This document shows, piece after piece, positions 1 through 48,360 of a stretch of 48,360 nt of DNA. The stretch spans positions 1 through 48,360 of the forward strand of contig JANXNI010000004.1 in NCBI GenBank assembly GCA_025354165.1, written 5' to 3'. Source of the DNA: Burkholderiales bacterium (GTDB lineage Bacteria; Pseudomonadota; Gammaproteobacteria; Burkholderiales; Casimicrobiaceae). The position numbers and the translations under genes are program-made. The notes beneath the pieces are model-generated. The model was given only the letters and a program-made list of their open reading frames with translations, did not search any database and was not told the origin of the DNA. Positions within the stretch are counted from its first letter, which is position 1. The number at the start of each line of letters is the position of its first letter.

Positions 1-1804
1 TCACGCCCTCACCATCCCAGCCGAGCGCGGCGAATTGGTTGTAGAGCGCGAGGCTGGTGGTGAATCGATGATTCGGGTCATCCGGAAAGCGTACCTGTCC
101 GCGAAACAAACGATACACCGGTGTCTGCCCTGGGGCGCAACTCCCGCCCATCCCCTCAATCAAGGGAGCAAACGCATAGGAATCAATGCCTTCGTTGACG
201 GGTAGTCGCGGCAGCGACAGGTTGTTCGGGTTGAGCCCCGAGAGCGCAGTTTTTTCGCTGTTGACCAGTGTGTAGAAGTGACTGCCACGGGTCTGATTGT
301 TCGCTATCTGGTCGAAGTAATAGCGGTTAATGCCGAGCGCGCCCGGGTCAGCAAAAGAACGTGTAGAAAACGATTGCCCCGTACGAGCCCAGCCAGGCAA
401 CGCGTCGAGCACTGCCATTTCAGTGTCGCGAGAGGTAAGAAAGTAATAGTTCAGCGGGTTGTAGATGTACTCGGTCAGCGTTTTAGGCGTGTTCGGGCCA
501 CCGTCGAAACGGGCGAGACAAAAATCGTCATTCGCGCCGTTGGAGCAATAGCCTGCGACGACGATCCTGCCGTCGGGCTGGAGCGCCATGCTGTTGGCGA
601 CATCGTTGCCGCTGCCGATCGGTGCGATGACTTTGCCGGTGCTGTTGAAGCTCGTGTCGAGTGTGCCATTGGCGAGGTAACGGGCGAGGCAAAAATCTAA
701 ATTGGTGCCGCTTACGCAATAGCCTGCGACGGCGATCTTGTCGTCGGGCTGGAGCGCGACGCTGTAGGCGTAATCGTCGCTACTACCGAGCGGCGTGATG
801 ACTTTGCCGGAGCCGTTAAAGCTTAAATCGAGTGAGCCATTGGCGAGGTAACGGGCGAGACAAAAATCGGAATTGGCGCCGTTGGAGCAAACGCCTACGA
901 CGACGATCTTACCGTCGGGCTGGAGCGCGAGGCTGATGGCGTAATCATCGCCAATGCCGATCGGTGTGGTGACTGCGCCGGAGCCGTTAAAACTTAAGTC
1001 GAGCGTGCCGCTGGCGAGATAACGGGCGAGACAAAAATCGTACGTAGCGCCGTTTACGCAATAGCCTGCGACGACGATCTTGCCGTCAGGCTGCAGCGCG
1101 AGGCCGCGGGCAACGTCGTCGTCAGTGCCGATCGCCGTGATGACTGTGCCGATACTGTTGAAGCTTACGTCGAGTGCGCCGCTGGCGAGATAACGGGCGA
1201 GACAAAAATGGGTGTTGGTACCGTTCGAGCACCTTCCTGCGACGACGATCATGCCGTCGGGCTGGAGCGCAACGCTGTAGGCAGCATCGGTGCCGCTGCT
1301 GATCGCCGTGAAGACTTTACCGGTACCGTTAAAGCTCAAGTCGAGTGTGCCGCTTGCGAGGTAACGCGCGAGACAAAAATCGTAAGTGGTGCCGTTGAGG
1401 CAAGAGCCTGCGACGACGATCTTGCCTTCGGGCTGCAGCGCGAGCGTATACGCGCCATCGTTGCCGTTGCCGATCGCCGTGATGACTTTGCCAGTGCCGT
1501 TAAAGCTCGTGTCGAGCGCGCCGTTGGCGAGGTAACGGGCGAGACAAAAGTCGTAATCAGCTCCGTTGGAGCAAGCGCCCACGACGACGATCATGCCGTC
1601 GGGCTGCAGCGCGAGGCTGTAGCCAACATCGGTTCCGCTGCCGATCGGTGTGATGACTTTGCCAGAGCCGTTGAAGCTAAGGTCGAGCGCCCCCGGTACT
1701 GCCGTTGCAAGCGTGCTCACGGCGAGGAGCAACAGCGCCAAGCCGCGCGCGGCCCAGCGTCGAAGGCATGCTGCGGAGTAATGGACGGAGATAAATCCAG
1801 TCAT
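1..1804 (-). CDS. Secreted delta-60 repeat protein with C-terminal DUF5648-like module (3' end cut by window edge)
   Basis: An uninterrupted minus-strand reading frame of 601 codons runs from ATG at 1804 off the left edge. Residues 1 to about 35 form a signal peptide (two Arg, then a Leu/Ala core ending ATA before VPG), so the product is probably exported. Residues about 39-430 are seven near-identical repeats of about 55-57 residues with the pattern LDxSFNGxGKV, LALQPDGKIVVAG, then two Cys in GxC and DFC; this is the delta-60 type, predicted to form a beta-propeller. After a FDGGP linker comes a module of about 150 residues with LNYYFLTSR, RTGQSF, SHFY, NHRFTT and a GWDGEG end. It matches the C-termini of the proteins at 25931 and 27400 and probably ends FC a few codons outside the window. 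The pattern resembles DUF5648 (recalled, not searched). Surface binding or adhesion is a guess. It is a tandem paralogue of the gene at 2009-3523. Confidence 0.88.
   Translation of the reverse strand, partial: MTGFISVHYSAACLRRWAARGLALLLLAVSTLATAVPGALDLSFNGSGKVITPIGSGTDVGYSLALQPDGMIVVVGACSNGADYDFCLARYLANGALDTSFNGTGKVITAIGNGNDGAYTLALQPEGKIVVAGSCLNGTTYDFCLARYLASGTLDLSFNGTGKVFTAISSGTDAAYSVALQPDGMIVVAGRCSNGTNTHFCLARYLASGALDVSFNSIGTVITAIGTDDDVARGLALQPDGKIVVAGYCVNGATYDFCLARYLASGTLDLSFNGSGAVTTPIGIGDDYAISLALQPDGKIVVVGVCSNGANSDFCLARYLANGSLDLSFNGSGKVITPLGSSDDYAYSVALQPDDKIAVAGYCVSGTNLDFCLARYLANGTLDTSFNSTGKVIAPIGSGNDVANSMALQPDGRIVVAGYCSNGANDDFCLARFDGGPNTPKTLTEYIYNPLNYYFLTSRDTEMAVLDALPGWARTGQSFSTRSFADPGALGINRYYFDQIANNQTRGSHFYTLVNSEKTALSGLNPNNLSLPRLPVNEGIDSYAFAPLIEGMGGSCAPGQTPVYRLFRGQVRFPDDPNHRFTTSLALYNQFAALGWDGEGV
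500..1688 (-). repeat. Seven-copy delta-60 repeat array inside the first gene
   Basis: Seven direct coding repeats, each about 165-171 bp, are visible even at DNA level: phrases such as CTCGCGCTGCAGCCCGACGG and TTTTGTCTCGCCCGTTA recur almost unchanged. The equivalent repeats in the neighbour at 2009-3523 are also seven but far more diverged from one another. This suggests recent homogenisation, by gene conversion or unequal crossing-over, in this copy only. Confidence 0.85.
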
Positions 1805-1925
1805 TGCGGCTTTCGGCTGAGGGGTGGAATCTGCGTCAGTGCCTCAGCAGATGGTACAGCGCTTCACCGAGCCGACTAAGACTCGTGCGACCTGAGGTGT
1901 GGTGTTGCGATGCGGTCCCTGATAG

Positions 1926-1998
1926 TTCGCGAACAAATTCTCAACATGCTCAAACGCCTGAACTCGATGGCGTTGCCTGAAGGGCCGAGGACGAGCAT
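1926..1998 (-). pseudogene. Remnant of the 3' end of the VOC gene
   Basis: This intergenic stretch aligns with 3563-3636, the last codons of the VOC gene, over about 74 bp with roughly seven substitutions and one deleted base (CCTGAACTC here, CCTTGAACTC there). The deletion breaks the frame and the stop codon is gone, so it is not coding. Weaker similarity continues to about 2020, into the last codons of the neighbouring delta-60 gene. The rest of the VOC gene is absent here. It is best read as a scar of a duplication that copied a delta-60 gene with the adjacent VOC tail. Confidence 0.8.
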
Positions 1999-2008
1999 AG
2001 GGGCGCTT

Positions 2009-3523
2009 TCACCGCACCAGCGACATCCCGCACTGCGTAACGAGGTAATCGCGAATCAGCGGCCATGTGTTACGTGTGGCGTTCGCCGCGAAGGTGATGC
2101 CGCCGATGACGGCGTTGCCGACGATGCCGAGGGCGATGCGCATGTTGATTAGCGCGTCGGTAGTGGCGAGGACGCGACCGTCACCGTCAATGTCCAATGA
2201 ACAGCTTTTGTAACCGAATGGCCCGCCGTCGTAGCGAATGGCACAGAAGCGGTCAAGTCCACCGATGACGCAAGAACCCGCCAAAATTGCTTTTCCGTCG
2301 GGCTGGATCGCTATGGCGCTGGGGACATCGGAAACAAGCCCGACACCCGTAACCACTGAGCCCGTGTCATTGAAACTTTTGTCAAGCGAGCCATCACTAT
2401 TAAGACGAAGTGCACAGTAAGAAAACTTACTCACATCAAAGCATTGTCCGGCAATTAATATTTTACCGTCATTTTGCAGAACGACCGCGTGTGCATTGTT
2501 ATCACCAACAGTGATTGACGTGACGACCTTTCCGTTCGTGTTGAAGTCAGAATCTAACGATCCATCGTGGTTGTAACGGGTCACGCAAAAAGTCCACGCA
2601 CTGTGGTCGCTGTTGATGCAATAACCCGCCAGCACAATTTTGCCGTCGGGTTGTATCGCCATGCTGGTTGCCGTGTCAAGGCCCGATCCCACAACCGTCA
2701 TCGTCGAGCCAGTGCCGTTGAAAGTGGTGTCCAGGCTGCCATTGGCGTCGTACCGTAGAGCGCAGAAGCTAGTCGTTATATTAACTGCGGCGATACTGCA
2801 TTCGCCTGCCAACACGATGCGACCATCAGATTGCAGCGCAGCCGAATGGGCGGCTGCGGTGTCGCCGATCAACGTCAGTATCTGACCGGTACCAGCGAAG
2901 CTGCTGTCAAGGCTCCCGTCAATATTAAGGCGCGCGGCGCACATGTAAGCCGTGTTGCCGATCTTGCAACCGCCTGCCAGAACAATTCGCCCATCTGGCT
3001 GTAGTGCGACAGCATTCGCTTGTCCATTGAGCATTCCAACCGCGAGAATTTTCCCGGCGACTCCAAAACCGGAGTCGAGCGTGCCATCCGAGTTGTATCG
3101 TGCGGCGCAAAAGTAATTTTGCGTTGGCATGATCGGGCAGCTTCCCACCAGAATGATCTTTCCGTCCGGCTGCAGGGCAACGGCGTTGGGGCTATCTCGT
3201 ACACCGCCTAAAACAGTAATTGCCTTGCCCGTTCCGTTAAAGTCCGTATCGAGCGAGCCATCTACGTTTTGCCGTATAACGCAAAAAAAGCGAACGACTC
3301 CGCTTCCGGTGCAATAACCCGCCGAGATCACTTTGCGGTCGGGCTGCAACGCAATTGATGTCACAGAGTCGTGACTTGGGCCCACCTCAATAATCGTTTT
3401 GCCGGCCCCAATAGGGCTTGTGGCTCCCCAAGATGGGTCCAGAGTTCCGGGCAGCCCCGGCGTGGCATTGCCTAGCGTCGTGAAGAAAAAGGCGAGATAA
3501 AAGAGAAATTTACGGGCAAACAT
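2009..3523 (-). CDS. Secreted seven-repeat delta-60 protein with dockerin-like C-terminus
   Basis: 504 residues. A short signal peptide (MFARKF, hydrophobic core, GNA) is followed by seven delta-60 repeats (about residues 28-430), each with LDxxFxxxGK, ALQPDGKIxLAG and a Cys pair (GxC, then FC or YC). Seven units suggest a seven-bladed propeller, perhaps with one disulfide per blade. After the FDGGP-like linker seen in its left neighbour (here YDGGP), the DUF5648-like module is missing. In its place is a tail of about 70 residues with CSLDIDGDGR and TTDALINMRIALG, which resembles one half of a dockerin or EF-hand calcium loop, ending QCGMSLVR. The last codons overlap the fading edge of the VOC remnant. 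Export is well supported by sequence; function is unknown, and cell-surface binding is only a guess. Confidence 0.88.
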   Translation of the reverse strand: MFARKFLFYLAFFFTTLGNATPGLPGTLDPSWGATSPIGAGKTIIEVGPSHDSVTSIALQPDRKVISAGYCTGSGVVRFFCVIRQNVDGSLDTDFNGTGKAITVLGGVRDSPNAVALQPDGKIILVGSCPIMPTQNYFCAARYNSDGTLDSGFGVAGKILAVGMLNGQANAVALQPDGRIVLAGGCKIGNTAYMCAARLNIDGSLDSSFAGTGQILTLIGDTAAAHSAALQSDGRIVLAGECSIAAVNITTSFCALRYDANGSLDTTFNGTGSTMTVVGSGLDTATSMAIQPDGKIVLAGYCINSDHSAWTFCVTRYNHDGSLDSDFNTNGKVVTSITVGDNNAHAVVLQNDGKILIAGQCFDVSKFSYCALRLNSDGSLDKSFNDTGSVVTGVGLVSDVPSAIAIQPDGKAILAGSCVIGGLDRFCAIRYDGGPFGYKSCSLDIDGDGRVLATTDALINMRIALGIVGNAVIGGITFAANATRNTWPLIRDYLVTQCGMSLVR

Positions 3524-3559
3524 GGTTGCTGCAACCTTTGCATAGACGTGTAGTGTGCA

Positions 3560-3979
3560 TTACTTCGCGAACAAATTCTCAATATGCTCAAACGCCTTGA
3601 ACTCAATTGCGTTGCCTGACGGGTCGAGGAAGAACATGGTGGCTTGTTCGCCGGGCTCACCTTTGAATCGGATGTGCGGTTCGATGATGAACTCGGTGCG
3701 GGCGTCTTGCAGACGGTCTGCGAGTTCGTGCCATTGCTTCATGGTGAGCACGACGCCGAAGTGGCGGCAGGGGACATTGTCGCCATCGACTTCGCTTGTT
3801 TTCGCCATTGAGCATTCTTCGGGCGCGAGGTGGGCGACGATCTGATGGCCGTAAAAGTCAAAGTCCACCCAGTGCGGGCTGGAGCGGCCTTCTTTGCAAC
3901 CGAGCAGATCGAGATAAAACTTGCGCGCGGCGGTGAGGTCGTGGGTCGGGAAGGCGAGATGGAATGGCTGGATGGACAT
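3560..3979 (-). CDS. VOC-family (glyoxalase/bleomycin-resistance fold) protein
   Basis: 139 residues, the usual length for a single-chain VOC protein with two beta-alpha-beta-beta-beta modules. The start reads [16 protein letters not shown], typical of the first module, with His8 a likely metal ligand. The end reads [15 protein letters not shown], where the Glu matches the usual C-terminal ligand, and a central CRHFGVVL suggests another His ligand. Such proteins are cytosolic metal-dependent isomerases, dioxygenases or lyases; the substrate cannot be read from sequence. No clear Shine-Dalgarno sequence precedes the ATG. The gene is divergent from the mscS-like gene. Its 3' end is the source of the remnant at 1926-1998. 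Confidence 0.9.
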
Positions 3980-4037
3980 GGTGGTGCTCGGTTTATTGCT
4001 GGGGAAGTTTGATTCTAGGTCGCGAGATAATCAAGGG

Positions 4038-5342
4038 ATGCTTACACCGTTCCAGGAAATCGCAAAAGAGCTCGAAGTCATCGATGGTCAAGACGTCGAG
4101 CACCTGTTTCTCGTGCTGGTCGCGATGGCGATCGGCATACTGATCGGGACGCTGCTGCTGCGCCGTCGCGAGCCCTCGTTGACGCGGTCACAGGCGTTGT
4201 GGCGCGTCACCGTCGTCGGCGTTACGTTTCCGCTGGTGACCTATGTGATTCTCGTGGCGCTGCGGCTGACGCCTTATGGCGTGGCTGCGGGCGCGTTGCC
4301 GAAGTTTGCGGTGCGCGTGTTTGCTGCGCTAATGGTGATGCGACTGATTGCGGGCGTATTGCGCCGGTTGTTCCCGAATTCGTCTCCCGTGCGCGGCAGT
4401 ATCAACATTGTCAGCGCGCTGATCTGGTTGATCCTTGTGATGCATCTGGCGGGCGTACTGCCGTTCATCGAGCAGGAGCTGGAGGCGATTGTCTTGCCGC
4501 TTGGCAAAACGCACGTGTCGGCGCTGACGCTGATTCAGGGCACGGCGCTGGTGGCGTTCACGGTGCTCGCTGCGTTATGGTTGTCGTCGATTCTTGAAAC
4601 GCGGCTGATGGCGACCGGCATCAACATGAGCATGCGTCTGGTGTTGTCGCGCTTTTTGCGGGCATTTTTGTTTGTGCTCGCGTTGCTGTTTGCGCTCGCG
4701 GCGGTGGGTATTGATCTGACCGTGCTGTCGGTGTTTGGCGGTGCGCTTGGCGTGGGTCTGGGCTTGGGTTTGCAGAAAATTGCGGCGAACTATGTGAGCG
4801 GTTTTGCCATGCTGCTCGAAGGCAGCTTTCGCGTGGGCGACAGCGTGAAAGTGGATGGCTTTGAAGGGCAGATCAGCAATATTTACACGCGCTACACCGT
4901 GGTGCGCGCTGCCAATGGCCGTGAGTCTGTAGTGCCGAACGAGATGTTCATTGTCAATCGTGTAGAAAACCTTTCGCTTGAAAGCCGCAGCGTTTCGTTC
5001 AATACCAAGTTGCAGATCGATTACGACAGCGATGTCGAGAAGGCACGCTCGTTGATGATCGAAGCGGCGTTGGCGCAGCCGCGCGTGCTTAAAAGCCCAG
5101 CACCGGGTGCCTTGCTCAGCGATTTTGCTGCGGATGGTCTGGAATTGACGCTCGGCTACTGGATCGCCGATCCGGAAAATGGCATCGGCAATGTTCGCTC
5201 GGACATCAACCTCGCCATCTGGCGGGCGTTCCAGGCGAGCAACATTAATGTGCCGTTTCCGCAGCGCGTGATTCGCGTGATTCAGGAGCCGGGCGAGGCG
5301 GCGCAACCGCTAAACTCCGCCGCTCCCGAAAAATCCGCGTAG
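4038..5342 (+). CDS. MscS-family mechanosensitive ion channel
   Basis: 434 residues from ATG 4038. The frame is open further upstream, but the earlier codons overlap the VOC start region and look non-coding. Several hydrophobic segments (about residues 20-40, 55-80, 90-115, 130-155, 170-190 and 205-230) are followed by the MscS pore helix and beta-domain at about 230-310: a Gly/Ala-rich GVGLGLGLQKIAANYVSG, then FRVGDSVKVDGFEG and VVPNEMFIVN. The C-terminal alpha/beta region ends near residue 420. MscS channels sit in the inner membrane and open under hypo-osmotic stress to release solutes; the N-terminus is longer than in E. coli MscS. No strong Shine-Dalgarno is evident (AAGGG abuts the ATG). 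Confidence 0.9.
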   Translation: MLTPFQEIAKELEVIDGQDVEHLFLVLVAMAIGILIGTLLLRRREPSLTRSQALWRVTVVGVTFPLVTYVILVALRLTPYGVAAGALPKFAVRVFAALMVMRLIAGVLRRLFPNSSPVRGSINIVSALIWLILVMHLAGVLPFIEQELEAIVLPLGKTHVSALTLIQGTALVAFTVLAALWLSSILETRLMATGINMSMRLVLSRFLRAFLFVLALLFALAAVGIDLTVLSVFGGALGVGLGLGLQKIAANYVSGFAMLLEGSFRVGDSVKVDGFEGQISNIYTRYTVVRAANGRESVVPNEMFIVNRVENLSLESRSVSFNTKLQIDYDSDVEKARSLMIEAALAQPRVLKSPAPGALLSDFAADGLELTLGYWIADPENGIGNVRSDINLAIWRAFQASNINVPFPQRVIRVIQEPGEAAQPLNSAAPEKSA

Positions 5343-5354
5343 TCCCCGAAGGTG

Positions 5355-5488
5355 TCTCTAGAAATTCACTTTATGGGGATGCAGTGTTAGGAGCCCGGAG
5401 CGCAGCAACCGGAACGTACGCCCTGGTACGTGAGGATTGCGAGTACCGCGCGACGACACAATGCGCCCCAGAAATGAATTTGTAGAGA
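5355..5488. repeat. Short inverted-repeat element, family B, copy 1 (tex leader)
   Basis: A 134-bp element bounded by 14-bp terminal inverted repeats: TCTCTAGAAATTCA on the left and TGAATTTGTAGAGA on the right (13 of 14 positions complementary). The interior, including GAGCCCGGAGCGCAGCAACC and GCGCGACGACACAATGCG, matches the element at 11777-11919 in opposite orientation. It fills nearly the whole gap between the mscS-like stop (5342) and the tex start (5494), so the tex 5' leader is largely element DNA. It has no coding capacity. It looks like a MITE, but no autonomous parent element was seen. Confidence 0.75.
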
Positions 5489-5493
5489 TACCG

Positions 5494-7860
5494 ATGCCTG
5501 AATCTTTGATCGCGCGCCTGGCGCGAGACGTTGTTATTACCGCTCAACAAGCCGAAGCCGCTGTGGGGCTTCTCGATGGTGGGGCGACGGTGCCGTTCAT
5601 CGCCCGCTATCGCAAAGAGGCCACGTTTGGCCTTGATGACGTTCAGCTGCGTTTTCTCGAAGAGCGATTGACGTATCTGCGTGAGCTGGATCAGCGCCGC
5701 GATGCGGTGCTCGGCTCGATTCGGGAGCAGGGCAAACTGACGGACGAATTGGCGCTGGCGCTGAATCGAGCCGTGAGCAAGCAGGAGATCGAGGACATCT
5801 ACGCGCCGTACAAGCAAAAGCGTCGCACCAAGGCGCAGATTGCGCGCGAAGCGGGGTTACAGCCGTTGGCGGATGCGTTGTATGGTGATCCGACGTTAGT
5901 GCCGCTGGTAGAAGCGGCAAAGTTCGTGAATGTTGGCTCTGGCGTCGATGCTGCGCCGCCGACATTTACTGAACCGCAGATGTGTCTGGACGGCGCGCGC
6001 GATATTCTTTCTGAGACTTGGGCTGAGGATGCAGCGCTTGTCGGCCGCATGCGTGAATGGCTGTGGCAGAACGGTTTGTTTGAGTCGAAACTGGCCGAAG
6101 GCAAAGAAAAAGACGGCGACAAGTTTCGCGATTACTTTGATTACGCTGAGCCGATCGGCAAGGTGCCGTCGCATCGTGCGCTCGCGGTGTTTCGCGGTTG
6201 GCTGGCGGAGGCTTTGACGGTGAAGCTTACGCAGCCAGAAGCCGAGCCTTCAGTTGCAACCGCGACCGCGAAGGCTGGATCGGTGTTTACGCCGTGCGAA
6301 GGCATGGTCGCCAATCAGGTGAACTGGTCGCATCAGGCGCGCGCTGCGGACGACTGGCTGAAGCGCGTGGTGAGCAGGACGTGGAAGGTGAAACTTGCGC
6401 CGTCGCTTGAGCGAGATTTGTTCGCCAAACTACGCGAGAGCGCGGAAGACGTGGCGATCAAGGTGTTTGGCGACAACGTGCGCGACCTGATGCTCGCTGC
6501 GCCTGCGGGCAATAAAGTGGTGATGGGGCTTGATCCTGGCATTCGCACGGGCGTGAAAGTGGCGGTGGTCGATTCGACAGGTAAAGTGCTGGCAACCAGC
6601 GTTGTCTACCCGCATGAGCCGCGCAAGGATTGGGACGGCTCGTTGCATATTCTCGGCAAATTGTGCGAGACACACGGCGTGCAATTGATCGCGATTGGCA
6701 ATGGCACGGCGAGTCGTGAGACGGATCAATTGGCGGCGGATTTGATCAAGCGGCAACGCGGCGCAATTGTGAAGGCTGTGGTGTCAGAAGCGGGCGCCTC
6801 GGTGTATTCGGCGAGCGAATACGCGTCACAGGAATTGCCGGATATGGACGTGAGCTTGCGCGGCGCGGTGAGCATCGCTCGGCGCTTGCAGGACCCGCTG
6901 GCAGAGCTGGTGAAAATTGATCCGAAGTCCATCGGTGTCGGGCAATATCAGCACGATGTGAATCAGTCGCTGTTGGCCAAAAAGCTCGATGCGATTGTTG
7001 AAGACTGCGTGAACTCGGTGGGCGTGGACGTAAATCTGGCGTCTGCTCCGCTGCTGTCGCGCGTCGCTGGATTATCGGCAAGCAATGCGCGAAATATCGT
7101 GATGCACCGCGAACAAAACGGCGCGTTTGTGGATCGTGAAGCGCTTCGCAAAGTGTCTGGGATTGGCCCAAAAACGTTCGAACAATGCGCCGGTTTTTTG
7201 CGCATTCGCGAAGGCGGCAACCCACTCGATGCCAGCGCCGTCCACCCCGAAAGCTACACACTCGTACAGAAAATTATCGAACGCGCGAAAAAACCGCTTT
7301 CGGAATTGATTGGTAACGCGAGCGTGTTGAAGGCAGTGCCAGCGAACGCATTTGCCGCCGACGGCGTGGGTGAAATCACGGTGCGCGATGTGCTTGCCGA
7401 ACTGGAAAAGCCGGGTCGCGATCCGCGTCCCGAGTTCAAGGTGGCGAAGTTCAACGATGGCGTGAACGACATCAAAGACTTAGTCGAGGGCATGATCCTC
7501 GAAGGCACGGTCACCAACGTTGCCGCGTTCGGTGCGTTCGTCGACGTTGGCGCGCATCAGGACGGTCTGGTGCACGTGTCGCAACTGGCTAACAAATTCG
7601 TGAAAGATCCGAAAGACGTGGTGAAGACCGGCCAGATCGTGAAGGTGAAAGTGGTTGAGGTCGATGTTGCGAGAAAGCGCATTGCGCTCTCCATGCGGCT
7701 CGACGCTGCGCCGGTGGTGCGTGATGAGCGCATGGGCGAGGGCCATCGTGGCGGCACCGAGCGACGCGATTTTGCGGTGCACAATACCCGGCAACGTCCC
7801 GAACCGGCCAAGCCGGATGGCGCAATGGCGGCCGCGTTTGCGTCTTTCAAACGTAAGTAG
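5494..7860 (+). CDS. tex: Tex family RNA-binding transcription accessory protein
   Basis: 788 residues from ATG 5494 (MPESLIARLARDV), which fits the family's usual start; the frame is open from 5437, but that part lies in the repeat element. Order: helical Tex N-terminal region with VPFIARYRKEATFGLDD; YqgF/RNase H-like domain around residue 344 (VMGLDPGIRTGVKVAVVD); helix-hairpin-helix pair at about 517-570 (VAGLSASNARNIV and VSGIGPKTFEQCAGFLRI); S1 domain at about 664-734 (LEGTVTNVAAFGAFVDVG, DGLVHVSQLA); then a short basic tail. Tex binds RNA and associates with the transcription apparatus; the exact role is not fixed. The GAGA before the start belongs to the right end of the repeat element and may act as a weak ribosome-binding site. 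Confidence 0.96.
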   Translation: MPESLIARLARDVVITAQQAEAAVGLLDGGATVPFIARYRKEATFGLDDVQLRFLEERLTYLRELDQRRDAVLGSIREQGKLTDELALALNRAVSKQEIEDIYAPYKQKRRTKAQIAREAGLQPLADALYGDPTLVPLVEAAKFVNVGSGVDAAPPTFTEPQMCLDGARDILSETWAEDAALVGRMREWLWQNGLFESKLAEGKEKDGDKFRDYFDYAEPIGKVPSHRALAVFRGWLAEALTVKLTQPEAEPSVATATAKAGSVFTPCEGMVANQVNWSHQARAADDWLKRVVSRTWKVKLAPSLERDLFAKLRESAEDVAIKVFGDNVRDLMLAAPAGNKVVMGLDPGIRTGVKVAVVDSTGKVLATSVVYPHEPRKDWDGSLHILGKLCETHGVQLIAIGNGTASRETDQLAADLIKRQRGAIVKAVVSEAGASVYSASEYASQELPDMDVSLRGAVSIARRLQDPLAELVKIDPKSIGVGQYQHDVNQSLLAKKLDAIVEDCVNSVGVDVNLASAPLLSRVAGLSASNARNIVMHREQNGAFVDREALRKVSGIGPKTFEQCAGFLRIREGGNPLDASAVHPESYTLVQKIIERAKKPLSELIGNASVLKAVPANAFAADGVGEITVRDVLAELEKPGRDPRPEFKVAKFNDGVNDIKDLVEGMILEGTVTNVAAFGAFVDVGAHQDGLVHVSQLANKFVKDPKDVVKTGQIVKVKVVEVDVARKRIALSMRLDAAPVVRDERMGEGHRGGTERRDFAVHNTRQRPEPAKPDGAMAAAFASFKRK

Positions 7861-7946
7861 CACTCAAAAGAGCAACAACGCGCCCTGAGGGGTGCTTGTC
7901 TCGCAGTCCGTAGTGACGGTGAGCAAGGCTTGCGCGATTCTGGTTT

Positions 7947-7990
7947 GCTCGCATCTGGCTTGTCCCGCGCATTCGCGGGGGCGAGCTTTT
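7947..7990 (+). terminator. Probable rho-independent terminator after tex
   Basis: A nested stem-loop: outer GCTCGC (7947-7952) pairs with GCGAGC (7981-7986), inner CCCGCG (7964-7969) pairs with CGCGGG (7974-7979) around a CATT loop, followed by TTTT. The U tract is short, so termination may be partial. It lies 87 bp past the tex stop and before the secreted gene at 8019. Confidence 0.5.
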
Positions 7991-8018
7991 GATCGTTTGG
8001 TGAATCAGGGAGCGCAAA

Positions 8019-9746
8019 ATGTCTCCACGGAAATTGCTTCTTCAGTTCGCGTCTGTGCTGGCCGTCGTTGTCGTGCTGAACGCTTCGGCGCAGCCAGTGA
8101 CGGTCGTCGAGTATTACAACAAGACGCTCGACGCACACTTCATCACGGGGCGTGCCAGTGAACAATCCGCGCTTGACGGCGTCGCCGATTTTCAGCGCAC
8201 TGGCATGACCTTTCAGGCGACAGCTGTGGCAACCGCTGCGGCCAGCCTGACCAAGATTTGCCGCTTCTATATTTCGGTGGCGACGCCTTACGTTAGCTCT
8301 CATTTTTACGGGCGACAGGGCATCGATTGCGAATCCATTCGCGCGCAAAACCTGGCTGGATTTTCGTGGGAGGACTACGATTTTGCGACGCAACAACCCG
8401 CCGCTGGCGTGTGCCCAGTTGGAACCGTGACGATCTTTCGCGGCTTCCGTGCGGCAGCAAATGGCAAGACGTCCAACCATCGCTATAGCGCGAGTCAGGC
8501 GACCTACGATGCAGCTGTTGCTTCGGGCTATATTGGCGAGGGCGCAGCGTTCTGCGTCACCGCCGCCACTGCTGCGACGCCGACTACCGTCGCAGTGGCC
8601 ACGGCGGTGGGCACGCCGAATGGGACGGCGATCAGCGCGAGTATCGGCCCGTCGGGCGGTACGCTCACCAGCGCCGATGGCAGGCTGACGCTGACCGTTC
8701 CCGCCAACGCGGTGGCAAACAGCACTACCTTGAGCATCCAGCCGATCAGCAACGCGGCGCCGGGTGCCACCGGTAGTGCTTATAGGATGCTGCCCGATGG
8801 GCAGACCTTCGCGGTCCCGGTGAAGCTTTCATTCGCCTACGATGATCAGAGTCTGCGCGGTTCTGATCCCGATGCGTTGGGCGTGGTGTATCAAAACGGC
8901 CAGGGCTTCTGGCGTTCACTTAAAACGGTGCAACGGGATACCGTCAACCACACATTGACGGTATCGACATCGCACTTTAGCGATTGGACGTCGCACCTCA
9001 CGGGGCTTCAGCTTCAGCCCGGTGAGGCCTCCGTTGCGGTGGGCAAGTCCATTGGTTTGTTGCTGGTCAGTTGCAATACATATGAAGTGGGTGAGGATCT
9101 GCAAAGTCTGGCGCTGGCATGTGTGCCGCCATTTTTGACAGCAACCACATCAGGATGGGCGGTGAACGGAGCACCCGGCGGGGTCACCGGGCTCGGTCTG
9201 GTCGCAAAGACGAGCGGCATCAGTGCGACTTACACCGCACCGGCAACGAAACCGTCGCCGAATCGGGTGATAGTGAGCGCCGAACTGGTCGGCGCGGCAA
9301 AGAAGACCATTTTCGCGTCCAACATCACGATTATTGATGATTCATGGTCTGGACGCGCTACCGCCACCACCGAGTTCTTCCGTCAGACGGCGGACATCAA
9401 ATGGACATTGCTGCGCATCAACGGGAATGTCTCGGCCTATCAACCATCGGGAACGGCGAGCGGCGTTGATTTTCATTGTCCAATAACGCCTGCCAGCGCT
9501 CCGATCAGTCCGGGTGATGGAATCCTGATGGTCGACTACAGCACCGACCCGCCCACATGGAGTGGTGCCGGGGCAACGGCGTGGAGCGCCGTTCATGCGT
9601 GTCCAGCGCCGGAAGTTTCATACAGCGATCAGGTTTTCTCCATTTTTTTTGGCAGCGACACGGGAGTCGTCAGTGCGGGTGGCACGACCATTGAGGGTAC
9701 AAATGTGCAGGGCCCGTTGACGATCGTCTGGAAATTCACACGCTAG
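8019..9746 (+). CDS. Secreted protein: N-terminal DUF5648-like module, ZU5-like domain, unknown C-terminus
   Basis: 575 residues from ATG 8019, preceded by AGGGAG at a good distance. The signal peptide ends near ASA-QPV (residues 1-25). Residues about 26-185 form a DUF5648-like module: VEYYNKTLDAHFITGR, RTGMTFQ, SHFYGRQG, FRGFR, NHRYSASQATY, GEGAAFC. It is a divergent version of the module found C-terminally at 1-470, 25931 and 27400, with an insertion around SIRAQNLAGF. Residues about 205-260 (IGPSGGTLTSADGRLTLTVP, then ANAVANSTTLSIQP) resemble a bacterial ZU5 domain. The remaining 260 residues look beta-rich and are not recognised. The N-terminal 170 residues are closely similar to those of the next gene, so the two are a tandem pair. 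Function unknown; envelope or extracellular location is inferred from the signal peptide. Confidence 0.85.
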   Translation: MSPRKLLLQFASVLAVVVVLNASAQPVTVVEYYNKTLDAHFITGRASEQSALDGVADFQRTGMTFQATAVATAAASLTKICRFYISVATPYVSSHFYGRQGIDCESIRAQNLAGFSWEDYDFATQQPAAGVCPVGTVTIFRGFRAAANGKTSNHRYSASQATYDAAVASGYIGEGAAFCVTAATAATPTTVAVATAVGTPNGTAISASIGPSGGTLTSADGRLTLTVPANAVANSTTLSIQPISNAAPGATGSAYRMLPDGQTFAVPVKLSFAYDDQSLRGSDPDALGVVYQNGQGFWRSLKTVQRDTVNHTLTVSTSHFSDWTSHLTGLQLQPGEASVAVGKSIGLLLVSCNTYEVGEDLQSLALACVPPFLTATTSGWAVNGAPGGVTGLGLVAKTSGISATYTAPATKPSPNRVIVSAELVGAAKKTIFASNITIIDDSWSGRATATTEFFRQTADIKWTLLRINGNVSAYQPSGTASGVDFHCPITPASAPISPGDGILMVDYSTDPPTWSGAGATAWSAVHACPAPEVSYSDQVFSIFFGSDTGVVSAGGTTIEGTNVQGPLTIVWKFTR

Positions 9747-9931
9747 CCAGGACGCGCGCAATACCGACAGGCATATTTTGTTGGCCTATTTGTGCCGAAA
9801 ATCTTCGGCAGCGAATCTGAACGTGGGCGACGAGTATTTGACAGACAAAAGCCCCGCCTAAAAAGTAATGGCCCTGTGCCGATATTTCGAATGATGCGTA
9901 GAAATTCTCGCCGTTACCTATTATCCTCGTG

Positions 9932-9955
9932 GCTTCGGCGCTGCGGAGCCGAAGC
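9932..9955. other. Perfect 8-bp stem-loop between the tandem pair
   Basis: GCTTCGGC (9932-9939) pairs exactly with GCCGAAGC (9948-9955) around an 8-base loop, followed by ATTAAAT, which is not a proper U tract. A second small hairpin (CGGCG-CAG-CGCCG) follows near 9973. It could be a weak terminator or mRNA 3' end for the upstream gene. The remaining roughly 180 bp of the 9747-10012 gap shows nothing recognisable. Confidence 0.4.
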
Positions 9956-10012
9956 ATTAAATAACTAAGTCCGGCGCAGCGCCGTCTGCGCTTTTAAATT
10001 CGGGGGTAAATA

Positions 10013-11221
10013 GTGAGTTTCAAAAATCTGCGTGCGCGTGGAGCGCTGGTCGTGGCTGGCGCAATGGCGTTGTGCGCTTTCAACGCGTTGGCGCAAATCG
10101 TAACGGTAGTTGAGTATTACAACAAAACGCTGGATGCCTACTTCGTCACAGGTCGTTCTGGCGAGCAAACAGCGCTTGATGGTGTGGCCGATTTTCAGCG
10201 CACGGGCATGACGTTTCAGGCGACGGCGGTGGCGGGCGCGGCGACCAACCAGACGAAGATTTGCCGCTTCTACATCAGCATTTCGAACCCCTATGTGAGT
10301 TCGCATTTCTATGGTCGCCAAGGCGTCGATTGCGAGAGTATCCGCGCGCAGAATCTGGCGGGGTTCACTTACGAAGACTACGACTTCGCGACGCAGCAAC
10401 CGGCGAGCGGCGTGTGCACGACGGGCACGACGGCGATCTATCGCGGCTTCCGGGCGGCGGCGGGCGGCAAGACGTCGAACCATCGCTACAGTGCGAGTCA
10501 GGCGACGTATAACGCAGCGATTCAGAAGGGCTATGTTGGTGAAGACGTTGCGTTCTGCGCGACCGCGGCGACAGCGGCAACCACGACGTCGCCACCTGCC
10601 GCCTCCGGTGATTGCGGGGCGTACTTTTTCCCCAACAAGAAGCTGACGTTGCAAACGACGTCGAGCACGCTCGGTACTGCCAGTCCCGCGACCACAGCGG
10701 TGCGAACCTATGATTCCACGCCTATCGTCTTTCACGGGCGCACGGTGAGTCAGGTGATTGATACGTCGCCGGGCTCGACCGCGGCCAACATGATTGAGGA
10801 TGGCGGTTCAACCTACTCCGAAATCGGCGCGCGCGGCGTCAGCAGCAGCGGGACCAACGAAACGTATTACACGCCGCCCATCGTTTATCCGAAAGTGATT
10901 GCGGTTGGTCAGCGCATTGATTTCACGCGTTCCATCACGTTTAGCCCGGCCTCGCCCAATGGCACTGGCACACAAACGGGCAGCGTCACGCTGGTCGCCA
11001 AAGAGTCCGTCACGGTGCCGGCGGGCACCTTTACGGCGTGCAAATTCCTGACCGATCAGGTGACGCAGTATCCAAGCGTAGGCTCTAACTCGCACACGGT
11101 GGCGACATCATGGATCGCAATTGATGTGGGTATCGTGCGTTCGGACATCACGGACACGACGACCGTTTCTGGTTTCAACGTGAGCAGTACGTCCCAACTA
11201 TTGGCTACGAAGGTGGAATAG
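10013..11221 (+). CDS. Secreted protein with N-terminal DUF5648-like module, tandem paralogue
   Basis: 402 residues starting at GTG 10013 with CGGGGG about 7 bp upstream. The signal peptide ends ALA-QIV (about residue 28). Residues about 29-185 are closely similar to the same part of the protein at 8019 (VEYYNKTLDAYFVTGR, RTGMTFQATAVA, SHFYGRQGVDCESIRAQNLA, NHRYSASQATY), so the pair arose by duplication. The C-terminal half differs: it begins CGAYFFPNKKLTLQT and includes VTVPAGTFTACKF and SWIAIDVGIVRSD, a beta-sandwich-like pattern reminiscent of DUF3108-type envelope proteins (weak resemblance). The shared N-terminus with swapped C-terminal domains marks the module as mobile between architectures. 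A strong terminator follows directly. Confidence 0.86.
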   Translation: MSFKNLRARGALVVAGAMALCAFNALAQIVTVVEYYNKTLDAYFVTGRSGEQTALDGVADFQRTGMTFQATAVAGAATNQTKICRFYISISNPYVSSHFYGRQGVDCESIRAQNLAGFTYEDYDFATQQPASGVCTTGTTAIYRGFRAAAGGKTSNHRYSASQATYNAAIQKGYVGEDVAFCATAATAATTTSPPAASGDCGAYFFPNKKLTLQTTSSTLGTASPATTAVRTYDSTPIVFHGRTVSQVIDTSPGSTAANMIEDGGSTYSEIGARGVSSSGTNETYYTPPIVYPKVIAVGQRIDFTRSITFSPASPNGTGTQTGSVTLVAKESVTVPAGTFTACKFLTDQVTQYPSVGSNSHTVATSWIAIDVGIVRSDITDTTTVSGFNVSSTSQLLATKVE

Positions 11222-11240
11222 GGCGGGTCTCGTCAGACGT

Positions 11241-11272
11241 AAAAAAGCGCACTACGGTGCGCTTTTTTTTTT
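11241..11272. terminator. Bidirectional rho-independent terminator
   Basis: AAAAAA, then GCGCAC (11247-11252), loop TACG, GTGCGC (11257-11262) and a run of ten T. The A tract on the left makes it work on both strands. It separates the plus-strand gene ending at 11221 from the minus-strand gene ending at 11289. Confidence 0.92.
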
Positions 11273-11288
11273 AGACTCAGAGAGCGGT

Positions 11289-11609
11289 CTATTTGTTGTT
11301 GTTGTCGTGCTTCTGACGATAGATACGGCGGCTTTGCTTGTTCTGCTGACGGTTGATTGCCTTGCGCTCGGCGCGGGTGACTTTGCCGTCGGCCTTGGCG
11401 GCATCTTCCATCCCGGCGACTTTGGCCTGACCTGCTTCCATGCGGACGGCTTCGCGATTGCTCAGACTGCCAGTGGCGATGCCGTTTTGAATGCGTGACT
11501 GCTGATTTGCCTCACGCTGGTCGATTTTGGTGGTATTTGTTTGTGCGCTGACGCCGAAAGCGACGGCGAGGCCGGTCAGTGCGATCAGGGTGCGAAGGGT
11601 TGTTTTCAT
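11289..11609 (-). CDS. Small secreted basic protein of unknown function
   Basis: 106 residues. A clear signal peptide (MKTTLRTLIALTGLAVAFG, cut after VSA) leaves a mature protein of about 84 residues rich in Gln, Asn, Arg and Lys. The segment AAKADGKVTRAERKAINRQQ resembles the acidic loop plus helix of an EF-hand, but only one such loop is visible. The C-terminus is strongly basic (QSRRIYRQKHDNNNK). A Shine-Dalgarno GGAG lies 6 bp before the ATG. Probably periplasmic. I do not recognise a characterised family; similar short proteins are usually labelled hypothetical. The gene converges on the terminator at 11241-11272. Confidence 0.8.
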   Translation of the reverse strand: MKTTLRTLIALTGLAVAFGVSAQTNTTKIDQREANQQSRIQNGIATGSLSNREAVRMEAGQAKVAGMEDAAKADGKVTRAERKAINRQQNKQSRRIYRQKHDNNNK

Positions 11610-11776
11610 GGTGTCTCCAGGGGATTGTTGAACAGTCGGTGTTTTTCTTCGAGGCGTAGCTCGTTGACACTATGTTTAACGGGCCGCATTGGAATGCGCA
11701 GACGGCGTTGGCGCGCTTTTACACGCAGTTACAACCGTCAGCGAACGAGGCCGCTGGAGATTGCAGACTTATAGGC

Positions 11777-11919
11777 GCTCCAATAATTCATTTGTGGGGC
11801 GCATTGCGTCGTCACGCGGTGCTCGCACATTTGCCCAAAGCCCTCACGCATCAAGGCGGAGTGAAGGTTGCTGCGCTCCGGGCTGCTAACACTGTATCCC
11901 AAAAAAGAATTTTTAGAGA
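11777..11919. repeat. Short inverted-repeat element, family B, copy 2
   Basis: About 143 bp, the reverse-complement counterpart of 5355-5488. Matching blocks include ATTCATTTGTGGGGCGCATT, GCGTCGTCACGCGGT and GGTTGCTGCGCTCCGGGC. The right end GAATTTTTAGAGA is well conserved; the left end (GCTCCAATAATTCA) is decayed, at 10 of 14 positions. An extra block of about 11 bases sits in the middle. It lies just past the MFS gene stop (11925). The rest of the 315-bp gap from 11610 to 11924 shows no gene, promoter or terminator that I can support. Confidence 0.72.
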
Positions 11920-11924
11920 TGTCT

Positions 11925-13124
11925 TTATGCGGGTTTGAGCGCATATTGCTGCGCCCACCAGAATGCTGCGACCGCCACTGCGCCGAACAGGCAAAGCACC
12001 CACAAGCCCGCCAGATAGTTGCCGTTGATCGCCCATAGCGCAGCCAGCACGGACGGAGCAGCCGCGCGTGCGATGGCGGTCGGGAAACCGAGCAATCCGT
12101 TTAACGACGCCGCCCGTTCGCGCGACACATAAGTGGCCATCGCGGTGGCTTTGACGATGGTGATCATGCCGTTGGCCATGCCGTAGAGCAGTGCGAAAAA
12201 TATAGCGAACGGCGGCGATTGAAGGCCGAGCGCCAGCACAAATAGCGCTGCGGGCAACAGCGTTGGTATCCAGCGATTGGCCATGTGAATATCGATGCGC
12301 TTTTCGGTGAAATACAGCACCAGTCTTCCGGCCACTTGCAGGATGCCGATGGAAGCGGGAATCGCGATGACCAAGACCTCGGGCAGATTTCGTTCGCGCA
12401 GAATGGGCACCAGATGACCGCCCATCGCGGTTGTGATGCCGGAGAACAAAACGAAGAAGGCGGCGAGCCCCCAGAATGGGAAATGGTGCGTGTATTCAAC
12501 GAGCTTTTTCGCTGACTTGCCTTCGTGATGCGGTTGCGCGGGCGGTTCGCCACGCAGCCAGTACGCATGAATCGGCAGGCAGATGGTGAGGTGCAGCAGG
12601 CCGAGCGCGATCACTGCGTTGCGCCAGCCGAAGGCGCTGATCAGCCACGCGCCGAGTGGAATGAACACGGTGCTGGCGAGGCCGCCCAGAAAGGTAAGCG
12701 TGATGATGGCGCGGCGAAAATCTCGCGGATAGCGACGAATCAACAGCGAGAACGCGGGCTGATACAACACGCCGGACATCGCCGCGCCGAGCGCGATCCA
12801 AGCTGCGTAGAGTTGCCACTGGTTGTGCACGAACGCGAGCGCGACGAAGCTCACGGCCGCGAGCGCCGAGCCCCCGCACATGGCTGCGCGAGCGCGCCCA
12901 CCGTCGATCATGCGGCCGACGGCGATTGAAAGCACGCCTTCAACCAGCAGCGCGAGACTGAACGCCAGTGCGGCGTCGACGCGCGAAAGCGAAAGCTCTT
13001 TCTCGAAATACTGAAGCAGCAGCGAAAATGTGTAGAACAACGTGCCCCAGCTGATGAGCTGGGCGACTGAGAGCCAAAAGACAAAGCCGCGTGGCGGGTG
13101 AGGGTCGGAGGAGTTTGAGTTCAC
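11925..13124 (-). CDS. MFS transporter
   Basis: 399 residues if the start is GTG 13124; the frame is open to a TTG at 13175, but those extra 17 residues are Arg/Pro-rich and precede a second basic N-terminus. No good Shine-Dalgarno precedes either. About twelve hydrophobic segments are visible: the first begins FVFWLSVAQLISWGTLFYTF, with a cytoplasmic loop RYPRDFRRA after the fourth to fifth segments and a central loop around residues 185-200. The loop GRMIDGGRARA resembles the MFS signature between helices 2 and 3. It is an inner-membrane secondary transporter; the substrate is not evident and neighbours give no clue. Confidence 0.85.
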   Translation of the reverse strand: MNSNSSDPHPPRGFVFWLSVAQLISWGTLFYTFSLLLQYFEKELSLSRVDAALAFSLALLVEGVLSIAVGRMIDGGRARAAMCGGSALAAVSFVALAFVHNQWQLYAAWIALGAAMSGVLYQPAFSLLIRRYPRDFRRAIITLTFLGGLASTVFIPLGAWLISAFGWRNAVIALGLLHLTICLPIHAYWLRGEPPAQPHHEGKSAKKLVEYTHHFPFWGLAAFFVLFSGITTAMGGHLVPILRERNLPEVLVIAIPASIGILQVAGRLVLYFTEKRIDIHMANRWIPTLLPAALFVLALGLQSPPFAIFFALLYGMANGMITIVKATAMATYVSRERAASLNGLLGFPTAIARAAAPSVLAALWAINGNYLAGLWVLCLFGAVAVAAFWWAQQYALKPA

Positions 13125-13242
13125 GGATTTACGTGGGGCCCGCCGTGGTAGCCTCGCCGCAGTGAGGCGGGGCAAGGTGACGGTCGCGGCGTTTGTTGTT
13201 GCGGCGTGGGTGGTGGATTTCGATGTGAGCCACCCAGAAATA

Positions 13243-13366
13243 GTATCAGCTTTCGCGTGAATGCCTTATTTCATTGGGGCCGGAGTGAAATATGAAGATA
13301 AGTCGACAATTGCCGATATCGGCCTTTAACCCATGTCTAGCTGTTATTTCACACAAAAGCTGATAC
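13243..13366. repeat. Short inverted-repeat element, family A, copy 1
   Basis: 124 bp bounded by GTATCAGCTTTCGCGTGAA on the left and TTCACACAAAAGCTGATAC on the right, an imperfect terminal inverted repeat of about 19 bp. The interior has TTTCATTGGGG and ATAAGTCGACAATTG, shared with the copy at 37164. It lies upstream of both the MFS gene and the gene at 13376, whose ATG is 10 bp past the element, so it could contribute promoter or leader sequence. It carries no open reading frame. Confidence 0.72.
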
Positions 13367-13375
13367 ACGAAAACG

Positions 13376-14998
13376 ATGGCTAAACCACGGCGAGTTTCGA
13401 TCCTGCTGGATCATCCGCGCAGCCCCTTGCGGTGGATTGTCTTGCTGCCGTTGTTCGTCCTGCTGGCGTGGATTTATCTGCCGGTCACGCGCGGCGATTT
13501 TGTGGCGGACGACTATGTGTTTGTGGCGACGTCGCGCATGGTGAACGCGCCATTGTCCGCGTTCTGGCAGAGTCATTTTTACGAGCCGTACTATTTTCGA
13601 CCGATAGGCGTCTTGTCGTGGTGGTTGGCGACGAGTCTGTTTGGGCTCGATTATGCGTCGCATAGCCTGATTAATTTGATCCTGCACTGCGTCAACGCTG
13701 GATTGTTATTCTGGCTGTTGCGAGCGCTTGCTCTGCGCACAAGCGCCGTCGCTGCTGGGGTTGCGCTTTTTGCGGTAGGGCCGTTTGCGCTCGCCACGAT
13801 CCTCTGGCCGTCCAATCGATTTGATTTGCTGGCGGTTGGATTTCTGCTCGCGCAGGCCATCGCGATGGTGCGGGCGTTGCAGGGGAATGTGTTTGCGTTT
13901 CCGCTTGCCATGCTCGCAGCGCTCGGCGCTTGCTGGAGCAAGGAATCGGCGTACGCGATTTCGACGATGATGTGCTTTGTTGTGCTGGTGGCGAACCATG
14001 TGCCGTGGCGGCGGCGCGGCACGTTGTTTGTGCTGTTGGGCGGCGTCATTAGCGGCGCGTTTTTCTGGCGTCAGCGCATCTTGAGCGATGCCTATGCAAT
14101 CGCCAGCGCCGATCCGGTCGGGCAGGTGATCGACGGCACAAGGGCGATGGCGCTGTCGTTGCCGAAGCTCACCAAGTTGATCGCGGGCGCGTCGATGGTG
14201 CCTTGGTTCGGCTGGGGGCTGCTTGGCGCATGTTTGCTCGCATTGCTTTGGGTGCGGCGCGATGCTGAGGTTTCGCGCGGCTTGATCGGCGGCGCGCTGC
14301 TGGTGTTGCTCGCTGCGGTGGTGGTGCAGACGCCACTCGCAAAGGCGTTCGCACCGATGCTCGACGGCGGCCCGTTCGGTACGATCACGTTTGCCCGTTT
14401 TTACTATGCGCCGTGGGCGGTGTCGTCGGTAGTGGTCGCGCTTGTTCTTGCGCGCGGGCGGATGGGTGGTGTTGCCGCGTTGGGCCTCGTGGCGGCGATG
14501 GTTGCCGCCGGTCTCGCGGCACGTCCGCTCGCTGAGTCGTTCGTTGAGTGGACGCGACAGGAGATCAAGCCGATGTCAGTCGCAGCGACACAATTGGTCG
14601 ACGCCAATAACGAGTCGCCGTGCGTTTATGTGTTGCTGGGTACGCAGGGAAAACAACCGTATTTCCGTATGTTTTCCGACGTGACGGTGAAGGCTCGAAC
14701 CGCATCGCCGGAAAAAACGTGGCGCTGCCAGGTGATGACCGAGAGCACGCCGTGGTTGTTTGCATTTCCGGCGACCGCGAATCCTTTTGAGTTGCCGTTG
14801 CGCACGATCACCAATCCCGACGGCAAGGAGAAGGCCGATTCCGTCTGGAGCAGCATTCGTTATCGTTATCGACTGCCAGCCAGAGATTTGGCGACCCTGC
14901 CGAGCGCACGCTTTTTTGAATGGCGCGATGAGCGGTTTGTTGATGTGACAGAAGAGGTGCGGGCAGGTGCTCGGCAGGTTGTCTCGAAAGATTGGTAG
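13376..14998 (+). CDS. Polytopic membrane protein, GT-C glycosyltransferase-like
   Basis: 540 residues. The first membrane helix (about residues 20-38) is followed by an outside loop with GDFVADDYVF, whose acidic pair occupies the position of the catalytic acid in GT-C enzymes, then FYEPYYFRPIGVLSWWL and HSLINLILHCVNAGLLFWLL. About ten more helices follow to near residue 400. The last 130 residues form a soluble, probably periplasmic domain with several Cys. GT-C enzymes transfer sugars from lipid-linked donors to proteins or glycans on the outer face of the inner membrane. No glycan cluster is nearby, so the acceptor is unknown. Assignment to GT-C is by layout and loop motif only. The stop codon overlaps a parS site. 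Confidence 0.8.
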   Translation: MAKPRRVSILLDHPRSPLRWIVLLPLFVLLAWIYLPVTRGDFVADDYVFVATSRMVNAPLSAFWQSHFYEPYYFRPIGVLSWWLATSLFGLDYASHSLINLILHCVNAGLLFWLLRALALRTSAVAAGVALFAVGPFALATILWPSNRFDLLAVGFLLAQAIAMVRALQGNVFAFPLAMLAALGACWSKESAYAISTMMCFVVLVANHVPWRRRGTLFVLLGGVISGAFFWRQRILSDAYAIASADPVGQVIDGTRAMALSLPKLTKLIAGASMVPWFGWGLLGACLLALLWVRRDAEVSRGLIGGALLVLLAAVVVQTPLAKAFAPMLDGGPFGTITFARFYYAPWAVSSVVVALVLARGRMGGVAALGLVAAMVAAGLAARPLAESFVEWTRQEIKPMSVAATQLVDANNESPCVYVLLGTQGKQPYFRMFSDVTVKARTASPEKTWRCQVMTESTPWLFAFPATANPFELPLRTITNPDGKEKADSVWSSIRYRYRLPARDLATLPSARFFEWRDERFVDVTEEVRAGARQVVSKDW

Positions 14999-15012
14999 TT
15001 TCACGTGAAACA
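14997..15012. promoter_or_regulatory. parS: parS site 1 (ParB-binding centromere)
   Basis: AGTTTCACGTGAAACA contains the complete 14-bp palindrome GTTTCACGTGAAAC and matches the conserved bacterial parS consensus at 15 of 16 positions. It overlaps the TAG stop of the preceding gene. ParB from 19606-20520 is expected to load here. Confidence 0.93.
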
Positions 15013-15189
15013 TTTCGCCGCCATAGGAGCGAACTGGTCGAGCGGAGTAAGCCAAGGTTCGCTACCACCTGTCGGTAGTGCAAGCAAAGACTGGGTGCCG
15101 AATGAGCGAAATGGTCGAATGACCTGGGTCAAAGGTTCGATGGCCCTTGCCGGTAACGCAACCGAATTGGTTTGTTGTTGCGAACGAGG

Positions 15190-15217
15190 TTCGAACCCCC
15201 AAATCCCTCGGTAGAAT
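15190..15217 (+). promoter_or_regulatory. Possible sigma-70 promoter for mnmG
   Basis: TAGAAT at 15212-15217 is a good -10 element. A poor -35 (TTCGAA, 15190-15195) lies 16 bp upstream. The transcript would start near 15224, so parS site 2 would lie in the mnmG leader. Confidence 0.35.
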
Positions 15218-15238
15218 ACGTCCTCCCTTTCTGGCAAA

Positions 15239-15254
15239 CGTTTCACGTGAATCC
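15239..15254. promoter_or_regulatory. parS: parS site 2, one mismatch in the core
   Basis: CGTTTCACGTGAATCC has GTTTCACGTGAATC as core, 13 of 14 matches to the palindrome. It lies 242 bp after site 1 and 21 bp before the mnmG start. Multiple parS sites in this neighbourhood are normal for proteobacteria. Confidence 0.8.
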
Positions 15255-15274
15255 TTTGCCGCAACACCAAAAGA

Positions 15275-17236
15275 ATGTTTTTTCCCGACCGTTTTGATGT
15301 GATCGTCGTCGGCGGCGGCCACGCCGGTAGCGAGGCCGCGCTGGCGGCTGCGCGCGCGGGCGCGAAGACTTTGCTACTCACGCACAGTATCGAAACGCTG
15401 GGTCAGATGAGCTGCAATCCGTCCATCGGCGGCATCGGCAAGGGGCATTTGGTGAAAGAGGTTGATGCGCTCGGCGGCGCAATGGCCATCGCTACGGACG
15501 AAGCGGGCATTCAATTCCGCATTCTGAATTCGTCAAAAGGGCCAGCCGTTCGCGCGACTCGCGCACAGGCGGATCGCGTGATGTACCGCGCGGCGATTCG
15601 TCGACGCATCGAAACTCAACCGAATCTGACGCTGTTTCAGCAGCCGGTTGACGACGTCATGGTGGTCGGCGGTCGAGTGACCGGCGTCAAAACCCAGATG
15701 GGACTGGTCTTCGAGAGCGAAAGTGTCGTGCTCACGGCTGGTACCTTTCTCTCCGGCCTCATCCATATCGGCTTGCAAAACTACACGGCCGGACGCGCCG
15801 GTGATCCGGCGGCGACGACGCTCGGCGCGCGCCTGAAAGAAATGAAGCTGCCTCAAGGCCGCCTGAAAACAGGCACGCCTCCCCGCATCGACGGAAAGAC
15901 GATTGATTATTCAAAGCTCGGCGTGCAGCCGGGCGACGATCCCGCACCGGTATTTAGTTTCATGGGCAACCGCGCGATGCATCCGCGCCAGGTGCCGTGC
16001 TGGATCACGCATACCAATGAGCGGACGCATGAGATTGTGCGTTCGGGGCTGGATCGCAGCCCCATGTTTACGGGCGTGATTGAGGGCGTTGGGCCGCGCT
16101 ATTGTCCGAGTATTGAAGACAAGATACACCGTTTTGCCGACAAAACGAGCCATCAAATTTTCCTCGAACCGGAAGGTTTGACCACGCAGGAAATCTATCC
16201 GGCAGGCATCTCGACGAGCTTGCCGTTCGACATCCAGCTCGCCATGATTCGAAGCATGAACGGGCTAGAAACTGCACATATCCTGCGTCCCGGCTACGCG
16301 ATTGAGTACGATTACTTCGATCCGCGCCAACTCAAACAGACACTGGAAACCAAGTATCTGGACGGTCTGTTCATGGCCGGGCAGATCAATGGCACGACTG
16401 GGTATGAAGAGGCGGCGGCGCAAGGCCTGCTCGCGGGCGTGAACGCGGCGCTCAAAGCCAAGGGCCGAGACGGCTGGTGTCCGCGCCGCGACGAAGCCTA
16501 TCTCGGTGTGCTCGTTGATGACCTGACGACACAAGGTGTGACCGAGCCGTACCGTATGTTCACGAGTCGCGCTGAATACCGATTGCAGTTACGCGAAGAC
16601 AACGCCGATATGCGATTGACGGAGCAGGGCCGTGCGCTCGGGTTGGTCGATGATGCTCGCTGGAAGGCGTTTAACCGCAAGCGCGACGCTGTTTCACGTG
16701 AAACAGAGCGCCTGAAATCGACGTGGGTGAATCCGGCGTTGTTAACGAACGAGCGTGCGACGGGGCTGCTCGGCACGACGATTGAGCGTGAATATAGTCT
16801 GTTTGATCTGTTGCGCCGACCCGGCGTGACGTACTCGGGGATTGACGCGTTGCGCGAAGAATTGAAGCTCAAAGCGAAGAGCGATCTGCTCTCCTCACTC
16901 TCGGCGGCAGAGGGGCAGCCTAGCGGGGTTGACCTTCCCGAAGAAGTTGTTCATCAGATTCACGAACAAGTCGAAATCACCGCCAAATACGCCGGTTACA
17001 TCGATCGCCAGCAGGACGAAATCGACCGCCAGCTTGCCAACGAAAACCTTCGCCTGCCGAACGATCTTGATTATTCCGCCGTGCGCGGTCTGTCGAAGGA
17101 AGTGCAAATCAAACTCACCGCACAGCGCCCCGAAACGCTCGGACAGGCGGGCCGAATCTCTGGCATTACGCCTGCGGCGATATCGCTCTTGCTCGTTCAT
17201 CTCAAGCGCGGACGTCTGGCGGAGAAGGTCGCATGA
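15275..17236 (+). CDS. mnmG: tRNA uridine-5-carboxymethylaminomethyl modification enzyme MnmG (GidA)
   Basis: 653 residues. With MnmE it builds the cmnm5 group on wobble U34 of several tRNAs, using FAD, NADH, methylene-THF and glycine. The N-terminal FAD fold has [17 protein letters not shown] (about residues 10-27). [20 protein letters not shown] and [15 protein letters not shown] carry the two conserved Cys of the family. [16 protein letters not shown] and [18 protein letters not shown] are further family signatures, and the C-terminal helical MnmE- and tRNA-binding domain is complete. The codons for VSRET (near residue 474) contain a perfect parS site. The gene is followed by rsmG, the classic gidA-gidB order near the origin. 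Confidence 0.98.
16690..16705. promoter_or_regulatory. parS: parS site 3 inside the mnmG coding sequence
   Basis: TGTTTCACGTGAAACA, a perfect 16-bp palindrome identical to the consensus parS. It is read in the mnmG frame as part of AVSRET, so the protein segment is constrained by the DNA site or the reverse. It is about 2.1 kb upstream of parA. Confidence 0.96.
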
Positions 17237-17266
17237 TCGTTTGTCCGGCCGCCTCGCATCACATTT

Positions 17267-18046
17267 ATGACTCAAAATAAAACTGGCACACGGCCGTCCG
17301 TGCAGCCAGGTATCAACCCACAAGGCCAAGGCATGACCACTTCCGCAGGGCTCCGACCCGTGATCGACCGTCCGCTCAAGCGTGACCAGATCGAATTTAC
17401 CCCTGAACTCCGCGCCGAGCTGCGCGCCACGCTCGACGCTGCGCTCACCGAAATGCACATCAAGGCGAACGATAAACAGAAAAATCAGCTCGTCGAATCA
17501 CTTGCATTTCTGTCCGAATGGAACGCCGTGATTAATCTTACGGCCATTCGCGAGCCGCAGGCGATGCTCATTCAGCACATTCTTGACTCGGTTTCGATCC
17601 TGCATTTCATCCCGAAAGAGGCGACGACGCTGCTCGACGTCGGCTCCGGCGGCGGCTTTCCGGCGCTGCCCATCGCTGTGCTGCGCCCCGATCTTGAAGT
17701 TGTTAGCGTCGATTCGGTGCGTAAAAAAACGGATTACGTAAACAAGGCCGCCGAAGCTTTGGGCATCGGCAACCTGTCCGCCGTGCACTCAAGAGTGCAG
17801 GATCACCCGGTCACCTACGACGTCGTGATCAGCCGCGCTTACGCGTCGCTGCGCGATTTCGTCACGTCCGCGCAAGGCTGCGTCTCGCCAGACGACGATG
17901 CACTCGTGCTCGCCATGAAGGGAAAATTCCCGGCGGACGAAGTCGCCGACCTCGCTGGAAGTGGCTGGGTCGTAGATCGGAAGCGGGCGCTTACTGTTCC
18001 GCATCTTGAGGCAGAGCGGTGTCTGCTTTGGTTGGAGCGGGCATAA
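17267..18046 (+). CDS. rsmG: 16S rRNA (guanine-N7) methyltransferase RsmG (GidB)
   Basis: 259 residues as drawn. It methylates G527 of 16S rRNA with S-adenosylmethionine. Motifs: NAVINLTAIREPQAMLIQHILDS (family N-terminal block, about residue 86 on), the SAM-binding loop LLDVGSGGGFPALPIA (about 122-137), and VISRAYASLRDF. Most homologues have about 210 residues; the first 40 or so residues here are low-complexity and Pro/Gly/Thr-rich. A start at ATG 17333, preceded by CAAGG, is equally possible. It lies 30 bp after mnmG and probably shares its transcript. The last codons carry the Shine-Dalgarno (GGAG) for the next gene. Confidence 0.95.
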   Translation: MTQNKTGTRPSVQPGINPQGQGMTTSAGLRPVIDRPLKRDQIEFTPELRAELRATLDAALTEMHIKANDKQKNQLVESLAFLSEWNAVINLTAIREPQAMLIQHILDSVSILHFIPKEATTLLDVGSGGGFPALPIAVLRPDLEVVSVDSVRKKTDYVNKAAEALGIGNLSAVHSRVQDHPVTYDVVISRAYASLRDFVTSAQGCVSPDDDALVLAMKGKFPADEVADLAGSGWVVDRKRALTVPHLEAERCLLWLERA

Positions 18047-18691
18047 GTGACGTTGGCAGGCATCAATGATGTGTGGTCGCTTGTCATCGCGACCCTCATC
18101 TTTCTGGCCATTCCCGGACCTGGCACGATCAAACTGTTTGCTTCGATGGCAGAGAAAAATGGCGGGCCGAAGGCGGGCGTGTGGAGCACGCTGGGACTCA
18201 TGGCGGGCGACACGGTCTGGATGGTGTTGGCGTTGTCCGGCGTTGCCGCGTTGGCAGCAGCCTATCCCCGTGCGTTCGACTTGCTGCGCTACGCTGGTGC
18301 GGCGTATCTGGCGTGGATTGGCTTTTCGCTGATTCGCAACGCGAAGCAAACCCTGGGCGAGGGCACGGTGGATCAAACCGCCGGTCGTGGCCCGTGGCAA
18401 TGGTTTCGTGAATCGGCGCTGGTGTCTCTGTCGAATCCGAAAGTTATCGGCTTTTACGTTGCGTTCTTTCCGCTGTTCATCGATCAGGCGACGTTCGATG
18501 GCGCGGCGACTTACGCGCGCATCATGGGCATCGTCCTGGCGATCATCTTCGGCTACTGCATGTGGCTGATCGTGGTCGCGCACGTGGGCAAGCGCGTGTT
18601 CGTGCGTTATCCGTCGGCGAGCGCGTGGCTCAAGCGCACGGCGGGGGTGGCGTTGATCGGGTTTAGCGTCAAGTTTGCGTTGCAAAAATGA
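18047..18691 (+). CDS. LysE/RhtB-family amino-acid exporter
   Basis: 214 residues, the family's usual length. The start is GTG 18047, directly after the rsmG stop, with GGAGCGGG 9 bp upstream in rsmG, so translation is probably coupled. About six hydrophobic segments are visible. The family signature IPGPGT lies at the end of helix 1 (residues 21-26), followed by GVWSTLGLMAGDT and AAYLAWIGFSLIR. SNPKVIGFYVAFFPLFID is the typical fourth-segment motif. LysE/RhtB proteins export amino acids such as Lys, Thr or homoserine lactone; the substrate is not inferable here. Its position between rsmG and parA interrupts the commonly contiguous gidA-gidB-parA-parB order. Confidence 0.92.
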   Translation: MTLAGINDVWSLVIATLIFLAIPGPGTIKLFASMAEKNGGPKAGVWSTLGLMAGDTVWMVLALSGVAALAAAYPRAFDLLRYAGAAYLAWIGFSLIRNAKQTLGEGTVDQTAGRGPWQWFRESALVSLSNPKVIGFYVAFFPLFIDQATFDGAATYARIMGIVLAIIFGYCMWLIVVAHVGKRVFVRYPSASAWLKRTAGVALIGFSVKFALQK

Positions 18692-18700
18692 CTTTCGAAT

Positions 18701-18791
18701 GTAGGAGCGGCCTTCGACTGTGCTCAGTAGAGCACGGGCCGGGACCCACCGTCGCGCCTATTCACGGTGGGTCGCGGCAAGCCGCTCCTAC
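18701..18791. repeat. REP/BIME-type palindromic element
   Basis: GTAGGAGCGGC at the left end pairs with GCCGCTCCTAC at the right end; an inner ACCCACCG pairs with CGGTGGGT. The same palindrome (TTGTAGGAGCGGCTTGCCGC) begins at 48298. Such GTAGGAGCGGC-type extragenic palindromes are common in gamma- and betaproteobacteria and are probably mobilised by RAYT transposases; none is in this window. It lies directly upstream of parA and may affect its mRNA leader. Confidence 0.82.
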
Positions 18792-18809
18792 AAGGACAAG
18801 ACAAAAATA

Positions 18810-19601
18810 ATGATTAGAACCATCGCGATCGCCAACCAAAAGGGCGGCGTCGGCAAAACCACTACGGCGGTCAATTTGTCCGCGTCGCTCGCGGCGCACA
18901 ACCGTCGCGTATTGCTGATCGACGTCGATCCGCAGGGCAACGCCACGATGGGTTCGGGCGTGAACAAAAATGCGCTGGAGCAGAGCGTTTACACCGTGCT
19001 TTTGGGCGAGGCTGGTCTGCTCGATGCGCGCGTAAAAGCGCAGGGCGGCTTCGATCTGATCCCGGCCAATCGCGAGCTCGCGGGAGCCGAGATCGAGATG
19101 GTGTCGATGCCTGATCGCGAGATTAAGCTCAAAGACGCGATCCACACATTGAAGGCGGCGATTACAGCGGTCGCCGATCAATACGATTACATCCTGATCG
19201 ACTGTCCGCCGACGCTGAACCTACTCACGCTCAACGCGCTCTGCGCCGCCGACAGCGTGCTGATCCCGATGCAGTGCGAGTACTACGCGCTCGAAGGTCT
19301 CTCCGACCTCGTCGGCACGCTGCGCAAGATGCAGCAGCACCTGAACCCGACGCTCGAAATCGAAGGCCTGCTGCGCACGATGTACGACGCGCGTATGAGC
19401 TTGTCGCAGCAAGTCGCGGCGCAGCTGGAGCAGCACTTCGGCAGCAAGCTTTTTGCGACGATTATTCCGCGCAACGTGCGTCTGGCCGAGGCGCCGTCGC
19501 ATGGTTTGCCAGCGTTGCTACTCGACAAAGCAAGCAAGGGCGCGCAGGCTTATATGCAACTGGCCACAGAACTGTTGGCGAAGCACGAGGAAGCAAAGTA
19601 G
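18810..19601 (+). CDS. parA: Chromosome-partition ATPase ParA (Soj)
   Basis: 263 residues from ATG 18810; the frame is open from 18720, but that part translates the REP element. It is a Walker-type ATPase that, with ParB bound at parS, segregates the chromosome origin region. Deviant Walker A KGGVGKTT at residues 11-18; Walker A' VLLIDVDPQGNAT at about 36-48; Walker B YDYILIDCPP near residue 126. The length is that of short chromosomal ParA without an N-terminal DNA-binding domain. AAGGA lies about 13 bp before the start, slightly far. It is followed after 4 bp by parB. Confidence 0.97.
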   Translation: MIRTIAIANQKGGVGKTTTAVNLSASLAAHNRRVLLIDVDPQGNATMGSGVNKNALEQSVYTVLLGEAGLLDARVKAQGGFDLIPANRELAGAEIEMVSMPDREIKLKDAIHTLKAAITAVADQYDYILIDCPPTLNLLTLNALCAADSVLIPMQCEYYALEGLSDLVGTLRKMQQHLNPTLEIEGLLRTMYDARMSLSQQVAAQLEQHFGSKLFATIIPRNVRLAEAPSHGLPALLLDKASKGAQAYMQLATELLAKHEEAK

Positions 19602-19605
19602 AAAC

Positions 19606-20520
19606 ATGGCAATCAAACTCAAAGGCCTCGGCCGTGGACTCGATGCGCTGCTGATGCCGGAGCCGACCAAACTGGACGCGCCCGCAGCGGACATTACTTC
19701 GCTCAAACTCGGCGAACTCATCGCGGGCAAATATCAGCCGCGCCGCCGTTTTGATGATGCGTCGCTCGCTGAGCTGGCCGCGTCGATCAAGGCGCAGGGG
19801 ATCATGCAGCCCATCGTCGTGCGCGCTACAACGACCGGCAAAGGTGCGGGCGACAAGCGGGTCGCTTACGAAATCATCGCAGGCGAGCGCCGCTTCCGCG
19901 CCGCGCAGTTAGCCGGTCTCGTCGAAGTGCCAGTGCTGGTCAAAGACGTTGACGACAAGACGGCGCTCACGCTCGCGCTGATCGAAAACCTGCAACGTCA
20001 GGACTTGAACGCGATTGAAGAAGCACTGGGTCTGCAACGCCTGATTGCGGAGTTCAATTTCACGCATGAACAGGCCGCCGATGCTGTCGGTAAATCGCGC
20101 AGCGCGGTGTCGAATTTGCTCCGTCTGCTTGAGCTCGCCGCGCCGGTGCAGGACCGCGTGATCGCGGGCACGCTGGAGATGGGCCACGCCCGCGCGCTGG
20201 CGCCATTGACCAAAGACAAACAGATCATGCTCGCCGAAAAAATCGCGATCAACGGTTTGTCCGTTCGCGCAACGGAAGCGCTGGTTAAAGACGAAACCGG
20301 TGTCGAAGCGAAGAAGCGCCCCGGCATTCCCACCGCGCGCAGCAAACAGGAAAAACTGGCTCTGCGTGACCCCGATCTCGACCGCCTGGAAACCGAACTG
20401 GCCGACAATCTGGGAACGTACGTAGAAATTTCGCATCAGGCGAACGGGCAGGGTGAACTGGTGATTCGTTACGCCAGTCTCGATCAACTGGACGGCATCA
20501 TTGCCCGCATGAAGCGCTGA
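19606..20520 (+). CDS. parB: Chromosome-partition protein ParB (Spo0J)
   Basis: 304 residues from ATG 19606 (MAIKLKGLGRGLDALL), which carries the N-terminal LGRGLDALL motif that stimulates ParA ATPase. The CTP-binding ParB/Srx domain follows: KYQPRRRFDD, QGIMQPIVVR and AGERRFRAAQLAGL, then ALIENLQRQDLNAIEEA. A helix-turn-helix (EQAADAVGKSRSAVSNLLRL) recognises parS; three sites lie at 14997, 15239 and 16690. The C-terminal dimerisation domain is complete, ending IIARMKR. The gene is probably cotranscribed with parA. Its TGA stop overlaps the first base of a family-A repeat element, whose left end resembles parS. Confidence 0.97.
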   Translation: MAIKLKGLGRGLDALLMPEPTKLDAPAADITSLKLGELIAGKYQPRRRFDDASLAELAASIKAQGIMQPIVVRATTTGKGAGDKRVAYEIIAGERRFRAAQLAGLVEVPVLVKDVDDKTALTLALIENLQRQDLNAIEEALGLQRLIAEFNFTHEQAADAVGKSRSAVSNLLRLLELAAPVQDRVIAGTLEMGHARALAPLTKDKQIMLAEKIAINGLSVRATEALVKDETGVEAKKRPGIPTARSKQEKLALRDPDLDRLETELADNLGTYVEISHQANGQGELVIRYASLDQLDGIIARMKR

Positions 20521-20640
20521 TCAGCTTTCGCGTGAAAGCACCCGTACATCTGGGGTCAAAGTCCAAAATGGTACTAGTCGATTTGTAGGTCAAATAAAGC
20601 CTGGCCCTTATAAAATGGTCATTTGAGCGAAAAGCTGATT
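20520..20640. repeat. Short inverted-repeat element, family A, copy 2 (at the parB stop)
   Basis: 121 bp, from ATCAGCTTTCGCGTGAAAGC on the left to TTTGAGCGAAAAGCTGATT on the right. The left end is a near-palindrome, GCTTTCGCGTGAAAGC, matching the parS core at 11 of 14 positions. The interior shares TGGGGT and AGTCGA with other copies. It begins at the last base of the parB stop codon. Confidence 0.72.
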
Positions 20641-20674
20641 CGTTCAGGTCGCGAAGAAATACGGGAGAAACGTC

Positions 20675-21247
20675 ATGGGAACCGTCGAAGCCGCCGTCGC
20701 CACACAACTCGCCAACATCGAGAAACGCACCGGTAAATCGCTCGCTGAACTGGTCAAAATCGTCAAGGCCAGCGGTCTCAGCAAGCACGGCGAAATTCGC
20801 GATCATTTGAAGGACACGCTGGGCATTGGTTTCGGCGACGCCAACGCGCTGGCCCATCATGCCGCGAAAGCAGGCGATAGTGCCGTCGATAAATCCGCAA
20901 CACCGCCACATGACGTCGTCGCCGCGCTCTACGTCGGCCCGAAGGCCGCGCTGCGCCCGATCCACGACGCGCTGATGGTCAAGATCAACGCGTTCGGCGA
21001 ATTCGAAACCTCGCCCAAAAAAACTTACGTCAGCCTGCGTCGCAAGAAACAGTTTGCCATGCTCGGCCCGGCTACCAACACCCGCGTTGAGCTCGGTCTC
21101 AACATCAAATCGCTACCCGCCTGCGACCGCCTCGTCGAGCAAGCTGCGGGCGGGATGTGCAACTATAAAGTCAAGCTCACCGACGTTAACGAGGTGAATG
21201 CTGAGCTCGTGAACTGGGTGCGCGCCGCGTACGACGCTGCGGCCTAG
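20675..21247 (+). CDS. DUF4287/DUF5655-type protein
   Basis: 190 residues from ATG 20675 with GGGAGA about 8 bp upstream. Residues about 5-70 (ANIEKRTGKSLAELVKIVK, KHGEIRDHLKDTLGIGFGDAN) match the helical DUF4287 pattern. Residues about 90-188 (GPKAALRPIHDALMVKI, SPKKTYVSLRRKKQFAMLGP) match the DUF5655 pattern, a small alpha/beta domain that also occurs alone or near nuclease-like proteins. Both names are recalled from family patterns, not searched. No signal peptide, so cytosolic. Function unknown. It stands alone between a repeat element and a convergent ABC gene. Confidence 0.85.
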   Translation: MGTVEAAVATQLANIEKRTGKSLAELVKIVKASGLSKHGEIRDHLKDTLGIGFGDANALAHHAAKAGDSAVDKSATPPHDVVAALYVGPKAALRPIHDALMVKINAFGEFETSPKKTYVSLRRKKQFAMLGPATNTRVELGLNIKSLPACDRLVEQAAGGMCNYKVKLTDVNEVNAELVNWVRAAYDAAA

Positions 21248-21309
21248 CCGACCAGCCAAAAACGAACTGTCACCACTGCCCAAATGCCCGCGCTTACGCG
21301 TTGATTGGG

Positions 21310-22914
21310 CTAACGCGCCACAGCATCCCGATGCGAAATCTCGACCACCACGGCTCTTGCCGCGAGCCGGTCGATCAGTGCTTCTGCCCTGACTTTGTTC
21401 GCGGCGTCTAGATTGGCGTCCCATTCGTCTAAAAAATAGTAGCGCGCGGCGGTCTTCGCGACGATTTCTTCCAGCGTTGCAATCTGCCATTCGCCTGCCG
21501 AAAAACCGAGACGCCTGGCTATCGGCGTTTCGTCGTCGTTCTCCACGTCGTCATCGCTTGCGTCGGCTGTATCGGACGTACGGCTGGCTGCCGCTTGCGA
21601 AAATTCAAAGGCGAGACGATCCGTCGTCGGCCAGAAATAGGCTTGCGATCCCAGCTCACTTTTGAGCCAGGCGAGCAGCGACGATTTGCCGGCACCATTG
21701 CCGCCGCGCACATTGATACGGCCCTGACTCATCGCGGGCAAGGTGGCGAGCAGCGCAGCCATGTCGCGTGCTGCCATCGGCACGGCCGTTTTTTTGTCAG
21801 GGCTGGGTTGCGTTAGTTTGAGCGCATCGAATTTGATGCGACTCGTGAAAGCAGCGTCCGCTGTCGGTGAAAAATGCTCGACCGCGCCACCGATGCGCGC
21901 CCAGATCGCGATCAAATCATTCCAGCCCTCAGACAAACTGAGCATGCTGTGCGCGAGATCAATTTGCCGCGGCAGCGTCGCGGCGAGCGCAATCAGAATC
22001 GCCGGGTCGTCCTTGTTTTGCAGTGCAATGAGAGCGATGGCGGCGAAGATGATGATGAGGCTCAACACGCCCGCGGCACTGCTCAAACCCTCACGCAGCA
22101 TGATGGCGTTGATCTGCGCCCTGAGCGCTTCACGCAGCCGCTGTTTGAACACGCGATTCCACACACGATAGTTGTAGCGATTGCCGCTCAAAATGTTGTC
22201 CCACGCGGTGTAGGTTTGCGCGGTCATGCGGTTGGTAAAACGCTGGTTCGCAAGATAAACATCCGACACGCGCTTCCTCATGCCGTATTGCAGCCCCATG
22301 CACACGACGAACACGAGCGCATACGCCACCGGCAGTCCTGCATCAATCTCGACACCGAACACAATCGCGTTGAAGATCAACAACAAAAAGAGCTTCAAAG
22401 CGGATTCAAGCTCGTACATCAACTCGAAGAAAATATGAAAAACTTCGTTGGTCAGAAACGGCTCGGCGGCGTCGCGCGCATCCTTGTCGCCGAGCAGCAA
22501 AGTGCGCCCTTTGTTGTGTCGCGAAAAGCGATGCATGTAGCGACCAAATGCACCGAACCCCGCCTGTTCGGCGAACACCCAGCTCACGGCGCCGACGATG
22601 TAACTGCCGATCTGACAGCCGAGAATCAGGCCGAGGTCTTTCGCCAGAAACTCATCGTTGATAACGTCGCGACCCGCCTGAATGACCAACCAGGTCGTCG
22701 CGGCGGACAGCAGCGCTTCCACCACCAGAAGCGTCAACATCACCACAAACGGGCCGCACCATAAAAGGCGCGCGAGTTGATATCGGCTGAGGGCAGGGCG
22801 GGACGAGGTGCGCAAGGCGGACATGCGCAAGCGTAGCAGCGCGACCGGGATCGCAGGCGGGCGCGGCGGCGTCATCGTTTTACGGTACTGACGCGTTGCT
22901 TGCGGCGAGGTCAT
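21310..22914 (-). CDS. ABC transporter, fused permease and compressed ATPase domain
   Basis: 534 residues. The N-terminal half has about six membrane helices (from residue 50 to about 330), with loops such as FGAFGRYMHRFSRHNKGRT and TAWDNILSGNRYNYRVW. The C-terminal ATPase keeps Walker A GGNGAGKSSL (about residue 402-412), a Walker B YYFLDEWD (about 493) and an H-loop EISHRD (about 528). Its signature is FSAGEWQ instead of LSGGQ. Only about 60 residues separate Walker A from the signature, against about 100 normally, and this span holds an acidic stretch (DASDDDVENDDE). The ATPase is only about 150 residues. It may be a divergent exporter; substrate unknown. A later start at one of the Met near residues 14 or 32 is possible. 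Confidence 0.82.
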   Translation of the reverse strand: MTSPQATRQYRKTMTPPRPPAIPVALLRLRMSALRTSSRPALSRYQLARLLWCGPFVVMLTLLVVEALLSAATTWLVIQAGRDVINDEFLAKDLGLILGCQIGSYIVGAVSWVFAEQAGFGAFGRYMHRFSRHNKGRTLLLGDKDARDAAEPFLTNEVFHIFFELMYELESALKLFLLLIFNAIVFGVEIDAGLPVAYALVFVVCMGLQYGMRKRVSDVYLANQRFTNRMTAQTYTAWDNILSGNRYNYRVWNRVFKQRLREALRAQINAIMLREGLSSAAGVLSLIIIFAAIALIALQNKDDPAILIALAATLPRQIDLAHSMLSLSEGWNDLIAIWARIGGAVEHFSPTADAAFTSRIKFDALKLTQPSPDKKTAVPMAARDMAALLATLPAMSQGRINVRGGNGAGKSSLLAWLKSELGSQAYFWPTTDRLAFEFSQAAASRTSDTADASDDDVENDDETPIARRLGFSAGEWQIATLEEIVAKTAARYYFLDEWDANLDAANKVRAEALIDRLAARAVVVEISHRDAVAR

Positions 22915-22972
22915 CGGGCCTGCATTAAAAAGCTTCCGCTACACTGCATCTGACTATTTATCAGGTATGTTC

Positions 22973-23338
22973 ATGAACAAGTTTGTATTCCTCGCCGCCG
23001 CCGCGTTCGCGCCGCTGCTGCTCGTAGGCCCGGCTCACGCTGATCTGGCGCTGGCCACCGCCAAAGGCTGCACCGCGTGCCATCAGATCGACAAAAGAGT
23101 GGTCGGCCCTGCGTATGGTCAGGTCGCCGCCTGTTACGCCAGCAAAGACGCTAAAGTGCTGGCTGAGTCCAGAACGCAACTGATCAAGCACGTGAAAGAG
23201 GGCGGCGCAGGCAAGTGGGGCCCGATCCCGATGCCGGCGCACCCGGCGGTGGCAAATGAAGACGTGGCAAAAATCGTTGATTGGGTGCTGACGCAGAAGC
23301 CAATGGAATGCCCGAAAGAGTTCAAACCGAAGGCGTAG
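22973..23338 (+). CDS. Small periplasmic class I cytochrome c
   Basis: 121 residues from ATG 22973, chosen because AGG lies about 8 bp upstream; the ATG at 22967 is too close. The signal peptide ends AHA-DLA (about residue 23). The heme c motif CTACH lies at about residues 33-37, and PIPMPAHP supplies the likely Met axial ligand. The length and the KGCTACHQIDKRVVGPAYGQV block fit cytochrome c551/c552-type electron carriers. Two extra Cys (AACYAS and MECPKEF) are unusual and could form a disulfide tying the C-terminus to the body. It is divergent from the ABC gene and followed by a terminator. Confidence 0.93.
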   Translation: MNKFVFLAAAAFAPLLLVGPAHADLALATAKGCTACHQIDKRVVGPAYGQVAACYASKDAKVLAESRTQLIKHVKEGGAGKWGPIPMPAHPAVANEDVAKIVDWVLTQKPMECPKEFKPKA

Positions 23339-23370
23339 GCTTCGGAAAACCGCGCTTCGAACGAGAGGAG

Positions 23371-23408
23371 GCCTGCTGATCGGCAACGGCAGCGGGCTTT
23401 GTTTTGCC
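23371..23408 (+). terminator. Rho-independent terminator after the cytochrome c gene
   Basis: GCCTGCTG (23371-23378) pairs with CAGCGGGC (one G-U pair) around a 9-base loop, then TTTGTTTTG. It is 32 bp past the stop. The 480-bp gap 23339-23818 also holds the family-A element at 23478-23600; the remainder (about 23601-23818) shows no supported feature beyond an AT-rich TAAAAT near 23694 that might be a -10 for pckG. Confidence 0.7.
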
Positions 23409-23477
23409 CGATCCGTCCAGAAACTACAGAAAACTACGGAAGGCGGATTTCGCATGTAGCAGGGCAACAAGTTTGGC

Positions 23478-23600
23478 GTACAACTTATGGTGAAACGCCC
23501 TAGTTCACTTGGGATACACGTCGATTCAGTGCATAGTTGATTTTTCAATAAATAGGGTGTTAGCCCGCGTACAGTGGTGCGTTTAGTGAAAAGCTGTTAC
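23478..23600. repeat. Short inverted-repeat element, family A, copy 4 (degenerate)
   Basis: 123 bp. Left end GTACAACTTATGGTGAAACG and right end TTTAGTGAAAAGCTGTTAC are decayed versions of the family ends. The interior retains TTCACTTGGG and a GTCGATT-like block. The length and end spacing agree with the other three copies, which is the main support. Confidence 0.5.
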
Positions 23601-23818
23601 CGCTCAAACTGCGCCCACAAGGCGCTATTAGCGAAACGCATCCATCCATGCCCAAAGCGCATAACGACGACATGTAGCCGTTCGTAGCCTGAGCCTAAAA
23701 TAGAGGTTCTACGACGTGAACCCAATCGGTGCGCGTCGCGAAGCACCGCGCATGGTCTAACCGACCAGTTGTCTGCGGCGACATTCTTCAATCGTCGCAA
23801 TTCTTTTTCGCTTTCCCA

Positions 23819-25681
23819 ATGAATCAGCCCGAAACGCTCGCTACTTTGCAGGCCTCAGTCCTCGCCCCCGCTTACGTCAAAAACATTCGCCTTTTGGCGT
23901 GGGTTCGTGAAATGGCAGCACTCATGCAGCCCGACGCGATCCACTGGTGCGACGGCTCGGAAGCCGAATACAACCAGCTATGCAACGCGCTCGTCAAAGC
24001 GGGCACATTCAAAAAATTGAACGAGGCCAAGCGTCCGAATTCCTACCTCGCGCTGTCCGATCCATCAGACGTCGCCCGCGTCGAAGACCGCACCTTCATC
24101 TGCTGCGAGAAAAAAGAAAACGCGGGCCCGACCAACAATTGGGTCGCGCCCGCTGAGATGCGCGCCACATTGCGACCGTTATTCACCGGCTGCATGAAGG
24201 GCCGCACGATGTATGTGGTGCCGTTCTCGATGGGGCCGCTCGGCTCGCCGATTGCGCACATCGGTGTTGAGCTGTCCGATTCCGCTTACGTCGCCGTGAA
24301 CATGAAGATCATGACGCGCATGGGCAAGGGCGCGATTGACGTGCTCGGCGAATCCGGTGAATTTGTGCCGTGCGTGCACACCGTCGGCGCGCCTTTGGCG
24401 GCGGGTCAAAAGGATGTGACGTGGCCGAGTAACAAGACCAAGTACATCGTTCACTACCCTGAAACGCGCGAAATCTGGAGCTACGGTTCGGGCTACGGCG
24501 GCAACGCATTGCTCGGCAAAAAATGCTTTGCGCTGCGTATCGCGTCGAACATGGGCAAGCGCGATGGCTGGCTCGCAGAGCACATGCTGATCCTTGGCGT
24601 CACCAATCCGCAAGGCAAGAAATATCACGTCGCAGCGGCGTTCCCGTCGGCTTGCGGCAAGACCAATTTCGCGATGCTCATTCCGCCCAAGGGTTTCGAG
24701 GGCTGGAAGGTGACCACCATCGGCGACGACATCGCCTGGATCAAGCCGGGCAAGGATGGTCGCCTCTACGCAATCAATCCTGAGGCTGGCTATTTCGGCG
24801 TTGCGCCGGGAACGAACACCAAGTCGAACTTCAATTGCATGGCGTCCATCGAGCGCGACACCATCTTCACCAACGTCGCGCTGACCGATGACGGCGATGT
24901 TTGGTGGGAAGGCATGACGAAAGAAGCGCCCGCGCATCTGATCGACTGGCAGGGCAAAGAATGGACGCCGGCCATCGCCAAAGAAACCGGCGCCAAAGCC
25001 GCGCATCCAAACTCACGTTTCACCGTCGCCGCAACCAACAATCCCGCGCTCGACAGCGAGTGGGACAACCCGGCGGGGGTCGCGATTGACGCGTTCATCT
25101 TCGGCGGTCGTCGTGGCACCACGATTCCGCTCGTCACCGAGGCGCGTGACTGGGTGGAGGGCGTCTACATGGCCGCCACGCTGGGCTCGGAAACCACCGC
25201 CGCGATTGCTGGTCAGGTCGGCGTCGTGCGCCGTGATCCATTCGCGATGATCGCGTTCTGCGGATACAACATGAGCGACTATTTCGCGCATTGGCTCGCA
25301 ATGGGCCAGCGTATTGAAGCCGCTGGCGGCAAAGTGCCGAAGATATTCACCGTCAACTGGTTTCGCAAAGACGCCGACGGCAATTTTGTGTGGCCGGGCT
25401 TTGGCGACAACATGCGTGTATTGGCCTGGATGCTCGGGCGCGTTGACGGAACGGCAAAAGGTAACGAGCACGCTTTCGGCACAACGCCGAGCTACAGCGA
25501 CGTGAACTGGAATGGCTCGGATTTCAGCGACGCCGACTATGCCAGCATCAGCACGCTGGATCGTGATGCCGGTGTGGCAGAGGTCAAGCTGCATGCGGAA
25601 TTATTCGATTTGCTTAAGCACAACTTGCCAGCTGAATTGTCGGCGACCAAGGCGCGGATCGAGGCGCGTCTAGCGACGTAA
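23819..25681 (+). CDS. pckG: Phosphoenolpyruvate carboxykinase (GTP)
   Basis: 620 residues from ATG 23819; the frame is open from 23729, but the extra residues are not family-like. It converts oxaloacetate and GTP to PEP, GDP and CO2, the entry to gluconeogenesis; some bacteria run it in reverse. Motifs: the P-loop with the hyper-reactive Cys, [13 protein letters not shown] (about residue 277 on); metal-binding GDDIAWIK; nucleotide-binding block around [20 protein letters not shown] with FGGRR; and an intact C-terminus [12 protein letters not shown]. The length is standard for the GTP family. No Shine-Dalgarno is evident. A decayed copy of its last codons lies at 27181-27287. Confidence 0.97.
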
Positions 25682-25930
25682 CTGGTTCGGTCGGGGTGGC
25701 GGCTGCCAACACGGTATCCGTTTGCCCTGAATTCAGCGTCCAGCACGGAAACGGCTCCGGCACGTCGTCACGCGGTCATTCATTGGCTGCCTGCACGTAA
25801 CAATTCATTACGATTCGCTCGTTGCCGAGTCGAAAATGCGTATGTTTTTGTGTACGCTCGTGCGTTATTGCTGTGTTCAACGGGTCGCGCCCCAGCGCGC
25901 GATTCAAACTGAGCGCATAAAGGATAGCCA

Positions 25931-27139
25931 GTGACGAGTTTTAGCGACCGTGTTCGTTTGTGTATCACCCGTATTCGCGTGTCACGTGCCGCTGTGGCCG
26001 GACTGTCGGCACTGTTGCTGGCTTTTACGGCTCACGCTCAAAGTACCGCCAACGGCAAAACCCTCTACAACACCGTGCTGGTGGCGGGTGAAAAAAGCTG
26101 CAGCAACGGCGCCTGTCACGGCCCCGATCCGTCGATGAATCAAAACAAGATCAAGAACGGCACCAGTGCGGCGCACATCGCTTCGACGATCAACACCAAT
26201 CTCGACATGTTGTTTCTGCAGGGCGTTTTGACAACTTCGCAGCTGAACGATCTTGCGGCTTACATCACCAATCCGAACTCGACCAACACCGCACCGATAG
26301 CAACGCTTTCCTCGACCATCATGGGCTTCGGTCAGGTGACGGTCGGCACCACCAGCGCCGCACAAACGGTCACGCTCAAAAACACCGGCGCATCGGCGCT
26401 GCAAGTTTCAGCGCTGACGATGAGCAGCAGCGAATTCGCGTTGGCGACTGCGGGTGGCACTTGTACGGCGACGACCACGCTTGCTGTAGCGGCAAGCTGC
26501 ACCATCGCCATCACGTTCAGCCCTACTGCCGCGAGCGTCCGCTCAGGCACGCTTAGCATCGCGCACAACGCGGTAGGCAGCCCGAGCACGGTGTCGCTCG
26601 CCGGTACGGGCGTCGCGAGCACGAGCAGCACCACAACCGTAATGGTCGAGTATTACTATGCGGCGCTCGACTACTACTTCATCACGTCACGCGCGGGCGA
26701 TATCACCGCGCTTGATGCAGCGTCCGGCTGGGCGCGTACCGGAAAATCTTTCAACGTGTACACCACGCAGCAAATCGGCACCGTGGGGCTCAACCGCTAT
26801 TACTTCGACCAGATTGCCGTGCACAACACACGCGGCTCTCACTTCTATACCGTCGTGCAGGCCGAGAAAGATGCGCTGGCGAGCTTGAATGTGGCCAACG
26901 CGCAAACGCCGCGATTGCCCTACAACGAGGGCGTTGACTCATACGCTTTTGCACCTGTCGTGGAGGGTGTCGGCGGCGCTTGCGCGGCGGGGCAGGTGCC
27001 GGTGTTTCGCATCTTTCGTGGGCAAGCTCGATTTCCCGACAATCCCAATCATCGCTTCACCACCGACACGGCGGTGTACAACAGCTTTGTGGCTTTGGGC
27101 TGGGACGGGGAAGGCGTGAAGTTCTGCACGCCAAGTTAG
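25931..27139 (+). CDS. Secreted cytochrome c (CX4CH), ASH-like and DUF5648-like protein
   Basis: 402 residues from GTG 25931, with AAAGGA about 8 bp upstream. The signal peptide ends AHA-QST (about residue 37). A small cytochrome-like domain (about 38-120) has CSNGACHGPD: the spacing is CX4CH, not CXXCH. Residues about 125-232 form an ASPM-SPD2-Hydin-like (choice-of-anchor D) beta-sandwich: MGFGQVTVGTTSAAQTVTLKN, CTIAITFSP and GTLSIAHNA. Residues about 240-402 are the DUF5648-like module (VEYYYAALDYYFITSR, RTGKSFNVY, SHFYTVVQAEKDAL, NHRFTTDTAVYNSF, GWDGEGVKFC). The whole architecture repeats in the next gene. Probably extracellular or surface-exposed. Heme attachment needs proof, as no clear Met ligand was identified. 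Function unknown. Confidence 0.88.
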   Translation: MTSFSDRVRLCITRIRVSRAAVAGLSALLLAFTAHAQSTANGKTLYNTVLVAGEKSCSNGACHGPDPSMNQNKIKNGTSAAHIASTINTNLDMLFLQGVLTTSQLNDLAAYITNPNSTNTAPIATLSSTIMGFGQVTVGTTSAAQTVTLKNTGASALQVSALTMSSSEFALATAGGTCTATTTLAVAASCTIAITFSPTAASVRSGTLSIAHNAVGSPSTVSLAGTGVASTSSTTTVMVEYYYAALDYYFITSRAGDITALDAASGWARTGKSFNVYTTQQIGTVGLNRYYFDQIAVHNTRGSHFYTVVQAEKDALASLNVANAQTPRLPYNEGVDSYAFAPVVEGVGGACAAGQVPVFRIFRGQARFPDNPNHRFTTDTAVYNSFVALGWDGEGVKFCTPS

Positions 27140-27180
27140 AGAACATTCAAATCTCTGCCGCATAGCGTCGCTTCGGCATG

Positions 27181-27287
27181 CAGCGATCACCACGCTAGAT
27201 GCAGAACTGTTCGATTTGCTTAATCACAATCTACCTGGTGAAGTGACTGATACGAAAGCGACGATCGAAGCGCGGCTGGCGGCCTGA
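27181..27287 (+). pseudogene. Remnant of the 3' end of pckG
   Basis: Codons 27201-27287 read AELFDLLNHNLP, then GEVTDTKATIEARLAA and a TGA stop. This closely matches the PckG C-terminus ([28 protein letters not shown]). Immediately upstream, CACCACGCTAGAT matches CAGCACGCTGGAT of pckG, but about 36 bases between the two blocks are deleted. The rest of pckG is missing. It lies between the two tandem cytochrome/DUF5648 genes, in the same relation as the true pckG to the first of them. Confidence 0.88.
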
Positions 27288-27399
27288 TTTCGTTGTCTGG
27301 GCATTCCGCGCAACGTGCATCCAAGCTGCGCGTCGCCGGTGGGCTTGCCCTAAGCGCCGGAAGGAGGCAAACTCCCAACCCTACGAAAGGGTATGACAA

Positions 27400-28617
27400 A
27401 TGAATCCAGATTCGCTGCGCAGAGCGCACAACCGATACCGCACGCGCAATACCAGTGCTGTTCTGTGGCTTGTTGCGCTGGCCCTCGGAATGGGTGCGCT
27501 CTCCGCCTCTGCGGTGGCGCAGGACACCGTTGAAGGCAAAAGGCTCTACGTTAGTCCGCCAGGGCAGGGTCAGTTGAGTTGCTCGGCGAGTAGTTGCCAT
27601 GGCCCCGATCCCACCGCCAACCTGAACCGGGTCAACAGTGCGGCGAATTTCCCTGCTGTTATCACGGCGGCCACGCAAACTGTGCCGGCGATGGCCTTTC
27701 TGCAAAACCGGTTTTACCCGGCACAACTCGCCAATCTTGCCGCCTTCATCGCCGACCCGCGACAGCCGGATCAACTGCCTGTTGCCACACTGTCACCCGC
27801 GATGGTTACCTTCGATCCGGCGAATCTGGGCACCACCAGCAGTGTGCGCATCGTCACCCTTACCAACACCGGCGTAGTTCCGCTGCAGCTTCGTTCGATC
27901 GCCATAAACACGGATGAGTTCGCATACGCCGTTGGCAACTGCGCGCCGACCGCCACACTCGCTGTCTACAGCGGCTGCAGCATGGGCATCACTTTCACTC
28001 CGAAGATGGTTGGCTTGCGCACGGCCACACTCACCCTAACCCACAATGGCTCCCCTGGCATCACGACGCTTGCGCTCTCAGGCACTGGCAAGCTTGCAGA
28101 CGTCGCCACGACGCGCCCAATGGTGGAATACCGTAACGTCGCGCTCGATTACTACTTCATAACCTCGCGCCTGAGCGACATCGCGCTGCTTGACTCGTTA
28201 GCCGACTGGAGGCGAACCGGAAAATCATTCAACGTATACGCCTCGTCGGTTCTTGGTTCCGCTGGTATCAACCGATACTACTTCGATCAGGTCGCGTTCG
28301 GCGGTTCGCGAGGAACACATTTTTACACACTGGTTGCAGCCGAAAAAGACGGGCTGGATCGCCTCAATCCGCGCAACGTGCCCACGCCGGGGCTACCGTA
28401 CAACGAAGGCGTTGATTCATACGCATTCGCGCCGCTCGTCGAAGGCATTGGTGGCGTCTGCGCACAGGGCCAGATACCTGTCTATCGACTGTTCCGCGGC
28501 CCGACCGTATTCCCCGATAACGCAAACCACCGATTCACCACGGACACAGCGGTTTACAACAGCTTTGTGGCTTTGGGCTGGGACGGTGAAGGCGTTAAGT
28601 TCTGTGTGCCCAATTAG
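27400..28617 (+). CDS. Secreted cytochrome c (CX4CH), ASH-like and DUF5648-like protein, tandem paralogue
   Basis: 405 residues from ATG 27400, preceded by GAAAGGG. The signal peptide is long (hydrophobic core LVALALGMGALSAS, end VA-QDT). The same three domains as in the preceding gene follow in the same order: cytochrome-like part with CSASSCHGPD (again CX4CH); ASH-like part (VTFDPANLGTTSSVRIVTLTN, SGCSMGITFTP, TLTLTHNGSPG); and DUF5648-like module (VALDYYFITSR, RTGKSFNVYASS, THFYTLVAAEKDGL, NHRFTTDTAVYNSF, GWDGEGVKFC). The C-terminal module is much better conserved between the two than the cytochrome part, which suggests selection or gene conversion there. The gene is convergent with the yffB-like gene, with only 7 bp between them. 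Confidence 0.88.
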   Translation: MNPDSLRRAHNRYRTRNTSAVLWLVALALGMGALSASAVAQDTVEGKRLYVSPPGQGQLSCSASSCHGPDPTANLNRVNSAANFPAVITAATQTVPAMAFLQNRFYPAQLANLAAFIADPRQPDQLPVATLSPAMVTFDPANLGTTSSVRIVTLTNTGVVPLQLRSIAINTDEFAYAVGNCAPTATLAVYSGCSMGITFTPKMVGLRTATLTLTHNGSPGITTLALSGTGKLADVATTRPMVEYRNVALDYYFITSRLSDIALLDSLADWRRTGKSFNVYASSVLGSAGINRYYFDQVAFGGSRGTHFYTLVAAEKDGLDRLNPRNVPTPGLPYNEGVDSYAFAPLVEGIGGVCAQGQIPVYRLFRGPTVFPDNANHRFTTDTAVYNSFVALGWDGEGVKFCVPN

Positions 28618-28624
28618 AGAGGCG

Positions 28625-28978
28625 TTACCCAGCCGTCAGTAGCGCCAACGCCGCGACGTCCGTGCCGATCACGAGCGCATCACCGTGCGTGATGACCGGG
28701 CGCTTGATGGTGCTGACGTGCTTGAGCATCACGGCAATCGCGGATTCGCCGTTAACTACACTGGCTCTGGTCGCGGCATCGAGTTCGCGCCAGGTCGTGC
28801 CCTTGCGATTGAGCAAAACCTCCCAGCCGCGCGCCTTCACCCACTGCCGCAGTAGCACCTCGGGAACGCCCTGTTTCTTGTAGTCGTGAAACGTGTAGCT
28901 GATGCCGTGCACATCAAACCAGTCGCGCGCTTTTTTCACGCTGTCACAATTGGGAATGCCGTAAATCTGAATCATCAT
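28625..28978 (-). CDS. ArsC/Spx-family protein, YffB type
   Basis: 117 residues, thioredoxin-like ArsC fold. The N-terminus IQIYGIPNCDSVKKARDWF carries the single conserved Cys in NCDS; the mid-region YHDYKK-like segment (FHDYKKQGVP) and LLNRKGTTWREL are YffB signatures, and KRPVI is the usual C-terminal cis-Pro/Arg block. Members resemble arsenate reductase but lack proven arsenate activity; a glutathione-dependent thiol reductase has been proposed. Its ATG lies 3 bp after the stop of the upstream GGDEF-EAL gene (TAGGTAATG), so the two are likely cotranscribed. The actual start may be the first or second of two adjacent ATG codons. Confidence 0.93.
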   Translation of the reverse strand: MMIQIYGIPNCDSVKKARDWFDVHGISYTFHDYKKQGVPEVLLRQWVKARGWEVLLNRKGTTWRELDAATRASVVNGESAIAVMLKHVSTIKRPVITHGDALVIGTDVAALALLTAG

Positions 28979-28981
28979 TAC

Positions 28982-31084
28982 CTAATTTTCAAATGTTGCG
29001 GTCCGCAACCAGACCATGAAATCGCTTGCACACATCGGATGCGCAATCAGAAATCCTTGCGTGGCATGCACATGCATTCGCCGCAGAATCGTGCGCTGCG
29101 CTTCCGTTTCAACGCCTTCGGCAATCGTGAGCATACCGAGGCTGGAGGCAAGGCGAATGGTCGCTTCGGTAATGGCGTAACAGTCTCGCGAATCGGTCAA
29201 TTCCCGTACGAAAGACTGGTCAATTTTTAGTCGATCAATTGGCAAGGTGCGCAAGTGCGACAGCGAAGAATATCCGGTACCAAAATCATCAATCGCGAGC
29301 CCGATGCCGGCCGTAGTTAGCGCGGCCAGTGTCGTTGTCGTATCGTCACCTTCATGCATCAACATGCGCTCGGTGAGTTCAAGTTCGAGGTTTGCGCCCA
29401 CCAGATTGTGGCGCTTCAGCGCATCAAGCACCGATTCAACGAAGTTCGCCGCCCGGAACTGAACGCTAGACAGATTCACCGCCACGCGCGGCTCACGCCA
29501 GCCCGCCGCCTTCCACGCTTTTACCTGTCCCAGCGCTTCATCCAGCACCCACTGGCCAATCGGCGCGATAAGCTGCAAACCTTCGGCTATATGGATGAAC
29601 TGAGTGGGCCCAATCAGGCCGAGGTCGGGATGTCGCCAGCGGATGAGCGCTTCAACACCAATCAGGGCACCATCGGGCTCGCTGACCTGGGGTTGATAGA
29701 AAAGCTCGAACTCAGCGTTCCGAATCGCATCGCCTAGCTGTGACTCGATGGTTAGCGCCTGATCGGCCGCGCGCGCCAGTGATGGATCGAAAAAGCGTAA
29801 CGTGGCCCTGCCTTGCGACTTCGCGAGATACATCGCCGCGTCGGCATTTTTCAGGAGCGCCATCACGCTTCGACCGTCATCGGGGAACTGCGCCACACCA
29901 ATCGATGCCGTCACAGTCATGCGACGCCCTTCGATATTCAGAGGCCGCGCCAACGCATCGAGCAGACGCTCTCCGAAGGCGGCGAGAATGTCGCGACTGC
30001 CGCCCTGCCGATGCACAACAACAAACTCATCGCCGCCGAGACGTGACAGCAACGCGTCATCTCCACATTCAGCTTTCAATCGTTCAGCAAAGGTCACCAG
30101 AAGCTCGTCTCCGGCAGCATGCCCGAGCGAATCATTGATCCGTTTGAAATGATCAATGTCGATGAACAGCACGGCAAGTGCGGCCTGCGTTTCGCCCGCC
30201 CCGTCGACTAACAATTCAAGCCGCTCGTTGAGCTGCGCTCGGTTCGCCAGCCCGGTCAACGAGTCGTGCATCGCGAGAAAGTGAATGCGCGCCGCGTCGG
30301 CCATGCGCTCGGTCATGTCGCGCACAATACTCATGCGAATGGTGGTACCGTCCCATTGCAAATTACGCGGCGTAAATTGCACCGGGATGCGCGAGCCGTT
30401 CTTGTGAACAAGCACACTGTCATACGCGGTTTCCCGCGCTAACGCCATCGCCGCGAGTGCTTCTGTCCGCGCGTCCACCGCCATGAATTTCAGCGGATCC
30501 TGACCGACCACCTCATCGTAGGTGTAGCCAAGCATACGCAGCAACGGCGGATTGACATCGACAATTTTTCCGCCCTCGTGAAACACAACACCCTCGGTGC
30601 TCGCCGCCATGAATTTGCGCAGGCGCTCAACGGCCTCACGTGCCTCTTTGATTGCCTCGCGGTGCGCCGTCACGTTCGACATCAGCACATAGCACAGCAA
30701 AAACTCACCGTCAGCGCCCATGTCTGGCACCAGATGAACGTCGAACCAGAAGCCGCTGTGATCCTCTCGCGGCAAGTAATATTCGAACTTGATGGCCTGC
30801 CGCTGCTCCAGCATCATATTGACAAACGGCAATGCGGCGTTGGCGATTTCTTCACCTGCCGCATCGCCGAAAGTCATTCCGATCAGCGCCGTTTGATCTT
30901 GCCCCACGAGGCGCGCGAACCGGGCATTTGAATACACAAAGCGCAGTGTCTTGACATTGAAGCAGGCGAGACTGACGGGCAAATTTTCGGTTAGAGCGCG
31001 CAACTGTTCCGGCGTCGCCGACGAAGCGGTAACTGGTTCCGGATAATCGGGTTTTGCGGGCAACCCTGACGAATCGGCGCTCAT
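28982..31084 (-). CDS. PAS-PAS-GGDEF-EAL cyclic-di-GMP signalling protein
   Basis: 700 residues, no membrane segment, so cytosolic. Two PAS domains (about residues 25-145 and 150-270) are followed by GGDEF (about 275-435) and EAL (about 450-695). The active-site RLGGDEF is intact near residue 350, so diguanylate cyclase activity is possible. The EAL part keeps VEALIRWRHP, AVNLSS, LELTER, IDDFGTGYSS, LKIDQSF and AEGVETEAQ, so phosphodiesterase activity is also possible. Which one dominates cannot be read from sequence. No heme or flavin ligand was confidently identified in the PAS domains. The gene ends 3 bp before the yffB-like start, and no biofilm or flagellar genes are nearby. Confidence 0.95.
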   Translation of the reverse strand: MSADSSGLPAKPDYPEPVTASSATPEQLRALTENLPVSLACFNVKTLRFVYSNARFARLVGQDQTALIGMTFGDAAGEEIANAALPFVNMMLEQRQAIKFEYYLPREDHSGFWFDVHLVPDMGADGEFLLCYVLMSNVTAHREAIKEAREAVERLRKFMAASTEGVVFHEGGKIVDVNPPLLRMLGYTYDEVVGQDPLKFMAVDARTEALAAMALARETAYDSVLVHKNGSRIPVQFTPRNLQWDGTTIRMSIVRDMTERMADAARIHFLAMHDSLTGLANRAQLNERLELLVDGAGETQAALAVLFIDIDHFKRINDSLGHAAGDELLVTFAERLKAECGDDALLSRLGGDEFVVVHRQGGSRDILAAFGERLLDALARPLNIEGRRMTVTASIGVAQFPDDGRSVMALLKNADAAMYLAKSQGRATLRFFDPSLARAADQALTIESQLGDAIRNAEFELFYQPQVSEPDGALIGVEALIRWRHPDLGLIGPTQFIHIAEGLQLIAPIGQWVLDEALGQVKAWKAAGWREPRVAVNLSSVQFRAANFVESVLDALKRHNLVGANLELELTERMLMHEGDDTTTTLAALTTAGIGLAIDDFGTGYSSLSHLRTLPIDRLKIDQSFVRELTDSRDCYAITEATIRLASSLGMLTIAEGVETEAQRTILRRMHVHATQGFLIAHPMCASDFMVWLRTATFEN

Positions 31085-31168
31085 GTCAAATCACGGAAAC
31101 TACGGAGAGATGAAGCAAGGCTGCTCAGTTTAAGGAATAACTAGAGAGTAGCGAGTACAAAAACGGCT

Positions 31169-31975
31169 TTAAATCACCTTTTTGCGAATTTGTGTCACGA
31201 TGGTTTCGATCAGGATGACCACAATGAAAATCGTTAACAAAATCAGTGCCACGCGTTGCCACTGAATCAGGTCAATCGCCGCGTTCAGCGCCATGCCGAT
31301 GCCGCCCGCCCCGACCAGGCCCAGCACCGCCGATTCGCGTACGTTAATGTCCCAGCGGAACAGGGCGACCGACCAGAACGTCGGTAACACCTGTGGCCAA
31401 TAGCCCATAATGATTTGCTGCATACGGGTTGCGCCAGCGGCCTGTAGTGCTTCGATGCTGCCCCTGTTCGATTCTTCAACTGCCTCGGAAAACATCTTGC
31501 CGATGAAGCCGATAGAGTGGAAGGCAATCGCCAACGCGCCCGCCAATGGCCCCGGCCCGAACATCGCCACAAAAAACAGCGCCCAGATCAACGTTGAGAT
31601 GGACCGCGTCGCCACCAGAATAAATTTGGCGATCAGGTTTACCCAGAGAAACGGCGTCGCGTTGCCGGCAGCAAGAAAACCTACCGGGATGCCCATCATA
31701 AGGCCGAGGATCGTCGCCATCGCCGACATGTGCATTGTTTCGACCAATGCAGGCCACACGGCCGGCCAGAAGTGTTCCCAGTCAATCGGCCACATGCGAC
31801 TGCCCATATCGACGACCTGCTCCGGAGCGTCGTACAAGAATTCTGGAATGATCTCGATGGTTTTTAGCGCCCACGCGACGGCGGCCGCCATGACGAAGAA
31901 CACGGCAAACCGCGCCAGCCGTTGTAGTGGCGTGAAGCGAATCCACCGCTGCATTTCGAGGGAAGCTGAGGTCAT
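31169..31975 (-). CDS. phnE: Phosphonate-type ABC transporter permease (PhnE family), second copy
   Basis: 268 residues with about six membrane helices. The cytoplasmic coupling loop EAVEESNRGSIEALQAAGATRMQQIIMGYWPQVLP is typical of PhnE. The C-terminal GAGGIGMALNAAIDLIQWQRV matches the family's last conserved block. The start overlaps the stop of the upstream permease by ATGA, so translation is coupled. The two permeases are different proteins (a heterodimeric channel is likely) rather than identical copies. It is the last gene of the operon; no clear terminator follows. Confidence 0.93.
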   Translation of the reverse strand: MTSASLEMQRWIRFTPLQRLARFAVFFVMAAAVAWALKTIEIIPEFLYDAPEQVVDMGSRMWPIDWEHFWPAVWPALVETMHMSAMATILGLMMGIPVGFLAAGNATPFLWVNLIAKFILVATRSISTLIWALFFVAMFGPGPLAGALAIAFHSIGFIGKMFSEAVEESNRGSIEALQAAGATRMQQIIMGYWPQVLPTFWSVALFRWDINVRESAVLGLVGAGGIGMALNAAIDLIQWQRVALILLTIFIVVILIETIVTQIRKKVI

Positions 31976-32775
31976 CGAAACACCCGCTTCACATAAATTT
32001 GCAGCACTTCGCCGATCATCACCAAACCGATGATGCAGAGGATGATGCCCGCGACAAAGTTGTAATCGAAGCGCTGAAACGCCGAGAACAAGGTGCCACC
32101 AATGCCGCCCGCGCCGACCACACCAACCATCGTCGAATTGCGCAAATTGCTGTCAGTCTCATACGCCACAAAGCCGATGAAGCGGTTCATCACCTGAGGC
32201 ACCACGCCGTAAGCGATCACATTCATGAACGACGCGCCGGTGGCGCGCACCGCCTCAATCTGCTTCTTAGAGATTTCTTCGATGGCTTCGGATAGCAATT
32301 TGCCGACGAAACCAATGCTCGCGAAGGTGAGCGCGATGATGCCCGCAAGCGCACCGAACCCCACTGCTTTCACCGCAATGATCGCGACGATCACAGGATG
32401 GAAAGACCGGCAAAAAATGATCAGTAAACGAGCCAGCCAGCTTACCCAGACGGGCATCAGATTGCGCGCCGCAAGGACAGCAATCGGGATGGCCAGCGCC
32501 GTCCCGATCAGTGATGACAGAAACGCAATTTGCAGCGATTCCAGCAAACCCGGAATGATGTCGGTTTCAGTGAAATTCGGTGGGAAAAAACCGGCGAGGA
32601 ACCGCACGCCGTAACCGACACCCTTTTCAATGCGATCAAGCGACAGGCCAAGCGTAGCTGCGGCATACACGAGATAGACAAATACCGCGACGTACGCGAG
32701 ACGCTTGCCAAGTGACGGCGCAAAAAAGTCAGCGCGCGTGACGATGGATTTATCGGCGAGCGAAGCAACGTTCAT
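31972..32775 (-). CDS. phnE: Phosphonate-type ABC transporter permease (PhnE family), first copy
   Basis: 267 residues from ATG 32775, which overlaps the phnC stop (ATGA); the frame is open 4 codons further up. About six helices. Family blocks: [28 protein letters not shown] (coupling loop with the EAA-type motif) and [20 protein letters not shown]. It forms the inner-membrane channel with the second permease, driven by PhnC. Two separate PhnE-type permeases in one operon also occur in some characterised phosphonate and hypophosphite uptake systems (family knowledge). Confidence 0.93.
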
Positions 32776-33530
32776 GTCGCCAACCAATCCTGGCCACCGT
32801 AGATTTTCTTGAGGATATCGCTGTCCAGTCCGTCCGGCGTACCGTCATAAACTACCAGACCGCCGCTCATGCCGATTACGCGTTGGGCGAATCTTTTGCC
32901 GAGATCAACCTGATGAATATTGATCATCACGGGAATGTTGTTTTCCGCCGCCAGATCGCGCATGACTTCCATGATTTCGACTGACGTCTTGGGATCGAGC
33001 GAAGAGGTCGGTTCATCCGCGAGCAACAAACCAGGCGACTGCATCACCGCACGAGCGATGCCCACGCGTTGCCGTTGTCCGCCTGACAATTCGTCCGCAC
33101 GGCGATTGGCAAAATCCGCCAACCCCACGCGCTTCAGGAGGGCAAACGCTTTCTGAATATCCGCCTCATCGAACTTGCGCCGCCACGCGGCCCACGCGTT
33201 CATGTACCCGAGTCGGCCCGAAAGCACGTTCTCCATGACGGTCAAACGCTCAACGAGGTTGTACTCCTGAAACACCATGCCGATGCGACGTCGCGCCTCA
33301 CGCAGCGGCTGCCCTGAGAGTTTGGCGAGATCCTGTCCTTCAAACAGAATTTCGCCCGCCGTCGGGTTGATGAGGCGGTTGACGCAGCGGATCAGCGTGG
33401 ACTTTCCAGTGCCCGACGGCCCAATAATCGCGGTGATGCCGCGACCTTCGATATCGAGGGAAATGTCTTTGAGTACAGGCTTTCCGGGGACGTATTCTTT
33501 AACGAGGTGTTTGATGGACAGAGTTGACAT
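32772..33530 (-). CDS. phnC: Phosphonate-type ABC transporter ATPase (PhnC)
   Basis: 252 residues. Walker [10 protein letters not shown] (about residues 37-45), Q-loop [19 protein letters not shown], signature [14 protein letters not shown], Walker [13 protein letters not shown], and the H-loop INIHQVDL. Length and the [14 protein letters not shown] insert are typical of PhnC. It powers import by the two PhnE permeases; ligands are delivered by the two PhnD-type binding proteins upstream in the transcript. A 53-bp nested inverted repeat lies in the 93-bp gap to the preceding phnD. Confidence 0.96.
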
Positions 33531-33560
33531 AGAGTGATCGGTGGCGGCTGACAGGAGACG

Positions 33561-33613
33561 CGTGACGCAAGGTTGTGACTTGGTCCGCTACGGGTCACCC
33601 GGCATCCGTCACG
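33561..33613 (-). promoter_or_regulatory. Nested inverted repeat in the phnD-phnC gap
   Basis: CGTGACG (33561-33567) pairs with CGTCACG (33607-33613); inside, GTGAC (33575-33579) pairs with GTCAC (33594-33598). No U tract follows on the minus strand. Such intercistronic hairpins often protect the mRNA of the upstream binding-protein gene or attenuate the downstream transporter genes; that role is inferred. Confidence 0.55.
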
Positions 33614-33623
33614 TTCTAAAAGG

Positions 33624-34622
33624 TTACTTCTTCTGCGCGGCAGCTTCGCGCTCGGATTCCTTCACATAAGCGGCTTTGCCAAAGCTTTCGCCGCCCGCAG
33701 CTGCGACCTGACGCACTGGTTCCCACGTCGTTTTGTAGTTGATCGGGAAGAAGCGATCCGCGCCGTCAAACGCTTTCTGCATTTCTGGCGTGAAGCGGTA
33801 GTCGTAGAAGCACGACAGCACTTTGTCCGCGAGTTTGGGGGTCAGGTCGTGTGCGTAGGCAAAACTGGAGGTCGGAAACTTCTTACTGCGATACACAACA
33901 CGGAAGTCACTGTCCTTGATCTGGCCGCGGCGGGCCATGCGCTCATAGACGTCGGAGGCGACGGGTGCCGCATCGTAATCGCCTTTTTGTACCCCCAGGA
34001 TGGAGGAGTCATGTTTGCCAGAATAGACGACGGTGTAATCTTTTTCCGGAGTGACGCCGAGCGCGGGAAACAGCGCGCGGGGTGCCATGTTGCCGGAGTT
34101 TGACGAAGGCGCGGTATGCGCGACTTTTTTGCCTTTCAGGTCGGCGAGCGTGTGAATCGGCCCACTGGCCTTGACCACGACGATCAGGTTGTAACCCTGA
34201 AATTCTTTCTCATAGCCTTTTACGGCGAACGGAATCGCACCCGCGACGTTCACGGCGAAGGCCGTTGGCCCAGTCGAGAAGCCCGCTACATGTAAGCGCC
34301 CGGAGCGCATCGCTTCAATTTCAGCTGCGTTATTTTGCACCTGAAAAAACACGACTTTTTTGCCGGTACAGGTGGCGAGATGCGCTGTGAACGGCGCAAA
34401 AATCTTCTCGTAAACGGCGGGGTCTTCTACCGGCGTATACGCCCATACCAGCGTCGAGGGATCCTTCCACTTCTTCGGATCCTTCGGCACATCAGCCACC
34501 ATATCTCCGTTATCGTCGCAGTAATTCACATCCAGTTCACCGCGGTTTTTGCACGTGGCTTGTGACCACACGTTGGTTGCGAGCAGTGCAAATGCAGTGG
34601 CAGCTATCAATACTTTTTTCAT
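33624..34622 (-). CDS. phnD: Phosphonate/phosphite-type ABC binding protein (PhnD family), second of two
   Basis: 332 residues from ATG 34622 (MKKVLIAATAFALLA), chosen because AGAGGA lies 7 bp upstream; an ATG 6 bp earlier is too close. Signal peptide to about residue 21 (NVWS-QAT). The mature N-terminus CKNRGELDVNYCDDNGD is shared with the next protein and unusual. PhnD blocks: EAMRSGRLHVAGFSTGP, TLADLKGKKVAHTAPSSNSG (ligand-binding Ser/Thr cluster) and GDYDAAPVASDVYERM. The C-terminal tail is Lys/Glu/Ala-rich. It binds a phosphorus oxyanion such as phosphonate, phosphite or hypophosphite in the periplasm; which one cannot be read. No C-P lyase or ptxD is in the window. Confidence 0.93.
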   Translation of the reverse strand: MKKVLIAATAFALLATNVWSQATCKNRGELDVNYCDDNGDMVADVPKDPKKWKDPSTLVWAYTPVEDPAVYEKIFAPFTAHLATCTGKKVVFFQVQNNAAEIEAMRSGRLHVAGFSTGPTAFAVNVAGAIPFAVKGYEKEFQGYNLIVVVKASGPIHTLADLKGKKVAHTAPSSNSGNMAPRALFPALGVTPEKDYTVVYSGKHDSSILGVQKGDYDAAPVASDVYERMARRGQIKDSDFRVVYRSKKFPTSSFAYAHDLTPKLADKVLSCFYDYRFTPEMQKAFDGADRFFPINYKTTWEPVRQVAAAGGESFGKAAYVKESEREAAAQKK

Positions 34623-34640
34623 CGTCATTTCCTCTTTCCG

Positions 34641-35633
34641 TTATTTCTTCTTGGCGTTTTCTTTGTCAAATTGTGAGCGGTTATACGGCGTTCCCGAAGC
34701 GACGGCAACCGCGCGTACCAGTTCCCAGTCTTTCTTGTAGTCCACCGGCAGGAAGCGGTCATCGCCCAAAAATTCTTTCTGTAATTCAGGAGAAAATTTG
34801 TAATCGAAGAAACACTTCTTGATCTTGTCCGCCAACACCGGCGTCAGGTCGTGCGACAGCGCAAAAGCCGATGTCGGGAATTGTCCCGAGCGATAGATGA
34901 TGCGCGTGTCGTCGGCTTTCATCTGGCCGCGCATGATCCAGCGGTCATAAATATCGCTCGTGATCGGTGCGGCGTCGTAGTCGCCCTTGAGCACGCCAGC
35001 GAGCGACTGATCATGCTTGCCCGAGAACAAAATGGTGTAGTCCTTGCCCGGTGTGATGCCTTCCTTGGGGAAGAGGGCGAGCGGTGCCAGATGCCCCGAG
35101 TTGGATGACGGTGCAGTGTGTGCGACTTTCTTGCCCTTCAGGTCGGCCAGCGTTTTGAACGGGCTGTCCATTTTTACGACGACCACCTGACGATACATAC
35201 GCGGGCCGTCGTTGTTGCCTTTAATCGCGAACGGTACCGCACCGGCAAGGTTCACCGCAAAACCTGTTTCACCGGAAGCCAGCCCCGCGATATGCAGGCG
35301 GCCAGAGCGCATCGCCTCGATCTGCGCGGCATTGCTCTGCACGGTGTAATAAACAACTTTTTTCTGCGTGCAGGCGGCAAGGTAGTCGGTGAAGCCTTTG
35401 AATAAATTGGCGTAAACCGCAGGGTCTTCAATCGGCGTGTAGGCGAAGACGAGTGTGTTGGGATCTTTCCATTTGGCCATGTCTTTCGGCGCATCCGCGA
35501 CCAGATTTTTGTCCTCGTCGCAATAGTTGGTGTCGAGTTCACCACGATTCTGACAATCGTCGGCGGCGAAGGCCGTGAGCGGCGCGAACATGAAAACAGC
35601 GGCAAGCGCGTGGTAGAGGGATCGAAGCTGCAT
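34641..35633 (-). CDS. phnD: Phosphonate/phosphite-type ABC binding protein (PhnD family), first of two
   Basis: 330 residues from ATG 35633 (MQLRSLYHALAAVFMFAP), supported by CAGGA about 9 bp upstream; the frame is open to 35657. The signal peptide ends AFA-ADD. It shares with its neighbour the N-terminal CQNRGELDTNYCDED, EAMRSGRLHIAGLASGE, TLADLKGKKVAHTAPSSNSG and GDYDAAPITSDIYDR, so the two are a tandem duplicate pair, diverged enough to suggest different ligands or affinities. It is the first gene of the operon (phnD, phnD, phnC, phnE, phnE). A TACAAT at 35670-35675 on the minus strand is a possible -10 without a good -35. Confidence 0.93.
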   Translation of the reverse strand: MQLRSLYHALAAVFMFAPLTAFAADDCQNRGELDTNYCDEDKNLVADAPKDMAKWKDPNTLVFAYTPIEDPAVYANLFKGFTDYLAACTQKKVVYYTVQSNAAQIEAMRSGRLHIAGLASGETGFAVNLAGAVPFAIKGNNDGPRMYRQVVVVKMDSPFKTLADLKGKKVAHTAPSSNSGHLAPLALFPKEGITPGKDYTILFSGKHDQSLAGVLKGDYDAAPITSDIYDRWIMRGQMKADDTRIIYRSGQFPTSAFALSHDLTPVLADKIKKCFFDYKFSPELQKEFLGDDRFLPVDYKKDWELVRAVAVASGTPYNRSQFDKENAKKK

Positions 35634-35736
35634 CGGGCACATCCTGAACTGGGTCAATTGACACTTCGCATTGTAGAAACCCTTGCGCCGCGCCGCCTCC
35701 GTAGAATCCCTGTAAGAACGTTATCTAGCCGTCTCA

Positions 35737-37134
35737 ATGACAACGCCACATCCGCTGAATCCCTCGCTCTCGGTCATTGTGCTCGCTGCCGGTAAAGGCA
35801 CGCGCATGAAATCGGCGCTGCCGAAAGTGCTGCAACCACTGGCGGGGCGCTCGCTGCTGGCACATTCGCTGGCCAGCGTAGCCGCGTTGAAACCGACGCT
35901 GACTGTGGTGGTGGTGGGGCATGGCGCGGAGCAGGTCAAAGCCGCGTTCAATGATCGCCCTCTCACGTGGGCGTTGCAAATGCCACAGAACGGCACCGGG
36001 CACGCGGCTGCGGTTGGGTTGGCACCGGTTGCCGACGGCGGCGTGACGTTGTTGGTGACGGGCGACACACCGTTGATTCGCACTGAGACGCTGGCTACGC
36101 TCATCGCGCTCGTTAATGACCAAACCTTCGCGCTACTCACCTGCGACGTGGCCGATCCCACGGGCTATGGCCGCATCGTGCGCAACGCGGCGGGGGAGGT
36201 CGTCAAAATTGTGGAACACAAGGACGCTCTGGCAGCGAACGATGCGGCGGTACTTGCGCTCACCGAAATGAACACCGGCATCATGGCTGCGCCCACGGCG
36301 TGGCTGCGCGGTGCACTGTCACGCCTAGAGCCGCACAACGCGCAAGGCGAGCTTTATCTGACCGACGTGATCGCGATGGCGGCGGTCGATGGTTTACGTG
36401 TCGCGACGGCGCAACCTTCGAGCGAAATGGAAATCGTGGGCGTCAACGACAAAGTTCAGCTCGCTGCACTGGAACGAGACGTGCAACGTGGCGAGGCGCA
36501 ACGATTGATGACAGCGGGCGTTACGCTCGCTGACGCCGCACGCATCGACGTGCGCGGCAAACTCACCACGGGCAGCGACGTGTTCATAGACGTCGGTTGC
36601 GTGTTCATCGGTGACGTCACGCTCGGCGATAACGTCACCGTTGGCCCGAACTGCGTACTGATAAACGCGACCATCGGCGCTGGCACGACGATTCATCCGA
36701 TGAGCCATCTCGAAGGTTGCACGGTCGGCGAGGGCGCGCTGATTGGCCCGTTCGCGCGCTTGCGTCCGGGCGCTGTGCTGGGCGACGAAGTGCACATCGG
36801 CAATTTCGTCGAAGTAAAAAACTCAACGCTCGCGAAGGGCGCAAAAGCCAATCACTTGGCGTATCTCGGCGACACAACCGTTGGCGAACGTGTGAACTAC
36901 GGCGCGGGCAGCATTACCGCCAACTACGACGGCGCGAACAAACACCGCACGGTCATTGAGGCGGATGTGCATGTCGGCTCAAACTGCGTGCTCGTTGCAC
37001 CGGTCACGATTGGCGCGGGCGGCACAATAGCGGGCGGCAGCACGATTACGAAGAGCACGCCGCCCGCGACGCTCACCGTGGCGCGCGGCAAGCAAGTCAC
37101 GATCACGAAATGGCAGCGCGCGAAAAAGGTTTGA
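35737..37134 (+). CDS. glmU: Bifunctional GlmU (UDP-GlcNAc synthesis)
   Basis: 465 residues. It acetylates glucosamine-1-phosphate (C-terminal domain) and then adds UMP (N-terminal domain) to give UDP-GlcNAc for peptidoglycan and LPS. The N-terminal uridyltransferase has VLAAGKGTRMKSALPKVLQP and QNGTGHAAAV, GDTPLI and YGRIVR. The C-terminal left-handed beta-helix (about residues 260-450) has hexapeptide repeats such as VFIGDVTLGDNVTVGPNC, with the acetyltransferase blocks ARLRPGAVLG, NFVEVKNS, NHLAYLGD and NYGAGSITANYDG. The gene is divergent from the phn operon. A TAGAAT at 35702 may be its -10, but the spacing to TTGCGC is short. The usual partner glmS is not in the window. Confidence 0.97.
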   Translation: MTTPHPLNPSLSVIVLAAGKGTRMKSALPKVLQPLAGRSLLAHSLASVAALKPTLTVVVVGHGAEQVKAAFNDRPLTWALQMPQNGTGHAAAVGLAPVADGGVTLLVTGDTPLIRTETLATLIALVNDQTFALLTCDVADPTGYGRIVRNAAGEVVKIVEHKDALAANDAAVLALTEMNTGIMAAPTAWLRGALSRLEPHNAQGELYLTDVIAMAAVDGLRVATAQPSSEMEIVGVNDKVQLAALERDVQRGEAQRLMTAGVTLADAARIDVRGKLTTGSDVFIDVGCVFIGDVTLGDNVTVGPNCVLINATIGAGTTIHPMSHLEGCTVGEGALIGPFARLRPGAVLGDEVHIGNFVEVKNSTLAKGAKANHLAYLGDTTVGERVNYGAGSITANYDGANKHRTVIEADVHVGSNCVLVAPVTIGAGGTIAGGSTITKSTPPATLTVARGKQVTITKWQRAKKV

Positions 37135-37163
37135 TCGCAGCACTCCGTGCGACGCAAAACTAG

Positions 37164-37284
37164 CAACAGTTTTTTCGTAAAAGCCCGCATGCATTGGGGA
37201 TAAAACCTTATAACGACATAAGTCGACTATTGACCTAAACATTCGACAGCCCGTGTGTGAACGTGCTTTCAATGAAAAGCTGAT
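37164..37284. repeat. Short inverted-repeat element, family A, copy 3
   Basis: 121 bp between GCAACAGTTTTTTCGTAAAA on the left and TTTCAATGAAAAGCTGAT on the right. The interior has GCATTGGGGAT and CATAAGTCGACTATTG, close to copy 1 (13243). It lies between the convergent glmU and nucleosidase genes. Confidence 0.62.
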
Positions 37285-37286
37285 GA

Positions 37287-37314
37287 TTCAGGCGGCTGCA
37301 AAATTACGCCTGAA
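37287..37314 (-). terminator. Stem-loop after the nucleosidase gene, possible terminator
   Basis: TTCAGGCG (37287-37294) pairs perfectly with CGCCTGAA (37307-37314) around a 12-base loop, starting 3 bp after the stop on the minus strand. No U tract follows, so it may only stabilise the mRNA end. Confidence 0.4.
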
Positions 37315-37316
37315 AC

Positions 37317-38255
37317 TCACTTCCACGTCGCCAAAAACGCCATCAGCACCTTCGCTGAATTGTCCGCTGCGAGCTTGAAAAACGTCTCGATTTCGTTCTC
37401 GCCCTTGCCGCCGCCCGCCAGATCGGAGAGGCTGCGAAACGCGATGTAGGGCACGCCATTCGCGTAGGCGACCATTGCGGTCGCGGCGGTTTCCATATCG
37501 ACCACATTGGCGCTGAACGTTTTGAACGTGTATTCGCGAAACGCCGAGTTATCCATAAAAGCCTGACCGGAAACGCCGTTGCCGCCGACCAGCAGTTTCG
37601 GCTTGGTACTGAGGCACACCTTCGTCTCGTCGCAATCAGCGAGCGGCACATCGCCCAGCGCACGCGCCATCGCGAGCAATTTCGGATCAGCGTCAAACCA
37701 GAATTTTTTCTCTTCCTTCTCGCGTCCCTTCGAGCGCACGCCCACCGGACGTGGATGCATCATGCCGAAGTTTGGCAACTTCACATCATCCATCCATGCG
37801 GGCGCGGCAAATTTGTCGGGTGACACTTCCCGCGCCGCGAGAATTTCCAGATACTGCCCCCAGCGTTCGGCAACGACCACGTCACCCACGCTCAACGCGG
37901 GATTCACACCGCCCGCAATGCCGCTGAATACGATGTGCGTCACGTTGAAACGATCCAGCACGAGCTGTGTGTTCATCGCTGCGTTGGTCATGCTGATGCC
38001 GCTCAGGAACACCACCACGCGCTTGCCGCCGAGCGTTCCCGTGGTGAATTCCACACCGTTCGCAACGTACTTTTTCGGCTTTTTCACGTTCGCCAGCAGC
38101 GTTGTTAACTCAGGCTCGAACGCAGAAATTATTGCTACGCGCGACGCATGGTCGATGACGCCAGGGGCGCGTTCTGTCGACACCGCACTGCCAGCGGCGA
38201 AAGAGACGCGCGCGAAAAGGCACAAAAAAAATAGAGCAGCAAACAATAAACGCAT
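37317..38255 (-). CDS. Exported MTA/SAH-nucleosidase-like protein (phosphorylase superfamily)
   Basis: 312 residues from ATG 38255; the frame is open to 38372, but this Met starts a proper signal peptide (MRLLFAALFFLCLFARVSFA). The mature part has the nucleoside-phosphorylase fold: VAIISAFEPELTTLL, HIVFSGIAGGVNPAL and the base/ribose-binding NVVDMETAATAMVAY, followed by FRSLSDLAGG. These match 5'-methylthioadenosine/S-adenosylhomocysteine nucleosidases, which hydrolyse the glycosidic bond. Those enzymes are normally cytosolic and about 230 residues; this one is exported and has an extra segment around RSKGREKEEKKFWFDADPKLL. It may scavenge nucleosides in the periplasm. The substrate is uncertain. 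Confidence 0.88.
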   Translation of the reverse strand: MRLLFAALFFLCLFARVSFAAGSAVSTERAPGVIDHASRVAIISAFEPELTTLLANVKKPKKYVANGVEFTTGTLGGKRVVVFLSGISMTNAAMNTQLVLDRFNVTHIVFSGIAGGVNPALSVGDVVVAERWGQYLEILAAREVSPDKFAAPAWMDDVKLPNFGMMHPRPVGVRSKGREKEEKKFWFDADPKLLAMARALGDVPLADCDETKVCLSTKPKLLVGGNGVSGQAFMDNSAFREYTFKTFSANVVDMETAATAMVAYANGVPYIAFRSLSDLAGGGKGENEIETFFKLAADNSAKVLMAFLATWK

Positions 38256-38447
38256 GATTCGACTAAAAACTCCGATTAACAACACGTCTACATTGTCGCG
38301 TGAATCAGGACAAATTCGGATACATATTACGGCGGTGTTGCGCTGCGCGTTGAAAGCCGATCGGTCAAGCAAATCTCGTGACGGTGACTGGCGACTGTCT
38401 GAAAGTGATTAGCACCGCTGCAAAGTCGCCATACGCAAGGTCGGTGC

Positions 38448-39182
38448 TCACGCCGATGCAGACGCCACCACAGCGCCTTCGATCCCGTGTCGATCAAGTG
38501 CATCGGCCACGAATCCACTTGCCTTCATGTCTTCGACGTATCGCCGCAGGCACTCAGCCACGACTTCGCCTCGCACTTTCGGAATACCCATTGCCTGCTC
38601 AATCACCATAAAATGCTTTGGCAGCAGACGTAGCCCGCCGAGTCGTTTGGCGTCTGCTTCGAGTTGCTGTCGCACGCCTGCCGCAACATCGGCACTTTGC
38701 GTGATGAAATTATCCACGACTGCGGGAGAGGTTAACGAACGCAAGATGGTCGCGTGCTTCAGTTCCCTCGTGAGGAATAGCTCATACGCGCTGCCCTCAC
38801 CCACCACCACGCGATGAGCCTCCCGATCCACTTCGTGGTTAGCGGTGAGTGGCGAATTCTCGTGCACAAGATACGCGCCCTCGATCAGCACGTAAGGCGC
38901 GGTAAACAGAATACCAGCACCGCGTACCGGATCGATCGCGAAAAAACCGAAGTCCACCTGTTGCTGTGTCACCGCTTCTACCGATTTCCCGGCAGCGTCA
39001 AACATGACGAGTTCAAGCTCAACACCGAGCCGCTGCGCGAAGCCACAGGCGAGGTCCACTGAAACGCCGTATGACGCGCCGGCCGCATCAAGATTGGCGA
39101 GAATGGGATTGCCTACATTGACGGCAGCGCGAAGCTTTCCTGTGGGCATGAGTGTGGCGGTGAGTGTGTCGGACACAGACAT
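38448..39182 (-). CDS. Periplasmic-binding-protein-like (SBP_bac_3) protein without signal peptide
   Basis: 244 residues. The fold of extracellular solute-binding family 3 is visible: LRAAVNVGNPILANLD, YGVSVDLACGFAQRLGVELELV, VDFGFFAIDPVRGAGILFTAPY and VVVGEGSAYELFLTREL. No hydrophobic N-terminus precedes it (start MSVSDTLTATLMPTGKLR), and no transporter genes are adjacent. It begins 5 bp after the GntR stop, so the two are probably cotranscribed. It could be a cytosolic ligand sensor or enzyme derived from a binding protein, or an SBP that lost its signal. Function is unresolved. Confidence 0.85.
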   Translation of the reverse strand: MSVSDTLTATLMPTGKLRAAVNVGNPILANLDAAGASYGVSVDLACGFAQRLGVELELVMFDAAGKSVEAVTQQQVDFGFFAIDPVRGAGILFTAPYVLIEGAYLVHENSPLTANHEVDREAHRVVVGEGSAYELFLTRELKHATILRSLTSPAVVDNFITQSADVAAGVRQQLEADAKRLGGLRLLPKHFMVIEQAMGIPKVRGEVVAECLRRYVEDMKASGFVADALDRHGIEGAVVASASA

Positions 39183-39187
39183 AGCGA

Positions 39188-40144
39188 CTAAGGCAGCTTT
39201 CGTTTTTTTCGTTGAGCGGGATGTGCCGTCGCGGCGGTAGTGGCAAGCGTTGCTTGCAAGAGTTCGCTGATGCGTTCCAGATTGCAGATGGTGCTGCCAA
39301 GATGCTCACGCATCGCGGTGGCCGCCTCGAGGTTCTTCTCTTGCTCCAGCAAGCGCAGCAATTCCAGATGCTGATGGCAATGCTCGCCGTAGCGCTTGCG
39401 GTCGCGCATCGAGCGGTAGGAGAGTAGACGACGCACGCGGTTGACGCGGCGTATGGCGTCGATGAAGAACGCGTTTCCAGAGGCCTCCACCAATGACTCA
39501 TGAAAATGCACGCCGCGGTCGTGCAACTGGTCAGCTGAATCGGTTTCGATGCCACCGTCAAGTAAGTGCTGTTCGGCGGCACGGCAACGCGCGAGCACTT
39601 GTCGGTCGAGTCGGTAGCCGGGTTCCAGCAGTGCTGCGGGCTCCAGTGCCAGCCGCAGACGGTAGGACTTCAGCAGACTGTCCGGCGTAGTCAGCATTGA
39701 GGAGAACGACCAGCCGTAGCCCGGCTTCCGCTCCGCCCAGCCTTCCAATGCGATGCGGCTCAGGATGGCATTCAGTTGTCCCGGTGTGAGGCGGTAACGG
39801 GTTCTGAGAAAGGCTTCGGAAAAGGTATCAGGCAGGAGGCCCTGCAGTCGGTCTTCGGCAATCCGGAAGTAAATCGCGGCAATGGTGTCGTCCTCGCTCT
39901 GCCGAAGCTCGCCCAGCAGCGCGACCGGAATGTCAGCTGTTGCCTTTGCGAGAAAGTAGCCACGGTTGCGCTCCCGCCGCACGACGCCCTTTTCTTCGAG
40001 TAACTGCAAAGCCTCGTTGACCGGCGTGCGCGATACACGGAGACGATCCGCCAGCGTTTGCGCGCGCAGGCGGGTGCCGATGGGCCACGCCTCGGTTTCA
40101 ATCAGAGTTACCAGTTGGGTGGGTGTAGACACGGCGGATTTCAT
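39188..40144 (-). CDS. GntR-family regulator (FCD-like C-terminus)
   Basis: 318 residues from ATG 40144 (MKSAVSTPTQLVTLIE); the frame is open to 40204, overlapping the aconitase end. The N-terminal winged helix has LRAQTLADRLRVSRTPVNEALQLLEEKGVV (about residues 28-57), the GntR recognition core. A region around residues 90-160 (LPDTFSEAFLRTRYRLTPGQ, LNAILSRIALEGWAERKPGYG) looks like a second wing-helix segment, which is unusual. The C-terminal all-helical part (LRLALEPAALLEP, FHESLVEASGNAFF, HQHLELLRLLEQ) matches an FCD ligand domain with His residues for metal. It probably controls the aconitase and the divergent TTT gene; a candidate operator is at 42877-42902. Confidence 0.88.
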   Translation of the reverse strand: MKSAVSTPTQLVTLIETEAWPIGTRLRAQTLADRLRVSRTPVNEALQLLEEKGVVRRERNRGYFLAKATADIPVALLGELRQSEDDTIAAIYFRIAEDRLQGLLPDTFSEAFLRTRYRLTPGQLNAILSRIALEGWAERKPGYGWSFSSMLTTPDSLLKSYRLRLALEPAALLEPGYRLDRQVLARCRAAEQHLLDGGIETDSADQLHDRGVHFHESLVEASGNAFFIDAIRRVNRVRRLLSYRSMRDRKRYGEHCHQHLELLRLLEQEKNLEAATAMREHLGSTICNLERISELLQATLATTAATAHPAQRKKRKLP

Positions 40145-40200
40145 GCCGAGAATTGTCCCACCGTGACTGACCTGACCGAGATAGCTGACCTCAACGTAGC

Positions 40201-42864
40201 TCAAACGTCTACCGGGACGACAGCGGCGCTAACGCCAGATTTAGCGCTCGCATGCTTCGCGATAGTTCGGCGCAGGATAAGCGGGATGACGCCGCCGTTC
40301 TTCAGCAGTTCGACTTCCAGTTGGGTTTCGACGGCAGCGACTGCTGTGAGCGATTCGATCGCCCCGCTCGCTCGAACAATGCGAACAGCAATGCCGCAAC
40401 GCGGTGCCAACTGATTCGGCAAGGCGCAAACCTCGATTTGATCGCCAGCGCCCAATTGCAGCGTGTCGGGCCCCACGCCTCGCGGCAGGCGCAAGGGGAG
40501 GATGCCCATGCCGATCAAATTGGATCGGTGGATTCTCTCGAAGCTCATTGCCAGCACCGCGCGAATACCGAGCAGGCGCTGGCCCTTTGCCGCCCAGTCG
40601 CGCGACGAGCCTGTGCCGTAGCGTTCTCCCGCGACCAGCACGACGGAAAGCTGCACCTCACGATAGCGCGCTGCAACCTCCCAGATTGGCAGCACCTCGC
40701 CGCTTGGCACATGCAGCGTGTGCGCCACCGGTGCGGCGTCACAGAACAGATTTTTCAGTGTCTTGCTGTGAAATGCGGCACGCATCATCACTTCCCAGTT
40801 GCCACGACGCGACGCAAACACATTGAGATCTGCGCGATCTTCGCCACGCGACACCAGAAAGTCGGCGACCAGGCTGTCCGGCGGAATCGCACTGGCTGGC
40901 GAGATGTGATCGGTGGTGATGTCGTTGCCAAGCACCAGCAGCGGATGCGCACGGTATTGCCCAAGCAGGCTGTCCGCGCCTAACGCGGCAAAGGGTGGAC
41001 GTCGCAACGCAGTCGAGGCCGGGTCCCACGGAAACAGCGCCGAATCGGGTGCGGAGAGCGCGAACCACTGCGGGTTGCGGCTGGCAATGGCGAAGTCGCG
41101 GCGATAGTCCTGCGGGTTAGCTGCCAGCGCCGCAAAAGCGGTGATCTCTTCGCGTGTTGGCCAAAGTTCTTCGAGCCGAATGCCGCGACCGTCTGCCGTC
41201 ACGGCAACGGGCTCGGTTCGCAGGTTGCGCGCGGCATCACCCGCCAGCCCAAAGATCACCACAAGCGGCGGCGACATGATGAAACTTAACTCGATGTCCG
41301 GATGCACGCGGCCAGGGAAATTGCGATTGCCTGACAGGATCGCGACCGCCTTGCAGTGTTGCTCGCGTTGAGCCTCCCGTATCGGCTCCGTCAACGGCCC
41401 AGGATTGCCGATGCAAGTCGTGCAGCCGTAACCCACAATGGCGAAACCAACGGCCTCCAGATCCTCCAGCAGACCGGCGCGCTGCAAATAGCTGGCGGCT
41501 GCGGGCGAGCCCGGCGCTAGCGAAGTCTTCACCCAATGCGGCACGTTAAGCCCCAGCGCGCGTGCCTTGCGCGCGACCAAACCAGCCGCGATGAGCAGGC
41601 GCGGATCGGATGTGTTGGTGCAACTGGTGATCGCAGCGATGGCAACCGCATGCGGCGGCAGTGGGCCGTGACCAGTGGGCACAAAACCGATTTCGCGCAG
41701 GACGCGAGCGCTGTCGCCATAGTCAAGTAGATCTTGCGGGCGACGTGGCCCGGCGATGTGCATGCCGACCTGCGTCAGATCGATTTCAATCACGCGGGTG
41801 TAACGCGGATAGGCATCGGGATCAAACCACAGTGCGTTATGGCGGCAATAGGTCTCTACCAGCAATATGTGCGCTTCACTGCGACCGGTGGCGCACAGGT
41901 AATCAAGCGTGCACTGATCCACCGGAAAGTAGCCGGTCGTCGCGCCGTACTCCGGCGCCATGTTGGCAACTACGGCCCGCTCGCCAGCGGTGAGGGTGGA
42001 TACGCCCGGTCCAAAATATTCGACGAATTCGCCTGATACGTCGATTTCGCGCAGTCGCTGCGTCGCCACCAGCGCCAGATCGGTGGCCAGCACACCGGAG
42101 CGGAGCGCGCCCGTGAGTCGCACGCCGATTACATCGGGAATGCGCAACATCGTGGGCATGCCGAACATCACCGTCTGCGCCTCCAGCCCGCCCACGCCCC
42201 AGCCAAGCACGCCAATGCCGTTGATCATCGGCGTGTGACTGTCGGTGCCGATCATCATGTCAGGCACCACCCAGCGCTCGCCATCCCGCGTCTCAGTGGT
42301 CACGACAGTGGCCAGTTGCTCCAGATTGATGGTGTGCATGATGCCCGTGCCCGGCGGATGCACATGCACGCCGTCCAGTGCCTTGGAAGCCCAACGCAGG
42401 AAGCTGTAGCGCTCGCGGTTGCGGCGAATTTCGTGTTGCAGATTGAGCGTTGGTGCGTCACGCGTTCCATAAATCTCTACCGCGAGGGAATGATCAACCG
42501 ATACGTCCACCCGCAGCCCCGGATTGAGGGCAGCGGGATCAACTCCTTCTTCAGCCAGCGCATCGCGCATCGCGGCGATGTCGACCAGCGCCGGCGTGCT
42601 GGTGGTGTCATGCATCAGCACGCGACCGGGTTGAAAGGCGACTTCGGCTTCGCTGTTCCCAGTCTCAAGCCACGAGAACAAGGCCGACACCGCCGCCGTC
42701 CGCTCCGCGCCTTTCATATTGCGCACCGCGTTCTCCAGAAGCAGCCGCAACACCACCGGCATCTGCTGAAGTCGCGAACCAAATAGCGCTTGCAAATCGA
42801 AGCAGCGCAGACACTGCCCGCTAACTGTCAGAGTCGAAGGCGGGAAAAGGTCAAATTCGTTCAT
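40201..42864 (-). CDS. acnA: Aconitase-family hydratase (AcnA type)
   Basis: 887 residues from ATG 42864 (MNEFDLFPPS); the frame is open to 42915, through the operator region. The [4Fe-4S] ligands are in ITSCTNTSDP (Cys about 415) and GYGCTTCIGNPG (Cys about 479 and 482). Substrate blocks: MIGTDSHTPMINGIGVLGWG, LSGNRNFPGRVHP, and a swivel domain with GERYGTGSSRDWAAKG and HRSNLIGMGILPL. It matches AcnA-type aconitases. The neighbours, a GntR regulator and a TTT binding protein, suggest that it may serve a special tricarboxylate or methylcitrate-like substrate rather than the central TCA cycle; this is inference. Confidence 0.92.
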   Translation of the reverse strand: MNEFDLFPPSTLTVSGQCLRCFDLQALFGSRLQQMPVVLRLLLENAVRNMKGAERTAAVSALFSWLETGNSEAEVAFQPGRVLMHDTTSTPALVDIAAMRDALAEEGVDPAALNPGLRVDVSVDHSLAVEIYGTRDAPTLNLQHEIRRNRERYSFLRWASKALDGVHVHPPGTGIMHTINLEQLATVVTTETRDGERWVVPDMMIGTDSHTPMINGIGVLGWGVGGLEAQTVMFGMPTMLRIPDVIGVRLTGALRSGVLATDLALVATQRLREIDVSGEFVEYFGPGVSTLTAGERAVVANMAPEYGATTGYFPVDQCTLDYLCATGRSEAHILLVETYCRHNALWFDPDAYPRYTRVIEIDLTQVGMHIAGPRRPQDLLDYGDSARVLREIGFVPTGHGPLPPHAVAIAAITSCTNTSDPRLLIAAGLVARKARALGLNVPHWVKTSLAPGSPAAASYLQRAGLLEDLEAVGFAIVGYGCTTCIGNPGPLTEPIREAQREQHCKAVAILSGNRNFPGRVHPDIELSFIMSPPLVVIFGLAGDAARNLRTEPVAVTADGRGIRLEELWPTREEITAFAALAANPQDYRRDFAIASRNPQWFALSAPDSALFPWDPASTALRRPPFAALGADSLLGQYRAHPLLVLGNDITTDHISPASAIPPDSLVADFLVSRGEDRADLNVFASRRGNWEVMMRAAFHSKTLKNLFCDAAPVAHTLHVPSGEVLPIWEVAARYREVQLSVVLVAGERYGTGSSRDWAAKGQRLLGIRAVLAMSFERIHRSNLIGMGILPLRLPRGVGPDTLQLGAGDQIEVCALPNQLAPRCGIAVRIVRASGAIESLTAVAAVETQLEVELLKNGGVIPLILRRTIAKHASAKSGVSAAVVPVDV

Positions 42865-42876
42865 TGCTTGCAATTT

Positions 42877-42902
42877 TGCATATTGAATACATAAAATGCA
42901 AT
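42877..42902. promoter_or_regulatory. Candidate GntR operator in the divergent region
   Basis: TTGCAT (42877-42882) and ATGCAA (42897-42902) form an inverted repeat around ATTGAATACATAAA. It lies 13 bp before the aconitase ATG and 84 bp before the TTT gene, in a notably AT-rich patch. FCD-type GntR operators are often short palindromes with TGTATACA-like cores, and TGAATACA inside this site is similar. No footprint is known. Confidence 0.45.
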
Positions 42903-42985
42903 AATTGTGTGCCATGAACGCGATTGAAACGGCATAAGTTGCGTCATCCCTCCGGATCAGCCTCTCTCAACGAAAGACCACGCTC

Positions 42986-43996
42986 ATGCGTAATCTCAAA
43001 CCAGCGCTTACCGCGCGAATGACTGCTTTGATCTGTCGCGCCAGCATTGCGCTGCTCACGACCCACATTGGCTGCATCGCAGCGCAGGATCCAGCCGCGT
43101 CATTTCCAAATAAGGCAATCACCATCATCGTGCCGTTTGCAGCGGGTGGCAACACCGATGTCAAGACGCGTCTGGTGGCGCGCCAAGTCGCCGACATACT
43201 AAAGCAGCCGGTGGTGGTCGACAACCGGCCGGGTGCCAGTGGGAACATCGGCATGGACTTGGCAAGCAAAGCCGCACCGGACGGCTACACCATTGCGATG
43301 GGCAGCTTTGGTCCGCTCGCGGTCAATCCGTCCATCTATCCCAAGCTTCCGTTCGACCCACGTAGCTTCGCGCCGATCATCCTGCTCGAAAAGGGTCCGC
43401 TTGTCCTCGTTGTGCCCAGCGATAAACCCTTCCGCACAGTGACCGACGTAGTGCAGGCGGCGAAGGTAAAACCCAACGCGCTCAGTGTTGCCAACGCAGG
43501 CCCCGGTGGCGCGGCCCATATGGCCGCCGAACTCTTCGAAGGTATCGCTGGTATCGAAATGATTGGCGTACCGTTCAAGGGCGGTGGACCGGCATCGATC
43601 TCCTTACTCGCTGGACAAGTGGACATGATGTTTGAGCAGACGGGATCTGCCATGCCGTCAATCCGTAGCGGAAAGATTCGCCCGATTGCAGTGACCTCAA
43701 GTACGCGTCTACCGTCGTTTCCCGACGTACCCACATTCGCAGAAGCGGGCTACCCGCTGGTCACGGTCTCGAATTGGATGGGCTATGTTGCGCCCAAGGG
43801 AACACCCAGCGCCATTCTCGCAAAGCTACAGGCCGCATTCGCGAAGGCCATGGAGCATCCGGACGTTAAAGAGCGGATCGTCGGTCAGAGCAATGAATTC
43901 GGTGGCGGCACTAGTGCTGAGTTTGCTGCGTTCATCGACAGTGAGCGCGCAAAGTGGTCAAGACTGATCAAAGATCGCGGCATAAAAATCGACTAA
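42986..43996 (+). CDS. Tripartite tricarboxylate transporter substrate-binding protein (Bug/TctC family)
   Basis: 336 residues. The signal peptide covers about residues 1-33 (two Arg near the start, core LICRASIALLTTHIGC). Bug-family blocks: ITIIVPFAAGGNTDVKTRLVA, VVVDNRPGASGNIGMDLASKAAPDGYTI, GGAAHMAAELF and VPFKGGGPASISLLAGQVDMMFEQ, plus VPTFAEAGYP. These periplasmic proteins bind carboxylates such as citrate or aromatic acids and hand them to TctAB membrane subunits. Neither subunit is here, which is common for Bug genes. The gene is divergent from the aconitase and probably coregulated with it by the GntR protein. Confidence 0.93.
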   Translation: MRNLKPALTARMTALICRASIALLTTHIGCIAAQDPAASFPNKAITIIVPFAAGGNTDVKTRLVARQVADILKQPVVVDNRPGASGNIGMDLASKAAPDGYTIAMGSFGPLAVNPSIYPKLPFDPRSFAPIILLEKGPLVLVVPSDKPFRTVTDVVQAAKVKPNALSVANAGPGGAAHMAAELFEGIAGIEMIGVPFKGGGPASISLLAGQVDMMFEQTGSAMPSIRSGKIRPIAVTSSTRLPSFPDVPTFAEAGYPLVTVSNWMGYVAPKGTPSAILAKLQAAFAKAMEHPDVKERIVGQSNEFGGGTSAEFAAFIDSERAKWSRLIKDRGIKID

Positions 43997-44022
43997 AGCA
44001 GAAGCGGTCGTCGATTACAGGG

Positions 44023-44988
44023 CTATCGCATGGGCGGCATATCCGGCATTGAAACCAGTGGTGCCGCTTTCGGTCGCGCCAGCGAAATCATCGCGACACC
44101 GGCAAGCACGAGCGCCGCGCCAATCAATTGCAACGCCGACACTTCTTCACCGAGGAACAGCGCACCCAGAAAAATCGTGACCACCGGCCCAATCGTGCCA
44201 ATCATGGATGCGTCACTGGCACCGATTCGCTTGAGCGCCTCGGCCATCATCCATACTGGCAGCGCCGTGGAAAACACCGCCAGACAAACGCTATACGCGT
44301 AAATCTTCACCGGCAAATCAAGCGCGGACAGCGGCCGCACAATGAAAAACTGCGCCATCACAAACCCGGTCGCAACGAGCATCATGTACGCCGTAAAGCG
44401 CGTGCTGCCGATGCGCCGGGTGAGCCCGGTGCCGACCATCATATAAATCGCATAGCAAAGCGCGCTTGCTAGCACCAGCGCTGTGCCCGCAATGAGCGCG
44501 CCGGTGTCATTGGTGATCACCAGATCATGCCAATAAGCCAAGCCCAAGCCGACGTACGAGACGAGCAAGGCAAGTGCCACACGTCGCGAAATGGGCTTCG
44601 CCAGAAACAGCGCGGAGAGCACGACCACAATAGTCGGATTGGTAAACAGAATCAGCCGCTCCAGCCCCGCACTGATGAATTGCAACCCGAAAAAATCGAG
44701 AAAACTCGACAGGTAATAGCCGATAAAACCGAGGAACAAAATCATGCCCCAGTCACGTCGCGCCATCGGCACCGGTGTCGCTCCCCGACTCTCGCGTCGC
44801 GCCCACCACGCCATGAGCAAAAAAAACGGTAGCGAGAAAATCATGCGCAGCGCGAGCAGCGTCACCGCGTCCAGCCCCGGATGCGCAGCGTAGGCGAGTT
44901 TGATAAAGATGGCTTTGGCAGCGAAGCCGAACTGCGCGGCGGCGGCGAATAGCGCGCCCGCAGAGACTGCCGATTTGATAGATGACAC
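44023..44988 (-). CDS. DMT-superfamily (EamA) transporter
   Basis: 321 residues starting at GTG 44988. Ten hydrophobic segments in two EamA repeats (about residues 12-145 and 160-300): AALFAAAAQFGF-like first helix, LFTNPTIVVVLSALFLAKPIS at the end of repeat 1, and IGPVVTIFLGALFLGEEVSALQL at the end of repeat 2. Exporter of metabolites; substrate unknown. TAGAAT lies 7 bp before the start, so the mRNA could be leaderless. It is divergent from another DMT gene at 45053. Confidence 0.9.
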   Translation of the reverse strand: MSSIKSAVSAGALFAAAAQFGFAAKAIFIKLAYAAHPGLDAVTLLALRMIFSLPFFLLMAWWARRESRGATPVPMARRDWGMILFLGFIGYYLSSFLDFFGLQFISAGLERLILFTNPTIVVVLSALFLAKPISRRVALALLVSYVGLGLAYWHDLVITNDTGALIAGTALVLASALCYAIYMMVGTGLTRRIGSTRFTAYMMLVATGFVMAQFFIVRPLSALDLPVKIYAYSVCLAVFSTALPVWMMAEALKRIGASDASMIGTIGPVVTIFLGALFLGEEVSALQLIGAALVLAGVAMISLARPKAAPLVSMPDMPPMR

Positions 44989-45052
44989 CCTTGCATTCTA
45001 GGCCGCGCATATTGCACGCATGTGCTGCGCGGCTCGCTCGATAATTGCACCC

Positions 45053-46027
45053 ATGCAGCAATCGAGACAAAACATTGGTATCGCAGCGGCGATTGTTACC
45101 GTCACCATCTGGACTGGCTTCATCATCATCGCCCGCGCGATGGCGCACAAAACGCTGACGCCGCTCGACATCGCGTTTGTACGCATGATCGGCGCCGGTA
45201 TCGTGATGGTGCCTTGGGGGTGGTGGTGGGTGCACCGAGCGCGGGCCCGCGCAGAACCGGGCGCCGCCAAGATGTGGCTCGGCCTTTCGCCCTATCCGTG
45301 GCGCATCACGGCTGCGGCCGGTACACTGGCAGCGGTGCTCTACGCCAGCCTAGCTTACAGCGGGTTCCTGTTTGCACCCGCCGCGCATGCTTCAGTGCTG
45401 ATGCCGGGCATGTTGCCGCTATGGACAACGCTGATCGCGCTGGCCGTCATTGGCACACCGGTCACAAGCCGACGCTGGCTTGGCCTTGCGCTCATCATTG
45501 CAGGTGGCCTGCTGGTCGGAGGCGCGAGTCTGCTGCGGGCGTTCGATGGCGGCGACGTGTGGAAGGGCGACATCCTGTTTCTGGCCTCATCATTTGTGTG
45601 GAGCGGCTACACCGTGATGACACGCAAGCACGCGATGGGCGCGATCCCGGCAACGATTGCCGTTTGTGTATTCGCGTTGTTCACTTTTGTACCGGTGTAC
45701 GCACTGCTCGCGTGGACGGGCGTGCTGGTAAGCCATCTGCGCGAAGCACCGTGGAGCGAAATCCTGTTTCAGATGGCGGTGCAGGGCATTGGCTCGGTGG
45801 TGATTTCCGGCATCACCTTCGTGCGCATGGTCGAGACTTTCGGGCCGATCCGCTCAACAATGATCACCGCAGTGGTGCCGGGACTTTCTGCACTCGGAGC
45901 GGTATTTTTCCTTGGCGAGCCACTGTACTGGAATCTCCTGCTCGGTCTCGCTTTGGTCACCATCGGGATCGTGTTCGGGGTAAAACCGGTAACGCCTGCG
46001 CCGGTTTTGCGACCCGCAATGCGTTAG
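45053..46027 (+). CDS. DMT-superfamily (EamA) transporter
   Basis: 324 residues from ATG 45053 (MQQSRQNIGIAAAIVTVT); the frame is open to 45020. Ten hydrophobic segments in two EamA repeats; FIIIARAMAHKTLTPLDIAFVRM and VLMPGMLPLWTTLIALAVIGTPVTSRRW end repeat 1, and GPIRSTMITAVVPGLSALGAV with FLGEP ends repeat 2. Exporter of unknown substrate. It differs clearly from the neighbour at 44023, so this is a divergent pair of paralogues rather than a recent duplicate. No operon partner downstream; the 120 bp before the chromate genes holds nothing recognised beyond the next Shine-Dalgarno. Confidence 0.92.
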   Translation: MQQSRQNIGIAAAIVTVTIWTGFIIIARAMAHKTLTPLDIAFVRMIGAGIVMVPWGWWWVHRARARAEPGAAKMWLGLSPYPWRITAAAGTLAAVLYASLAYSGFLFAPAAHASVLMPGMLPLWTTLIALAVIGTPVTSRRWLGLALIIAGGLLVGGASLLRAFDGGDVWKGDILFLASSFVWSGYTVMTRKHAMGAIPATIAVCVFALFTFVPVYALLAWTGVLVSHLREAPWSEILFQMAVQGIGSVVISGITFVRMVETFGPIRSTMITAVVPGLSALGAVFFLGEPLYWNLLLGLALVTIGIVFGVKPVTPAPVLRPAMR

Positions 46028-46147
46028 CGAAACTGGTGTAAGCTTCGTTCGTGGGTTAATAGCAGAACCCATTGGCCGCGCGAGTTCTTCGCGTAGTTCT
46101 GACGGTGTCTCGTCCAATCTGCAACACTTTCAATCGAAAGGTTTTTG

Positions 46148-46963
46148 ATGGACACCGCTACACCCACACCCTCTACGTCTCCCGTCGTCGCGCGCTTAAT
46201 TGGCACGCCCGAAGCACCGCTATTTGTCGACGTGCGAAAGGCTGAAGATTTCGCTGCGAGCGAATATTTCATTCCCGGCGCAATACGCTGGAATTACGAC
46301 GCAGGCGATGCGCCGCCAGCGGAACTAGCGGACGCAACAACTGCCGTCGCTTACTGTGTCAAAGGCCTACACGTCGGCATCACCGGCGCTGAAAAGCTTC
46401 GCGAAAAATCGCTCGATGCGAGTTTCCTCGAAGGCGGATTGCGGCAATGGATGGAAAACGGTGCGATCAGCGTCAGGAAGCGCCCCGACCTCGGCGTGAC
46501 GGGTGAATCCGTCAGCCGCTGGGTCACGCGCGCGCGTCCGAAGATTGATCGCATCGCCTGTCCGTGGCTGGTGCGCCGCTTCATCGATCCACGAGCGCAG
46601 TTTTTCTACGTGCCGACGAACGAAGTGTTCGCTTTCGCCAAAGCGAACAACGCGGTGGCGTACGACATCCCCGGCGCGCCACTAGAGCACGACGGGGAAC
46701 TGTGTTCGTTCGACAGTTTCCTGCATGCATTTGAGCTTAAAAGCGCTGCGCTGGATCGTCTCGCCAGCATCGTGCGCGGTGCCGACACCGACGCGTTGAA
46801 CCTCGCGCCGCAAAGCGCGGGACTGCTCGCCGTCTCGCTCGGGTTCTCAAAAAATATTGCCGAAGATCACGCGATGCTTGATGCGATGATGCCCGTGTAT
46901 GACGCGCTTTATCGTTGGGCACTCGACGCGACGGATGAAAAACACAACTGGAAACCAGCGTGA
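46148..46963 (+). CDS. chrB: Rhodanese-ChrB fusion, chromate resistance protein
   Basis: 271 residues from ATG 46148 with AAAGG 7 bp upstream. Residues about 12-105 are a rhodanese domain: LFVDVRKAEDFAAS, IPGAIRW and the active-site loop YCVKGLHVG (Cys70). Residues about 115-271 are a ChrB C-terminal-type domain: SRWVTRARPKIDRIACPWLVRRFIDP, FDSFLHAFEL and DAMMPVYDALYRWA. ChrB proteins sense or reduce chromate and control ChrA; the rhodanese domain might supply sulfur or thiol chemistry. The regulatory N-terminal ChrB domain is replaced by the rhodanese, so control of chrA may differ. The gene overlaps chrA by 4 bp (GTGA). Confidence 0.88.
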   Translation: MDTATPTPSTSPVVARLIGTPEAPLFVDVRKAEDFAASEYFIPGAIRWNYDAGDAPPAELADATTAVAYCVKGLHVGITGAEKLREKSLDASFLEGGLRQWMENGAISVRKRPDLGVTGESVSRWVTRARPKIDRIACPWLVRRFIDPRAQFFYVPTNEVFAFAKANNAVAYDIPGAPLEHDGELCSFDSFLHAFELKSAALDRLASIVRGADTDALNLAPQSAGLLAVSLGFSKNIAEDHAMLDAMMPVYDALYRWALDATDEKHNWKPA

Positions 46964-48291
46964 GCGACAAACAACTTTCAGCGCCAAAGATGCCGACGCT
47001 GGGCGAAGCTTTTCGCTTCTGGTTCAAGCTCGGCCTGATCTCGTTCGGTGGTCCTGCAGGTCAGATCGCCATCATGCGGCAGGAGCTGGTTGAGCGCTAT
47101 CGCTGGATCAGCGAAAAGCGGTTTCTGCATGCGCTCAACTATTGCATGCTGTTGCCGGGGCCCGAGGCGCAACAGCTCGCCACCTACATCGGCTGGCTCA
47201 TGCACCGAAGCTGGGGTGGCGTGATCGCGGGCGGGCTATTCGTGCTGCCCGGTGCGATCATCATGATGGCGCTGGCGTGGGGCTATCTCACGTTCGGCAA
47301 CACCACGATTCTGCAGGCCGTGCTCTGGGGCATCAAGCCTGCGGTGGTCGCACTGGTGCTGTTTGCCGTGTATCGCATTGCGAGTAAATCGCTTAATCAC
47401 GCGGTGTGGTGGGTGCTGGCCGTCTCCTCGTTTGTGGCTGTGACATTCCTGAAGATTGGCTTTCCGTGGGTCGTCGCGGGGGCAGCACTGGTGGGCTGGA
47501 TCACCGGTGAGCTGCACCCCAACTGGATCAGCGGCGGTCACGGCGATGGCAAAGCTAAATTGCATGCACCCGCAGTGATTGACGACGACACGCCGACGCC
47601 GTCGCACGCACGTTTTTCATGGCGGCATTCGCTCGCGCTGATCGGCATCTTCGCTGCTCTTGGCGCGAGTGTGTATGCGTTACTCGCGCAAATCGGCAAC
47701 AAAACCCTCACTGAAATGGCGGAGTTTTTCACCTCCAGCGCACTAATCACGTTCGGCGGAGCCTATGCCGTGCTGCCTTACGTGACGCAGGCCGCCGTCG
47801 AAAATTATCAGTGGCTCACAACCGCGCAAATGATGGACGGACTCGCGCTCGGTGAAACAACGCCGGGCCCGCTGATCCTGATTCTCACGTTCGTTGGCTA
47901 TCTCGGCGGTGCCAAGAACGCGGTGGCAAATTCGCCACTGGCAAGTGGCGTACTTGCGGCTAGCGTGGTGACGTTCTTCACGTTTCTGCCAAGTTTCATG
48001 ATGATCTTCGCAGGCGCACCGTTCATCGAGAGCACGCGGCGTTCACCCAAGCTACACGCGCCCCTCACGGGCATCACGGCTGCCGTCGTAGGCGTGATCG
48101 CATCGCTCGCGGTGTTTTTTGCGCAGCATACGTTTTGGCCGAACGGATTCAACGGCACGATGGACTGGCTGTCTGCTTTGATCGCAGCGGTTGCCTTGAT
48201 TGCCTTCGTCAAATTCAAGCGTGGCGCAATGGAGACGATTGCGGTGTGCGCGGGAATCGGTTTGGTCGTTAGGCTGTTGTTGCCGTTTTAG
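46960..48291 (+). CDS. chrA: Chromate transporter ChrA, two-domain type
   Basis: 443 residues from GTG 46960, overlapping the preceding stop. It has two homologous CHR domains: the first (about residues 10-190) with FWFKLGLISFGGPAGQIAIM and LPGPEAQQLATYIGWLMHRSWGG, the second (about 220-440) with FFTSSALITFGGAYAVLPYV and LALGETTPGPLILILTFVGYLGG. A hydrophilic linker with His and Asp joins them (about residues 195-215). It is an inner-membrane chromate/sulfate-type efflux pump; chromate is the family substrate, not proven here. It forms an operon with the rhodanese-ChrB gene. A REP element lies 6 bp after the stop. Confidence 0.95.
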   Translation: MSDKQLSAPKMPTLGEAFRFWFKLGLISFGGPAGQIAIMRQELVERYRWISEKRFLHALNYCMLLPGPEAQQLATYIGWLMHRSWGGVIAGGLFVLPGAIIMMALAWGYLTFGNTTILQAVLWGIKPAVVALVLFAVYRIASKSLNHAVWWVLAVSSFVAVTFLKIGFPWVVAGAALVGWITGELHPNWISGGHGDGKAKLHAPAVIDDDTPTPSHARFSWRHSLALIGIFAALGASVYALLAQIGNKTLTEMAEFFTSSALITFGGAYAVLPYVTQAAVENYQWLTTAQMMDGLALGETTPGPLILILTFVGYLGGAKNAVANSPLASGVLAASVVTFFTFLPSFMMIFAGAPFIESTRRSPKLHAPLTGITAAVVGVIASLAVFFAQHTFWPNGFNGTMDWLSALIAAVALIAFVKFKRGAMETIAVCAGIGLVVRLLLPF

Positions 48292-48297
48292 GTTCTT

Positions 48298-48360
48298 GTA
48301 GGAGCGGCTTGCCGCGACCCACCGCGAACATGCTGCAACCTTGGGTCGCGGCAAGCCGCT
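48298..48360. repeat. REP/BIME-type palindromic element, cut by window edge
   Basis: GTAGGAGCGGCTTGCCGC, GACCCACCG, then the inverted partner GGGTCGCGGCAAGCCGCT running to the window end. It is the same family as 18701-18791, and here the arms are longer and more perfect. It may end the chrA transcript. Confidence 0.85.

What the first reader, a model, noticed from the sequence alone, without database searches (positions are those of the whole stretch)
1..28617. Five secreted proteins share one DUF5648-like module in four architectures
Seen: the pattern VEYYxxxLDxYFxTxR, RTGxxF, SHFY, FRG, NHR, GxxGEGxxFC occurs C-terminally in the genes at 1-1804, 25931 and 27400 and N-terminally in those at 8019 and 10013. 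Partners are a seven-blade delta-60 array, a ZU5-like domain, an unnamed beta-rich domain, or a CX4CH cytochrome plus ASH-like domain. All have signal peptides. Inference: a modular surface or extracellular binding family under expansion in this genome. If so, the module is the constant part (perhaps ligand or surface attachment) and the partner sets the activity.
Basis: partly seen in the sequence, partly recalled or inferred. Interest (0 to 1): 0.72.

Follow-up and report, generated by a model that had tools for sequence, protein, structure and literature searches.

The report
Interchangeable docking modules on secreted proteins
Five secreted proteins of an uncultured bacterium share one small folded module at either end of otherwise unrelated proteins, and the same lineage swaps it for a second, dockerin-like module, which suggests a plug-in tag that decides where secreted enzymes end up.

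Summary
All five window genes carry Pfam DUF5648 above its cut-off: N-terminal at 8019 and 10013, C-terminal at 1-1804, 25931 and 27400. N- and C-type modules are one family (hhalign E 6.8e-48), predicted with the same three-fold strand-strand-helix-strand order. The genome has 25 copies (24 strong, 1 weak): 8 N-terminal, 17 C-terminal. Partners include S41, S8, matrixin, astacin and trypsin-like proteases, a multicopper oxidase, DUF1800, an esterase-like hydrolase, delta-60 propellers and a CX4CH cytochrome-like domain. The expansion belongs to the whole bacterial family, not this genome.

Neighbouring window genes 2-1804 and 2009-3523 are 44% identical up to one junction, then carry different modules. 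A decayed dockerin-like tail lies just behind another DUF5648 gene.

Most likely a targeting or attachment cassette, probably glycan-binding as proposed for Bacteroidales toxins. Binding itself was not testable.

The parts
2..1804 (-). Secreted protein, 7 delta-60 (DUF5122) repeats plus C-terminal DUF5648 (2-478); cut by the contig edge
   Evidence: Pfam, NCBIfam, module borders
2009..3523 (-). Paralogous delta-60 protein; same chassis but a C-terminal dockerin-like tail (2012-2212) instead of DUF5648
   Evidence: 44% identity to the gene above up to DGGP
8019..9746 (+). Secreted protein: signal peptide, N-terminal DUF5648 (8103-8555), weak ZU5-like region, C-terminal domain shared with L038
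10013..11221 (+). Secreted protein: signal peptide, N-terminal DUF5648 (10106-10558), DUF3108-like C-terminal domain
25931..27139 (+). Secreted CX4CH cytochrome-like domain (26033-26284), one ASH / choice-of-anchor D domain, C-terminal DUF5648 (26642-27127)
27400..28617 (+). Tandem paralogue of 25931: CX4CH cytochrome-like domain (27514-27765), ASH, C-terminal DUF5648 (28120-28605)

Best explanation
The module is a self-contained, probably disulfide-braced three-bladed beta-alpha domain (DUF5648). It is placed at one end of a Sec-exported protein, either behind the signal peptide or at the extreme C-terminus, and works as a targeting or attachment cassette. It most likely binds a surface or extracellular polysaccharide (the cell's own envelope or floc matrix, or another cell's glycan) and so holds the attached enzyme, oxidase, cytochrome or repeat domain in place. 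In this genus it is parallel to a second terminal cassette, a dockerin-like tail, and homologous chassis carry one or the other. Shown: the family, the predicted fold pattern, terminal placement, covarying cysteine pairs, lineage-wide expansion, alternation on shared chassis. Inferred: disulfides, surface attachment and glycan binding.
For: One homologous module at both ends with the same strand-strand-helix-strand x3 order in both models (pLDDT by block of ten 77-98 over the 25931 module apart from its first, border block (82), and 70-94 over the 8019 module), matching the published (beta3-alpha)3 description (PMC11299179, passage; PMC12853789, passage). Of 66 near-complete modules (24 here, 42 from relatives), 0 are internal: 57 C-type modules end 0-15 residues before the end of the frame, 9 are N-terminal (the two loci with broken or cut modules, L080 and L083, were left out). 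One cysteine pair is kept in 65 of 66 (the 66th is cut by the contig edge); a second pair is present together in 13 and absent together in 53, never singly, as expected of disulfides in an exported domain. Partners are of unrelated folds and activities. The two cassettes alternate on homologous chassis: delta-60 (44%), DUF1800 with both modules N-terminal (36% identity outside the module), S8 protease (40%; there the DUF5648 match is the weak one), RCC1 repeats (40%, two genomes). Published: DUF5648 characterises the C-terminal domains of the largest group of Bacteroidales antibacterial toxins, a group with homologues of three that target O-antigen, and occurs in glucan-synthesising GH70 enzymes (passages).
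Against: No ligand, no solved structure (module profile: 0 PDB sequences at E up to 1; Foldseek of the 8019 model: 0 PDB hits at E <= 0.001) and no localisation data. Many partners (delta-60, cytochrome-like, DUF1800, multicopper oxidase) are not carbohydrate-active, so the ligand need not be a glycan. Chassis and module mostly travel together: 10 label changes on the quick tree where 7 is the minimum for eight labels (no shuffled control), so exchange is real but not rampant. One S8 pair tried (L035 with L096) is too distant to align. The prediction tool returned no coordinates, so conserved surface patches could not be mapped.
Confidence: 0.55

Rival explanations
1. Protein-protein docking cassette: DUF5648, like the dockerin-like tail, plugs secreted proteins into an unknown scaffold protein, so the lineage builds extracellular multi-enzyme assemblies.
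For: It shares chassis and chain end with a dockerin-like module; Pfam Dockerin_1 is reported in two tail proteins (L108, L116; E about 4e-6).
Against: No cohesin match in the genome (PF00963). Dockerin_1 was reported in only 2 of the 15 tail proteins scanned. Published DUF5648 contexts point to glycans.
Confidence: 0.17
2. Sorting or export signal: the module is recognised by the type II secretion system or an outer-membrane machinery and marks proteins for the outside, in the manner of T9SS C-terminal domains.
For: Nearly all bearers look Sec-exported (23 of 25 by heuristic), complete C-type modules stop 2-15 residues before the end, and a GspD secretin is encoded. ASH-like domains occur in other secreted proteins such as VesB and VesC (Foldseek hits).
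Against: It also sits at the N-terminus, behind the signal peptide (8 of 25 genes), unlike known C-terminal sorting domains (recalled). Elsewhere DUF5648 is reported in one prophage endolysin and in GH70 enzymes of Lactococcus and Enterococcus (passages), hosts without such machineries (recalled).
Confidence: 0.13
3. Stability cap only: a robust domain that protects protein ends from proteolysis and has no specific ligand.
For: Strictly terminal position and kept cysteine pairs; partners include many proteases.
Against: Fifteen positions are invariant over 21 modules as little as 27% identical to the first, more than a cap seems to need. PMC12853789 (title and passages) treats the DUF5648-type C-terminal domains as receptor-binding domains.
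Confidence: 0.1

Closest known systems
Pfam PF18885 (DUF5648)
   Same: All 5 window genes pass the curated cut-off; (beta-beta-alpha-beta)x3 in both models.
   Different: Window proteins score only 32-49 bits, against up to 146 bits elsewhere in the order: a diverged branch. The optional second cysteine pair is found in 13 of 66 modules, 7 N-terminal and 6 C-terminal, and most C-type modules have a longer blade-2 to blade-3 stretch.
C-terminal receptor-binding domain of group-1 Bacteroidales secreted antimicrobial proteins (BSAP-2, BSAP-3)
   Same: Same Pfam family, terminal, tied to target recognition; O-antigen receptors (PMC12853789, passages seen).
   Different: There joined to a pore-forming toxin; here joined to proteases, oxidases, cytochrome-like domains and repeat propellers. 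No pore-forming domain was reported in the proteins scanned.
(beta3-alpha)3 auxiliary domain of GH70 glucansucrases
   Same: Same Pfam family and strand/helix order (PMC11299179, passage seen).
   Different: Attached to a sugar-polymerising enzyme in lactic acid bacteria.
Dockerin type I
   Same: The alternative tail has the DxDGDG...D motif, often as a paired repeat, and sits at protein ends; PF00404 is reported in 2 of 15 tail proteins scanned.
   Different: No cohesin match; the last acidic residue is one position later than in my recalled dockerin pattern; 13 of the 15 scanned miss PF00404.
NCBIfam choice-of-anchor D (NF012200) proteins
   Same: The ASH domains of 25931 and 27400 pass this model (61.8 and 50.5 bits, cut-off 45); the family name reflects varying C-terminal anchors (recalled).
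   Different: Here the end is DUF5648, not one of the short sorting signals that I recall for the family.

Membership tests
DUF5648 (PF18885) | score above the curated gathering threshold | tested here: met
   5 of 5 window genes, 32.5-48.8 bits against 25
DUF5648 (PF18885) | three-bladed beta-alpha propeller, beta1-beta2-alpha-beta3 per blade | tested here: met
   secondary structure of both AlphaFold2 models; as a sequence repeat only partly detectable: blades 1-2 and 2-3 score above 40 shuffles, blades 1-3 do not
DUF5648 (PF18885) | glycan or receptor binding | not testable with these tools
   proposed in PMC12853789 (passages); no structure or ligand at hand
Class I cytochrome c (N-terminal domain of 25931 and 27400) | CXXCH haem motif | tested here: not met
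   16 of 16 aligned domains have CX4CH; a looser pattern found no other spacing in the 42 related proteins
Class I cytochrome c (N-terminal domain of 25931 and 27400) | distal Met and cytochrome-like C-terminal helix | tested here: met
   M59 invariant, followed by a conserved AAYI-type helix end; all 16 PDB sequences matched at E up to 1 are cytochromes c4, c6 or c-552, each weak, best E 0.0019; Cytochrome_CBB3 in 9 of 16 members at E <= 0.1, best 4.3e-4, below cut-off in the window member
C-terminal sorting domain (T9SS CTD / PEP-CTERM type) | found only at the C-terminus | tested here: not met
   8 of 25 copies in the genome are N-terminal
Dockerin/cohesin system (alternative tail) | a cohesin partner in the same genome | tested here: not met
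   PF00963: 0 matches; a diverged cohesin, or one in the missing part of this 95% complete draft, cannot be excluded
Dockerin/cohesin system (alternative tail) | Pfam Dockerin_1 match | tested here: inconclusive
   reported in 2 of 15 tail proteins scanned (L108, L116), not in the window tail itself even at E up to 10

The most novel reading that the evidence does not exclude
This genus tags much of its exported proteome with one of two exchangeable, position-independent end cassettes, DUF5648 or a dockerin-like tail, together about 70 genes in this genome, which act as two address codes for two different extracellular receptors. Genes change address by recombination at or near the chassis-cassette junction. 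Cytochromes with CX4CH haem sites are given the DUF5648 address only (3 of 3 here), which would place single-haem redox proteins on a glycan matrix outside the cell.
Probability: 0.3. Interest if true: 0.75.

Novelty: new variant of a known kind. Interest (0 to 1): 0.5.

Why it matters
Terminal address tags for secreted proteins are known in T9SS, PEP-CTERM and cellulosome systems (recalled). Two large exchangeable sets in one uncultured Burkholderiales lineage, one of them DUF5648, are not described in the passages I saw of the three papers that name DUF5648 or PF18885; listings for choice-of-anchor and for non-cellulosomal dockerins were seen by title and abstract start only. If the module binds glycans, it gives a ready assay for what holds the extracellular proteins of these sludge and reactor bacteria in place, and it links a receptor-binding domain of antibacterial toxins to ordinary enzyme display.

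Tried and rejected
Chance similarity: rejected (25 genome copies, 15 invariant columns in 21 modules). Unrelated folds at the two ends: rejected. Expansion private to this genome: rejected. Mobile element or phage origin: not supported; no plasmid or phage record matches the 25931 protein at E 1e-5 (that one protein only). Cellulosome: no cohesin match.

Led nowhere: Foldseek of the 8019 model against PDB and BFVD gave nothing at E <= 0.001; only its N-terminal 180 residues or so are confidently modelled. Foldseek of the 25931 model returned mainly ASH/PapD-like and other Ig-like domains; aligned ranges are not shown, so no structural match to the module itself is claimed. A PDB profile search with the dockerin-like tail gave only chance-level hits. 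The first structure alignment (A5) misaligned partial rows and was replaced by A7.

Caveats: loci came from a C-type query, so they under-sample N-type modules. PF18885 counts are lower bounds for modules (own genome: 23 Pfam matches in 21 genes, against 25 modules with the lineage profile; one search scored at most 13 candidates per genome). Of 63 tail matches, the places of 61 were fetched and re-read (and the window). Three modules (L039, L081, L082) have two further cysteines at other places. Correlations over 17 genus genomes (DUF5648 count with genome size rho 0.70, tail count with genome size 0.64, the two counts 0.57) ignore relatedness. The tree is a quick tree with long branches. My guess of Casimicrobiaceae is recalled and untested (one search was only a literature listing).

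It led me to withdraw the statement that the extra cysteine pair marks the N-terminal type.
Full report
Observation. The module is about 150-162 residues long and sits behind the signal peptide in 8019 and 10013, and at the very end of 2-1804 (-), 25931 and 27400. The partners were read almost correctly: seven delta-60 repeats, a weak ZU5-like region (E 0.024), a DUF3108-like domain (E 2.3e-7) rather than an unnamed one, and a cytochrome-like domain plus ASH / choice-of-anchor D.

One fold at both ends. Profiles of 6 N-type and 15 C-type modules of this genome align over 149 columns with hhalign probability 100 and E 6.8e-48. AlphaFold2 models of 8019 and 25931 give the same order of elements, strand-strand-helix-strand three times, as published for DUF5648 in GH70 enzymes (PMC11299179, passage); [quoted passage not shown] In sequence the blade repeat is faint: blades 1-2 and 2-3 score above all 40 column-shuffled controls, blades 1-3 do not. 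The cysteines suggest an exported, oxidised domain: the blade-3 pair is present in 65 of 66 modules (the other is cut by the contig edge), and a second pair is present together in 13 and absent together in 53. The second pair does not follow the chain end: 7 of the 13 are N-terminal, 6 C-terminal. No PDB sequence matches the module profile at E up to 1.

Genome and lineage. A lineage-specific profile finds 25 modules in the genome, 24 at E <= 8.8e-40 and one at 5.4e-7. Eight are N-terminal and 17 C-terminal. Partners: S41 protease with PDZ, multicopper oxidase, DUF1800, DUF3108-like (all with N-terminal modules); PAF-acetylhydrolase/dienelactone-hydrolase-like esterase, S8 protease, matrixin with ASH, astacin, trypsin-like protease, delta-60 propeller, cytochrome-ASH, and several without a Pfam name (one of the 25, L033 7209-8447, was not scanned). 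Relatives add CARDB, kelch, RCC1, YHYH and Ig-like repeats. Placement is terminal: of 66 near-complete modules (24 here, 42 from relatives; L080 and L083, broken or cut, left out), 57 end within 15 residues of the end of the frame, 9 are N-terminal, none is internal. PF18885 occurs in 17 of 17 genomes of the genus, own included (1-30 matches each), 6 of 7 other members of the family and 1 of 16 genomes of other families. In 300 genomes of the order, 24 have a match: 9 of the 10 family members shown, and 15 of the rest. The expansion is therefore an old trait of the family, not of this genome.

A second, exchangeable end module. The window's neighbouring gene 2009-3523 is a delta-60 protein without DUF5648. 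It is 44% identical to 2-1804 up to the sequence R[Y/F]DGGP and then carries a different, about 65-residue tail with a DxDGDG motif. A profile of six such tails finds 63 matches in the genome. Re-reading 61 of these places gives 50 matching frames, two of them the same gene in overlapping stretches. In 42 of the 50 the tail ends within 24 residues of the end of the frame; 8 lie elsewhere, 7 of them near the N-terminus and one, L122, in the middle of an RHS-like frame by eye. Pfam Dockerin_1 is reported in 2 of the 15 tail proteins scanned; no cohesin is found. The tail is nearly confined to the genus: 17 of 17 genus genomes (5-102 matches), 1 of 7 family relatives (one weak match), 0 of 16 others. 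Homologous chassis carry one or the other module at the same end: delta-60, DUF1800 (36% identity outside the module, both modules N-terminal), S8 protease (40%, the DUF5648 copy being the weak one), RCC1 (40%, two genomes; repeats, so less telling). One S8 pair tried, L035 with L096, is too distant to align. On contig C53 a remnant of a delta-60 blade and dockerin-like tail (C53:131601-131732; the tail part 78 bases at up to 87% identity to intact tails, the blade part 42 bases at 79%) lies about 50 bases behind the stop of the delta-60/DUF5648 gene. This is either a displaced old end or a collapsed tandem gene; both mean recombination between the two kinds.

Within the window the same is seen in small. 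8019 and 10013 are 74% identical over signal peptide and module (74.5% in DNA over 506 bases that cover the module) and not significantly similar after it; 8019's last domain is shared with the N-type protein L038 (36% identity). The module is kept while the partner changes.

Limits on exchange. On a quick tree of 66 modules the N/C position changes 3 times and the chassis 10 times, where 7 is the minimum for eight labels; no shuffled control was run. Modules mostly stay with their chassis and are re-fused now and then. Delta-60 appears in three separate places on the tree.

The cytochrome-like domain. 25931 and 27400 belong to a recurrent architecture, cytochrome-like domain, one to about eight ASH domains (counted by eye), DUF5648: 3 genes here, the only matches of its profile in the genome, and 13 of 42 relatives, some of the others being cut upstream. 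In all 16 the motif is CX4CH, with an invariant Met. The profile's 16 matches in the PDB at E up to 1 are all cytochromes, each weak, best E 0.0019. CX4CH is counted as a haem motif in surveys of iron oxidisers (PMC10734462 and PMC5566968, passages). Haem attachment is not shown.

Mechanism. Shown: export-signal-like starts, a folded end module by prediction, terminal placement, lineage expansion, a second end module on shared chassis. Inferred: the module attaches its cargo to something outside the cytoplasm. Glycan is the best guess because related DUF5648 domains are the C-terminal domains of toxins that use O-antigen as receptor and occur in glucan-synthesising enzymes. A docking role, an export signal and a mere end cap remain possible. 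An export signal of the C-terminal type fits poorly with 8 N-terminal copies.

Novelty. The domain family, its fold and a glycan-receptor proposal are published. Its use as a general end cassette in this lineage, alternating with a dockerin-like tail, is not described in the passages I saw of the papers that name DUF5648 or PF18885 (3 papers and 1 of the same); those searches cover only the open library.

Noticed in passing
window 2009-3523 (-), tail at 2012-2212: Delta-60 protein with a dockerin-like tail of a nearly genus-specific family that has 63 matches in this genome.
   Followed up: yes
G000 contig C53:131601-131732 (-) (in L086): Decayed remnant of a delta-60 blade and dockerin-like tail just downstream of an intact delta-60/DUF5648 gene.
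   Followed up: partly
window 26033-26284, 27514-27765; L032 and 13 related loci: Cytochrome-like domain with an unusual CX4CH motif in 16 of 16 members, tied to ASH plus DUF5648.
   Followed up: partly
L041 3655-5889 (-) (G000 C83): S8 protease whose C-terminus is a strongly diverged DUF5648-like module (E 5.4e-7 with the lineage profile) that Pfam does not report at E <= 0.001.
   Followed up: partly
L033 4033-5271 and 7212-8447 (-), L036: Three paralogues with nearly identical DUF5648 modules and an N-terminal part for which Pfam reports nothing in the two that were scanned.
   Followed up: no
window 28982-31084 (-): Large signalling protein that looks by eye like PAS-GGDEF-EAL, next to the DUF5648 cytochrome genes; any regulatory link is untested.
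   Followed up: no
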